NCBI GenBank assembly: GCA_030272155.1
Contig: CP126205.1
Coordinates: 1 to 64,000, forward strand
Length of the DNA: 64,000 nucleotides
Reading direction: 5' to 3'
From: Tetradesmus obliquus
Lineage: Eukaryota; Chlorophyta; Chlorophyceae; Sphaeropleales; Scenedesmaceae
A program made the position numbers and the translations under genes. Below, one piece after another: positions 1-64,000 of the stretch (its first letter is position 1; every line of letters begins with the position of its first letter). The notes beneath the pieces are model-generated. The model searched no databases. It was not told where the DNA came from and was given only the letters and a program-made list of their open reading frames with translations.

Positions 1-497
1 CCTAAACCCTAAACCCTAAACCCTAAACCCTAAACCCTAAACCCTAAACCCTAAACCCTAAACCCTAAACCCTAAACCCTAAACCCTAAACCCTAAACCC
101 TAAACCCTAAACCCTAAACCCTAAACCCTAAACCCTAAACCCTAAACCCTAAACCCTAAACCCTAAACCCTAAACCCTAAACCCTAAACCCTAAACCCTA
201 AACCCTAAACCCTAAACCCTAAACCCTAAACCCTAAACCCTAAACCCTAAAACCCTAAACCTAAACCCTAAACCCTAAACCCTAAACCCTAAACCCTAAA
301 CCCTAAACCTAAAACCTAAACCTTAAACCTAAACCCTAAACCCTAAACCCTAAAACCTAAAACCTAAAAACTAAAACCTAAAAAACTAAACCCCCTAAAA
401 CCTAAAACCTAAACCCTAATCCTTGAACCCTAAACCTAAACCCCCAAAACTAAAAAACTAAAGCCTAAAAACTAAAACCTAAAACCTAAACCCCTAA
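1..497. repeat. Telomere, CCCTAAA repeats, decaying inward
   Basis: About 35 perfect copies of CCCTAAA run from base 1 to about 248. From there to about 497 the units vary (CCTAAAA, CCTAAA, AACTAAA), as telomere-proximal repeats usually do. On the outward G-rich strand the unit is TTTAGGG, the plant/Arabidopsis type, used by many green algae but not by Chlamydomonas reinhardtii (TTTTAGGG). The orientation puts the chromosome end at the left edge. Confidence 0.99.
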
Positions 498-606
498 AGC
501 TGCAGCAAAAAGTTTGACCCACACATGCATCCTATATTCGCCCTGCACTACTACTGCCATACATAGCCGAACAGAAACACTGCACGTATACGCCCTCGCT
601 GCCCAC

Positions 607-840
607 CTGCACTGCTGTGCGCGGAAAGCCATCCACCACCAGGTGGAGCTCTGTTGCGCTGTGCCCCATAGAGGCAGGCAGCAGAAGCGCTTCCTGCAGC
701 AGATCACCAACCACGTGGTCTGGCATCATCTCGCCCGCATCAATGTAGCCGCGCGCCTCGCGCGCGCTCGAGAGCAGCGAGGACACGCACACGGAGCGTG
801 TCATGCCGCGCGCCTTCAGGATGAGCGGCGTGCTCACGCC
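607..840 (-). pseudogene. Stranded adenylate kinase exon
   Basis: A 234-bp, 78-codon block on the minus strand reads as the middle of an adenylate kinase. It has the YIDAGEMMPDHVV segment (family pattern: G.(L/M)(V/M)PD..V) and, at its end, DGFPRTAVQ, the conserved DGFPRT..Q motif of the NMP-binding/lid side. It is bounded by a clean acceptor (CTGCAG before 840) and donor (CAG|GTGGGC after 607), both phase 0, so it is one intact internal exon. No exon with the P-loop (GxPGxGK) or the C-terminal helix is visible on either side: the telomere lies one way and a retroelement begins about 120 bp the other way. I infer a gene relic captured in the subtelomere, most likely untranslated. It could instead be part of a gene broken by telomere healing. 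Confidence 0.72.
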
Positions 841-959
841 CTGCAGCGCAGCAGCGACGGGTTGTCGACAGAGGATGAGCACACAGCAGAGGATAGAGAG
901 ATGAAATGCATCGGGGTGCTGCCTGCGACTGCTGCTTGGCAGGAGATGACAAATCTATT

Positions 960-3900
960 CAAAAACACCAGAGGAGCACCTGGATCACCTAGAACAGGTA
1001 TTTGCTACTTTGCAGGACAACAACTTATACTGTAATGCTGCAAAATGCAAATTCAATATGCCGGAAATCAAATACCTGGGGCATATTGTGGGCAGGAATA
1101 CAGTGCGCCCTGATCCTATTAAGGTCAGCGCAGTCAAGGGTTTGCCAGTGCCTAAAGATCTGCACGAGTTGCGTTCATTCTTAGGCCTGGTAAATTTCTT
1201 TTGGCGGTTCATGCACAGATTTGCAGAAATTGCCCTACCCTTGACTAACCTATTTCGTAAGAAAATGCCCTTCAACATGAACGCGCGTTGCATATCTGCC
1301 TTTCAGGATCTGAAAATTGCTCTGATAACCGCCCCCGTCCTAGCCATGCCGGATTTCAAAAAGCCTTTTGAGGTGGTTGTGGACGCTAGCAATCACTCAC
1401 TAGGTGCAATGCTGCTGCAGGAAGGACGCCCAATCGCCTTTGAATCCAGGAAACTGAACGCTGCTGAAAAGAATTATATATCTGTAAGCGCGAGGCATTG
1501 GTTGTGTTGCATGCACTGAAAACGTGGCGATGCTACCTGGAAGTTCCATTCCGTCTTGTTACAGATCATCAGACCTTGTTACATCTGGATAACCAGACTC
1601 ACATTCAGGGTAGGCAGGCTAGGTGGATGGAATATCTATCGCGGTTTGAATATACATGGGAGCACAGAGCAGGCAGATATAATGTAGATGACCCGCTGTC
1701 TCGTATCCCTCCTACTGACGAACCGTCACAAATCTCCGTTGTAACGCGTTCGGGTTTAGGGGGGAGGAGGCACTGCCGGAAGCTACTAACTCTGCTGCCA
1801 GTAAGAATACTCCCACCGCAGGGTCTACACGCAAGAGAACAAGAGTTCCAATCCCGGTGCCCACAGACCAGTCAAGGCAGGCCAGGTCCGCGGCTATGGC
1901 TGCCAAGCAGTTCATCAAAGAGGTCGCTGCCGGAAAGGATGTACAAAAACCCAGAAAAAGGGCTTTACCTGAGGATAATTCAAGTAAGCACGCGGGCAGG
2001 AAAGGGAAGCGTGTGCGGTGGTGGGATCAGCAGAGTGGGTCAGGTAATGACCGTGCCACAGGATCTGAGAGTCCTGCCCTAGAGCACGCCTCAGAGGATG
2101 GTGGCTCAGCAGGTAATGCTGACGCCTGGGAAAATTGGGGCGATAGAATTCGCTCGGCAGCTAAGGCTTATGTTAATAAGCTCAGCAGGAAAATGCGTAA
2201 AACGTTGCAGGAAAAGCAAGGCCTTTGGTTTAAAAACGACTGTGTGGTGGTACCACCTAAGGGACGCCTTAGGCAGGAGATAGTACGCGCGCACCACAGT
2301 ACAGCGACGGGAGGGCATTTTGCTGTGGCCAAAACATACAAATCTCTCTGTAGACCCAAAGGATATTGGTGGCCAGGAATGAAACATGATGTGGAAACAT
2401 ATGTGCAAAACTGCCATGAGTGTCAAATCAACAAACCGTCTAACAAGAAACCAGCCGGCCTGTTACAACCTTTGCCCATTCCTGACAGTAAATGGGAGTC
2501 AATTGGAATGGACTTTATTACCCAGCTGCCGTGCACAAAGCAGGAACATGACTCAATCCTGGTTGTTATTGACAGGTTGAGTAAGCTTGTGCATCTAATT
2601 CCTACCAGGTGTGATGTTGACGCTGCAGAAGTAGCTCAGCTGTTTGTGCAGCATGTTGCTAAGCATCATGGCTTGCCCAAATCGATTGTGTCGGATAGGG
2701 ATGTCAAATCCACAAGTAAATTCTGGCAAGCAGTGCTGCAGGTCTGGGGAATTAAAAGCCTTATGTCTACTGCTTTTCATCCACAGAGCAATGCACAAAC
2801 AGAACGCGTCAACAGAGCTCTGGAAGAGTAGTTGCGTCATTTTGTCTCGCCAAAGCAAGATAATTGGGATGAGTTATTACCAGTGACTGAGTTTGCCATA
2901 AACAACTCATTCCAGGAAAGCATTGGCATGACACCATTTTACATGACGTACGGTTATCATCCATCCTACATCGCCGCTGACTGTGCAGGTTGAAAGTCCT
3001 GACAGCAATGTACCTGCAGCTACTGACTTTGTGTCAAATATTGAGGCTGCTGTAAAGCAAGCAAAGGAATTATGGCACAAAGCACAGCAGCGACAGAAAG
3101 CAACAGCAGATGCTGACCGCAGAGATGTGGTGTTGGAGGTTGGTCAACAAGTTTTGTTAAGCACAGAGAACATTTGATTGAAAAGCCCTGGCACGCAGAA
3201 GCTGTTGCCACGCTATGTGGGTCCTTTTGCTGTCAAAGCAAGGAAGGGATCTGTTTCTTATGAGCTGGAATTGCCTAGCTGGTTACGTTTGCATCCAGTG
3301 TTTCATGTTTCTTTGCTCAAGCCTTACAAATCTGACGGCTCAGTTCAGCCGCCATCTCTGCCATTATCAGTTGATGAAACTGGACCTTTATTTGAAGTGG
3401 AAGCCGTTTTAAAATATAGGCCAAAGACGCAGCGGTACTTGATACAGTGGAAGGGCTATGGGAAAGAACATAACACTTGGGAACAAGAACGTAACATCAA
3501 TGCGGCAGCATTGCAGTCTTTCTGGGACTCAGCAACTGACGCTGATGTTGAACATTAGTGTTCATTTCTGTTGGTTTTGTGCAGCTCATCCTGACCTGGA
3601 TTTAGGTGGGGAGGAGTGTGGCACACCACTGTCTGACTAGGCAGTGGGGGATACATTGGACCGAGGTCAACGCAGCTCAGGAATGGGTAGCGGAAGCATG
3701 TCTTTGGGTTTAAGCCTGTCGAACGCGGAAGCTGACTTAATCCAAAGAGGAAGCTGGAAAGCGAACCGACAGGAGGCCTGCGAGTAATTCAATGTCGGTG
3801 GGTTGCTGCCTATATAAGGAGAGACAGCAACCCGGCCCAACAACGAATTACACCAATCCTGTGTATCGATGCTCCTGCATATTGTAGTACCAACCTCCTT

Positions 3901-4190
3901 TACGCTAGCGTGCTTCGGCCTACGGTATTGGGCAGGCCGGTACGTGGGTTTTTGTGCCCAGTAGCTGGACGGTGCGGCAAGCGCCATAGATGTATGGCAG
4001 AAGTCGCAAGCTTGTCGATGCCGTGACCTTGCATCGATGTTGAATGCTGCTGAAGTTAGTTTTAGCTTTGCTTCGCTTGCTTACATGTAGTCGGCCTCGC
4101 ACGTGGAAGAGGAAGCTGCACAGCTCACTGAGCACTGCTCCGAGCAGTGCTCTAGGCTAGAGCACCTCTAGGCTAGAGCACCTCTCAGAG
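960..4190 (+). mobile_element. Ty3/gypsy chromovirus LTR retrotransposon, fossil
   Basis: In order along the + strand: the C-terminal part of reverse transcriptase and RNase H (about 960-1720), integrase with an HHCC-type zinc region and DDE core (about 2150-3180), a chromodomain at the integrase C-terminus (about 3390-3540), a purine-rich tract at 3603-3616, and a 3' LTR from 3617. The chromodomain places it in the chromovirus branch of Ty3/gypsy. Gag, protease and a 5' LTR are not seen. The element is broken, with roughly four or five breaks in its coding part, so it is an old, dead copy. The right end is uncertain: short palindromic GAGCAC/GTGCTC repeats at 4125-4200 sit where the LTR should finish, just before the next element. 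Confidence 0.93.
3617..4190 (+). repeat. 3' LTR of the gypsy fossil
   Basis: The LTR begins TGTGGCAC right after a purine-rich tract (AGGTGGGGAGGAG). A TATATAAGG box at 3811-3819 is the likely LTR promoter. The 3' limit is a guess, because no second LTR is in view for comparison and the next mobile element begins at 4201. Confidence 0.6.
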
Positions 4191-4200
4191 AGGTGCGAGG

Positions 4201-4827
4201 GATCATGATTGCCTTAGGTGTGTTACAATATCCCCGTCTTGACGTAACATAACAACAGACACGCCAGCAATGAGTGAGGTTGGGCCAGAAGCGGGCAGGC
4301 TACGCGTGTGCCGCGCACACAGCAGCCGCCAGAGCAGTGACAGCCCAGCATTCTCAGCTGAGCAGCACACAGCACACATCCCAAACAGTACTGACATGGT
4401 GGTATGCAGCCAAGCAGAGGCAAATGCCAGCCCATCAATGGAGTATCAAGGGTGGGTGGGAGGGAAACGCGCATGCACAAACGTTGCTCCCGTACAATCA
4501 AACAGCTGGCATTCAAGCCAAGCTGTATCTGCTTTAATAGAGCGAAATCACACTACCGTGCACTTGAATCCTGATGACAACAGCCTAGTCAAACTAACAC
4601 CTGTCAGTCCTCATGATCCCTGCAGCACAAAACGTGCTTACCAGATCATGATTGCCTTAGGTGTGTTACAATATCCCCGTCTTGACGTAACATAACAACA
4701 GACACGCTAGCAATGAGTGAGGTTGGGCCAGAAGCGGGCAGGCTACGCGTGTGCCGCGCACACAGCAGCCGCCAGAGCAGTGACAGCCCAGCATTCTCAG
4801 CTGAGCAGCACACAGCACACATCCCAA
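4201..4827. repeat. DIRS 3' repeat block: A1, 79-bp spacer, B1 and A2 abutting
   Basis: Repeat A occurs at 4201-4384 and 4644-4827; repeat B occurs at 4464-4643 and again at 7916-8095. B1 ends at 4643 and A2 begins at 4644 with no base between them. In split-repeat elements this abutting pair is thought to template the circular DNA junction used by the tyrosine recombinase. Confidence 0.93.
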
Positions 4828-4844
4828 CCCACTCCCCACCTCAC

Positions 4845-5639
4845 TCAAATTGCTGCACCAGGCAGGCTTGCGATCTTCTCCTGCATCACGCGCGTGACAG
4901 CACACTTCTGCGCTGCCGACATGCCGACACACAGCAGCCACGTGTCAGACTGCCAGTCACCTTGTATGCGAATGAACAGCGGATGCACCCCGCATTGAAA
5001 GGCCCACGTGGCGCCGCCTCGCCGCAGCGAGTGCCCACCATATGCGGAGGGGTCCAGGCCACACGCCTTAATCAAATCCTTCAGACCCACCAGCAGACGA
5101 GAGTATGTCAGGGGCACATACACACCACCCTGCACATGACCAAACGCCGGTGCATCCCCATCCGCAGGATGCAACGTGAACAGCTTCTGCAGCCAGGCGT
5201 ATGGGTCCAAAACGTGTCCCTTCACCCCTTGAATGGTGATGACCTGCTGCCGCTGCCGAAACTGGTTGGTCTTTGACATGGTAACTGTAATATGTACACA
5301 GTAAGCCGCATGGTCAAACACAAAGTTTTTGCGCCGCAGCACTGCCATAGACACAGGGCCAAGCCCAACACCGTCCACACACAAATGCCCTTTGCGGAGA
5401 AAGCCAAAGAATCCCACCAGTATTGCTGCCCACAGAGCAAGTGCAGGGCCGCCCAGCGGCAGCGCCCGCACAAACTGGAGTAACAGGGCCGGGGTGATGG
5501 GCAGCTTGGGCTTTGCCACATCGCCTTTCACACGCTTCACCCCCCTCAACAGCCTTGGCAGCAGCTGCCAACCTTGCCACACACTCACATCCCAGCCATG
5601 CACGCCCAAGAAGTATTTCCAGGCCTTCAAGTAGTTCAC
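4845..5639 (-). CDS. DIRS tyrosine recombinase region (part of the mobile element)
   Basis: An open frame of 264 codons carrying a tyrosine-recombinase catalytic domain. A GFLRKG segment fits the first catalytic Arg box, and GHSLRRGGAT fits the conserved HxxR box. In DIRS-order elements this enzyme replaces the DDE integrase and inserts a circular DNA copy. It lies downstream of RT-RNase H and just inside repeat A. Treated as part of the element as a whole. Confidence 0.8.
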   Translation of the reverse strand: MNYLKAWKYFLGVHGWDVSVWQGWQLLPRLLRGVKRVKGDVAKPKLPITPALLLQFVRALPLGGPALALWAAILVGFFGFLRKGHLCVDGVGLGPVSMAVLRRKNFVFDHAAYCVHITVTMSKTNQFRQRQQVITIQGVKGHVLDPYAWLQKLFTLHPADGDAPAFGHVQGGVYVPLTYSRLLVGLKDLIKACGLDPSAYGGHSLRRGGATWAFQCGVHPLFIRIQGDWQSDTWLLCVGMSAAQKCAVTRVMQEKIASLPGAAI

Positions 5640-5800
5640 AATGGACTTGTAAGACGCGGACCGCGCAAAAAAACGCCACTACCCAACACACTACCAGCTC
5701 CTGCGGGGCCCACAGCATCGGCAGCAAACCCAGCAGCAGCAGCACGCGCACCACATACTTCAGCGACTGCTGATACTGCCCCAGAGTGGAGTCAGCCAAG

Positions 5801-7930
5801 TCATGCTTCAAATAGCCCAGCGCCTCCTGATGCAGCGCCAGCCTCGGCTGTGTCGCCGCCACTCCCGGCGGGAAGCACTCCGCCCCTGTAGGTCAAAGGA
5901 GGCGCAACAGCGTCAGGTACCAGCAGCCAATTTTCTGACTGTGAAACAACCCAGCGCTGCAGTAGCGTATGCACCACACTCCAAGCACATCGGCTCAACG
6001 CGTCTGCCATACAGTTGGCAGCACCAGGGATGTGCTTCGCCCCGATACGGAACCTGAGCTGCACGGACAGTGTGGCCATCTCCTTCAGCCACAAAGACAC
6101 TAGGTGAGGCGGCGCATCACCTTTCATGAACCATGCCACCACCTGGCTATTATCCGTCCGCACCCGCCAGTAGCGGCCTGCCATGTAATCTCCATACAAA
6201 CGCACACACACCACCACCGCATACATTTCCCACACAGAGATATGCGCAGTCTTCTCTGGTACATCAGCAAAGCAACTGCAGAGCTGCGTGTACGACAATG
6301 AGTTGTACGCACCCTGCAGCCAAATGCCCACACATGGCGCACCGCCTGCACCTGTCAAAGACGCATCCGTCTGAAACTGCGCCCACTTCACAGGCATAGC
6401 CGGCAAGATCTGATGTTTGCCATTCAGTGATGGCGCCACATTCAACCACCACAGTAGCTCAGAGCGCAGCCATGCTGACACGCGTACGCGGTGTGACGGC
6501 TTGCGTAGCCGGTGCATTGTCACCTGCAGGTTATGACAAAAGGTTCTGCCTGCATATACGACACGGCTCACCCACATCAAGAAACCCAGAAGCTTCTCCA
6601 GTTGCTTGCGCGTCACAAACTTAGACGCCAGACACTGTTGGCATACATCACGTAACTTTGCCAACTTAACCGGGCACAAGCCCACCGTCATCGAGACAGA
6701 ATCAATCTCTAAACCCAAAGCCACTTTGACATGAGCAGGCGGCTCAGTCTTGCCTGGCCCTTGGCTGAGTTTGAAGCCAAGACCTTCCAACCTGCTGCAA
6801 GAGCCACGCCACGCCGCCAAGCACTTGTCCTGCTTGGGGCTGATGATTGTAAAATCATCCATGACCGCTGTCACAGACGCATCGAACTCGGACATCAGGC
6901 GCCGTTGCAGCGCCGCCGAGAAACGCCCAGCCACCTCAGGGGCCATCCTATGCCCAAACTGCAAACAGCTGTCCACCATCAGCCGCCCCTCAGCATCTCT
7001 GTAACACTGTAAGGGCCAACATACCGGGTTCACAGGGAAGTTCCGATAGTACTCCTGTATATCAATGCCTGCCATGCAACACGATGGGGTCACTTCCTGC
7101 AGAATGTTGTCAATGGACGCCCAGGGCAAGTACAAGTATGACTGTGCGTCATTGAGAGACGCACCGCGAGGATACGAACAGTCGTGTATTATCCGGACAC
7201 CTCCGTTCTTCTTGGGCACTGCACCCAATGGATGCACCCACTGTGACGCAAACCACTCGGGGGCTGCTGCAATCAAGCCACGCTCAAGCTCTGACGCAAA
7301 CACCGCACCACAGGCGGCCGCGCACTCGTTAAAAGACGCATAGTTTTGAGCCACAGAAACCCTTGGCACATTCTGCGGGTGAACAATTGACACGCCTTCT
7401 GTCAACACCGCCGCCAAGAAAGGCCAATCATGGTCACCACCCAACACAGGCTGCCACACATGGACCGACAACGGCCACCGGCTTCGCATTTGGTCCACAA
7501 ATTGCTGCTGATGTGGCAGCAACCTGCGCCACCAACCAGACATGTTGACCGCACTGGTCACACAGGCAGGGTCTGTGATACGTTTCACAGATGCATCGCA
7601 ATCTGGCAAGCCCCAGCCTGCCCAACTGATGTCCCAGATTTTTTGCACGGGCTGCACGCCCCACAACGCCTGCACAAAGGTGGTGGCTGCTCCAGCATCC
7701 TTGCAGGTGTCAGTGAAGCTACCCTCACCACCAACCACACTGGCAACTCCACGCACTACACCCGTCCCAGCAGGTGTTGCACCTGACCCAGCAGATGGCG
7801 CACAAATCTCACCCATAGTACCTGACACAGCAGGCGCAACGCACATCTCACCCACAGCACCTGACCCAGCAGGCGCGACCAAAATCTCACCAACAGCACC
7901 TAACACAGCAGGCGTGAAACGCGCATGCAC
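5801..7930 (-). CDS. DIRS reverse transcriptase-RNase H polyprotein (part of the mobile element)
   Basis: An open frame of 709 codons. The N-terminal 60-70 residues hold degenerate repeats rich in Gly, Ala and Pro with no recognised domain. Reverse transcriptase lies at roughly 6600-7350, with a DIRS-style MDDF catalytic box. RNase H follows at roughly 5960-6400, ending in the GAANCMADALSR segment typical of retroelement RNase H. The order RT-RNase H before the recombinase matches the PAT/Ngaro group. It belongs to the mobile element and is not a host gene. Confidence 0.85.
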   Translation of the reverse strand: MHARFTPAVLGAVGEILVAPAGSGAVGEMCVAPAVSGTMGEICAPSAGSGATPAGTGVVRGVASVVGGEGSFTDTCKDAGAATTFVQALWGVQPVQKIWDISWAGWGLPDCDASVKRITDPACVTSAVNMSGWWRRLLPHQQQFVDQMRSRWPLSVHVWQPVLGGDHDWPFLAAVLTEGVSIVHPQNVPRVSVAQNYASFNECAAACGAVFASELERGLIAAAPEWFASQWVHPLGAVPKKNGGVRIIHDCSYPRGASLNDAQSYLYLPWASIDNILQEVTPSCCMAGIDIQEYYRNFPVNPVCWPLQCYRDAEGRLMVDSCLQFGHRMAPEVAGRFSAALQRRLMSEFDASVTAVMDDFTIISPKQDKCLAAWRGSCSRLEGLGFKLSQGPGKTEPPAHVKVALGLEIDSVSMTVGLCPVKLAKLRDVCQQCLASKFVTRKQLEKLLGFLMWVSRVVYAGRTFCHNLQVTMHRLRKPSHRVRVSAWLRSELLWWLNVAPSLNGKHQILPAMPVKWAQFQTDASLTGAGGAPCVGIWLQGAYNSLSYTQLCSCFADVPEKTAHISVWEMYAVVVCVRLYGDYMAGRYWRVRTDNSQVVAWFMKGDAPPHLVSLWLKEMATLSVQLRFRIGAKHIPGAANCMADALSRCAWSVVHTLLQRWVVSQSENWLLVPDAVAPPLTYRGGVLPAGSGGDTAEAGAASGGAGLFEA

Positions 7931-8095
7931 AAACGTTGCTCCCGTACAATCAAACAGCTGGCATTCAAGCCAAGCTGTATCTGCTTTAATAGAGCGAAAT
8001 CACACTACCGTGCACTTGAATCCTGATGACAACAGCCTAGTCAAACTAACACCTGTCAGTCCTCATGATCCCTGCAGCACAAAACGTGCTTACCA
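7916..8095. repeat. DIRS 5' repeat (second copy of B)
   Basis: A 180-bp copy of 4464-4643, identical as far as I can see. It forms the outer 5' end of the element as read on the minus strand. Confidence 0.93.
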
Positions 8096-8215
8096 TCATC
8101 ACAGTGCGACAAAGTAGGTCTGAGCAAAGCATACATATATGCCCATTAGTTTGATTGCACCATAATATCGCATCAATCGGCAAAGGACACGATGGCTCTT
8201 CGGCCTTAGGTGGGC

Positions 8216-10972
8216 GTAACACTATGGTCACCGAGATGTCCAGCTGCATGTCCAGGCATGTCCAGTGGCATGGTGTGCAACTGGACATGCCACATGGCAT
8301 GTCCAGTGTGAGACTGGACATGGCCATGTCCAGTGTGCTGCTGGACATTGAGTAGGTGACTGGACACGATACTGGACACGGCAACTGGACTTTCATAAAC
8401 TGCAATTTTACCATTATCTCAATGTGTTTGATGCAGTAAACAAGTGTTCGCGGCAGGACAGCGAGGTCGAGGTGCTTGGGTTGGCGCCCTCGACCCCCTG
8501 GTACCAAGTCACTGCAGCTGCAACTGCTAAGTGCGCAAGTGACCCATGGGCTGTAACACAATCAGCATGTAGCTGCTGCAACACAAACAGAAGCTGGCAG
8601 CTGCTGCAATCACAGCAACATCAACAGCACGCAGCTGCTGCATGACAGCAAAGGCACCCATGGCCAGCTGCTGCAATCACAACATAAGCAGTGAGGACAC
8701 CACACGGAAAAGTTGCCAAGAACTGCATTGACGAGACTGCGTCTCTACCACTTGTACAGATTATGCCTATGGCAGTACACGCGCAACTGCATTTACTGTG
8801 CATCCTGTTGCAGGCAGCGCCAGCACAGCAATGCACCAGCTGCCACTACTGCTGCATGCCACCATCTGACAACGAAAACATATAAGTTCCAGCAGCTGCA
8901 GATCGCGCACTGGTGTCTGCGTAGCCGGCAGCAGCTGCGAGTTGGCAGGCTGCCACTGCCTGCATTGATCACAAGTGTAGCGCTTGTTTCAAAGAACACC
9001 CCTGCAGCAGTGCAGCAGAAACATAGCAGCTACACTTGGATTTGCATGCTGCAGTGTAGGATGTGGCACTTGTTGAGGTTGGCGTTATCTCAATCAAGGT
9101 CTGGGCCGACCGGCGTTTAAACAAAAGCAAATTTGCGCGTTGATTGGCGCCCGCCACGTACCACTACATGCAACATTACAGAGCAGCAGCGTCTTAAGCA
9201 CCAACATAATCGCTGCCGCTGAATTTTTCATATGAGGCAAACTGCTTGCATTGCCATACACCGCTCAAGCTCACCAGGAAGTGCATCAGCCATGCCACGC
9301 TGCCGGACAGTCGGCCCCTGTGTCCCTACAGGGAAGGTCTGCGCACCAACAAAGGTCTCAAGTCAATATATCGCACATGCGGTCTCCAAGCAGGCTGTCT
9401 GCTGCTGCACTAGATACAGTGGCGCCATGCTGACTGCAATCAAGTAGGACCCATGCGCGCAGGGAGAAACAGCTGGATGGGTGGCGCGCACACCACATGG
9501 GGGGCATTGCGAGCAAGTATGGTGTGTGTGAAGTGCGTCGCAAGCACGTTTCACATTATGCAACTGCTGGCCTGCTGGGCACGCTGTCTGCTGCGTGCGT
9601 ATTTTCATGTGCGCGTTGCCAAGAATGATCACGACAAGCCCTACAGCAAGCCACATGCTCTTAATTGGGAGAGCTGTCACTTCACAGCAGCAGCAGCAGT
9701 AGCAGCAGCGGCAGCAGCTGTGACCTTCTACCTGTTTTCTATTCTGACCTACCTGTGATGCTGGGAGATGGGCAACTGGCGGGAGCCTGCACACAGTCTC
9801 ACACAGCAGCAGCAGCGCAGGTAACACACAACGCACCTGTGGACAGCCTGCATGCACCCAGCCTCTACAGCTGACATAGCACGGCTGATGCTGCTGCATC
9901 TGATACTGATCTTGATCTGGTGATGGTGTGATCATTCCTGCGGCAGTACTGCTGCACTGCTGCAACTGTAGCTGCTGCTGTGAGCTGGGCGCCCTAGCAG
10001 CAGCAGGGCTGTTGCTGTCGTTACAGCCGCTGCTGATCTGGGTAAGAGTCGCTCACCATGTCATCAAAGTATCAAGATAAGCAGTAGCAGCTCCATGCGC
10101 TTTCTACAGCATTGATGTCCTGCAGCATCAACCTTGCAGCTGCATAGTGCTTCAAGGAGTGCTGCTGCTCAATGAGCAGGCATCTGCAGCCTGACAAACG
10201 CTCAATAACCGCATTGATCTGTTGTCATGTATGATCGCTTTCAGCGATGGTCTCTGCCAGTGGGCACGCGCTCGCAGTCTGTTTCAGCCCCGTGCACCAT
10301 ATGCAACGCAGCTGCAGTGCGCGACACAGGTGCGATCGCTGTAATGTGTCAGCAGTGATCATTTGATCATCATTTGCAGCTGTATGCTTGCCAGTAGATG
10401 AACAGTTCACGGGCGTATGCCATCTGGCCATTTTGTATTGTAACACATGACATACCTTGCAGCATCACGCAATGGGGCTGTACGAGCCGTTAAACGTTTT
10501 TCATTTGATGTATACGATGGTTTTGGAAAGGCTGCTGCTTCGGCAGCAGGGGAAGTGGTGCAATGCTATAGTGACATGCTGATCTTCGCCGTGAGGCACT
10601 GTCGTGCCATAAGACACCATAACTGTTGATTTATAGGAAGATACTTTACCATCTCGCACACTTTGGTGTGAATATCAAGCCGGTGCGGACGTGATATCGA
10701 CAAACCCTACAGCAAGCCCATGGGCTGGCCAGCTGACGTGCTTGCTGTTCAGTGACACAGTGTAAGCGGCATACATGCAATAACATCTACTTGCGGCGTT
10801 TCAGCCGGGTTTCGAGCGTACAATGCATCAGCAGCAGCACATGTCCAGTTGCAGGCAGACTGCCAGTCCAGTGACCTGCAACTGGACATGCAAACCCACC
10901 AACTGGACACGATTTGGTGCCATTGGACATGCCTGGACATGCAGCTGGACATCTCGGTGACCATAGTGTAAC
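8216..10972. mobile_element. Non-autonomous TIR DNA transposon-like segment, 2.76 kb
   Basis: A 55-bp inverted repeat bounds this segment: 8216-8270 and the reverse complement of 10918-10972 match at about 53 of 55 bases, including the block ACTATGGTCACCGAGATGTC. Just inside each end are many copies of TGTCCAG in both orientations: about ten at 8237-8395 and about six at 10840-10960. Terminal inverted repeats with subterminal heptamer clusters are typical of hAT- and Mutator-like transposons, whose transposases bind such motifs. The interior shows no transposase frame, so I infer a non-autonomous derivative. I could not fix a target-site duplication, so the true tips may lie a few bases outside these limits. 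Confidence 0.72.
8396..10835. other. Interior of the TIR element, no gene seen
   Basis: Non-coding, CAG/CTG-rich low-complexity sequence with many short open frames but no recognisable protein and no splice-bounded exon. A short stretch around 9635 (CGACAAGCCCTACAGCAAGC) recurs in variant form near 10700, hinting at internal duplication. Nothing else stands out. Confidence 0.6.
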
Positions 10973-11257
10973 CCTACGGGGGCGTAACCCTCCCGAACCG
11001 ACTGACAACCAAACTTGCGAGGTGCGTCGACATCAGCAGAGCTTTTTTATCGTAATGAAAATTGTGAGCTTATTCGTTGATATACACATCAAGCAGCATC
11101 CATTGACCAACGGAGATCCTGCAATCGGTCCGCAAAGTGGCCAACGCACATGCTTGGAGGAGCAATACGTTCCACATATACAAGCAACATCCATACATTT
11201 CAACTTTCAATCACTTTCCCGCCTTCAAGGCTTGAAGTCACGCGTGACTGTGTCGCG

Positions 11258-13374
11258 ATGGCGATGGCGAAGGCTCTAGCAGCTGTGCTGCTGCTAGGCG
11301 TGGTTCAATCGGCAGTTGGTGAGCAATTCATCCCATGTAAAACCAAATATTTTACTCGGTTGCGCCCGCGGCCGTGCAAGATCGACTGCTGCCAGCAGCT
11401 GTACTGCTGCCACATCATGTGTGATGATCACACCAGGCCACCTGAGCATGGCTAATTGCACTCCAGCACGCACGCCCCCACACCCCCAGCAGCCTAAGCG
11501 ACTCTTTCAATCCAAACATATCCCGCATCTACCCTGAAACCTTGGTGGACCGCTGCCGCATCGCTGCAGGTGCCTCCCCGCTAGGCAAGGTAGATGGCGC
11601 CGCTGCTGCTGTAAATGAAACTGCTGGGATGAGTGGGATTGATGCGGAGTTCACGGCCAATGTTGTCACCGTGGGGCCCTCGACCTGCCCCAGTGGCACC
11701 TCGGCCACTCTGGGCGTCAAGACCACGAACACCAACTCCTCTCCGGACAAGTGGTTTTCAACGCAGGGCGTGGCCGCGGCCGATGTGGCGAGCTATACCG
11801 CCGAGAATAAGCCCAAGCTGAATGAGGCCACGGTGTTTCACAGCGAACTCACCCATTCGGGTCTGGGGACGGCCTGGACGATGAAGATCGGCCGCGGCGG
11901 CCAAATTTACTCCCTTTCTACCCCCGAGTTCGGGGAGCTGATCCCCAAGCAGCGCGTGACCATCGGTCAATGGATGGATGAGGTCTTCCAGCACGTCCTG
12001 CCGATGCCTCCCCAGAAGCTTGGGGGGATTTCGACCTCCGAGATCGTCGATGGCGACATTCACCAGGCCGGCATGTACGTGACGAGCGACGTGATGCACC
12101 AGCCGCTGCTCTCCCACAGCGTCTACTCTCCCCTCTTTGCCTACCAGCACAACCCCTGTGAAAACAAGGTGGACTACATCACCTGGCCGCTCCACGCCCA
12201 TCACCCCCGCCACGCAGCGGCCACGACCATCACCGTCGATCGTCCCGTGGTGAAGCCCACGAGCGGCGCGACGCCGGATTATGCCAAGACCTGCACGGTG
12301 CAGAAGAGGACCGCTGATCCCTCGCCCTGGGAGACCTGCACGCAGAGTCCCTGCAACGTCACCTACGATCCGAACAATTACCGCCAGAATCTCGTGCTGA
12401 TGCACCAAACCATCTCCGATCTGGATAACGGGGTCATTAAAATCGATCTGGAAATCAACAAGTGGGGCGGATCCGTCCACGAGGGGCTACAGGGCCCCTG
12501 GGCCGCCTTCCGCACCAGCACGGTCCCGGTGATGATCCTGAGCAAGGCCGACGGCACCTACGAGCAGGTGGTGACGGGCGCCGCCGATCCCAATTGCCCC
12601 TACTTGAGTAACGGCAAGGTCGGCAACTGGGTCGCCTTGATGAACGAAAACAGCCCCGCGGGCAAGGGCATTGGCCTCGTCTTCGGCAGCGCCTCGAGCT
12701 TGTCCCCGGCCGATGCGCCCGACTTTCTCTCGTGGAGCAGTTATGGCAAGGACGATCTCAGCGGCACCGTGTTCAACGTCGGCCGCAAGATTTACCTCGT
12801 GGCCGGGGAGAGCCTCTGGCTCCGCTACTTCCTCGTCCTCGGAGATATCGCCCACATCCAGGCACGGGCCAAGGCGCTGCGCCCCTGCAATATCATCACC
12901 AAGCAGAAGCGGAACACGGACGTGATCGAGAAGGCGGGAGCGTCGCTCGTCTGCTTTGACAAGACGACCTTTCGCCCTGTCCGCTGCCGGCCCTCCAATA
13001 CGACGCTCCAGCCGATCTTCAAGGCCTTCCGGGATTATGTCTCAGGAGCCAAGCCGCTCTTTATGTTGGCGGATAGGACCCGCAGTCGATACGTCGTCAC
13101 CACCAATCCCTACTTCGTCAGCTACGATCCCACTGATAACAAGACCGCCTATCTGGATTTTCTCGGCTGGGCCCTTCCCTCCGCCAGGGCCACTTACTTT
13201 TGCAGCAAGATGAAGGATCCGAACTGCGCACAGGATCTGACGACCGCCTTCGGCGCGATGACCAGCAAACCCATCATCAACGTTGCCTCCAACTTGCGCG
13301 TCTTGACCCTCACCTCCAAGGCCGTGCCCTCGGATAGCTCGGCCTTCACCCCAGCAGCCTGCATCCCCCTCTAA
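11258..13374 (+). CDS. Putative secreted protein, family unknown, foreign-looking codon use
   Basis: A long open stretch, about 610 codons to the stop at 13372-13374, encodes a Cys-containing protein that I cannot assign to a family. It has several predicted N-glycosylation sites and a conserved-looking core, for example GRGGQIYSL, W(M)DEVFQ and GPWAAFRTS. The frame stays open upstream to about 11446 with no good Met. A separate Met at 11258 starts a 20-residue signal peptide (MAMAKALAAVLLLGVVQSAVG). One phase-consistent join is exon 11258-11373, intron 11374-11489, exon from 11490 in the reading SSLSDSFNPNISRIY; this join is inference. The main exon is a single intron-free block of about 1.9 kb. 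It prefers GCC, GTC, CTC and ATC, whereas neighbours prefer GTG, CTG and GCA, and it lacks their Gln/Ala/Ser runs. Horizontal acquisition or a highly expressed gene are both possible. Confidence 0.72.
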
Positions 13375-15282
13375 ACTTGAAGAGAAGGGAGAGCGCTGCA
13401 AAGGGCAGGGAGAGCTATGCCAAAGCCAGACTGGCTGCCCAGGTGAGCGCCACCTGGATGATACAGAAAACATAGCTGTTGTTGCTCAGCGTGCACCACA
13501 TCGATGCGCGCTGCACCTGCCGCATGTTAGACATGTCTATTCAACGGTGCCGACGGCAGCAGCAGCGTTGTTCGTGGTTCTTTGTGCAGATCCAAGCATG
13601 TGTATATATCAGTAGAGGGCGCGGCTCCGCCACGTGTCCAGATGTTCACATTTCCTTGCATATTGCTTGCTTTGTGTTCATTACCATCTGCAGAAGGCTG
13701 CTAATGCTGCGCCTTAAGCTGATGCTGACCAAGTGTACATCAAGAGCCTGATGGTGATGCTGGTGCTATTGATGGCATGCCTGCCCTGGTAGCTACAGCA
13801 GCGAGCCCACCTACATCGTCTTCGCAGGTGAGAGCACTGTGCAGATTGGTCTGAAATGGACAGGCAAAAAACGTGCTACAGTGCCATTGCAGTTCGTCAT
13901 GCTGTGACCTATGTTACAGCAACGACTTTGGCACCGCCTGCAGCATTGAGGCATTACGCATTAAAGCAGCAGTTGCACAACGCAACAAGCAGCGCTCCCC
14001 AAAGATGCCCAGGGCTGGCATCCGCAGCGGCAGCCGCATGCTTGATGTTCTCTTCCTGTAGCAACACCACGTTGATGATGGCAGCAGTAGCGTTGTCCCC
14101 CGTTCCAGTTTGACTGCAGATTCTAGCATGCACTTTCAGCAGTATCAGGCACAGTTGCGCCACGCTTCTGGAGGTCACGTAAAAAAACTTCATAAAATTC
14201 TGGCTTTGTGTGCTTTTCCACCCGCTGCAGCAACAGATGATGCATCAGCAGACAGTGTCCCAGATGCAGCTGCAGCTTGAGGCCTCGAGGCTGAAGAATG
14301 CCAACCAGGCTCTGAAGGCAGAGAACCAGGGCTTGAAACCATAGCATCGCATGGGCGCATGGGCACCTGTCAGAGCTGGCGCAGGCACTATCAGCGGCGC
14401 GGCAGGTGCTAGCTCAGCAGCCTCCTGCACACTAAGAGGGCTGTGCTGGCATGTAGAATTGGTATGGACAGCATATTCCACTGATCTGATTTGATGGTAT
14501 TTGATTTACAATCAGACCACTGCCAGTGACTTGTTTTAGCACGCGTGTCCGCCTGGCGTTGTCTAGCAGATGCAAGTGATGTACTTGCTTGCAGGGCCAT
14601 TGAGACCTCACCGCATGTTCCTTGCTGTTGGCAGAGAGTTTCCATGTAAGCATTCTGACCACATTTTGTCGAAGTAGGTGTCGAAATCATTTAGCTTGTT
14701 GTGTCATCATAGTGACTGCAGAAGGCTGCATGAATGCGGACTGGCGTCCATCCCTGCTGAACATATCCGAGGAGTCCCACGGGGTGATGGTATGAGCGGC
14801 ATAGTTTTGCAATGGATCACGGATCTATTTTGTTTGCCATCAGCCTAGCAGTGTGGCACGGTGTGCTGTAGTCATGCCTGGCCTGGGCCAGTAACATCAA
14901 TGGCATGTGGTGATGGTGTTCTGTATTTGCTAGGGCTCAGGAACTGATTCTACCTGTGCACAACAGAGGTGATCCGATCAGCTGTTGAGTCCACAATAAA
15001 AGCGCGCTTGAAAGCGCGGGAGACACACAATCAGCAAAGTTACCCTTCAAAGCCTGCAACCGCAACTGCACCGCGCCACGAGGACAGTGTTCAAGGCTTC
15101 AGACTATGAACGCACACAAAACCCACTGCTCCGCCCTGCAAACTATCGAGCAATTTCCATTTGCGAGTGGTGTTGCTCATGAGCTACCAAATAATTTGCG
15201 CCCAGTGCAGCCTGTCTCTGGCAACGAGCTCCACTTGCTAACGACATGCATTGCTACCAACACTAGCTACAGCCAACACCCA
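13375..15282. other. Intergenic; one possible coiled-coil exon
   Basis: Mostly unremarkable sequence. The one coding-like piece is 14231-14342 on the + strand: after a pyrimidine-rich acceptor (TTTTCCACCCGCTGCAG) it reads QQQMMHQQTVSQMQLQLEAS, continues through a leucine-zipper-like RLKNANQALKAENQGL and stops. No partner exon could be phased to it, so it may be a relic. A small hairpin (GCGCGCTTGAAAGCGCG) lies at about 15001. No other gene was found. Confidence 0.4.
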
Positions 15283-16337
15283 CTAGCACTTCTGGCCAGC
15301 CAGCGCCTTCTGCGCAGCTTCTAGGTATAGCCGTGCCGGCTGCGCAGCACCCTGCGGCCGGCTGCTGAGCAGCGCAGCGCGCACCTGGTCTGCGCTGCAG
15401 CCAGGAAAGGCACTCCATAGCCGCGCTGCCGCCCCTGCTACTAGCGCTGCTGCTGCTGCGCTGCCCTCCCATGCCTTGGTGGCTGCTGTTCTGCTGCCAT
15501 CCCTGCGCACGTCTGGCACGATCATGTTTTTGCCGGGAGCCAAGATATCTGGCTGCTGCTTGGCGCCGCTGCCGTAGCTGCTGCGCAGTGGGCTGCCCTC
15601 ACAGTCAAGCCCACCCACAGCTACCACCTGCGGGAACATCGCAGGGAACGCCACACCACTGAAGCTATCGCCAGCTGGCGCCACCATCAGCACATCCGGC
15701 GAGCCGCCGTCGACAGTGCGCCCAGTTGCTGCCGCCAGCCAGTCTGCCTCGCTGATTCTAAAGCCGCTCGATCCCACCGGTGCTGTGGGCCACTGCGCAG
15801 TAACATCCACCAGCACCACCATACGCCAGCGCAGCGGCGGCGCGTACAGTCCATAGTCGCGCGCCTGCAGGCCCCGCAGGTGCCCCTCGCATGCAGTATA
15901 CGCGCGGATCCTGCTGCTACCGCCTGATGCCTCAGGGCTGGAGGTAAGGCTGCCGCTGTCAGGATTCACTGGCACCACGTACACGTCAGCACCATCCGGC
16001 AACAGACCCCGCACGCGTGCATCTAGCCCTCTGCCCGCGCCCGAGCCTGCCAGCATGCTCGCCAGGAACGTGCCCCGCTGCTTCCAGTTGCCCTTATTGT
16101 CTAGCGGCGAGTCCCAGCGTAGGGTACAGCCGCCAGGGTCCAGCGGGTGCTGCGCCATGCAGCCGTCCCAGGAGCTGCTGCGTTGTGCTAGGTAGGGGCT
16201 GCTGACTGCCACGCCGCTGCTGATGAGGCACAGCAGCACCTGCTCCGACTTGGTGGGCAGCTTGCTGGCGCTGGCGCCGATTGCTGGCAGGGCCCAAGAG
16301 CCGCCACCCGGCGGCTGCAGCGCACACAAGTTGGTTT

Positions 16338-16368
<31 letters not shown>

Positions 16369-16860
16369 AGCAGGTGCGGCCCTAATGGAGGTTACGTTGG
16401 TTGGCAATGGGGCTGCTGCTGGTGATGCAGCCAGCAGTTGCCGGTGCAAAAGCAGCCGCTGCTTGCGGCTTGTTCTCAGAAAGCTGCTGCCGCTGCTGCT
16501 GCTGCTGCTGCTGCTGCTGTGTTTGCTGTGTGTGCTGCAGCCTGCAGATGCCGCACATTTGATGGCTGCAGCATCTGGCAGCTGCAGCAGCTGCTGCTGT
16601 TCAGCACCTGCAGACATGGGTGGCGGTGACACTATGTTGAAGCAAGCTGTGCCAGCACGTGTGCATTGTGTCAGGGAAGCGTTAGGCAAAAGTGCAAGCA
16701 TATGCCTGGCTGGGTGAGCATGCCAGGAAGGACACAAAGTGGAACCTCCTGGCTGGGTACTCAATGAATGACTTCCTAGCCACTCACCTGAGCACCCATA
16801 TAGGAAGCAGGAAACGATGAGGACTGCCAGGGCTTGTATGCTGCGGTTCATGACTGCCAT
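15283..16860 (-). CDS. Secreted subtilase-fold protein with lost catalytic residues
   Basis: A 525-codon frame starting with a hydrophobic signal peptide (MAVMNRSIQALAVLIVSCFL), then a Ser/Gln-rich linker, then a peptidase S8 fold from about residue 200. Fold markers are VVAVGGLD (about 412-419), DILAPG (about 438-443) and the VAGAAARL helix (about 474-481). The active sites do not fit: LISSGV (212-217) stands where VxDTGV should be, QRGT (261-264) where GHGT should be, and APAGD (394-398) where the oxyanion Asn (AAGN) should be. At the Ser site, EGSAAAAALVAG aligned on VAG puts Ala468 at the nucleophile, with Ser467 beside it. I infer a pseudoprotease. A strong donor at 16787 (CAG|GTGAGT) and an acceptor at 16608 would remove a 180-bp in-frame intron, giving exons 16788-16860 and 15283-16607 and a 465-residue protein. 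Confidence 0.8.
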
Positions 16861-17355
16861 CTGAAGCTTTGATTAGTGCTGGTGGCACCATGCTGGTGCA
16901 GGCCACTCAGGTGCTGGGCAGCTTCTGCTGGAACTGCTCCATGCTAGTTTAACCTCCAGCAGCAGGCCAAACAACGATAATTGAGAATGAAACAAACAAA
17001 AGTGTCCAGTACCCAACGAAAGCACCAGTGCACTACGGGACTCTGTTGCTGCTGCTACCTGTGTGCTGCCGAGAGCGGCTTGTGAACGGGCTGAACTTGG
17101 AACGGCGTACTTTGGTGGAGAAAAAGCAAACACAACGGTTTACATCGGTGTTTGTGTTACATGTCAGCAGTTCGCTGTTCAGTTGGGTGCCACCTGTACC
17201 AGCACATGGGTTCTCCAAGATGGTGTCCAAGCTCTGTCTTCGCTACCTGCTCGGAACTATAAGTTGTTCACATAAGTTGTAAAGCCCCTCCTCATCTGCT
17301 CTGTCATCGACACCTGCTGCTGTTTCGACGAAGCTTACAGAGCCCACTGGCGCCC
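16861..17355. promoter_or_regulatory. Head-to-head intergenic region, presumed divergent promoters
   Basis: About 495 bp separate the start codons of the minus-strand subtilase-like gene and the plus-strand phosphatase gene, so both promoters must lie here. I see no clear TATA box. A TGTAA motif at 17277 resembles an algal polyadenylation signal, but no gene ends just before it. Confidence 0.45.
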
Positions 17356-18514
17356 ATGCTGCACAGCAGCAGGCCCGCCGGTGGCCTGTGTGCACTCGGA
17401 AGACATAAATCTCGGCCGATCAAGCAGCGGTTGGTGGCTGTCGCTTACACGAGCGGGCAAGCAAAGCAGGACCCAGCACTGGTACTGCAGCAGCAGCAAC
17501 AACAGGCTCCTGCAAGCCAGCATGGAGTGCTTGCAGCAGCTGAGCGGCTGGACCTGGACGAAGTGTGGGTGCCATACCGTTGGCCGGGGCAGCTGGGTGG
17601 CGAGGACGTGTACATCTCAGGTGAGGCAGCAGCAGCATGCAGTGGGCGCCTTCTGCTGACCGCAGCAGGGCAGCATGACCAGCAAGCAGCTGGAACCATC
17701 AGGACAAAATGGGATGGGAAAGGTATTAGCTGAACAATTCGTAATGGCATGTTGACTTCCTGCAAAGCGGAGACCGCCTGCTGACGCCAGAGAGGGGAGC
17801 AGTTGCATTTGTGCTGGCGTTACTGTGCCATGCTGTACAGGAGCCTGCAGCAAGCTTACACCATAATCCTGCTGTCGCTGCTGACCCTTTAACGTGCAAA
17901 TGGCATGCCCTTGCAGGCAGCTGGTGCGAGTGGAAGGAGCGGCATGTGAGCCTGCGCCACTGCAGCGCGTCCGCCAGCTACCCGGGCGACTGGGTGGCGC
18001 TGTTCAAGATGAAGACGGGCCAGCACGAGTACAAGTTCAACGTGGACGGCGGCTGGCGCGTGGCGCCCGGTGACCCGCTGGTCATGGACCCTGAGGTGCG
18101 TGAAGGCTGGGGGTGGGTGGTGCAGCCGCAGGAAACGTAGCAGAAGCAGCACCAGCAGCAATAGCAGCAACAGCAGCAGCAGCAGCACCAGGGCTGGCGC
18201 GTGAGCCTAGTGACCCGCTGGTCATGGACCCTGAGGTGCGCCAGAGGGGTGTTGGCAGCATAGCAGCACCAAGGCTTGTGTCGCAGCAGCAGCAGCACCA
18301 GGCCTGTGCCTCAGCAGCAGCACTTGCAGCAGTGTGTGCCTGGTGACCACCCGCTGGTCATGGACCCAGAGGGGCGTGAAGGCTGGGGGATTTGCGCAGC
18401 TGATGGTTGCTGGCGTCAGGCACGGGGGCAGCTGCGGCAACAGTACTGGCAGCAGTACAAAGTTCGGGAGCAGCATCATGCCTAAGACTTGATCGCAGCA
18501 ACAGGCGTGTGCCT

Positions 18515-18545
<31 letters not shown>

Positions 18546-19636
18546 GCACAGGAATGTCAGCAGTGCATCCTGCAGAGCTACACGTCATGCACCCAGAGGT
18601 GCTTGGCAGACGCAGCTGCAGGCGTACAGCCAGCTGCAGCAGGTGGACTTGCAGGTGTTTGTTTGCAGCACATCAGGTGCTTGGCAGCAGTGCATCACGT
18701 GCAGCAGTGCATCACGTGCAGCAGTGGCTCAATGTGGCCGCATGGCTGCTGAGCAGCCGAGCCAGCGCTTGTGCCGCAGCAGCTGCAGCAGCGCCAGGAT
18801 TGAACCTTGGTGGGCACGGCCTGCAGCGGGTGAGAGGACAGCAGCAGATCCCGCAACAATGGCATCTGTGGTGGCTGACCAGCAGACATGTGGCTACAGG
18901 GACTGAGGCTGGCTAGCAGCCGCTGTGCCGCACATGCTGGTGTACAGGCTGCAGCAAGGTCGCTCAGCACCTCAACTGTACTTCAACGTCGGTAGGTATT
19001 AGTCCTTCTGTACGCTGGCAGGCAGCGAATTTTCCTGCAAAGCCACAATGTGTCCAGCCACGGACGCTGCATCCATCCAAGGCTTGCTTCCTTGCTGCTG
19101 CTGCTGCTGCTGCCCTGCTGCGTTGCCCCCATGCTGCGCCCAGGGCAACATCAACAACAAGCGGCTGTGTGTGAAGAACTGCCACATCGAGTTCTGCTTC
19201 AAGTCCAACAGCCCGGTGGCGCGCTCGCCCCGCACTGTGATCAGCGTGATCGGCTCATGGAGCAACTGGAGGGTGAGCGGCAGGGCTGGCTGGCTGGCAG
19301 GCTGGCAGCCTGCGGGAGCCTTCGTGCAGCATTAGCAGCAGCAGCAGGCGAGGCACTTGGCGTGCAGCGAGGCAGGTCGCCCCACAATGAATGTGCTGGA
19401 GCGTGCCGGTTGCAGAGGCAGCGCTCCAAGCCTGCCATTGACTGCAGCCCAGGGCAGACATGTAGCAGCAGCAGCCCCACTGCAGCACGTGCAGGGGCGA
19501 CTTGAGCCACATGGCGTTGGCTGTTACATGGTGGCAGGGCATGAGCAGGCCACCAGCGACACTATACTAGCAGCAGCAGCAGCAGCGATGCAGGCTCGTT
19601 CACCAGTGCTACAAGCAGCTGAAGCACCTGCCCTTA

Positions 19637-19675
<39 letters not shown>

Positions 19676-22600
19676 GCCTTGCAGATTGCCACGCCTTTGC
19701 AGAAGGAGGGCAGCAACAAGTGGTTCACGGAGCTCAGCCTGCCGGTGAGTGGCGCAGCTGCAGCAGCTCAGCCCAGCTGTGCAGTTGGTGGCAGCAGTTG
19801 TGTAGCAGCAGCCGTGCGTTCAGCAGCTTCATCGCAGTTGCCATGTTATGCCATTGTGTGGTGGCACTGCCGTGCACAGTTGCAGCTGCAGTCGTCTACG
19901 TTGTTGCTCTTGCACGTCCTCTGCCAGGTTTCCGGCTCACCTGCACCCCTGCATCCTGCATCCTGCTTTCCCTTGCCCGGCCTGCGCGTTTGCCTGACCT
20001 CCTGCAACGTTCAACGGCTGCCTGCCCCCGCCCTTCCCCCTTCTTCTCCTCCAGCCTGGTGAGTACAGCTTCCGCTTCATGGTGGGCGACTCCACCGACC
20101 TGCACCCAGTGATGGCTGTCAGCGACAAGTACGAGCGCCAGGAGGTGGTCAACAGGGACGGCCAGCGCGTGATGTGCAACAAGGTGCGCGGTGCGGGCAT
20201 GATGCGTGGTTGCAGGACATACTTGCTGGCCCTGGCACGGCAGCCGTTGTCCTGCAAGCTGCAGTAGATTGATGGTAGTGCCAGGCTTGCTAGGATGAAT
20301 GCAGCTGGCAAGGCTTGCTGCAAACTGCTCATCGTGAGACGTGCGTGCTGTTTGCTGATATGTGCGTGCTGCTCTCGTGGCCTGTGCTGCAGATCCGCGT
20401 GGACGTGGCTCCCGCCTTCTACCTGTTCTATGCCACCGGCTGGCGCCAGTGCACGCTCATGTACAAGATGCTCAAGGACGGCAACGTGAGCGGCAGCAAT
20501 GCTGTGTTGTTTTCGAGCAGAGACAGAAGTGGCAGGGGGCGCTGTGTGCTCCTTGGGCAGGCCGTGTGTGGGAGGGCACCTGCAGCTTGTGTTCCTGCCC
20601 TGTTGTGCAGCGCCATGCTCCCGCTGCTTAGGCATTTAAAGGAGTGTTCGTGTGTGTGGGTGGTGACGTGTGTGCGGGTGGTGACGTGCTGGGCAACTTG
20701 AAGATCTGTGCGCTTTTTTTGCAGCGACAGGTAGCGTGCTCAGCCTATCCCTCTGCATCATCCCCCTCCCCTGCTTGTTCTTCTGCAGCCGCTGACGGCG
20801 GCGTGGCAGGTGGCTGCCATGGACGACAGCCCCAGCCGCGCCGAGCCGTGCGGCGAGAACAGCCGCTGGAAGCAGGCCATCATCGCGCTGCCTGCAGGCG
20901 TGGACGCCAGCGACAGGGACCGCTACAGCATGCAGTTCTTCATCCAGGTGCGGCTGGCAGCAATGGCAGCGGCAGCAGCAGCAGCAGCATGATGGCGCAG
21001 TTGCAGCAGCAGCAGCAGCAGCAGCACCAATCATACAAAACTGTCATCTGCACTGTTCTGCACGTTTTAGTCGCTCACTGAGACACTGAAAAGGGCTTCG
21101 TTGGCATCAACTTAACAGTTGCTGAGTTGGTAACAGACATACTGCTGCCAGAACAGTGCACTAACCTGTCTGCATCATTCGTTGTGCACCGCAACTGCAG
21201 GGTCCTCGGCTGGGCGACAGCAGCGACGAGGACAACGCAGGCGGCAGCAGGGACAGCAGCAGGCGCCGCTCCAGCGTGCGCGCCAACAACGGCAACGGCA
21301 ACGGCGCGCAGCAGTCGGCCGAGGACGCTGCCGCTGCGCGCTGGTTTGCACCTTTGCCTGATGATGGCGTGCCGGGTGACCTGCGCAGTCAGGTCAAGGT
21401 GGACACGCCCGACAAGCAGAGCACCAGCGCGTGCTACCAGCTGCGCTGGCCGGGCGGCTGGAAGCTGCAGCGCGGCACCATCACCAAGTTCCCCTGCGTG
21501 ACCAAGCCGCCCGTGCTGCTGGTGAGCTGGGGGCGGAGTGTGGGGCGCTGGCGGCTGTCTGCGCAGTGGCTGCTGCTACCTGGCCTATTGAGTGGCTTAG
21601 TGCTGGGGTGTGCGTGATGTCGGCAGCAACCTTCCCCAGGGGCCACTAACTCGCAGCGCAAACACACCAGCTTCGTGTGGTGCTGTGGTGCTGTCAGGTA
21701 CATGCTTGCAGGAAACTATTCGAAATGTGCCATCTACATCCGCCCCGCACATTGCGCTGTTTGACACCAGTCCTGTGTGTTCGTAATCTCACTGCCGCTG
21801 CGCAGTGCGCGGACATTGACGGCACCATGGTCAACGAGCACTCCGACAAGAAGGAGCAGTTTTGGATGGACGCGCGCACCAAGGAGTTCCAGGAGTACTG
21901 GTGAGCCGCCAGCAGGGCAGCTGCATCATTCCCTGCTTTACAAGCGGCGGCTGCAAGGCTGCTGCACATGGGCAGCAGGGCACATGCATTTGCGCTTGCT
22001 GTAGTTACGCCAAGCACTGCGCTTGCCTCAGCAGCTGCTGGTGTGAGTTTGCAGCGGTGCTGCCAGCGAGGCAGTAGCGCAGCGGCACCTGATGCAGCAG
22101 GGCACAGGCAACTTGTGCCTGTAGATCATCATCGTTGCAGCAGTTGGTTGTTCAGCTGACCTGTGTCCTGTGTCCTGCCTGGCCATGCTGTCGCTGCGCG
22201 TAGGGAGAGCAATGCTGCGCTGGCTCGCAGCGTGCTGGTGTTCAACACGGGCCGCTCCAAGGGCCAGCTCATCTGGCTGCTCAAGGAGAAGCCCATGCTG
22301 GCAGTGCCCGACGTGCTCATCACAGCAGTGGGCACCAAGGTGCGGCTAGCACGGCTGCTGTTGTGTGGTGTGTGTCAATCCTGCCGCTGCACCTATGCCG
22401 ATGTTTGCAGTTTACTGGTGCATTTGTGTGTGATACACGCTTTCTGTCAATCAGATGGGCTTGCCTTGGCATATGCCGCTTCAGCGTCCTGCCGTAGCTC
22501 ACTCAGTTTTTACTGCTGTTGCACCTGATGCCCCTGCTCTCACTGCTGCCGCACGCCTCTCTCTTCTCCAGATCTGGTACCTGCCTGACGGCATGCGCTG

Positions 22601-24628
22601 CTTCCAGGACCCCACCGAGGTGGAGTGGATCGAGGACAAGCTGTGGAGCAACAGGCTGGACGAGGGCTGGGACCTACAGCAGGTGCGGGCCTGTGCGTGA
22701 AGGCTGTGGAGTGGTGTGCTGTCACTGTGGTGTGGTGTGGTGTGGTGTTGGGGTGGCCTGGTGGGTATAGGTGGGGTTGGGTGGGCTGCAGTGGGGAGGA
22801 GTGTGTGTAAAGGCACAATCTGTATGTCACTGCCGGGTGCACAGTGTTTCTGTGAATCAGCGTGATGTCCGTACATGCTGGTCAGAGGCGTGGCAGACTT
22901 GCACCTCATAGCTGGTCGGCTGCAATGCCCAGCGCACCGGGCCACTGCACCGCACACTGCGCAAACGTCTCAGTTCCTGCAGCCCCATCGTCTGTGGTGG
23001 CGTCATTGCCCACGAGCTAGGTGCAGGTACCAGCTGCATGTAATGGCTGCAGTGTGTTGCAGGTGCTACAGTGCATAAGATGGCCCACGCCACCTCCTGT
23101 TGACCTGGGCTGCTCCCTATACCCTCCCTGCCACCCGCAGGCGCTGTCCGCTGCCGGGGAGATGTTCAAGCTGTTCAACCGCGACTCTGCGGAGCGCGTC
23201 AAGTGGCTGGACAAGGGTCAGGAGCACCCGCACAGGGTGGCGCTGCAGGTGAGGGTGCGGATGGCTGTGCGGCTTGGGCACAGTGCGGGCATGGGTGGTT
23301 TCTTGGCAGCACTTCAACAAGGTGGTGCTCTCACACGGCTGAACATGCCTAGTCAAACCTCTTTGACAGCATGGACTTTGTTCTTTCGGCTCAGCTGCAA
23401 TGCATGCAGCTGGGGAAGTCAGCAAGCAAGCTGTTGTTCAGCTGTTGTGTGGTACAGCCCTGGATGCATGCCCTCCATTTCATCGTGGCTGCTGCTGCTG
23501 TCGTGCTGCAGGTGCACACTGCGGTGCTGGACGACCTCATCGAGCGGCTGCAGGAGGCCATCGACAAGCGCCAGCTGCAGGTGCGGCCAGGCAGCAAGTA
23601 GCATTCAGTTGGAATAAGCAGGACTCCCAGCATTGTGCACTTTACTGCTGTAGCACCGCCGTTGCTGCTATTGCAGCACATGCCGCACTCCTGGCAGCTG
23701 CATCACTGACACTGCACTGCTGCCGCATGATGCATCGCCGCCTTGTGTCACCTCCAGGCGCGCATCATCATGTCTGGCGCTGGCGACTGGCGCTACGTGG
23801 ACGTGGTGCACCGCCTGGCGGGCAAGCTGGAGGCGCTGGAGTGGGTGAGGCAGGTGTACGGCGTGCCAGTGGAGGTGAGGGGCCGGCCCATGGGCGGCGG
23901 CAGTTGAAGGGTGGGAGGCAGGTGCAGTGTGCTGCCGCTCCTGCTGCTTCAACGACACGTGCTCAGCTGCTGTGTCAACGAGGTATCCTGCTGGATAGGA
24001 TGTGTGTAATGCTGCCGCAAATCTGCAGCTGCCTGTCATGTGCCGTTGTGCTGCTGCATCTCTTGAGCATGGGTCTAGGCAATGCTGCAATCGCTGTTCA
24101 AGCTGTTGACATGGTGCTTTGTTGTGTGCTGCAGCGTTGCGCCACCGCTGGTGACAGCTGCAACGACATCCTCATGCTGGACGGCAAGATGCCTGCCATC
24201 GTGGTGCGTGAATGTGTACACAAGGATTGCGGCGTGGATGGCTGCCCTGCAGCACGCATGTTCAGCAGTGCAGCCGAACATTTCATGCCAGCATCTGGTG
24301 ACTATATGCCAGCGTGACAAAGCAGGTTTTGTGAGCCACAACACCTCTTTCCTTGCTGCATTGCTGGTGCTGGGAATGCATGCTACAGCAGTTTATCTGT
24401 GTCCTCTGCTAACTCGTCATAACACCCACACCATGGCCGTTTGCGCTGAAACACTTGCATGCTTTTTTGGCTGGCACGTGGCGTTGCTGCTGCCGCCAGG
24501 TGGGCAACGCGCAAGAGGAGCTGGTGCGCTGGTACCACGAGCAGAACGACCACGGCCGCATCGTGCTCACAGACAAGCCCGAGGCAGCAGGCGTGCTGGA
24601 GGGCCTGGCGCGGCACGGCCTGTACTGA
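17356..24628 (+). CDS. Carbohydrate-binding sucrose-phosphatase-like HAD protein, copy 1
   Basis: Sixteen phase-consistent exons give 722 residues: 17356-17620, 17917-18095, 19144-19272, 19685-19744, 20055-20183, 20393-20485, 20789-20947, 21201-21521, 21806-21900, 22204-22339, 22572-22682, 23141-23248, 23512-23580, 23758-23874, 24135-24203, 24500-24628. Residues about 70-148 form a CBM48/AMPK-type glucan-binding module (VYISGSWCEW, YKFNVDGGWRV). A second starch-binding-like module follows at 149-254 (SVIGSWSNWR, GEYSFRFMVGD), then a linker to 445. The HAD phosphatase of the sucrose-phosphatase/Cof type spans 446-722: motif I CADIDGT (Asp448, Asp450), motif II VFNTGRS (Thr492), a motif III Lys near 641, motif IV GDSCND (664-668). 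All key residues are present. The substrate is unproven; sucrose-6-phosphate or a glucan phosphate are candidates. The first 60 residues could include a transit peptide. A paralogue lies at 44499-50381. Confidence 0.9.
18065..18606 (+). repeat. Decayed tandem copies of exon 2's end (copy 1 gene)
   Basis: The end of exon 2, coding DPLVMDPE followed by GTGCGT, lies at 18071-18101. A near-perfect copy including a working-looking donor sits about 140 bp on (18192-18243). A third copy is at 18341-18387 with the donor changed to GGGCGT. A fainter fourth is at about 18573-18606 (GTCATGCACCCAGAGGTGC). All later copies lie inside the following intron. Confidence 0.85.
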
Positions 24629-24983
24629 GCAGCGCAATGCCCCCAGAGTTGCGGAGCGCGCACGCTAGTAGGCCCAGCCGTGGTGTGCGGTGTGTGGTGA
24701 AGCGTCACCAGCAGCGCTGAAGGGCTGGTGCGGCACGGGCTCTGCTGAGCGCCTTGCTGGCAGTGGTGTGGCGTCTTTGGTCCAGCAGGTGCAGCGGTGG
24801 TGGCGCGTGTGGCGAATCATCATCATTTGAAGGGCCTGGCACGCCACGTCTTGTACTGAGCGGCTCCGAAGCGATGGTGTGGCACATTTTCGCCAGCAGG
24901 TGCAGTCGTGGTGCATGGTGTGTAGCGATGCATCACCAGCAGCGCTCAGAGGCGCGGCATGGCCTGTATTGGGTGCCTTGTTA
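24596..24983 (+). repeat. Decayed tandem copies of the last exon's end and stop (copy 1 gene)
   Basis: The gene's final codons (GGCCTGGCGCGGCACGGCC, then TGTACTGA) recur in weakened form at 24718-24755, 24828-24866 and 24948-24981, about 110-120 bp apart. The flanking CACCAGCAGCGCT is shared by two of the units. All copies lie in the 3' flank. Confidence 0.75.
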
Positions 24984-27573
24984 GCATGTGAGCACTGGTA
25001 TGGGAAATGCTGTGCACCCACCAGGTGCAGCCGGCAGCGCATCGTAGCAAGGCATGCTGGGCTGCGGCATGATGCATGAGGGTGCTGCAGCTGGCATGTG
25101 GCCAGTGGGTGCTGCAGCCTGTCGCAGTCTGCATGTGGTGGCAGATGTCACGTTTTGTGGTTGTTGTGGCGTTCTCATGCTGTCCTGCAGCTGCCAATTA
25201 GGCAAGCATTTCAGGCGGCATCGTGTGTTCCCCTTTTGTGTTTTTTTCCTGGAATGGTTTGACTGGGTTTCAAATTATGTTTTGCTTGGTCACTTGCCTG
25301 GCCACCACAGGCCGTGCATAACGATGCCTGTCACTGGCCTGACACCATGCCGGTCAGCAGTCAGTGACCAAGTGGCAGATCCGGCAAATACGCCTTCAAC
25401 TTGTGTTCAATACCGAGAACAAATTCACGTGTGTTTTGGGAGTGGTCAGAGAGCCATGGCGTTGCCTGTTGAGGGTTTGTCACCTCTTGTGTTCCTGCAG
25501 GCATGGTTTTTGGTGTGTGCACATTGTAGAGGATGGGGTGCAGGCTATGCAGTTAACATCTCTTGCTAGCAACAGTGCAGCGCTGCACATGTTGCGTCTT
25601 TGTTCTGTGTGTGACCCATGTACTTTTACGTTCGATTTATCTGCTGGGTTTCATGATGCAATGTCGGCTTTGCTGTTGTTCAGTAGTCCCTCCACACGAG
25701 CATGCCGCATGCGCAGCAGCATGCCGCAACTGCTGTGGAGTTGTGTTGATTGGCGGTTCTATGGCACCAGTGCCTTGATGTCGTTGGTAGCTGTCAGGGC
25801 GGCACTGCAGCAGCAACCAGCAAGGCTGCAAACGTCGCCTTGACGGACATCAATGAGGAAAGGCACCTCTAGGACAAGCTGGAGTGGAGCCTCAAGGATG
25901 GGACCGTTTGTTACCAGGGAGGGCACGAAGCCGAGGAGATGGGAGAAGCGCATACAAGGCCCAAGCATCCACAGGCCTCACCATGATGCTGGCGCGTAGG
26001 CGTGCGGTGTATATATGGCGTGGTGCTGGCGTAACCCTCATACGGTGTGATGTGGTGTATGGCGTGAATGCAGATACTTCCGCCAGCATTGCTCTGCTGT
26101 GGCGCTGCCGGCATTATCAGGCGCCGAGCACACCGTGTGCATGTATCCGCTGTGGCGGCCACAGCCAATGGCAGACAGGCGTGGTCATGACCGTTCTATG
26201 TTACTATTGTAACAAACGTGATGCCAGTGTATTTCAGGCTTCGTGTCTGCCATCAGGTGGCCGCACACAGACGACACATGCAGCTAAGGCCAGCTGCAGC
26301 CTCAAGGGGTGCTGACACCATGCAACCACTGATCGGGACAGCTCAGCATCACGATGCATTTGTTGAGCCCTCAACACGCTTGCCTTCACGTACATCAAGA
26401 ACGGCTTATGCAGAAGGCCGCTTTGTAGGCTACAACTGCACATATGCACAACCGACCGCAAAGACAACGTGCATGAGCTATACACCTACAATCTGCTGCT
26501 TTTGGCAAACATTCATCATCGGCGGAAGCTGCTTGATCTAGCAAGCCCAAGTAGATGGGTGAAGACAGGGGAAAACAATGCACATATACCAGCAGAAGTC
26601 CAGACATGGTGGCTCACACGAGTTGTGCATCCTAGCCGCAAACCATGCAGCAAACAGATAGGCGCATCTCCAGACCTCTGCATGCGGGGGAGGTTCTGTT
26701 TCAAGGCTGTGCGCTGGCCAACCATGAGCAAGTGCAGGTTGAAACATGTTGACAAGCCTGCAGCACCTTATTCACATAGTTGTCACCATCAAACCATCAG
26801 CATATCCCCACCCTGCCAACACTGTCGCTTATATGTGCTGCATTGCCAACCAGCTACCAAAAGGGCAACGTCAGTCAACCCCAGTCACCCACCAAAAACA
26901 CTAACACACCTGCAACAACCCGAGCACGTCATGCAGCAAAGCAACCAAAACCGCATGGCACAACTGGCTGACCAAACGTGTCTAGCTACGGCATAGCTGT
27001 GCGCATAGAAGCAGTGCTACAAGCCATTTAGTATGCTGGACCCTGACACAGCGTCAAACGTCTGAAGCAAGTCATGCACCGATAACAGCAGGCATGCTGA
27101 GAGAGTGCAACACCGCATTGCAGGCCTTCAAACCAAACCCTTGTGCCCCAGACGAGACGGATACACTTGAAGAAGTGCCCAGCCCAAACCCGCCCATGCC
27201 GAGTTACTGACAGCGATGTAACAGAGCCCTTGACACCCAATTCAATGAAGACGCAGAACAGTCACACCACCCTGGTGCATGCGGATCCCAAAGCTGTGTC
27301 CATGCACTTCCCGAGCAAGGCCATTCTTTGCCCTGGATAAATGAGCAAGTATGGTAGGCCTCTGCAAACTCTGCAACTGCATCTACATCGAAACCACACA
27401 AGAGCTGCTATACGTACCGCACGCCTGTGTCACTATATGTACCTGTGCACATGTGTTTTGCAAGCAGCAATGATTGCCGGCCTCGCTCCACACAACGCAC
27501 ATGACATCAACATGACATGCTCCACCCGCCATGTGCACAGCTGGGCACGTGCCACGTCAGCAGTGCTCCACGC
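24984..27573. other. Intergenic, no gene recognised
   Basis: There is no convincing exon here. A stretch at 25842-25985 (+) reads like protein for about 45 residues (DINEERHL, then DKLEWSLKDGTVCYQ after one stop), but it has no splice sites or neighbours and may be a relic. Around 26470-26990 the + strand is open for 175 codons, but the composition is biased and gives no recognisable motif. Confidence 0.4.
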
Positions 27574-28996
27574 TCAGCACAGCAGCTGCTGCTTGAGTGT
27601 GAGCAGCAGCGTGTCGCTTCCGGGTGCTGGGCGCAGCCCCGGGAACACCTCCATGGTGCGCAGCACATCAGAGTCGGCAAAGGACCAGGCCAGGCCGCCC
27701 CGCAGCAGCACCGCCAGCAGCAGCTTGACCTCTGTCATCACCAGGTTCATGCCCAGGCAGCTGCAGCAAGGGGGAAGGGAGGCATGGCAGCAGGCACGGC
27801 GCAGGGAGAGCGAGCGGCGGCAGATGGATCAGCAAGGAACCAAGGCATAGTGAACTTGGTTGGAAGGTGGCTGCAGGTACGTAAGCACACATGCACTGCC
27901 AACAGCACATTAGCTGCCTGCTGCTTAGGTTAGCCGCTGCCAGGATCGTGCTACCCACAGTGGCACTGACGCTGCCAGCACCTTGCTGCCTTCACAACAC
28001 ACTCACAGGTGAGGCCCAAAGCCGAACGTCAGCATGTGGCGCGGCCTGCTGGACGCGTCACCCAGCCAGCGCTCAGGCTGGAACGCGCCAGGCAGGCCGC
28101 CCTTCCAGTCCATGTAGGGAGGCACCACACTGCCAGCTGGGATGCTGGCAGGGCCCTCCCACAGTGTGGGCTCCAGTGCGTGCATGCAGTCCACACTGCA
28201 GATCATATAGGCGCTGCGTGGAATGTTCACGCCGCACAGGGAGATGTTGTCGGTGGCCTGGCGCATGACGACGCGCGAGGCGGGCAGCAGGCGCGTGACC
28301 TCGCGGATGCAGGCCTCCAGGCGCGGCATGTCACTCAGCACGGCTTGGTTGAGGGTGGGGCCGTGGGTGGACACCACCTGCAGAGTGTGCAGAAGACACA
28401 CAAAGAACATGAGGTAAGAAACAGCAGGCATGATCAACTGTGCCGATAAACAGAAAGCGATCGGTCATGTGCAGCTGATCACATGGCAGTCCCACGCAAT
28501 GCCAGAAGCTGCAACACTGTAAGGGCCCATGCCCTTTCACAGCCCACACCAGCACATGTACAGCTGCTAGAGCAAGCTCGGAAGGCTGTACTAGATATAA
28601 GGCGGTACTGCATACTGATATATCGTGACCCAGTAAGCTGCACAGGGGCCCCTGCACACACCGTGCCTATGCCTCAGGCTCCCCAGCCCCCGCCCACCTG
28701 CTGCTGCTCCTGCCGCAGCGCCTCCACCTGGTCAGGCAGCTGCCCCAGGATGGCCAGCACGGCAAAGATCATGTAGCGCGTGGTGTCAACAGCACCAATC
28801 AGCGTGCCCAGCAGCCGCATCGCGGCATTCTCCACGCTCAGCCGCTGCTGCGCGCGCAGCACCTCCAGCTGCGCCTCAGCCATGTTGGGAGGGGCCACGC
28901 TGCTGGCTGCTGCTGGCTTACCCAGCGGCGCAGCCGCATGCGCAGTGAGCTGCACTGGAGCAGCACCACTGCTGCCCTTGCCGCCAGTGCCAGCGC

Positions 28997-29043
<47 letters not shown>

Positions 29044-31337
29044 TCCCGCTCTTTCAGCCGCGCCACGCATGTCGCTGCTGCTGCCTGGTCCACCTGGGAG
29101 GCTGCGTCGCTGTGCAGCAGCTCATGCTTGCTGGCGCCATCGCCAGTCCTGAGCATTTTGGCGGCTGGCCCGACTAGTGCATCAGCACCCGGCTCGTTTT
29201 GCATCATTGTGGTAACAGAGTCCTGCGCGGCATTGCAGCAAGATCAGTCACTTTATATGCATTTGTTACTGCACACCAGCAAACTGAGATGTCAAACCAC
29301 CTAAACACATGTCAGCTGGTGACTTTCACATGCTGGGCAGATGCCGCCGTTGCAGGCTGGCACGCAAGCGCATCATAACACAGTCGGCTGGTTTCACAGG
29401 TCACATGTATGCGCGGTGTGCTCCGCCTGCATCCTGCTGCTGTTGCTGTCCGTCCAATCACAAGCGGTCCTTGATCCTGGCGCTGCTGTGCCCAGCCGCA
29501 TCATCCTCATCAACTCGACCCACCTGCAGCTCTCTGCTGAGCGCTGCCAGCAGCTCCTGCTTCGCCGCCAGTGCCTTGCTGAAGGTGTTGCCGGGCAGTG
29601 CCAGCGGCAGCGCGTACAGCCCTGCCAGGTACTGCAGCATGCGCGCCTTGAACCAGGCGCGGTCGGTGTGCACCAGCGGCACGCCCACCAGCACCTCGAT
29701 GGCAAACTCCAGCGCCATCTCACCCGTCTGGCAGGCAGAAGGGAAACATGCAGCGCAGGACAGAGCAGACACAAGTGAGCGCGAGCTGAGCCAGTGACCA
29801 CAACACGAAGTGAGGTGGCGGCGGATGGCTCAGCACCACCACCCAATAGCCAGACACAAAAGCGCAGGCAGAGCAGAACAGCAAAGAATCAAGCAACAGT
29901 GCATAGGAGCAGAGCCAGTGAACACGATGTGAATCGACGTGGCAGCAGGCAGAACAGCGACTCGCAGCAGCACAGCCTGCAAGCAGTTACACTGTAGTGC
30001 ACGACAACCGCTGCATACTGCACGCGCTCACTGTCACAGGAGTGAAGAGATGTATCAGCGTAAACAATCACAAGGCCTGCATGCAGGGGTGCACCGCTGC
30101 CCTCCTGCCCCGCCCCACCTCATGCAGCAGGCTGGCACTGCCACGCTGCGCCCAGCCATCCACGGAAGCCTGGATGATGCCTGCCAGGCGCGGCACGCAG
30201 CCTTCGATGCTGGCGGGTGACAGCGCTGTGGTCACGGCCTTGCGCCAGAAGCTGTGCACAGGTGCAGAATGGAGATGCAGCGCGGCAAAGCAAGGATTGA
30301 GCATCAAAGCCGCGGTACTGCATGGTGTGGCAGAACCTCCAAAGGACGGCCTGCAGGCTGCAGGGCCATGTGGTGCAACCACAAAGCTATGGATACACAG
30401 CGCAGCATAAACAGCAAACAGCAGCATACTGCACTTGCGCTGAGGTTAGTATGCCAACATGCATGCAGCAACTGCTGCTGCTGTGTTCCCCGAACGACTG
30501 CCATCCTGCTGTTGGCCTGGCCATGCAACCCTTGGCAGTGCCTCCCAAACAGCTGCCTCCAGGACAGCTGCCGGCAGCTGCTGAGTGAGCTGTCCGCCAC
30601 TCAAGGCCTTGCAATCCAGCTCCTAACTCACTCGTGCATGGGTCCGTCCACCATGTGGTCCCAGTCCTCCAGCAATGCATTGAAGGAGGCAAAGGGCACG
30701 CTGAAGGTGGTGCCGGCACCCCGCAGCACCTCACGCACGGCTGCAGGCTCCAGCACCACGTACACGCGCATGCCCAGCATGCTGGTGCGGTACACGCCGC
30801 CGTAGCGCAGGTAGCTGCGGCAACAGCAGCGGCAACAGCAGCAGCGGGTTCAAAAGCAGGCGGGCCGCAGCTTAAATGGCAAATGCAGCATGCTTGCATA
30901 GCAAGTATCGAAACGTACAGCAGAACTACAAGGATGCAGCAGTAGATATCCTCCTGAATGTAGGCTGGAGAGCTTGACTTTGAGCACACTTATCTCAAGG
31001 CCAAGCACAGCTGATGCCGTTCTTGTTGCAGTTTGTGTGCACTGCCATGCACGGCGCGCTGCTGGTGATGCTGTTGCATCATTGCAATTTCCCAGCTGCG
31101 ACTGTGCGTGATGGCCGGCTGTCCTCACCTGCTTATAAAGTAGCCGCATGGGTCGTTCTTCACTGCCAGCGTCTCTCCGATGAATGGCAGCAGCAACCTA
31201 GGCCCAGGCTGCCGCTTCTTGCCCAGTGCCAGCAGCACTGCTGTCAGAAGCACCACAGCCAAGCCAAGCACTGCCGCACCAGAGAGCTCCTCTAGAGGCC
31301 ACGGCAATATGTTGAAAACATCAGAGGCGGACTGCAT
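27574..31337 (-). CDS. Cytochrome P450, CYP85-clan-like
   Basis: Seven phase-consistent exons (31129-31337, 30632-30814, 30119-30251, 29524-29727, 28698-29222, 28007-28377, 27574-27760) give 603 residues. One N-terminal membrane anchor (LSGAAVLGLAVVLLTAVLLA) is followed by the Pro-rich hinge RQPGPRLLLPFIGET, whose LPFIGET resembles the CYP85/CYP26 clan. The I-helix GAVDTT spans 386-391. The K-helix ExxR is EVTR (444-447), the PERW motif is present, and the heme loop is FGFGPHLCLG with Cys543. It should be an ER-bound mono-oxygenase; the substrate is unknown, and sterols, carotenoids or other terpenoids are usual for the clan. Unusual: residues 244-379 carry a long low-complexity insert with a 15-Ala run just before the I-helix. 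An upstream in-frame Met at 31403 would add 22 Arg-rich residues; I prefer 31337 because the anchor then sits near the N-terminus. Confidence 0.93.
28997..29042. repeat. CTG/GCA microsatellite coding an Ala run in the P450
   Basis: About 15 uninterrupted triplets, read as Ala on the minus strand inside exon 5 of the P450. It is likely to vary in length between strains. Confidence 0.9.
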
Positions 31338-31579
31338 TGCTCCTGATCTAAGGCGGAAGCGTAAGCGCACGCACCGTGAAGCCCTCCTGCGTTCCCCGCG
31401 CAACTACAGGCTCCGCTGCGCACTACCTTTCACTGTTGAATGAACACCTACAGCACGCGTTGTTTACATTGCAGATCAGTTAGCCAAAGCTGACAACCAG
31501 CAACTGGGGTTTGCGCGCACGAGGCATGTGGGGCTCTGCCGCATCTTAGAGATCTTGGCTTATCTGAGTTTTTTAAAAG
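31338..31579. promoter_or_regulatory. Head-to-head intergenic region
   Basis: About 240 bp separate the P450 start (minus) from the putative organelle protein start (plus), so the two probably share a divergent promoter region. No defined box was seen. Confidence 0.35.
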
Positions 31580-33124
31580 ATGTTATTGAAGACTACATAT
31601 TGTGCTGACACCATGCAAGTGCGTTCACAGAGCTCCATGTTTTGTTGCCGTCGTCACAGCAGCACTGTCTGCAGCAGCAAAAGCAGTACGAGCAGCGGTG
31701 CGCGCAGACACTGCAGCTACAACATCACATGCTGCGTTGGAGGCAGCAGTTGCACTAGCAGCAATAGCAGCAGCAGCAGCAGCAGCAACAGCAGGAGTAC
31801 CAGCATCACCAGCTGCAGAGGTAGCAGTGCAAGTCCACGGAGGACAGTGCTGGTGTCAGCTGCACCGCTGGACAATGCAGCAGCTGATGACCAACCAAGA
31901 TGGGTAAGTGGGTAAGCAACACCATCACAACAGTATGCCAGCATGTGGCACAAGCAACACCATCACAACATTATGCCAGCATGTGGCACACTTTGTATCG
32001 TGTACAGGTGATGCAGAGGCTGAGGGATTGCTGGTGTTGTCAGCATGGCTGTTGTTAATGCAGAGCAGAGATTGAAAGACTATGCTTTTATTGTTGCAGT
32101 TCCGTGGCATGATATCAACTACGTGATGCTGTGCCTGTGCAGCAGCGCTACCTTGTTGCGTCAGCAAGAATGCAGTTGAGTGCTGCTGTTGCTTGACGAA
32201 TTGCCCCTCACTCCCCATGAAGAACCTCGCGAGTGCTCACAGACCAATTCCGTCTCACCCCTGCCGCTGTGGCTACTTGCATTGCAGGCCTTACCACCAG
32301 CAGCATGGGTCAGTGCAGTAGCAGCAGATGTGCCATCAGTGGATGTGGACAGCATGCCAGCATACAGCCGCCTGCTGCAGGAGAGCCTCATCCTGCAGCC
32401 CAGCCTGCTCATGCAGCCGCCGCAACAAGCAGCTGCCAGTGTGGTGGTGTTGGAGCGATGCCTGCGGCTCAGTGCAGTGTGGCTGGGGCCAGATGCAGTG
32501 TCGCAGCTGCTGGCAAACTACAGCCCGGCCAGCTTGGCCAGCCACTTGTCAGATCTGCTGGGGGTATGGCTGGGCGCTGGGCAAGTGCCGCATTCTTTTG
32601 GGCAGCTGTGGTTAGAGGCTCCTGCAGCTCTGCTTGATTGGGACGGGCCCTCCTTTGAGCGCCACCTGGCAGCACTGCAGCAGCAGCTGCCTGAGATGCC
32701 CGTTGGGCGGCTGCTGGCAAGCAGCAGCAGCCTTGCGGGCATGCTGCTGTCGCTGCATGATGTTTCAAACCTGGATGGGTGTGTGCTGAAGCATGGCGGC
32801 TTCTTATTCATTGCACCAGACTTCTGCAACATCAGTGTGAAGGAAGAGGTTGATGGGGTTGAGGGGGTTGGCGCTTCAGATCTGGGCAGCAGCGGGCATT
32901 GCACTTTGGTTTACCATGTGTATGGTTGCGCCAGAGAAGACGAGGATGCAGCACAGCTTGCAAGCCAGACAGATGGCAGCAAGTGTGGGCAGCCTGTGCT
33001 GCTGATGCGGCTGGATGCCAGGTCGCCGAGTGACGTGGGCTTGATGCCGGTTGCCATACTCCCGCCGCGCCAATTGCCATACTCCCGCCGCGCCAATTGG
33101 CGTGTGATGCATGATTGGAGTTAA
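31580..33124 (+). CDS. Putative organelle-targeted helical-repeat protein (mTERF- or RAP-family-like)
   Basis: Two exons, 31580-31903 and 32288-33124, joined in phase 0 by GTAAGT and a TTGCAG acceptor, give 386 residues. The first 100 residues are rich in Ser, Arg and Cys and poor in acid (SSASPRRTVLVSAAP near the end), like a plastid or mitochondrial transit peptide. Residues about 130-260 are Leu-rich amphipathic helices, roughly 30-35 residues per repeat (SHLSDLLGVWLGAG, RHLAALQQQLPEMP), reminiscent of mTERF or algal RAP/OPR proteins; this is resemblance only. The start could be a later Met (31613 or 31637). A 23-bp tandem duplication lies near the end of the gene (33051-33096). A TGTAA motif, the algal poly(A) signal, follows the stop at 33130. 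RAP-like fragments further downstream may be a lost C-terminus. Confidence 0.5.
31901..31990 (+). repeat. Duplicated donor and 37-bp tandem repeat at the start of an intron
   Basis: The donor reads TGG|GTAAGTGGGTAAGC, so an 8-bp unit duplicates the GTAAG site. Immediately after it, a unit of about 37 bp (AGCAACACCATCACAACA through GGCACA) occurs twice in tandem. Confidence 0.75.
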
Positions 33125-33399
33125 GCTGTTGTAAAGACGAGCATGCGCTGCACAACTTCGCGAGGGTTTGATGCAGCTGCACTGCATTGCACTAACACAG
33201 ATGTGGTGTGGCAGTGTCAGATGCTTTCTATGCCTGGCAGCGACGATATTTCTCTGCCCCAGGGTTGCATCTGATTTGGTGAATCATGTTGCATCTAATT
33301 TGGTACATTTTGCTGTGAAAGTGCTGTCAGAGTAACTTCTTGCGACTGCATGCTGGTGGTTGGTGTTGGTGCAGTGTGGGTCAGTGTGCGTGCAGAACA

Positions 33400-33859
33400 G
33401 CGGCAACCGTATGTTCAGGTGTTCAAAGGGGCCTTGTGGTTCTGTCTGCAGCTTTCACGCACTCCAACTGGTGCCTGTTGGCTCTTAAAGCAACCACAGC
33501 AGTACCTGGCATGCCTGGGTGGGGGCTGGTGCTGATGGGGTTGCGCGAGGTGGTGTCTCCAGCCGCGCATCATGCGCATCATGCGTGCAGCCTGCAGCTG
33601 ATGACCTGGCAGCAGCTTGCAGGTGAGGGCTGTTAACAATGACACTTTGATATTGCTGCCGCTGGCATGGCTCCTCCGTGGCTCATGGACAAGGTGTTGC
33701 TGCAGAGGCATTCTTCTGCTGGGTGCTGTGCTGCTGCTGGCGCAAGCATACTCACCACGTGTTTTGCCTTGACAGCTGCAAGCCAATCCGGTTGCAGCCA
33801 GCATACATGCATGCCCAAGTTTTTCCCGCGTTGCCTCCTGCATGTGCTGTGACATGCGT

Positions 33860-33899
<40 letters not shown>

Positions 33900-34420
33900 G
33901 GGCAGCTGCGCCTGCCGGTGATGGGCGGCTGATGGCATGGACGGCGTGGAGTTTTTGAGCGCGACGCGGCTGGTGCTGCTGGTCAGGTGAGGTTGGAAGG
34001 CAGCGCCTGCTCCTTTGCAAAATGGATCTGCATGTGCAAAGCCAAATTGTATGGTGCTGCGTGTTTGTCTGCATGTTGCTACCCACAGTTGTTGAGTGAC
34101 TGCTGGGTTGGCCAATTCAGCTCATGCCTCAGCTGGGTTGATGCTCCCCACTTCCTGCAAGACAGCCCAGCTGACAGTCTGATGCTGCTGACACGTACAT
34201 TTGCTCTGAATGCCAGTTTCACCATGCACTGCAAATTGTAGACCTGCTCACTCTCGCTCACAGCTGACTATGCCATTTGGCATGCTCCTGCAGGCACCAA
34301 TCTGGACGGCCTCAGCAGATCTGCACACCTGTCTGTGCCATGCTGGCGTTGGCAGGAGCGCTACTGCAAGCAGCTGCAGCCTTTCGGTGCTGCTGCTGTG
34401 CTGCTGATGCCACCAGCCTG
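33400..34420 (+). pseudogene. Possible RAP-domain remnant in pieces
   Basis: Three short pieces resemble the RAP domain of organelle RNA-binding proteins (pattern: VEVDGP.HF..., ..tGat.lK.r.L, GW.vv.vP..eW). At 33408-33500 one frame reads LSRTPTGACWLLKQ. At about 33513-33560 a different frame reads GWGLVLMGLREVV. At 34315-34380 a third piece reads AHLSVPCWRWQERYCKQLQ. They do not connect in one frame and lack good splice sites, so I call this a tentative relic, perhaps of the C-terminus of the gene upstream. A chance match is possible. Confidence 0.25.
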
Positions 34421-36135
34421 GTAGTATTGGATAGCCACGTGGCCGCAGGCAACCTGCCGCTGTCACCAGTGGACAACAGCAGTGTTTGGGAGGCCATCTC
34501 TCAGCTGGAGGCGGCAGCAGTAGCAGGAGCAACGTTGCTATGTTAACATAAGCAGCAAGAGCATGAGCAGCAGGAGCAGCATCAGCATATTGCTTGGCAC
34601 TTGAGACTAGATGCGCCAGTGCACTTTGTATGGATCTAACACTTCATTTTTCATCTCAAAGAAGGCCTCAGTGGTTGAGATTGAGGAAGCGGTTGGAGTG
34701 GTGCATGGTTACTCAACTTGTGTGACTCAAACAGCGGCTGGTTTGTTGCACACAAATTGGGCTTAGGTACTTTGCTGTGATTCTGAACACACATTTGACT
34801 TCTCTACTTCACCTGAGCTCTCCTGCAACTCATAGTAATGGCCAGTCACAGTCACTGGGCCACCAGTGACTGGTGATGCCTCAGCGGCTGTGGGTGAACA
34901 CGCAGCAGGGTGGAACTCTCAGCTGCCTGGGCAGACGAAGGGGTTTTAAGCATCAAACGGCAACCCTTAGCTTTTCCCCCACTCTGCTCCACTGGCTTTC
35001 AGATTTGAAAAACGCCTAAACAAGCCTCCAATGCTGGGCGGGACATCAAGAAAAAGGGAAAATACGCACTCTGGGCTTGCCACACAAATTCCCTGTTTTC
35101 TGAGGGGTTGTGAGTCTTATGCTCTTCTGCTGCTGCTGCTGCTATTGCTACTGCTGCTCTACTACTGCTGCTCGTCCTGGGCCTGAACAGGACCGCGAGA
35201 CAGCAACAACGCAGTTACACGCATGGGATGATATGTTGCACCCAACAATATGCTCTACCAATTCACGGGCAGGATGACTCTTGGGCTTGAGGACCGTGTG
35301 CCACGCGCCCAACTCTGCGTTGCGTGCAAGAGACGTCGCTGCTCCTCATCATAAGAACTATGAATCAACAAAACGAGTTATTGGATCCATACCTCTGGCA
35401 TCGATGTTGCGCATCACTGGCACTCCATAGTGTCAGCACGTGCTACGAGCAGTACAGTTCCTGCAAGCACGCTTGCGCTTGACACATGCTCACTGTCTCT
35501 TCCGCTGAACTTACTTGCCACTTCGTCAACAAATGTTAACCCAAAACAGAGTGCAGCACGAGCGCACTTGCCTGCGCCGACCCTGGCTTTTGCAGCAATG
35601 CGTCACAGCCTCAGGCTGTACAGTCACAGGTGCTCACGGTGAGCAGCACCATATGTCAGCCCCTGCAGTGCAGCAACCACCTACTGTGCTGTAACAGACA
35701 TTGTGACACTTCATTGTGCAGCACAGACCATGCACAGACTCTGGTGGTGTAAGCCGCAACAGTTGAACAGTTCAGCAGCATTGTTTTATTGTCAGGCTGT
35801 GCACTAGAACGTGACGGCTACTGATAAACCTATGTTGTGAGCGTCCCGATATGACGGATGCCGATGCCATGAGAAGACCTTCAATTGCGTGCACCGAGGG
35901 GCATACAGAGCAGGCGGCCTGACATGAGTGCAGGCAGCGTACCTCCCACATCAAGCAAATCGTTGTTGCTAGTGCCACCCTCTGTTCACAAGGGCAACCC
36001 AACCAGCAGCAGAGTGTACAGCGGCCCTGGGCCCTCCAGCATCCCTCACTGCCCATGATGAGCATGTGTTGCACAGTTCAACACCAACAGTCGCTCAAGC
36101 CAGTGTGCATGCACACCCTAGGCAACTACATGCCC
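34421..36135. other. Intergenic, no gene recognised
   Basis: The stretch 34600-35110 is visibly less GC-rich than its surroundings and has no coding signature. The rest is CAG/CTG-rich spacer. I saw no repeat, RNA gene or exon. Confidence 0.45.
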
Positions 36136-36421
36136 CTACAGCTCCTGCAGCCTGGTTGTCAGTTCGTCAACCTCCAGCGCAGTGGGCTTGCCAGCACGCA
36201 CCGCAGCCAGCAGCGCAGGCCAGCCAGCGCCAACCACACTGCTGCGCTCTGTGCTGCTGCTGCCAGCCACGGTATCACCCTGCAGCTCTGGTGGCTGCTG
36301 CTGGCGTGTTTGCTGCTGCCCTGCTGAGCGGCTATTGGTAGATTGAGATCTGTTGCTGCTACTGCTGCGGCTGCCTGCAGCCGCCCTTGGCTGCTGTGCC
36401 GAGGAAGTGCCGTTGCTGCCA

Positions 36422-36452
<31 letters not shown>

Positions 36453-39400
36453 TGCCTTTGTGGTCGCAGCCCTCATCCTGCTCGCCCTCCTCCAGCTGGA
36501 TGCGGTTGCACTCCAGCTTAAAGCCTTGCAGCGCCTCTGCCTCACTGGCCCCGCTGCTGCGGCTCGCTACAAATGACTCCTGCAGGCCCAAGTGGTGGCT
36601 GCCGTCCTCCTTTGCCCTGCGCTGCGCCTCAACGTCTGTCTCCAGCGTCAGCGGGATGCCCCACTTGGTGGCCACCACATCCGCCAGCTCAGCAAACAGG
36701 GCCTTGCACCTGCGCAGATTGTGACAGACACAGCAACAGCATGACGTACAGACCCGCTGACAAATGTTGATTCCGTTGACAGAACACAGGCAATCCGCAC
36801 CCGGCTCGGGCTGAGCTGCCTACAGAAAACAGCAATCTGAGCTCGACCTGCCACCCACACTCTGCCTGCTACAAGATCCAGTCATCATGCAATGCAAGGC
36901 ACATGCTGTGCCAACGTCGCGGCCTGTGCTGACCTAGCCGCCAGCAGCAGTTGCTTGGGCCTGTGCCGGGCTCCCGCTTGTACAGGCGCCCAGCACTGCA
37001 GTGCTGTCAGCGCCAGCAGGTCAGCTGCGCAGGGCTGGCCCTCCACCAGCGTAGTCAGCTCCCATGTGGTCGACTCCAGCACGAGACTGATCTCATATCT
37101 GACACAGTACACAGTGTGGCGCCAGTGAAGCGAGCATGTGTGGCAAGCACGAGAAATGTCAGCAGCCATGAAGCATTCAGGGGCAGGCCAACATTTGGTC
37201 AGCATCTGCAGTGACAGCACAGGCAGGCATGTTATCAACAGCCACATGTGTGCTATATGCCGCAACCAGCAAGCATGTAGCTCTGAGCTCACTTTGCATG
37301 CCCGCTGCTCAAGCCGCGGATGTCCATCTGCCGCCAGGACAGCCGCCAGGTGTGGCCTGACAGCGGCAGCCGGCGCAGCTGGCCCGCCTCAGCAGCCCGC
37401 AGCGCCTGCGCCGCTAGCACCTCGTTCTTGTGAGCCACTGCCATAGCCCTGCTGCTGTTGAAAATGGACAGCCTGCAGGCACAGCACATACACACAGCTA
37501 GAGCTGCATCAGACATGATACAGCTTGCAGCAGCACACCCACCCGAGCCTCTAGCGGTCCACCCCTCTGGCATGCCACTGCTGCTGTACAGGCAGTGCAG
37601 AATGCCTGCATAAGCTCATGTGTGATGTGATGGATGCCAAATTGGCACGCGACCCTGATGTGTCTGGTGCATGTTATTAGCGACAAAATCGCACAGTTAA
37701 CCGCTGCAGCTTGCAAAACAGACGTGCAAGCAGGCGCAGAGGCAGCGGACGCTGAAGTTGCAGCAGGGTCCATGGTAAGCGAGCTGCGACCCCCAACAAC
37801 TGCACACCTGAACCAGTCATCATTCAGCTGTTGGCTCCACGCTGCTATGCCAGCCTCAGTGTTTGGTTTGGCCGGCATGCGCAGCCACTTGGCCAGCGCA
37901 TCCAACTGCCACGCCACTGAGACCTCAGCCCACCGCCAGACACGTGACAGGTGGGCGCATGACTCTAGCATGGATTGCTGCACACAGCAGCAAGGACAGC
38001 AGCAGCGGCAGCGAGGCATCTGCCAATAAGAACACGTAAAGGTCAAACAGCAGCTGCTGCAATGTATCAAAGAATGAGTATCACGTGCACTCACGGCTCA
38101 AGCGTTGTGCACCATTATAACGCTGTGACAGGGAAACAACATAAAGCAAGCCTTCGGGTTTGCCCTGTATGCTGTTGCATCCTGCAGTGCATCAAGGCAG
38201 CTGCAGATGCCCTAGCTTTGAGTTCTGCCAGCCCCAAACAACATGCCTGCATGCCTGTTGGTTCCGCTCCTGCTGCCTCACCTGTGCTGCCTCACCTGTG
38301 CTGCCTCACCTGTGCTGCCTCACCTGTGCTGCCTCACCTGTGCTGCCTCACCTGTGCTGCCTCACCTGTGCTGCCTCACCTGTGCTGCCTCACCTGTGCT
38401 GCCTCACCTGTGCTGCCTCATCAGTCACTCCCAGCTCCTCAACAGCCATGCTGTAGTACAGCTGCGCCAGTTGCCAGCGCCCAGCTGCTTTGCAGGCCTC
38501 CGCAAGGCGCAGCCAGGCCTTGGCGTTGGAGGGGCAGTGCCCCAGCGCAGCCAGCGCGGCAGCGTACGCCTGCCAGATGGGTCGCATGGCAGCAGCAAGG
38601 CGGTCACAGCAGACAGCAGCAGATCAATGAGAAGCACAAACACAGCATGTGCAAATCATATGTTGTTGACGCATCCTGCGTCGGGCACCAACATAAGAGG
38701 TACCAGGGCCAGTGCCAGCGCACCTCAGTCACATGACCCATCTTGAGCTGCACCAGGCTGATGTTGTTGTACAGCAGGTGGTCGCCGGGGTGCGCCCGTG
38801 CAGCCGCCCGGTAGAAGTTCAGCGCCTCCTGCAGCTGCCCTGCCTTGTAGGCGGCGTTGCCCAGCAGCCGCCCCTGCTCAGCCTCAGCCTTGGCCACTGC
38901 ACACACACATGAAGCATGTGGCAGCAGAAGCCATGCGCAGCAAACACAGTGCTGCATTGAGGTGGGAAGGGTGACGTGACTGCGGCTGTCGGGTGTTGTA
39001 CAATTCAAGCAGCACTGAAGCAGCGTGCATGAGAGGCAACAAGCAAACTGCAAACTGCTGTGCTTGCTGGGATCCACTTGCAGCGCAGCCATGCTCATGA
39101 GGAACAACGAAAGCCACGAGCAACAACCACAGCAGCAGCGGCTGTGGTCCCTGCAGCAAATGTGCATGCACAGCAGCTGCCTGCACAGGGTCGCCCACCT
39201 GCCTCTACATCAGCATGTGCGCCATTGCCAGCTGGCGTGCCAGTGTATGCCAGGCCGGCAGCAGCTGCTGCAACCAGCAGAATGCACACCTGCCTAGGAC
39301 ACGTCAGCAAATGGTCACTGCCTGCCGCTGAGCCCACCTGCCGTCACCTCCCGGCTGTGCTTCAATGCCTCTGCGCGTGCGTGCGCATGCCAGACAGGCA

Positions 39401-40529
39401 CCAGGTGCTGCAGCAGGGTGTCCATGCCGCCCCCGGCGCGCATCGTTGCACTGGCATGCTGCAGCGCCTGCTGCACGCAGCGAGCCTGCGCACACGAGCA
39501 GCAACAGCAGCAGGCCTCAAACTGCAATGACCCACTCGTTCAAATGCTGCTCGGCTCATAAACGGTTCACTGGATGTTCATTGTGGTGAAAGGCTTTCAA
39601 ATTTCCAAAGTGCATGCAGCTGGCAGCAACTGTTTAAAGCATGGGCTCAGCGCCTGCAAGCATGAGCAAGCATGGTCAAGCAGGCTAACTTCTGCTAGCC
39701 ATGCCTCACCTTCGCTATGGCGCCTGCCTCGATCCATGCCAGCTTCTGCTGCGGGGTGGCGACCTGCAAGGCACGCACAGCCTGGACACTGAAGCAGATA
39801 CAGCCCAGCTGCTGCAGCTTGTTTTTTGGTCAAGGGCCCTGAGTCATCACCATTGATCAAGCTGCAGTGGCAGGTGTGCTTTGATATGATCACTCTCAAG
39901 GCATGACCAGCACACAGTCAGGCAGCTCAAGCAAGCAGTTCAAGCTGCGGCTGCTACTCACGTGCACACAGTGTGTGAGGACGCGCACAACCGTGTACGA
40001 CATCATGTCAGACACCGCCTGCGTTGCTGCTGTCTCCATGGCCATCTCATTCGCCAGCTGGCTGAGCCTCCAGCGCGCTGGGATTTTGTGCAGGCGGCGC
40101 TGCTGTGACTGGTTGGGCTGTGCGGATGCGCTGCTGCGGCGGCGGCCGCTGCCGCCGCCGCTGCTGTTGCTGCGGCCGCCGCTGCCGCAGCCGCTGCTGC
40201 TGCTGCTGCTGTGATCACTCTCTAGGGGCTCGTGCTGCCGCTGCCACTCATCACGGAAGCACCTGTTCAGCAGCAGCAGCGCACACGCCCCTGAATCAGT
40301 GGAGGCGGCTATCTCTGACCTAGCTGTTGTTGCTGCTGGCACCTTGCACAGCGTTGTCACCCCAGCGCTGCAAAGGCATGCATGCTGTTCTGATGATGTC
40401 AACCCTGCAAATCCCCTGCCCACTTCGCCTCACAACATGTACATGGAAAGCGTTTACATGCCATGCATACAGCAATAATGGCGGCACACGCGCCAGGCAG
40501 GTGCAGGCGGCCCTCCTCAGCATCATTGG

Positions 40530-40561
<32 letters not shown>

Positions 40562-41245
40562 GCACTCACTAGATAACCTGCACGCTGCAGTGCGTGTTGA
40601 GCATCATTGCCACTGGCGGATGCGGGCTGCAGTTGGCGCACAGGTACAGCATCCGCAACGCAATGGCGTGCACCTGATCACGCTGCTGCGCCACCTGCCC
40701 ATAGCTGAGTTCATACCTGCAGCAGCAAACAAGCGGAACAGCCATGGGATGCAAGCAATGTAGGGCCCGGGGCAGGGAGCGCAGTTGCAGTAGCCCTCGC
40801 ATACCATACCATCAATACTATGGGTGGTTAAAGTGGTGTGGCGGTGTCATGCATGGCAGCTGGTGAGGCACTGCCATCCTGCGCCACGCAATGGTTGCAA
40901 ACAAAGCAGAAGGGCGTTGGCACATACTTGTACTGGCTCAGCACTTGATGCAGGCGAGGTGGCAGCCAGCTGGCGTCAAAAAGCCGCCCATCCCTGACGA
41001 TAGCCTCGATGATGGGACTGCAGGGCACAGCAGATGTCGTCAGAAATACCGCGAGCGCACGCAGCAGAGCAAGAACGCCCAGGCACGTTGTCAAAGCGTT
41101 TGCATGCCATCTGCAGGAAGTAAGTGTGATGTGTCGCTACCAGGGTTCACATGCCCCTGTTGATGCACTGCCAAGCTGGCACACACCTGTAGTTGGACAT
41201 CTCTGCGAGGGCAGCTAGCGCAGCCCTGCATACCGTGCGAGAGAT

Positions 41246-41277
<32 letters not shown>

Positions 41278-42793
41278 CAACCTGACGGCACGACAACCAG
41301 CACTGTGTAGGAGTGGTGACTGCAGGCTGAGGCGTGACTCCCCCAACAGCAACATGAACTTCGAGGCTGCCACCATTGCCGGCAGCGTGCGGAGTCAGAC
41401 ACGACAACACAGCCTGCTACAACAGACTTCAGCTGGGAGGACATGCTGCAACATAACAAACATCACCCAGTCAGCAACTGCTGATGACGATCTGTTTGTG
41501 ATCAACGCAGTGGCAGCACTTTGCAGTGTTGTCTTGTTGACAGTTGCTGCCGCTTGGCCTGCTGCTGCCCACCTGCGCAGCGACCTGTGCAGCGGCTGCC
41601 CCTGGCCAATGATGCCCAGGTGGCGCTGCCCGCAGCAGGGGCCGCATGCAATCAACTCCAGGTCCAGCTCCACAGGCAGCAGCACCACAACGTCTGAGCA
41701 GCAGAGGGGGTGGAATCATGGTGAAATGTTAGCATCGGATATCATCACCATGAAGTCACGCGTGTGACCAGATCCAGGTCCAGCTCCATGGGCGGCAGCA
41801 CCACAACATCTGAGCAGCAAAGGGGAGGGAGGGAAGAGTTGAAGCATTAAGCAGCCGTCATCATGTGAGGTCGCACATGTGACCAGTTCCACAGGCAGCA
41901 GCGCCACCTCATCCGGCCAGTGCGAAAGACATAAGGGCAAACAACTGTTCCTGGTGCGCAGCACCTGCCACATTTCTCTGGCCAGTCGTGCAGCCCCCAC
42001 CTGAGTCATGCTGCGACTCAGCAAACTTGCTGCCCTCCGGCCACCCGGTGACGATGATGTCCAGCAGCGCAGTCACACCGCCAGCCTGGATGAAGGGCAC
42101 TTGCAGCGGCGGCTTCAGCCCCACCTGGCAAGGCCGTGCCAGCAGGCAGCACAATGTGCAGCATGGGGCAGGCAGACGATGAGTAGAGTCATGTGCGGTG
42201 GTGTGCTTGGGTTGCAACGTTAGCAACAAAGGTTTGCACAGGAGGCATGCCAGCGCGCTGCTGGTGTGCTGCAGGGCAGGATGTGCCTGGCTGCCTTCCA
42301 GCGTGGGTGCGGCAGTAACTGGGAAACTGGCGGCAGCATCTGCCTGCTGTCAGGCCCCTCACCTCCTCCTGCAGCCGCATCATCTCCATCACTCGTCTCT
42401 GCAGCTTGGCCGAGCCTGGGCCACCAGTAGCAGTCCTACAACAGCACAGCCGGCCTGAGCAGCTGTTACAACTTGCTGCAACCACACAGCTGCAGCGTGC
42501 AATGCATGCGTGTCTGCCCACCCCACATGCGATGTAGACAGTTACACCAGGCGCAGTCCGCCTAGCGGCTCTGCAGGCCATGTTCCTGCTGCAGCACCAG
42601 CCATGGTAGGGCTGCAGACCCTGTAGCTGCACGGTTTGAGTGAAAAGCATTGGCTTCAGTGCCTCGCTCACCTCAGCCACTTCACCATTTCGGCCACCTC
42701 TTGCCTGCTGGCGGGGGGTGCTACAGCATCAGCAGCACGCAGGGCCTGGAAAGCCGCTGCAATGTTTTCCTCCTTGGACCACAAGCCCTCCAT
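36136..42793 (-). CDS. TPR protein of unknown function, 16 exons
   Basis: Exons in order: 42672-42793, 42363-42435, 42001-42124, 41573-41693, 41187-41225, 40928-41017, 40578-40716, 39962-40342, 39710-39763, 39338-39485, 38724-38896, 38408-38569, 37808-37977, 37293-37472, 36934-37098, 36136-36709. They join without a phase error to 904 residues. Tetratricopeptide repeats lie near residues 490-595 (GNAAYKAGQLQEALNFYRAA, then ...AKAWLRLAEACKAAGRWQLA). The N-terminal third is helical and may be armadillo-like (VPFIQAGGVTALLDIIVTGW). Exon 8 codes a Ser/Gly/Arg-rich loop and the last exon a Ser/Gln-rich tail. The exon 7/8 junction is the weakest (donor GTTATC, acceptor CAAG). TPR domains bind partner proteins; I cannot say which. 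The gene carries the most striking splice-site repeat in the window (38271-38421). Confidence 0.78.
38271..38421 (-). repeat. 14-bp minisatellite made of 5' splice sites
   Basis: About ten tandem copies of a 14-bp unit (minus strand GTGAGGCAGCACAG) start exactly at the end of TPR-gene exon 12. The last bases of that exon, TGAGGCAGCACAG, are the same unit with one change, so the array grew from the exon's own edge. Every unit junction reads CAG|GTGAGG, a good donor consensus and also an AG usable as acceptor. Because 14 is not a multiple of three, each alternative donor shifts the frame. Confidence 0.95.
41660..41914 (-). repeat. Decayed tandem copies of a TPR-gene exon start
   Basis: The start of exon 4 (true start 41693, reading DVVVLLPVELDLEL) is echoed upstream in the intron at about 41776-41825, still with its CTGCTCAG acceptor (equivalent start 41809, 116 bp away), and more faintly at about 41880-41914. 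Confidence 0.85.
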
Positions 42794-44498
42794 GCTGTCC
42801 AAAGCTGCTGCTTGGATGGCTAATGGCTACTAGCAGTGATGGACTGGCGATCAAGCCAACTTGTTGTTGGTGATGGTCAGCCCTGCTGGTCCTTGCTGTT
42901 TCAGGTATGGCACATGCAGCCACATCGGCTGCGTCCTGCTGCAGCCGCAGCCATTTGATAAAACAAAAAATAAAGCATCAAAGCATCTTCAGTGGCTTTG
43001 AGGCGGTTGTCGGTGCTGCTAGCGTGAAGGTTCCGGGTGATCACAGCTACTGCTGCTGTTCCTGATCAGGGCCACACTACCATGCGAACTGTGGTTTTTC
43101 ACATGCGGATAGTGGCACTGCCGTGTAAACTAGCTGACCGGCGGTGTCACTTGATAGATGGGCCGGGTCACCCGACGCTGTTCTTCCGAGTAGGCAGATA
43201 CGTCGCTGCTTCATCAAGTCACAGCATCTTTTCGCACGTCCTAAACAACAGCCTAATTTGATCAAATATCGTGTGTCTCTTACCCATAACTGGCAGGGCA
43301 TGATGCCAGCAAATGCTACGAGCCAACAGCAGTACGGCTCATCCAATTACGCCCAACATGTATAAGGAAAGTTGCCGAATTGCATTCATTACAAGCATCA
43401 GCATCATGCAACATAATGCGCACTCACATGGCAAGAAGTGGTCCCCCGAAAGGCCACCGTGGCTGCTGAACCTCAGATTAGCATGTGCAGCTCCTGCTTC
43501 TGCTCCTACGTCGTCTAGTATTACCTGCAACCATAATAACACCTGGTCAGCGCCGTCCCGAAGAGCCACACATGTGCTCTGTTCCTTCTTCTCATGCACA
43601 TGCAGTATATATGCATCGCCCAAGAACATCAATCACGGTGTCGATATGCAGTAGCACAGGCACAGCAGCCTGCAGGGCTGCTGTGACAGCCATCTGATGC
43701 TCAGCAATGTCACTGTTTGGCGGCAACATGCTGAATCCTCCAGATGCATGTTGCAAGCAACATGCAACGTATTGAATCCCATATATCCACATACCACCAA
43801 CACAAGAGCCGCATACTCAGCAGGAGATGCCTGCTGCACGGTGATGCTGTGCAGCACACCACCCTTACACATGCGCAATGGAACACAATACCATACAAAT
43901 TATGAAGGGCCACTTGATTGTCCACTGGCCATGCCAGATGGCCCACGAGCAGCTCGCCACCACAACACATCGTGGTATGTTACACGTGCCCACCGGAACT
44001 GGCACGACAACACAACTGGCCCGCCATGCCGGCAAGCACTTGCTTCTTGATACAGACGTGATACTAAAACAACAGACTAGCAACAGCACACCAACACAAA
44101 TGCCATGGTGCCGCGTGCTGCCATGCAGCTGCCTGCCGGGCAACACAGCATACTTGCAGAGCCGCCTGCACCACGCGCCCTGGCCCCGATGTACATACAC
44201 TTCTTGTCAACACAAACACTGGCATGTGCTGCAGCCCAGTCCAGCCAGTGCCATTGTACAACCACATACGCCCCATGCCCTCCCATCCTCACAACACAAC
44301 ACCGACAAGCACAGCCAGAACAGCGCCATGGGCACGCTGGTAGCCGCAGCCCCGCCTGTTACTCTCCCACCCACCCACCCAGCCATGCGTAGTGCCCACA
44401 TGCTGCCCTTGAACACGCGCACACACATCTTCCCCCTGCCCAGGGTTTGCATCCAGCACGCTGCCATGCGATGCCCTTGCCCCAGCTCCAAACCCCCC
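42794..44498. other. Intergenic; possible degenerate RNase H-like fragment
   Basis: Between the TPR gene start and the end of the second phosphatase gene. On the minus strand near 43590-43900, short segments such as ASPAEYAALVLVV and VPVLLHIDTVIDVL recall RNase H, so an old retroelement scrap is possible; the family is not decidable and the match is weak. No host exon was recognised. Confidence 0.25.
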
Positions 44499-45767
44499 TC
44501 AGCCGCGCAGCGCGCGCACGGGCAGCTTGCCGGGTGCCAGCGCGCGCTGCGCCGCCGCCTTGCGCTGCCGCTCCGCTGCTGCTGCCAGCTTGTCAGCCAG
44601 CACTGCCTTCAGCCCCTCCACGATGCCTGCTGCGCGCTCCGCCTTGGGCGTGTAGATCCAGCCGCGCTCCTCAGGGGTCAGTCGCGCCAGCCAGTCCCAC
44701 ACCTGCGGCGCGCACGGCAGCAGCAGCACACACACAGGGCACACTGGTTACAGAAAATCCCGCCAATGCAGCCTGGGCAGTCGACCTGCTACACAAGCAT
44801 CCAGGTGGTCATGCAGGCTCAGCTCGAATGCGGCAGCATCACAAAATATTACAATATCCTACACACCTGACCACCTCGTTTCACCCCCTTCACACCAGCC
44901 AGCCACCCACCCCTGACACACGCACCTCGCAAACCCCTCAATTTACGCCAACCCGCTGTCCCTGCTCACACACCCCACCCAAACCCACTCCACCCAACGC
45001 ACCTCGGGGTGGCTGTTACTCATGATGATGGCCGGGTGGCAGCCCTCAGGCAGCCGCCCCAGCATGAGCAGGTCGTTGCCGCTGTCGCCAGCAGCCACCA
45101 CGTCCTCCAGCGACACGCCAAACTTGCTGGCCAGGTAGGCCATGGCGCGCCCCTTGCCCGCGTTCTTGGCGATGCAGTCCACGTAGCGCCACTCACCGCC
45201 GATAGAAGAGACAAACTGGTGCTGCGGGGGCCGAGCAGCGGCAGGGGGAGAATGCAGGCCGGCGACAGCAGCAGCAGGAAAGTAGTAAGCACATGTATCA
45301 CAGAAGGTGGCAAAGCGGCTGTGCCTTGCGTGCGGGTTGTTAAAGCACAAGCGGGCTATAAGACACGGTGGTGCACTGCTGGGTGGACGCCCATGCAAGG
45401 CCCGCCTGAAAGACAACACATCGCAGTCGGGGCTGCAATGCTGTGGCACAACATACTTGCACCTGTGCATATGCCTCAAGATATTAGCGTCAGCTGGCAA
45501 GAGCTGGCAAGACTAGACTGCCCCTTCCAGCCTCGCCCTCCCGCATGCTGCGATCCCTCCTCCCACAGCCAGCTAGCCGTGCCGCACCTGCACGCCCGCC
45601 CTGTTGAGCCCCTCTCCCCACTGCTTGAGGAAGTCGTGCAGCACGTCGCTGCGGATGGACAGGCTCACGCGGTGCGGGTGCTCGCTGCCGTCGTCCACGC
45701 AGCTGGCGTTGCCGTTGAAGCGCCGCATCAGCGCCTGCGCCAGGTTCTGCACCTGCGGGCACACAGG

Positions 45768-45803
<36 letters not shown>

Positions 45804-47545
45804 CGGATGCACGAGGGTGTGAGAGCCAGCGGCCATGACGTAAAGGTCCTGGTGAGCAGTGTACAGCAGTACGAGCACATGCTCAATGCAAGGCACGGCC
45901 ATCCAACTAGCAGCGCTGCAATCAAACCTGCGCTTACTGAAGCGCGCAGAAGCAGCGGCAAACGACGACCAACTCCTTTGCACCATCCCTGCTCAAGAAC
46001 AGTGCGCTGCGCAGTACCAAGTACCACACTTGGATGCGCCAGCTGCTGTTGCTGCTGCTGCCGACTCCCCACCCCAAGCCCAACTCGCACCTCCTGCAGG
46101 TTCCAGCCGTCGTCCAGCAGGTGTGCGTACCCGGGGTCTGGCGCCCACCTCCTGCCCGCCACGTCCCACATGAAGATCTTGGTGCCCACTGCGGTGATGA
46201 TGGCGGAGGGCCATGGCATGATGCCCGACTTGCGCTGCAGCAGGCCCTCAACCATGCCTGCAGGGAAATCGAGGGACATGGTGCGGTTGTGAGTTGCAAT
46301 GCATGCACTAGAAGTTGCCCGCCCATGCAGGCCCTCCACCGTGCCTGGCGGTGGTGTGGCAGGCAGGGGCAGCAGGCAGGCAGGGAAAGCAGCACGTGGA
46401 CAGTGTGAGACATGTTGCCATTCGGCAGGGCATGATGCCTGACTTGAGCTGCAGCAGACCCTCCATGCCTGCGAGGTGCAGTGGGCGGCAGCAGGGGCCA
46501 GTAGCAAGCATGGGAACAGGCACACGTGCCTGGCATGCACTAGGGTGGCAGCTGCTAGGGGTGAAGCTTGTCACATGCTGCAACAGCGGTGAAGCAGAAA
46601 GTTCGGGTCCACCCCACAGCTGTATCAATATAACCCTGAATACCCTACACAGCACACACAACCAATGAGTTTCAGCAAACCCCGCTGCTGCTGCTGCTGC
46701 TGCTGCGTCACTCCCCAGCTGTGCAGCAGGCCGTCCTGCAGCCCCAGGCGCCGCACCTATGGAGCGTCCCGTGTTGAACACGATGAGCCCGCCAGCCGGC
46801 GCCAGGTACTGCGCAAAGTGCTGCGCGCACAGGTAGGTCAGCTCGTCGTTCTGGCGCACCCAGTCGCCCTCCTCGCCGTCCTCAATCAGAGTGCCATCCA
46901 GGTCCGTGCACTGCAGGCAGAAAACAGGCAGGGCTGTGGGAGGCACTCGCAGGCACATGATGGCAGCATGTCCTTTCCTTCCTCGCCATCCTCGATCAGC
47001 GTGCCGTCCAGGTCAGTGCACTGCATGCGATAAACGCGCAGGGCTGTAAGAGGCATTGCAAGCACAAGGCGGCAATGGCCGGCAACTGCTGTGATGCCGC
47101 ACAAGCATTATACCTCCACATGTCGTGCCCTCAGCAGCATGAGCAGTGGCAGCTGAGTGGCATCATCATAGCAACATTGGTCAGCAGCTGCTGCAAATTC
47201 ACATCATCACACTCCCCCTCCTCACCAGCATGAGTGGTGGCAGCTGGCTGGCGTCATCCGGCCGCAGGCTGCCCCCCTTCAGCCGCCACACCCCTGGGCG
47301 TGCTGCAGTGTACAGCCCACTGCCGGGCGGGTCACGCTCCACCGCGATGCCGTTGTTATTTTTCTTGTTGTACACGTTGCTGCTGCTGTTGGGCCAGCCC
47401 TCCTCCTCCTGGCCAGGTGGATGGTGAGACAGTGCAGCAGCGGCAGCGGAAGCAGGCGGCAGCATGACGACCACTGGACAAAACAAGAGCTGCTGCGCGC
47501 ATGTCAAAGCAGGCAGCGCAAGCTGCAGGCATCTGCTTGCCATGC

Positions 47546-47580
<35 letters not shown>

Positions 47581-50381
47581 GCTCACCATGGTGCTCAGCG
47601 TGGAGAGTGTGGAGCTGGAGTCGAGTGTGGCGCCGCTGATGCTGAACTCCAGGCTGCAGTCGGGGCCAGGGGCGGGCAGGTGTGCCAGCATGAGCCCGCT
47701 GCAGTCGGGCTGGTGGTGCATGCGCAGCCGGCGGGGCGCACCCTGCAGGCAGGCAGGCAAGCAGCACAGTGCAACACCAAGCATGTGTTGCGGGCGTAAT
47801 GCAGGCCAAAGCACAACCCAAGGAAGGCGAAGAGGTTGCTCAACCAGCCGCCACGCAACGAATGATCCACGTGCATGGCGTGGGCTGGTGCCAGCTGCAT
47901 GCGCTCGCACTGTGGGCGATGATCCACTGCACAGCGCCACAAGCCGCCCTCACCTGCTGTCCTGAGAACCTGTAGGTCACATAAGCCTCGCTGAAGCTGG
48001 TGTGGTACAGCAGCCGAAAGGTGGGCGGCGCAGGCACGCGCAGGCTGTTGGCAGTGGCCCCGCTGGGCAGCGTCTCCAGCGGCAGGTGCTGCAGCACCGC
48101 GTACTGCGCTGGGCTGGCCTGCGCCAGCATGCCTGCCATGGGCTGGAACACGCCCGGCTCCTGCTGCTGCGCGTTGAGCAGGAAGCGGAAGCTGTGGTGG
48201 CCCGGCTGCAGCAGGGAACAGCACATGGGGAGCGCAGTGCGGGCGAGGTGAAAAGGCAGCACAGACCGCAATGTTGTTGGCAGTGATTGCTGTGTGTACC
48301 AGCCCCCGCACTATACAACTGATAGTCGCACAGGGCTGGCTGCTGCTGCTGTGGCCTGTGCGCTCATCAGGCACGTTACCAGCACTGCTGCAGGGAGCAG
48401 GCAACCAAGCTGCTGACCGCACAGCACCATCGCGCGGGTGAAACCGTCGCCGGCCCAACGCTGGTGTGTGTCTGCTGCACTAGTCTGCTGCAGGCAGTGC
48501 GCTGCCCACTAGCCAGCAGCCCTGGCCCCTCACCGGCAGCGACACGTCGCAGTGGTAGGCGCCATCAGCGCCCAGCGCCATGGGGATCACCACCTGGCAG
48601 CAGCAGCAGGCAGCAGCAGGGACCACAGGCAAAACGGCGGTTTCACCAGCTGCCTGCCCATCAGCTGTAGTCAAGCATGTCATGAGCTCATCTGACCCTG
48701 AGATTGGTTGCTGGCTGGCACCTGCCGCTGCAGCTGCATTGCTCTAGTGCATGTTGGCAACAGCTGCCTGCTGCTCCAACTGCAAAAGCTGCTGAATATG
48801 TTGCTGCTTCCAGCTCGCCTCTTTCAGCCTGCTAGGTTAATACCTAGCCTGACCAGCTGCTGCTGCTGCTGCTGTTGTGAGGCTTGCACAGCCAGCCAGC
48901 CAGCCAGCTGACCGGCCAGCCAGCCAGCCAGTGCGTCTGCAATGCGCGCCGCACCTGCCAGCCGGTGAAGCTGCCGATGAGGTGCACGCTCTGCTCACTC
49001 GGCCGCGGGCCCGCGAAGGCTGCGGGGAAGCTGAAGCGCACCAGCTTGCGCCCCGCGGTGCTGTTGTTCACGCAGCCCTGCAGGGGTCGTTGTGCAGCGG
49101 CAGCAATGCATGAACACTTATGCCAAATACACACAACCAACTGCAACACGTATGGACTGGCAGGCACGCCACAGTGCTCGCTGCTGTTGTTGCTGAATCC
49201 AGCGCAGCTGCCGCAGTGTGCTGCTGTTGCCTGTGTACATGACGTGCAGCCCCGCCAGCCAGCCAGCAGCGCGCACCTGCATGTCTGCTGCTGCTGCGTC
49301 TGAGCGCGCCAGGTGCCACTTGCCAGCCACATTGTACTTGTACGTCAGCTCCTGCAAGGACACAATATTTGCAGAAACATGCACGATGCGCAGATCAGCA
49401 ACAGACTGCAACAGACTGCCTAGCTCTGACAATGTACTTGTACGCCAGCTCCTGCAACCGTTTGCAGACACATGCGCAGGTACAGGTCACTACATGTAGC
49501 AGCAGCTGCTGCTGTTGTACTTGTACGCCAGCTCCTGCAGGACACATGCACGATGCACAGACCAGCAAGTGCTAGCAGCAGCTGCTGCAGTCCCAGCGTG
49601 CATCGCAGGTAGGGATCAGTACAGCGGCAGCCCTAGGCACGCAAGTCAACAGTGGACTCAACTCAGCTTGGCAGGTCAACGCCCCCCAACCGCCGCTGCT
49701 CGCGCCATGCTGCCAGTTCAGCTGAGATAGCAGCAGCTGCTGCAGCTGCGTCATCATTGACAGTGGCTGTTCAAGCAGGGCCAGGCACTTATCACCTAGC
49801 CAACGGTGTGTCAGGTCAACCAGCTGCAACCGCCACATGACTCTCACCCCATGCTGTGATGCATCCAGCTCCAGCACGATGCCTGCCTCGCCGGTCCCAG
49901 GGTCAATAGGCAGCGTGATGTTGAGGCTCCAGTCATCCCAGGAGCCTGCAGCAGCAGCAGCAGCAGCAACTCTAAGCATCCTGCGCAGCACAGGCACTAG
50001 CAGAAAGCCAACCAACCGCCCTGCTGCATGTCCCAGCGCACCTGCCAGCTGCACGGGCTCGCTGGAGAAGAAGTCCGGCTTGAAGGGGATGTACTTCTTC
50101 TTGCCGGCTCCATGCAGCACCAGCTTCTGCTGCTGAGGCTCCTGCTGCACCGCGCTCTGCACTAGCTGCTGCTGCTGCTGTTGTTGCTGGGCAGTGGCAG
50201 TGGCAGTGGCCTGCTGCTGCTGCTGACTACTGAGCAGGCGCAGCCCCGCTGTCCAAAGGGAAGCATCACGTACACGGACACAGCGTCTTCGGCCGTGTCT
50301 CTGCTTCCAAGGGGCAGGAGCGTGATGCGCTGCTTGTTGCAGGGCACCGAGCCCTTGCATTGTTGTGGTGTCACAGAGCAC
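44499..50381 (-). CDS. Carbohydrate-binding sucrose-phosphatase-like HAD protein, copy 2
   Basis: Thirteen phase-consistent exons: 50042-50381, 49848-49945, 49277-49351, 48955-49077, 48534-48593, 47954-48205, 47587-47742, 47226-47408, 46757-46910, 46091-46257, 45588-45752, 45003-45221, 44499-44702; 731 residues (724 if Met 50360 is used). A basic, Gln-rich N-terminus could be a transit peptide. A first glucan-binding module has GSWDDWSLNITL and ELTYKYNVAGKW; a second has HLIGSFTGWQ and PGHHSFRFLL. The HAD domain spans about 430-731: CTDLDGT (Asp432, Asp434), VFNTGRS (Thr476), KG near 615 and AGDSGND (Asp637). All sucrose-phosphatase-type motifs are intact. Several exon edges fall at the same places as in the 17356-24628 paralogue, but exons are fused here that are split there. 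The two glucan modules suggest action at starch granules; the substrate is unproven. Confidence 0.9.
46215..46475 (-). repeat. Echoes of an exon start in the copy 2 gene
   Basis: True exon 10 starts at 46257 (CAG|GCATGGTTGAGGGCC). A copy with its own acceptor starts at 46468 (CAG|GCATGGAGGGTCTG) and runs about 40 bp. A shorter copy starts at 46344 (CAG|GCACGGTGGAGGGCC). Both lie in the intron before the true exon. Confidence 0.85.
46876..47072 (-). repeat. 110-bp tandem duplication of the HAD motif-I exon start
   Basis: The exon start coding CTDLDGTLIEDGEEG (true start 46910) is duplicated with its acceptor and flanking intron; the echo starts at 47020. The intron motif GGGCTGT is also duplicated (46931 and 47041), fixing the period at 110 bp. 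The echo still reads CTDLDGTLIEDGEEG. Using its acceptor with read-through into the true exon would shift the frame. Confidence 0.92.
47128..47255 (-). repeat. Echo of an exon end with a lost donor (copy 2 gene)
   Basis: The exon 8 end, QLPPLML then GTGAGG (true end 47226), is repeated 91 bp into the intron (equivalent end 47135), where the donor GT has become CT. Confidence 0.8.
49340..49550 (-). repeat. Three copies of an exon start (copy 2 gene)
   Basis: The exon 3 start, CAG|GAGCTGACGTACAAGTAC at 49351, is echoed at equivalent starts 49451 and 49534. Both echoes read GAGCTGGCGTACAAGTAC and keep a TGCAG or similar acceptor. Both lie in the preceding intron. Confidence 0.88.
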
Positions 50382-50923
50382 AGCTAGGACTCAGACTGCA
50401 TTCAACAAAAACATTATAGCGAAGAAGGTGGTGAGCAAGGTGCGAAGGAGGCTTTGCTTGACAAGGGCTTGCAGATGGACAGGCACCCTGACATATGTTG
50501 CACGCAAGTGTCGCAGCGGCCTCCGTGTATGCTCTTGGCTAACCCGGACACGTGCGAGGCGTGATCAGCCAAGCTGTTGCCTGCTTGGACTGCTTGTTTT
50601 GTCGTTGTCACGTCTGGGTCCTGCTTTCAACCGAGTGCTTGTGAACGCTCGCTAGAGAGGCACGATCGTATCCGTGTATGTTGCGAAGTCCATCAAAGTG
50701 AATGACTATATGTATCAGGTTCAAACTTTGAGGCACTTGAACTTCAGTCTTGTGAAGCTGGTTGCTGACTGTGAACAGCAGGGGCTTGCTCTGTGACACG
50801 CGTTCTTGCAGCTCTAGCAGTATTCAAACGGGTCTCAGCAAGCTTTAAGATCAAGTTAAATCCGTCTGCAGCGTCCAGGCATAGCCATCTGATGATCAGC
50901 AAGGCGTTGCCACAGCACGCAGC
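50382..50923. promoter_or_regulatory. Head-to-head intergenic region
   Basis: About 540 bp between the copy 2 phosphatase start (minus) and the lipase start (plus); divergent promoters are inferred. No box or repeat was recognised. Confidence 0.4.
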
Positions 50924-51663
50924 ATGAGGAGCAGCACACCCTGCAACGGCTACACCACCAACGACAGCAGCAGGCCAGTTTCAGTGCTTCCCACAAATCA
51001 CCTCAGGAAGTCACCGCGGCACGGCTGCAGGAGTCTGTGCACTGCTTCTGCCCTGCATCCTCGCAGTGTTAGCAGTGCCATGTCCCAGGCCGCGCCTGCC
51101 AGCAGCCCGCAGCCAAATCGACGTGGCTGGGGCTGGCTGCACCCTCTGCACCCTCTGCGCAGCATGGGCCTGCTGCCACGGCTGCAGCAGCAGCAGCAGC
51201 AGCAGCCTAGCCTGCTCAGCAGACTGTTCTCTACTGCTCAGGCTGCTGGCGCGACTGCTGCAGAGCAGCAGCAGCAGTCCAGGCCTGGCCCCAGCCACCT
51301 GGTGGTGATGGTCAATGGGCTTTTCGGGGGGCCAGGTGGGCGGCGCTTCTGGGCTTTGTTGCTGACAGTGAGATTGCACGTTGCATGCAAGCAGAGTTGT
51401 GTTTGCGTGGTTTGCGGTCAGGGCAGAACTGAATGCAGCTCAGGCTCATGTGTGATGCGTTGCTGGCATGCAATTGAGTGAGGCTGGCAGTCGTTGAAAC
51501 GTGCCAATGTGCAGATGTCCCAAGGTGTCATACAGGACAGCAGTGGCATGCGGTGGTGGCTTTGGCCGTGCCGTGATGGCCAGCATTCAGTCAATGCCAG
51601 TGACGGCCTGATCGCAGCAAGCAGCATGCTCAGGGTGCGGCCGTGTTCATGATGTGTGGTGCC

Positions 51664-51697
<34 letters not shown>

Positions 51698-53522
51698 GCG
51701 CTGCCGCAGGCAACTGGGACGTGATTGGCGAGCATCTACAGCAGCACCTTGACCCGCAGCAGACGCTGGTGCACGCCTCAACAGCCAACTCCAGGTGCGC
51801 AGGCCCGCTGTTACCGCCTGGCTGCTGTGCCGTGCATGCTGCTACTAACTACTGCAGCAGGGTCAATGCAGATCAACTCAGCAATGTCTGCTGTCTGCGC
51901 CACTGCTGTAGGTTTGCCATGTATGACTCCATTGACACCTGTGGTGCATTGCATGCTGCTGCCTTCCAATGCAACAGGGTGTACACAACACAACCCACCC
52001 CTGCCTGCATCTGTGCCGCTGCCGCAGGTTTGCCACATATGACGGCATCGACACCTGTGGCAGCCGCCTGGCTGATGAGCTCCGGGGCCTGGTGGCGGCA
52101 CAGCCGGGGCTGACACGGCTCAGCATCGTGGCACACAGCATGGGCGGGCTCATGGCGAGGTGCGTGGCGGGCAGCTGCAGCAGCAGCAGCAGCTGCAGCA
52201 TTGTTGCGCACAGCATGGGCGGGCTCATGGCATGGTGCGCTGGGGCAGCAGCAGCAGCAGCAGCAGCAGGCATGGGGTGGCCACCAATGCAGTAGAGGTT
52301 TGGTGCGCAGCGCAAGCCCACAGCAATCTTCATGATGCTTCTTGCAAGCGGGAAGTTGTGGCGTGACGGTTGTGGCGTTCCAGCTGAGGACGTGACAACG
52401 CGCTTCGTTGCTGCATCTAGTGTTTCTGTTGCTTGTCACGATTCCAGCTCTTCCTGTCACCCTCCATCCTCCACGCACCCCCTACATGTGATTCACCCGC
52501 ACTGCTGCCGCGCAGGTACGCCATCGGCCAGCTGTACAACCCTGCCAGTGGCACCATCTGCGGGCTGCAGCCGGCGCACTTTGTCACGCTGGCCACACCA
52601 CACTGCGGCTGCGATGCTGATGGCGTGGCGCAGGTGGGCTGGCTTGAGCGGGGCGGGGGAGGGTTGAGGGGGCAAGCATACAAACACAGTTTGATTGCTG
52701 GCAGGATCAGTGGAAGACGGGTACTCACAGGCGTGAACCAGCATGGGCTATGCACAGCAGCAGCAATGTTTGGCAGTGACGTGTGCTTCAACTTGTGCCA
52801 CACTCCTGATACTGGCTGGGAGGTGCTGGCTGCAACAGCAGCTGCGTTGATTGATACTGACGCCCAGGCGCATGTCAGATGCCTGGGACATGCCCGTGGA
52901 AAGTCCCTAGCGCTTCTTGGCCTGACTGGCACCTGACTGCTGCTGCTGCTGTTGCTGCTGCCATGCCTCAGGTGCCGTTCATCGGGTGGACCACTGAGCT
53001 GCCGCTGCTGGGCCAGCAGCTGTTCAGCTTCCTGCAGGGCGTCAGCGGGCCAACTGCTGCGCTGCTGTTCAGGCGCACCGGGCAGCAGTTCTTCATGCTG
53101 GACGGGCAGCAGCAGCAGCAGCTAGGTGCAGCAGCTGGCAGTGATGCCACTGCGGCTGCCAGCAGCAGCAGCAGCAGCAGTGAGCTGCCTGTGCTGCTGC
53201 AGCTGACTCAGGACTGCCCTGACCGGGGACTGTTCTTCTACTCCGCATTGGCTGCCTTTCAGAGCCGCACCTGCTACGCCAACACAGGTGGGGCGCGCTG
53301 GTGGAGCAGTTTGCATTCAGCTGGCTGGTGGCTCTGCTGTTGTATGGCAGCACTGGTGACGTAGCAGGATCCTGCCGAGATGTGCACAAGTCTTGTTGCC
53401 GTCTCTGCAAGCCGTGTGCTACGGACACTTCAGTGTGCCGTTGCAGCACTTCGTGGGTACAAGTGCAGCTATGTCTCGGCATCCTTGCATCCTTCCCTGT
53501 CATGCATGTGCTATGTGTTGAC

Positions 53523-53554
<32 letters not shown>

Positions 53555-53959
53555 TGCGGACCACCTGGTGGGCTACGCCAACTCCTCGCTGCGTAGCCTG
53601 GGCCAGCTGCCGCCGCTGCCGCCAGCAGCAGCCAGCGCCAAAGGGGTGGTGCTGGAGGACCCCCTGCCTGCTGCCTTCTTCCCGCAGACCTGGCAGCAGC
53701 TGCAGCAGCTCTGGCAGCAGCAGCAGCCGCCGCCTGCTGCTGGCCCAGGCGCAGCAGGCTCTAATGGCAGTGTGCCATCAGTAGGGGAGCTGTTGGCGCA
53801 GCCGCACCAGCCCAGCCGCACCTGGCCAGTGCCGCCGCCACAGGTGGCAGCAGCAGCAGCAGGCACAGCAGCCTGGCATGAGATCAGTAAGACTGGAGAC
53901 AGCAGCAAAGCTAATGGGAGGGAGAATCTGCCAGCCAAACCTGGGCGCTGGGTGCCCGT

Positions 53960-54011
<52 letters not shown>

Positions 54012-55267
54012 GCCACACAGCCAGGGGCTGTGGCAGCACTGGAGCTGGAGGCAGCAGGTGCTGCTGCTGCTGCCACAGAGGCTGTGGCTGACCTGTTTGC
54101 AGCAGGCCAGGAGCGGCACCTGGCAGAGACACCTGCTGGCGGTAGCCCCCGCAAAGGCGTGTCTAGCCCCGCTGCTGCTGCTGCTGCTGACAGTGCGGAT
54201 GAGTTGATGCAGCTGGAGGTGCCACCAAACATGCTTGGCGGCAGCGGAGGCAGCGGCAGCAGCGGCGGCAGCAGCAGCAGCCGCAGCGACAGTGGTGTGT
54301 CTGGCGCTGCTGCTGCTGCTGCCGAGGCTGACCTGGCGAGCGGGCTGGCAGGTGCCGGCACTGCTGCTGCTGCCAGCAGCGCGTCTGCTGCTGATGCTGT
54401 TGCTGCTGACGTGGCAGCACTGGCTGCTGGCGGCGCCAGCCGGCCCCAGCTGGTGGCACACATGCTGCACAGACTGCAGGTGGGTGGCTGGAAAAGTGGG
54501 AGAGCTGGTGGGTCGGCCTCTTGCTGACTTGGCATCAGCTGGCCGCAGCATGGCATCCCGCTGCACCTGGCTGTTTGCTTGCACTGAGGTCACCTCAGCT
54601 GTTGTTGGTACTGCAAGCATGTAGTAGGTGACGGCGTTTTGGCTCCCTTGCTCATGTGTCTGTGGCAAGCAGCTGATGACTCTGCACGGTCTCTGCCGGC
54701 TGCTGCTGCTGCTGGTGGTGCTTCTTCTGCTGCTGCTGCAGGAGCTGCCATGGCGTCGCATTGATGTGAGCTTCCAGGGCGCACGCTTCGGCTTTGCACA
54801 CAACAACATACAGGTGTGTGGCGAGACACCCGGCACTGCGCGCGACACAGTGCGATGCAAAACCTGGAGTAGTAAAGCCGAGCTGAAATCATGCCGCAAG
54901 TTGCTGCTGCACCATGCATGTGTGTGTCTGTGCAGTCTGGGCAGGTTACTGCAGGGAGGGTTCACGCTTGTCAATTCTGTCGCCCAAACATTGCTGGCTC
55001 GGGTCTTTTGCGCTGCAGGTGACGCGGCGCTGGATGAACTTTGAGGGCGTGGCTGTGCCCTGCCACCTGGCGCAGCAGCTGCAGCTGATGGAGGCCATGG
55101 TGGCGCCAGCAGCAGCACACCAGCCAGCAGCAGCAGCAGCAGCAGGACAGACGGGCAATGGAGTAGAAGGTCAGCAGCCACACAGTGGTGCTGCTCGTGA
55201 GGGCAGCATCCCTGCAGCAGCAGGAACAGACGTTGACCAGGATGTCATTGACGCAGCAGTGGTTTGA
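50924..55267 (+). CDS. DUF676-type serine lipase/esterase (alpha/beta hydrolase)
   Basis: Eight phase-consistent exons (50924-51335, 51710-51794, 52028-52159, 52516-52633, 52972-53287, 53554-54479, 54742-54813, 55019-55267) give 769 residues. The first 60 residues are rich in Ser and Arg and low in acid, a possible plastid or mitochondrial transit peptide, followed by a Gln run. Core markers are LVVMVNGLFG (strand and oxyanion loop), the nucleophile elbow IVAHSMGG with Ser203, FVTLATPHCG, and GADHLVGYANSSLRS near the expected acid/His end. This matches the ROG1/DUF676 lipase family (PF05057), acylglycerol or phospholipid hydrolases. Exon 6 is a 308-codon block in which the core is followed by Ala, Ser and Gln tracts with a 17-Gln run, a large low-complexity insert before the C-terminal strand segments (RRIDVSFQGARFGFAHNNI). 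The natural lipid substrate is unknown. Confidence 0.9.
51885..52255 (+). repeat. Echoes of both edges of the lipase catalytic exon
   Basis: Exon 3 (52028-52159) carries the nucleophile elbow. Its start is echoed 116 bp upstream (equivalent start 51912: GTAG|GTTTGCCATGTATGAC). Its end is echoed 75 bp downstream (equivalent end 52234: GCACAGCATGGGCGGGCTCA, then GTGCGC). Both echoes are intronic and keep a splice-site dinucleotide. Confidence 0.9.
53961..54011 (+). repeat. CAG microsatellite coding 17 Gln in the lipase
   Basis: Sixteen CAG triplets plus one CAA, uninterrupted and in frame within exon 6 of the lipase gene. Confidence 0.95.
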
Positions 55268-55768
55268 CCGCCAGCAGTGCCTCATGTGTTAGGGTTTGGC
55301 CCACCACGAGTTATGCGTTGAGCTGGTTATCTTCGACCGCACAAGCCGTTGCTGATGTGATTTATACTGCTCTTGTGACTACTTCCTCATTCACCGCCAT
55401 ACTGCGCCATTGTGCCCAATGTATTGAATGTTGGTGTTCCGTTCGCGATCAGTTTGCATGGCTGAAACACAACGTTAACTTTGGTGCCAGCTCGCACGTA
55501 GAACATCTGAGTGGTCACAGCGATGGACTGCGACTTACAGCCATATGAGTACCAGGCGAGCTTCCCTCCTTTGCACATCGACTGTCGTCGAAGGGCTGGC
55601 AACGAGCAACGTCTCAAACACAGTCCTAAATACGAAACGTATATGCTGTACAGGTTGGCGGGCATAGCAAAACAGGTGTGTTTTGGAGAGCTGCATGAGT
55701 TGAGCAGCAGCAGCAGCAGAAGGGTTGTCTGTGGTGACACCATAACCAGCCTCTGCTGCCTGCTGCAG
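55268..55768. other. Intergenic / 5' region of the inositol kinase gene
   Basis: This should contain the promoter and the first exon of the kinase gene downstream. The first downstream exon needs one base of an upstream codon. A candidate upstream exon end is TGT G|GTGACA at about 55732 (reading SSSSSRRVVC), possibly starting at a Met near 55511 or 55523, but the N-terminus gives no family match, so it is left open. Confidence 0.35.
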
Positions 55769-56068
55769 ATGGTCAGCCGGCATCCCTCAAAGACAGCCAG
55801 GGAAGGTTTCTGAAGAGGCTGCAGGTGACTGCTGCGGGGCTCCCTGCTGCGTAATCAGTGCAGCAAAGGGCTACTGCGCAAGCCTGCTCACATCTGCTCA
55901 TGTTGCTGCATGCAGTGCTATCGCTGCTGTAGAACCACTGTAAGCTGCGACCGACTCCAGTGCTGTGACTGCTGTTGGCTGCAGGCTGGGGAGCGGGGTG
56001 ACCGTGAGGTGGCCTTCTATGGAGCCATCGAGCAGCACCGGCAGCAGGTGGACCCAGCAGCTACAGAA

Positions 56069-56108
<40 letters not shown>

Positions 56109-57015
56109 CAGACCCTGGCCAAAGAGCAGCAGCAGGCAGCGCAGATGATGATGATGCGCAGGCGGCCGGCATCATGCAGCGGCTGGCGCAGTGGGTGCCC
56201 AAGAGCTGTGAGTGGATTGCTGCAATTTGATAGATGCTGCAGCTGTGCGCTGCGGCTGGCCAGCGTGGCCGTTGGAAAGGCGCTTTAGCCCAGGCCCAGC
56301 ACCTGCACCTGCATCACCCCAGCACACTCAGCTGCAATAGCATACCAAGTACGCACTGGCTGTACCATCCCCTTCACAGCACGTCTGCTGCTGCTGCTGC
56401 CAGTTGCTGTGCGGCAGGTGTGCGGCACCCCCTACCTGGTGCTGGAGGACCTCGCGGGGCAGTACAGGCAGCCCTGCATACTGGACGTCAAGGTGCGGCA
56501 GGGCTGGCGTGCATTGCTGCTGCTGTTGTTGCTGCTCAGTGACCCAGCAGCTGCATGGGCCAGCTCACAGCTGCATGCCGTGTGGTGGTGGCGACCTGGC
56601 CGCTTGCCACGTACTTGCAGGTTGACAGCAACGAGTTGTTGGTTTCACCCATGCATGCCTGACATGCTGCCACCTGCCTGCCTGCCCGCCCTCCTGCCTG
56701 CGTGCTGCCCCAGCTGGGCTTCCGCACGTGGTACCCCTGGGCCAGTGACAGCCTGCAGCAGAAATACAGGTAACCTCTACAGTGGCCTTGGCACGGCACA
56801 GGTGCTAGGCAATGCAGGCGAACGATCAAATGCCAAGCGGAGCAACTTCAAGCACAGACAGAACATGGCTGCAACTGTCAGCCGACACTGCATGACACAG
56901 CTTTCAGGGATGCAGTAAACACTTTAATTCTTGGGTGTGCCACCAGCCTCCCTGCAATTCCTGGGCGTCCTTACCAGACACAGGCGGCAGCAGCCGTTTG
57001 CACACTACATATCAG

Positions 57016-57061
<46 letters not shown>

Positions 57062-58089
57062 GCTGCAGGGCCAAGGACGAGTCCACCACGCAGGCCAGCC
57101 TGGGCTTCCGCGTGTGTGGCGTGATGGGGGCGGCTGGCAGCAGCGGCCAGGCGTGGCGCGCGGACAGGCACTGGGGCAAGACACTCACGGCTGACACAGT
57201 GGGGGAGGCCTTCACTCGCTTCGCTGACAATGGTGGGTGGCTGCTGGCTGGCTGGAGGTGGCATGCACGCGTTGACATGACTTCTGTTGCAGTCAGGCTG
57301 TGTTGGCCCTTGACAGCAACAGCGGCTGGTCATGCCCTGCCACCAGACTGCCTGCCCTGCCACCAGACTGCCTAATTCCACCTAAGTCGGCATGCATCAG
57401 TTGATCAGCGTGATGCCAGCTGTGCAGAAGCAGCGCTGCAGCAGCCCCGAACCTCACAAGGATTAGGACAGGGCAATCACAGCAATTCATTCCTGGCAGC
57501 GACGTCAACCATGCTTGAAGTGTGCCTGCTACAGTGAGCCTGTATTGCCAGATGGATCGCTGGACGGTTGTCTGTCATGGCCAGTTGCCAAGCGCTGCGT
57601 AGACAGACAGGAAGCTATCTTCCAAGTGCTGCCATTGTGCTCAGTGCTCCTGCTGCTATCTCTCTATGCTGCTCCTGGTCTGCTGCAGGTGTGCTGAGCC
57701 TGGCCGACCTGCTGCTGGGCCGCGGCATGCTGCTGGAGCAGCTGCAGGCCCTTGCTGACCTGGCAGCGGTGCAGGACTGCTGGCACATGTACTCGTCATC
57801 GCTGCTGGTGGTGTATGAGGGCAGCGCAGCCACAGCAGCAGAGGCGCAGCTGGCCACACGGCTCATCGACTTTGCCCACACCTTCCCTACAGCCAAAGCC
57901 AGCAAGCTGCTACACAAACAGCAGCAGCAGCAGCAGCCAGTGATACGTATTGACGCGAAGGAAGAGCAGGCGGCGCTGAGCGCTGATGGCCCGTGTGGTG
58001 TTGATGAGAACTTTGCAGCTGGGCTGCGCAGCTTGATCCAGGTGCTGCAGCAAACTCTGGATCAGCAGCAGCAAGGGCAGCAGCATTGA
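55769..58089 (+). CDS. Inositol polyphosphate kinase (IPK2/IPMK family), 5' end open
   Basis: Six exons are secure in phase: 55769-55824, 55985-56207, 56404-56492, 56714-56769, 57069-57232, 57689-58089. A first exon upstream is required but uncertain. Family hallmarks in order: GQPASLKDSQGRFLK (ATP lobe start), GDREVAFYGAI, VLEDLAG, the signature PCILDVKLG (PxxxDxKxG, inositol-phosphate binding and catalysis), TQASLGFRVCGV, SSLLVVYEG and RLIDFAHTF (the metal-binding IDFAHT box). These kinases add phosphates to IP3 up to IP5, feeding inositol pyrophosphate signalling. A Ser run interrupts exon 55985-56207, and exon 57069-57232 contains a Gly/Ser loop. The splice GAGCT|GTGAGT joins to CCAG|TTGCTG in phase 1. 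A TGTAA poly(A)-type signal follows the stop at 58171. Confidence 0.9.
57016..57060 (+). repeat. CTG microsatellite in an intron of the inositol kinase gene
   Basis: About 15 CTG triplets lead almost directly into the acceptor CCGCTGCAG at 57060-57068, so they occupy the polypyrimidine-tract position. Confidence 0.92.
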
Positions 58090-58170
58090 GCAGGGCTGTG
58101 TGGTTATGCACGATGTGAATGCGTTTGCTTGCAAAGGGTCTTGTAGGTCAAGGACCTGCAGGCTGTCCTC

Positions 58171-58175
58171 TGTAA
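58171..58175 (+). terminator. TGTAA polyadenylation-type signal
   Basis: The chlorophyte poly(A) motif TGTAA occurs about 80 bp after the inositol kinase stop codon. Position and motif fit; use is not proven. Confidence 0.4.
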
Positions 58176-58339
58176 AACCTGGCTGTCTTCTAGCCCTTGA
58201 ACAGTCGTGGTTCTTTGTGCCTGTACCTCAACCCCAGCGAGTCAGCTTGCCTTCTTGTATATACAACGTTCGCCCATATTAATCAGTAGATATCATTGCG
58301 TCAGTGTAGTCACGATCGGATCCTCCACACCACCTCACG

Positions 58340-60599
58340 ATGGCACTCCAGAGCAAGGCCAGCTGCACCGTGCGTGCGCCATTCACCGCAGCACGCAATG
58401 TTCGTTCGGTGCGTGTCGTGTGCTCGGCACAGAAGCCGGAGAAGCAGCCTGAGTTCACCAAGAGGTGAGGACAGGTGTGAGTGGTGGGAAGCAGCTAGAG
58501 TTCCTGGATTCCCCAGCAGCAATGCATGTTTTTTTACGGAATCTAGCATTTATGAATTGATACGTTGTCAGACAGCCAAACTTGCATTCATTACACCGAG
58601 TAGGTGCTGACAGAAAGCCCAGAACAGGCTTGCTGTAGTGCTGGGTAGTAGTGGTTGCTGTACACTACAGGCACATTGCCAGGACTTGCTGCTGTTGTAT
58701 CCAACAGCACGGCACAAGCATACTACTTGAACAACAGTATGATCATCAGCAGCGGCGGCAACTGCAGCAGCAGCAGCAGCGACAGCGGACTGTCATGCAA
58801 CTCCACCACAGCCAGGGCGTGCTGGCATTCACCAGACCACCATAAAGTAACAAGCTTAGCGGTGTCTGAGGTGTGCATCTGTCTAAGTTAGCCTCACCTC
58901 TGCAAAGACACACATGTGCGCCTACTCTCACGACGCAACTCAGATGTAACCCCCGCTCACGCCACCGCACATGTGCTGCCACCTGCTGCCACTATCTGCC
59001 CTGCAGGGAGCTGATGCTCAACAGCGTCAACGTCCCAGTGCTGGCCAGCATGTTCAACGCCAACAACAACCTGCCCAACACTGCTGCTGCTACTGCTGCT
59101 GCTGCTGTCACCGCCTGCCCTGCAGGGAGCTGATGCTGAACAGCGTCAACGTGGGCGTGCTGGCCAGCCTGTTCAACTGGGGCGCAGTGGCGCGGCCCAA
59201 CACGCTGGGCGTGCAGAGCTACGGGCCCAGCATCAAGACGCTGGGGCTGTGCCCACCCACACCCAACTGCATCTCCACAGCAGGTGCGCTGCTGCTGCTG
59301 GTGCTGGGAGTGCTGGAGGCAGCAATGACGCGTGGGTGGTGCAGCTGTCAGCAGCAGCGCAAGTCACAGCAGCGCAGCTGTGGGCAGATCGGCCAGCAGG
59401 CACAGCTTTAACGTAGCAGTGTTTGATTGTGTGTGTATCTGAAGGGCTGGTGGTGTGTGCCCCCAGCTGTGCAGCTCTGTAAAGATGGACAGTCTGTGTC
59501 TGTTGCAGTGGCGCTGCCAGCGGTGATATGCCTTCATCAGCTGCCTGCTGATGCACAGCCGCAGCTCTGGCAGACCCACGCACTTTACTAACCTTTCATA
59601 CACACTCCACGCCCGTCATGCCCTGCCAGAGGAGATGAACGACGGCGACCACTACGTCCCTGCCTGGACCTACAACCCCGAGGACGGCCGCGGCCGCAAG
59701 GGCCCCATCAGCCGCGAGCAGGCCATGGCGGAGCTGGCCGAGGTGGTGGGCAGCATCAAGCCGGACAAGTTTGAGCCCAAGATCGTGAAGCAGACAGCTG
59801 ACTACCTGTACGTGGAGTTCCAGAGCCCCACCTTTGGCTTCATTGATGATGTGGAGGTGAGGTTGCGGTGTTGGCGCGGCGGCAGCAGCAGCAGCAGCAG
59901 CATGTGCAGTGTAGGAACAGCTCGACATGTCCACCTTCGGCCTCGTGTCTGATGTGAAGGTGAGGCTGCAGCGCTTGAGCAGCGGCAGCAGCAGCTTGCG
60001 CTGTGCAGCCGTAGCTGGCAAGCTGATACATTGCGCCAGCAGCACAGGCAGGGCTGCCAGCAGGCGTGCGTGCCAGCTGCCTCCCTCTGGTTGAACATCT
60101 CAAGCTAGCATTGTCTACAGCGGCTGCTGCTGACGGTCACTGCTGTGGCCCTGTGTCTGCTGCTGCAGTTCTACTTCCCTCCCGGCAACAGGTCTGTGGT
60201 GGAGTACCGCAGCGCCAGCCGCATCGGAGAGAGCGACGGCAACATCAACAGGTGCGGGCAGGCAGGCTCGAGGATGTGGTGGATATAACTGTGATATTCC
60301 GCATTCAGCGCAAGCTCCTCGGCTGCCAGCAGGAGGAAGCAGCAAACACTGCCTCGACTGGGTGATACGCCTGCAGCCAGCATGCTAAGCGCAGAAAAGC
60401 GCTTAGCAGTGCTTGTCTGCTTTCGCGTTGAGGTGTGCATGCTGTGGCATACAGTGCTGTGGAGAGTTTTGCATCCTGGCAGCTATTACTCAGCTCATCC
60501 TGTCGCGCTGCTGCTGCTGCTGCTGCTGGCTGCAGGAAGCGCATCAAGGCCATCCGCCAGGCACTGGAGAAGAAGGGCTGGGCCACCACCGGATACTGA
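58340..60599 (+). CDS. Plastid-targeted DUF1499 protein
   Basis: Five phase-consistent exons (58340-58464, 59126-59283, 59630-59856, 60169-60251, 60536-60599) give 218 residues. The N-terminal 40 residues (MALQSKASCTVRAPFTAARN, then VRSVRVVCSAQ) are a typical chloroplast transit peptide with a VxC-like cleavage site. The rest matches DUF1499: LGVQSYGPSIKTLGLCPPTP, NCIST, then HYVPAWTYNPE, KQTADYLYVEFQSPTFGFID, VEYRSASRIGESDGNINRKR and a C-terminal RIKAIRQALEKKGW helix. In plants and algae such proteins are found in the chloroplast, some in the thylakoid; the biochemical role is unknown. It is the only gene here almost free of low-complexity runs. Start chosen as the first Met giving the transit peptide. 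A TGTAA signal lies at 60954. Two of its exon edges are echoed in introns. Confidence 0.9.
58995..59165 (+). repeat. Echo of an exon start in the DUF1499 gene
   Basis: CCCTGCAG|GGAGCTGATGCT occurs at 59007 and, 119 bp later, at the true exon start 59126. About 55 bp match; the first copy reads ELMLNSVNVPVLASMFN and the second ELMLNSVNVGVLASLFN. The first copy has an acceptor but no good donor soon after, and 119 is not a multiple of three, so it cannot simply be included. Confidence 0.9.
59820..59965 (+). repeat. Echo of an exon end in the DUF1499 gene
   Basis: The exon 3 end, coding PTFGFIDDVE then GTGAGG (true end 59856), is repeated 103 bp on as STFGLVSDVK then GTGAGG (equivalent end 59959). 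The echo keeps a full donor. Confidence 0.88.
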
Positions 60600-61976
60600 G
60601 GCGGCAGCTGGTGCAGCAGCAGCAGATGCTGAGACAGCGCTGAGGCTGCGGCGGATGCCACAGTAGCAGCTGCTGCGAGCTTGCTGTGCACTGCATTCGC
60701 CACAGCAGCATCTTCTGTGTCAGTGGCGGCTGAGGCTCCTCAGGATGTGCTGGGGCAGCAGACACAGTGTGTAAGCAGTGGGAACAGATCTGACGGTTGT
60801 TGACTAGCATGCTGCGCGCGGTTGTGTATGGATGGCTTTGTGATGCTGATCCTTCAGAGTGCTATGCAGTATTGTCTGTCACTGGGCATCACTTCCCTGG
60901 GCATGTCTTGTGTATGCTGCACTCCCGTTGAACGTGGCCAGTGGGGGCCGCCTTGTAACAGGAAGAAACTAATTCGGTGCTTGGGATAGCAAAGAACCGA
61001 GGTGAATGTACATTGTGCTGCTTGCAATTGGTGACAGGATGCTCGGAGACTTACTTCCACAGTATGCTAATTCCATGTACAGTAAACGTTACCTACGGCA
61101 GAGCTGCAACCCTATCTTATGTATAGACCCCATGAGCCCTGCCTGGCTCCTAAAAGGGTGGGTCTGTGGCCCTGCTCTGGCAACTGCAACTGGTATAGAG
61201 GGAGAACAGGAAGTTACGAGTGCGCCATGGCTGCATCTGACTTCAGATTGACCGCAACAGGGTGATCACCCACAGGACCCACATATAACTTGCTTACATA
61301 TATATGTATGTATGCTGAGACTAAAAAGTACGGTAACACTTGCAGGTCAGCTTCCTCTGTACTTGGTGTGTGCGCAATGCGGTGTGCGGCTGGAGACAGG
61401 ACTGCACTGCTCGCCGCACTCTGCCTGCTGGCTACCCCGCACACAGTCAGCAGCTGCACCGCCTCAGTCACTGCTCAGGCACGCCAGCACATGTACGTGT
61501 GCGATTGACATGACCACACCATCATCAACTGGTCAACATGTCGGCACGGTTACACAATGCCCACCTGCACCCCGGTTGCGGCAACAAGGGCCAGCCTGCT
61601 GAAAGCTGCGTTGCACTCACATACGATCAATGCCATCTAGATGGGGCCAAGGTCTTGGCTCCAAAACAAGCACCCATGGGTGTCACCCTTGGTCCCGGAA
61701 CAAGCACAAGCCGAGCACTGGGCATGCATGTCACATGCATGGCAGTGCCATCATGCGCGCTTGCTGCATGCATGCATGTGTGCATACCCGCAGCAGATGC
61801 CTACTGGTCTCTCGCTGCCACAGCCTGCCTCGTCAGCAGTGTGCGCCCACTTATGCATCAAATCCATGGCAATGCGCATCTACACACCAGTAGCAAGGCC
61901 CAGGGCAAGCACTATCAAACAGGTATATTCTACCATGACATGCAAGAATCCTCTACAGCATTGTCACCAGTTGTGT
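60600..61976. other. Intergenic, no gene recognised
   Basis: Contains the probable 3' UTR of the DUF1499 gene (TGTAA at 60954) and spacer. From about 61290 to 61960 both strands have open frames without recognisable motifs, repeats or splice-bounded exons. Confidence 0.45.
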
Positions 61977-63061
61977 CTACAACTCGCTACTGGTTGCTGC
62001 TGCTGGGGCTGCTGCTGTCTCAGCTGCTGCTGCCGCCGCTGCTGCTGCTGCCGGTTGTGCCTTGCTCCTGCACAGCGCCTTGTGCCACTTCCAGTGCTCC
62101 ACCTGGCAGGCCTTGCAGCAGTACCTGGCAGTGGTGGCGCCAGCAGCAGCAGCGGCAGCGGAGGCGGCAACATCAGCATGAAGTCCAGGCTTGCTACTAG
62201 CACCTTAGTAAGGTGATCACACACACAGTGTTTGAAAAACTGACATGCACACCACTCTACCCTGGCACAGTCACAGCAGACTGTTGTCCAGCAGGCGACT
62301 GGCCATGCACAGCTTTTGTAGCTGATGTAGAAAAAAACCCCACCAGCACCCAGGGCCTTCCCGTCAACCACAAAATGCTGAGAACTCGTCGTTGCAGCTA
62401 GGAAAGAAACCTACCCGCGACATTTGTAACCCTTCTCACCTTGCCTCCCTGCACCTGCCGCATACGCAGCTCTTGCCTCCCACCAGCAGCAGCTCGCTGC
62501 GCTGCGCCAGGCCCACACAGCCAGGGTTGTTGCAGGCGCTGCTGAGGGGGATGCGGCCCGCCACCGCCTGCGCAAAGGCGCATAGCTGCTGCGGCAGGCC
62601 TGCCTCCTGCATGTCTGCCAGCAGCTGCTGCCCTGTGCGGCCTTCTGTCGCTGCTGCTGCGCCATCACCAAGGGTGTCCAGCGCTGCTGCTGCCACTGCT
62701 TGCTGCTCCCTCAGCTGCTGCAGGCAGTTTGCTGGCACAGAGATGCCACAGCTGATACCCAAGCAGTGCATCACAGTGCGCATGCAACCCTTGCACCAGC
62801 GCAGGATCTCTGAGCAGACGGTGAAAAGGCTCCGCTCAACGCCATCTGCCTCCAAAACACCGCTGGGTGCTTGCTGAGGCGCACAGGCAGCAGTCTCCGT
62901 TGCACTTGCACACACAAACAGGCAGCGGCTCAGCAGCGCCACCCATCGCGCTGCGGCCGCACACTCTGCTGCTGCTGGCTCAGACAGGGGTGCTGTAAAA
63001 TCCGGCTGCTGGCTGCCTGCAACTGGGTGGGCAGAGCTTGATGCGCCGATTATGGCGAGTG

Positions 63062-63098
<37 letters not shown>

Positions 63099-63634
63099 GC
63101 TGCTGCTGCTGCTGCTGTTGCTGCCCGCTTGCCAATGCTGCCGCTTGATTGCATTGATCACGTCAATGGATGTGTTCAGGACAGACGCTGCTACACCACG
63201 TGGGATGGCCAGTGCGGCATCCATTGGTAACTCCGATGCACCGAAAGTGCGTGGTGCATTCTTCAGGCAGGTCACTTGCAGCGAGAATAGCTGATCCAGC
63301 AGCTGCTGCTCACCATGCTGCAAGGCGCTGCTGACTAGCTGCTGCAGCAACAGTGAACCTTCAGAGGTCATGGCGGATAGCGAGTAGCTTGCCATGGTGC
63401 GCTGGTGCCGTCTATGTTGCTCGTTGCCATACCTCAGCGCTGCCTCGAAGGCGGACAGCAGCACTCCTGCATTGCTGCTGCTGCCGCCGCCGTTGCTGCC
63501 GCTGCCGCTGCTGCTGGCACTGCTGGCGCTGCTGCTGCTGTTGCTGCTGCTGGCGCTGCTGCCGCCGCTGCTGCTGCTGCTACTGCCACTGTCGCCGCAG
63601 ATGATCGCCCAAAGGGCAGCAGGGTAATCGTCAC
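61977..63634 (-). CDS. MYND zinc-finger protein, 3' part only
   Basis: Two exons are visible, 62440-63634 and 61977-62124. The acceptor at 63634 (CCCTGTAG|GT) opens in mid-codon, so the gene continues to the right beyond the window. The large exon encodes Ser/Gly tracts and helical segments without a known domain. Its end and the last exon together form a MYND finger: CVCGRCREAR joined across the intron to YCCKACQVEHWKWHKALC, giving the C-x2-C...C-x3-C...H-x3-C ligand pattern. MYND fingers bind proline-rich peptides and occur in many chlorophyte proteins of unknown role, often after an NNPGC...LLLVGGKSCVCGRC lead-in like this one. The protein ends in an Ala-rich tail. The apparent Met at 63665 lies in what I read as intron. 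Confidence 0.85.
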
Positions 63635-64000
63635 CTACAGGGAAGGAAGATTGGATGCGGGTCATTTAGTGGCAGCAGTTATGCAGAGTCAGTGGCTGCT
63701 TGCTCACTGTCCAAAGACCGCCACCTCTTCAGCAGCTAGAAGCGGACCTTGTTGCAACCATACATGTTCCAAACATTTCACATGTTAGTAGTACTAGTAG
63801 TGCAGCAAGTCAAACGAAAACATGTCTCCAACTTCTGCACATGTCAGGGAGGCAATGGATGCATGCGGCACGGGTCTGTGTTGACTGAGCGCAGCAACTC
63901 TGGCCGTTCAGCCTGGCCGGCTGTCTCAGCCTGTCTTGATGAGGCACATGCGTCATACGCTCTGCACTGGAAGAGCAGCACCAACACGACGCCACAACAC
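63635..64000 (-). other. Intron and upstream part of the MYND gene, cut by the window edge
   Basis: Should be intron sequence, and possibly a further exon, of the minus-strand MYND gene. No exon could be recognised in this 366-bp piece. Confidence 0.4.

What the first reader, a model, noticed from the sequence alone, without database searches (positions are those of the whole stretch)
18065..59965. Recurrent exon-edge echoes: decayed tandem copies of splice-site-bearing exon ends in introns
At least six genes in this window (two HAD phosphatases, TPR protein, lipase, DUF1499 protein and the organelle protein) have extra copies of one of their own exon edges in the adjacent intron or 3' flank. 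Each copy spans the splice junction, and most keep the GT or AG. Spacings are mostly 75-140 bp (75, 91, 100, 103, 110, 116, 116, 119, 140). Both donors and acceptors are affected, and the copies are at various stages of decay. Random intronic duplications should not centre on splice junctions so often. Tandem duplication of AGGT-containing exon segments is a proposed route to new introns; here the repeated centre is the existing junction. It could be a genome-wide mutational process or a source of decoy splice sites.
Basis: partly seen in the sequence, partly recalled or inferred. Interest (0 to 1): 0.92.

Follow-up and report, generated by a model that had tools for sequence, protein, structure and literature searches.

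The report
Tandem duplications straddling exon edges
In a green alga, short stretches of DNA that straddle the ends of exons are often copied side by side, and the spare copies appear to be spliced out and to decay inside introns; it matters as a visible way in which introns grow.

Summary
The echoes are real. The genome is Tetradesmus obliquus. The echoes are mostly head-to-tail tandem duplications (median offset about 120 bp) that cross an exon edge, and they are not confined to the window: 45 of 412 sampled splice junctions lie in one. Unbroken-frame database proteins for two echo-bearing genes lack the echoes, so the spare copy seems to be spliced out. Decay is near neutral by synonymous share and by survival of the decoy GT/AG (64 of 81 kept, 77% expected), with an unexplained excess at codon position 3.

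The premise that random duplications should not centre on junctions is only partly right: geometry alone makes 46-58% of tolerated genic duplications involve an exon. Still, 33 of 39 families do, against 19-21 expected. The window alone is not significant (9 of 12 against 6.6, p=0.10); the sampled stretches are (24 of 27 against 14.9, p=2.5e-5). An exon-masked test did not show the excess. A residual exon-edge bias is likely; whether it is mutational or selective is not settled.

The parts
17917..18095 (+). functional exon of HAD gene 1 (AMPK1_CBM + S6PP), donor at 18096
   Evidence: HMM gene model; P0138 joins ...DPLVMDPE to GNINNK
18205..18240 (+). donor echo 1 of 18065-18100 (140 bp downstream)
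   Evidence: 94% identity over 36 nt
18349..18389 (+). donor echo 2 of 18073-18113 (276 bp downstream)
   Evidence: 95% identity over 41 nt
24597..24633 (+). 3' end of HAD gene 1 coding sequence with stop codon 24626-24628; source of an array of about four copies across the stop, not a splice junction
   Evidence: C-terminus EGLARHGLY in P0138
24719..24971 (+). three decayed copies of the stop-codon segment (24719-24750, 24828-24864, 24951-24971)
41573..41693 (-). functional exon of the TPR gene; acceptor side at 41693
   Evidence: gene model not checked against a transcript
41759..41830 (-). acceptor echo (116 bp upstream in gene direction); a further decayed copy at 41883-41920
   Evidence: 82% over 72 nt; TRF 116 bp x 2.0
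46091..46257 (-). functional exon of HAD gene 2; acceptor side at 46257
   Evidence: protein identical in OEZ86_009494
46426..46463 (-). acceptor echo of 46212-46249 (214 bp)
   Evidence: 89% over 38 nt
46757..46910 (-). functional exon of HAD gene 2 (CTDLDGTLIEDG...), acceptor side at 46910
46977..47055 (-). acceptor echo of 46867-46945 (110 bp), copies abut
   Evidence: 82% over 79 nt
47129..47167 (-). donor echo of 47220-47258 (91 bp); the donor GT is lost in the echo
47226..47408 (-). functional exon of HAD gene 2; donor side at 47226
49277..49351 (-). functional exon of HAD gene 2; acceptor side at 49351
49429..49539 (-). two acceptor echoes of 49329-49357 (49429-49457 and 49515-49539)
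   Evidence: 93% and 96%
51894..51944 (+). acceptor echo of the lipase exon (source 52010-52060, 116 bp)
   Evidence: 82% over 51 nt; copies abut
52028..52159 (+). functional exon of the DUF676 lipase; echoes on both sides
   Evidence: not checked against a transcript
52196..52239 (+). donor echo of 52121-52164 (75 bp)
   Evidence: 89% over 44 nt; TRF 75 bp x 2.0
58996..59058 (+). acceptor echo of 59115-59177 (119 bp) in the DUF1499 gene
   Evidence: 90% over 63 nt
59126..59283 (+). functional exon of the DUF1499 gene; acceptor before 59126
   Evidence: not checked against a transcript
59630..59856 (+). functional exon of the DUF1499 gene; donor after 59856
   Evidence: not checked against a transcript
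59910..59984 (+). donor echo of 59807-59881 (103 bp)
   Evidence: 68% over 75 nt

Best explanation
The echoes are local tandem duplications of about 100-150 bp that include an exon edge. Shown: most copies lie head to tail; the spare copy lies on the intron side of the functional edge in 38 of 40 edge-crossing families; database proteins of two affected genes are unbroken frames that omit the echoes; the spare copies, decoy GT/AG included, decay near the neutral rate; the process is found well outside the window, and some units have grown into arrays of 3 to about 8 copies. Inferred: units inside exons are purged, while units that cross an edge survive because splicing still uses the outer site and removes the extra copy, so introns lengthen and protein does not change. 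Inferred: the duplications arise by fill-in and end-joining at staggered breaks (paired nicks), as described for small tandem duplications in other species. Seen in the main count but not explained: duplications that involve exon edges outnumber intron-only ones by more than geometry and detection predict, so either their birth or their survival is probably biased toward exon edges.
For: Tandem structure: aligned copies cover a median 92% of the unit in exon-involving families and lie 20 bp or less apart in 33 of 50; offsets have median 120, quartiles 96 and 148 (merged families with both-exonic ones left out). Side of the echo: 38 of 40. Spread: 94 loci and 107 families (40 crossing an edge, 10 with the matched part inside an exon on one side, 42 non-coding only, 15 with both copies predicted exonic); 12 of 21 sequences with usable junctions have at least one junction inside a repeat. 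Junction coverage 45 of 412. Spliced out: P0001 (607 aa) and P0138 (722 aa) are unbroken frames that match my spliced CWC22 and HAD 1 models at 99% and 98% and hold no echo; annotated OEZ86_009494 equals my spliced HAD gene 2 over 603 aa. Near-neutral decay: differences at codon positions 1/2/3 are 135/1254, 97/1255 and 257/1248 over 83 echoes (not independent: arrays count several times), 227 of 489 synonymous against about 42% expected for a neutral echo plus synonymous change in the exon (and my arithmetic); GT/AG kept in 64 of 81, expected 77%. Excess at edges: 33 of 39 against 21.4 (p=1.5e-5); median p=0.0017 with one family from each of 16 groups, namely 13 stretches and 3 window groups.
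Against: An exon-masked, age-fair version of the test did not show the excess: 1 edge-crossing family of 27 in genic sequence, where simulation gave 19-25%. Of the other 26, 19 overlap repeats that are linked to an exon, mostly echo-echo pairs in edge-derived arrays, which that test miscounts; but it stands as a test that failed to confirm. Junction coverage leans on rich places: without the window and the three stretches L010, L030 and L032 it is 3.9% of 258 junctions, no higher than deep-intron coverage there (5.3%, both copies counted). Window alone: 9 of 12 against 6.6, p=0.10. The ratio of differences at codon position 3 to position 2 (2.7) is above my neutral simulations (1.3-1.6), so weak coding constraint on some echoes is not excluded; offsets divisible by 3 are 22 of 50 exon-involving families, somewhat over a third. 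Exon edges come mostly from my own self-trained gene finder; it invented at least one 21-nt exon (18622-18642, absent from P0138). The count test keeps 39 groups: both-exonic families, units over 260 bp and families without a usable intron were dropped, the 18065, 24597 and 51894 families among them. Break-repair origin was not tested; copy boundaries show no clear link to simple tracts (p=0.63).
Confidence: 0.72

Rival explanations
1. A junction-targeted mutator: duplication births are concentrated at exon edges, for example through transcription- or splicing-linked R-loops and paired nicks.
For: 33 of 39 families involve an exon against 21.4 expected; repeat coverage peaks at the last 15 exonic nt (15.1%) and falls to about 5-7% at intron +30 to +60; the exon part of echoes clusters at 40-59 nt in 21 of 46 against 18% simulated.
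Against: The copy at the stop codon (24597) involves no splice site; the exon-masked test showed no excess; coverage rises again to 10-15% beyond intron +180, where only long introns contribute; the exon-part peak is by my reading weaker among families with abutting copies, where the breakpoint is reliable; higher birth in exonic DNA generally, with purging inside exons, would look the same.
Confidence: 0.28
2. Geometry and ascertainment only: uniform tandem duplication, tolerated off coding sequence, with better detection next to conserved exon sequence; no true edge excess.
For: Random placement plus tolerance already gives 46-58% exon involvement; the window alone is not significant; the exon-masked test found no excess.
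Against: A detection factor of 2, above the simulated maximum of 1.36, still leaves p=0.0007; the excess persists without L010 and L032 (23 of 28 against 15.3, p=0.0006).
Confidence: 0.25
3. Alternative or mutually exclusive exons: echoes are kept as usable exons.
For: Some echoes differ from the exon mainly at synonymous sites (for example 46977-47055: 0, 0 and 6 differences at codon positions 1, 2 and 3); in L010 a 60-nt exon end is repeated about four times with acceptor-like and donor-like sites, and my finder calls the copies small exons.
Against: Overall synonymous share is 46%, near the neutral 42%; eight of the nine window spacings are not multiples of 3; the two database proteins contain no echo; GT/AG is lost at the neutral rate.
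Confidence: 0.08
4. Intron birth by tandem duplication of an AGGT-bearing exon segment (Rogers model).
For: Tandem units of the right size next to splice sites.
Against: The repeated centre is a pre-existing junction with intron sequence on one side; the copies lengthen an existing intron and create none in the genes whose spliced product was checked.
Confidence: 0.03

Closest known systems
Intron gain or change by tandem duplication crossing an intron-exon boundary (potato RdRp gene; PMC4974935, abstract and introduction read)
   Same: A tandem duplication crosses an existing intron-exon boundary and splicing absorbs the extra copy.
   Different: There a new intron and a cryptic donor arose once; here the existing intron simply lengthens, and it happens at many junctions of one genome.
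Tandem exon duplication and mutually exclusive exons (PMC9013439, results section and passages; PMC6071210, passages)
   Same: Exon sequence duplicated into the neighbouring intron; unannotated copies in introns.
   Different: Here mostly partial exons (one edge), decaying, with no sign of use in the two genes checked. 3.8% of exonic nt (2205 of 58533) have a non-exonic copy of 80% identity or more within 600 bp, against about 2% in human, 0.08% in fly and 0.06% in worm in PMC9013439 (different method and search range).
Small tandem duplications from break repair (CST/Pol alpha-primase and paired nicks; PMC8355091, passages)
   Same: Head-to-tail short tandem duplications; no mobile element is invoked.
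   Different: The mechanism was not tested here; the passages read say nothing of an exon-edge bias.
Internal gene duplication (Gao and Lynch 2009), known here only as cited in PMC4974935
   Same: Intragenic duplications are common in eukaryotes.
   Different: The original paper was not read, so its size range and edge positions could not be compared.

Membership tests
Local tandem duplication / short minisatellite | copies head to tail, abutting | tested here: met
   median unit coverage 0.92 for exon-involving families, 0.91 for non-coding ones; copies 20 bp or less apart in 33 of 50 exon-involving families
Local tandem duplication / short minisatellite | neutral divergence between copies | tested here: inconclusive
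   fit neutrality; the position-3 to position-2 ratio of 2.7 exceeds the simulation
Mutually exclusive / alternative exons | coding constraint on the spare copy | tested here: inconclusive
   46% synonymous against about 42% neutral; weak constraint on a subset not excluded
Mutually exclusive / alternative exons | spare copy included in mature transcripts | tested here: not met
   P0001 and P0138 lack echoes; two genes only, transcript origin inferred
Rogers-type intron gain | new intron whose two ends are the duplicated exonic segment | tested here: not met
   in the families read, the duplicated segment contains an existing junction and intron sequence
Introner-like elements | many similar copies dispersed in the genome | tested here: inconclusive
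   one locus tested: in the search with window 58900-59500, 57 of the 58 matches elsewhere fall on query 165-237 around the CTG tract and one on 381-426; the tool skips very common words
Paired-nick / break-repair tandem duplication | birth at staggered breaks by fill-in and end-joining | not testable with these tools
   needs new mutations or induced nicks

The most novel reading that the evidence does not exclude
Tetradesmus obliquus has a duplication process focused on exon-intron boundaries: births of 100-150-bp tandem duplications are several-fold more frequent at exon edges than in neighbouring intron, so that splice junctions are mutational hotspots from which introns grow.
Probability: 0.28. 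Interest if true: 0.8.

Novelty: new variant of a known kind. Interest (0 to 1): 0.5.

Why it matters
How introns lengthen and how new splice sites arise is usually inferred from a few isolated cases. Here one genome shows many junction-crossing duplications at different stages of decay, so birth, tolerance and loss can be measured directly. If the edge bias is mutational, splice junctions are hotspots for structural mutation.

Tried and rejected
Echoes as alternative exons: this looked strong on the first loci read by eye (7 of 7 differences synonymous at 46977; entry). The full count over 83 echoes brought it back to near neutral; a position-3 excess remains unexplained.

A null that placed matched segments at random (27 edge-crossing of 46 against about 10 expected) overstated the excess, because a tandem block must fit its intron. 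I replaced it with full-unit (31 of 41 against 23.1, P=0.003), forward-simulated and per-intron nulls.

Exon-part length peak at 40-59 nt: significant as run (KS p=3e-6), but truncated alignments contribute. I did not rerun it on abutting copies only; by eye the peak is weaker there.

Exon-masked, age-fair test: 1 edge-crossing of 27 genic families against 19-25% in simulation, so it does not support the excess. 19 of the other 26 overlap exon-linked repeats, which makes the test hard to read.

CAG-tract-mediated duplication: distance from copy boundary to simple tract does not differ from control (p=0.63; within 15 nt 18% against 9%, 33 boundaries). Microhomology at breakpoints was not measured.

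First gene-finder run drifted to CAG repeats and was discarded. One BLAST script timed out.

Because of the exon-masked result I lowered the best explanation from 0.75 to 0.72 and the targeting reading from 0.30 to 0.28, and raised the geometry-only rival from 0.22 to 0.25.
Full report
What was checked. The window is the start of contig C15 (4,553,750 bases) of a 104.66-Mb genome in 17 contigs. A protein search found Tetradesmus obliquus OEZ86_009494 on a contig of that same length, identical over 603 aa to my spliced model of the HAD gene on the minus strand. Five genes carry them: HAD phosphatase 1 (17.5-24.6 kb, plus), a TPR protein (36-42 kb, minus), HAD phosphatase 2 (44.5-50.1 kb, minus), a DUF676 lipase (51.7-53 kb, plus) and a DUF1499 protein (59-60.6 kb, plus). 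My finder runs the lipase, an IPK domain and DUF1499 into one chain, so gene borders there are uncertain. The family at 24597 crosses a stop codon, not a splice site.

Sampling and gene models. I fetched 25 stretches of 10 kb. One was dropped because it reads N, so the counts rest on the window plus 24 stretches (304,000 bases, 2,500 of them N). The stretches were chosen at even places, not at random: ten each from contigs 1 and 2 and one each from five others. With no annotation at hand I trained a simple gene finder on the sequence itself. It gives clean splice signals (donor CAG|GTG(A/C)G, acceptor CTGCAG|G), a median of about 280 bp for confident introns, and 272 exons with codon score 7 or more (58.5 kb). 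Checks: it reproduced annotated HAD gene 2 over 603 aa and nearly all of HAD gene 1, but there it added one false 21-nt exon and missed 6 residues. The TPR, lipase and DUF1499 models were not checked against a transcript.

What the echoes are. Offsets of 40-600 bp give 378 repeat pairs without the telomere array (668 with it) against 9 at control offsets. They group into 107 families. Extended alignments show copies lying head to tail; in 33 of 50 exon-involving families they are 20 bp or less apart. Offsets have median 120 bp, quartiles 96 and 148. Several have become arrays: a 102-bp acceptor unit in about five copies in the CWC22 gene (L032), a roughly 116-bp donor unit in about eight full or partial copies in L012, and 124-148-bp units in L030 and L033. 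In 38 of 40 edge-crossing families the spare copy lies on the intron side of the functional edge, so splicing between outer sites leaves the protein unchanged.

They seem to be spliced out. P0001 (607 aa) and P0138 (722 aa) are unbroken reading frames matching my spliced CWC22 (374 aa, 99%) and HAD gene 1 (663 aa, 98%), and neither contains an echo. P0001 lies on contigs of at most 3,224 bases, while the matching part of the gene spans about 5.5 kb of genomic DNA, so I infer a transcript origin; the source does not say so. For P0138 the inference rests only on the unbroken frame across a gene of many introns (its longest contig is 7,359 bases). My CWC22 query had the duplicated exons left out by hand, but P0001 lacks them independently.

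They decay about neutrally. Over 83 echoes, differences by codon position are 135 of 1254, 97 of 1255 and 257 of 1248; 227 of 489 changes are synonymous (46%), where random change would give 27% and a neutral echo facing a conserved exon about 42% (and my arithmetic). Echoes in one array share history, so these are not independent. The splice dinucleotide survives in 64 of 81 echoes against 77% expected from exon-part identity (donors 34 of 47, acceptors 30 of 34). Against full neutrality, the ratio of position-3 to position-2 differences (2.7) exceeds simulations (1.3-1.6); the base-composition counts do not settle why. Offsets divisible by 3 are 22 of 50.

Are junctions special? Among tolerated duplications with 120-bp units in introns of a few hundred bp, many must cross an edge by geometry: 46-50% in forward simulation, 56% for random full blocks (23.1 of 41, where 31 were observed, P=0.003), up to 58% with old ages and more indels. 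Observed after merging: 31 exon-involving against 6 intron-only in genic territory. These 39 exclude both-exonic families, units over 260 bp and families without a usable intron; the 18065, 24597 and 51894 families of the window fall out for such reasons.

Results that point the other way. With exons masked, so that only intron sequence can be matched, 1 of 27 genic families crosses an edge, against 19-25% in simulation. Nineteen of the other 26 overlap exon-linked repeats: they are largely echo-echo pairs within edge-derived arrays, which the masked test counts as intron-only. The test therefore does not refute the excess, but it does not confirm it. Repeat coverage along 412 junctions peaks in the last 15 exonic nt (15%), drops to about 5-7% at intron +30 to +60 and to about 1-5% deeper in exons, then rises to 10-15% beyond intron +180, where only long introns contribute. 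The drop inside exons is expected from purging. Without the window, L010, L030 and L032, junction coverage is 3.9% of 258 against 5.3% for deep intron with both copies counted. I conclude that a residual edge bias is likely but not proven, of about 1.5-fold in share, cause unknown: more births in exonic or edge DNA, or selection.

How common. 45 of 412 junctions lie inside a repeat (offsets up to 300 bp); with offsets to 600 bp, 12 of 21 sequences with usable junctions are hit, and the CWC22 stretch is extreme at 17 of 30. At 80% identity or more, 3.8% of exonic nt have a non-exonic copy within 600 bp (2205 of 58533; 2.0% without the window, L010 and L032). A published survey reports about 2% for human, 0.08% for fly and 0.06% for worm with a different method (PMC9013439, results section).

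Relation to known work. A tandem duplication across an intron-exon boundary is known in a potato gene, where it made a new intron (PMC4974935, abstract and introduction). Small tandem duplications arise at breaks with protruding ends through fill-in and end-joining (PMC8355091, passages). In the ten paper searches run I noticed no report of exon-edge duplications at this density or of an edge bias; only the listed hits and the papers named were seen, and the library omits most subscription journals. The Gao and Lynch survey of internal gene duplication, known here only by citation, is the most likely place for overlap.

Noticed in passing
window 1-498: Array of the 7-base unit CCTAAAC (about 71 copies): the window begins at what looks like a telomere of contig C15.
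   Followed up: partly
window 4201-4384 and 4644-4827; also 4459-4643 with a copy 3452 bp downstream: Near-identical direct repeats of about 184-185 bp close to the contig end (scores 182 and 181); not identified.
   Followed up: no
window 38271-38420: Perfect 14-bp minisatellite TGCTGCCTCACCTG, about 10.7 copies.
   Followed up: no
L010 5376-5946: A 60-nt exon end is repeated about four times (period 148) with acceptor-like and donor-like sites, so that the copies look like small exons; a candidate for true alternative exons.
   Followed up: partly
L032 3768-9468: The CWC22 spliceosome-factor gene is the most affected stretch: 17 of 30 junctions inside repeats.
   Followed up: partly
83 echoes counted: Echo-exon differences are more concentrated at codon position 3 than the neutral simulation gives (ratio to position 2 of 2.7 against 1.3-1.6).
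   Followed up: partly
window 27581-31240, minus strand: Predicted gene that looks like a cytochrome P450 (FGFGPHLCLG motif, recalled), read by eye; no family search was run.
   Followed up: no
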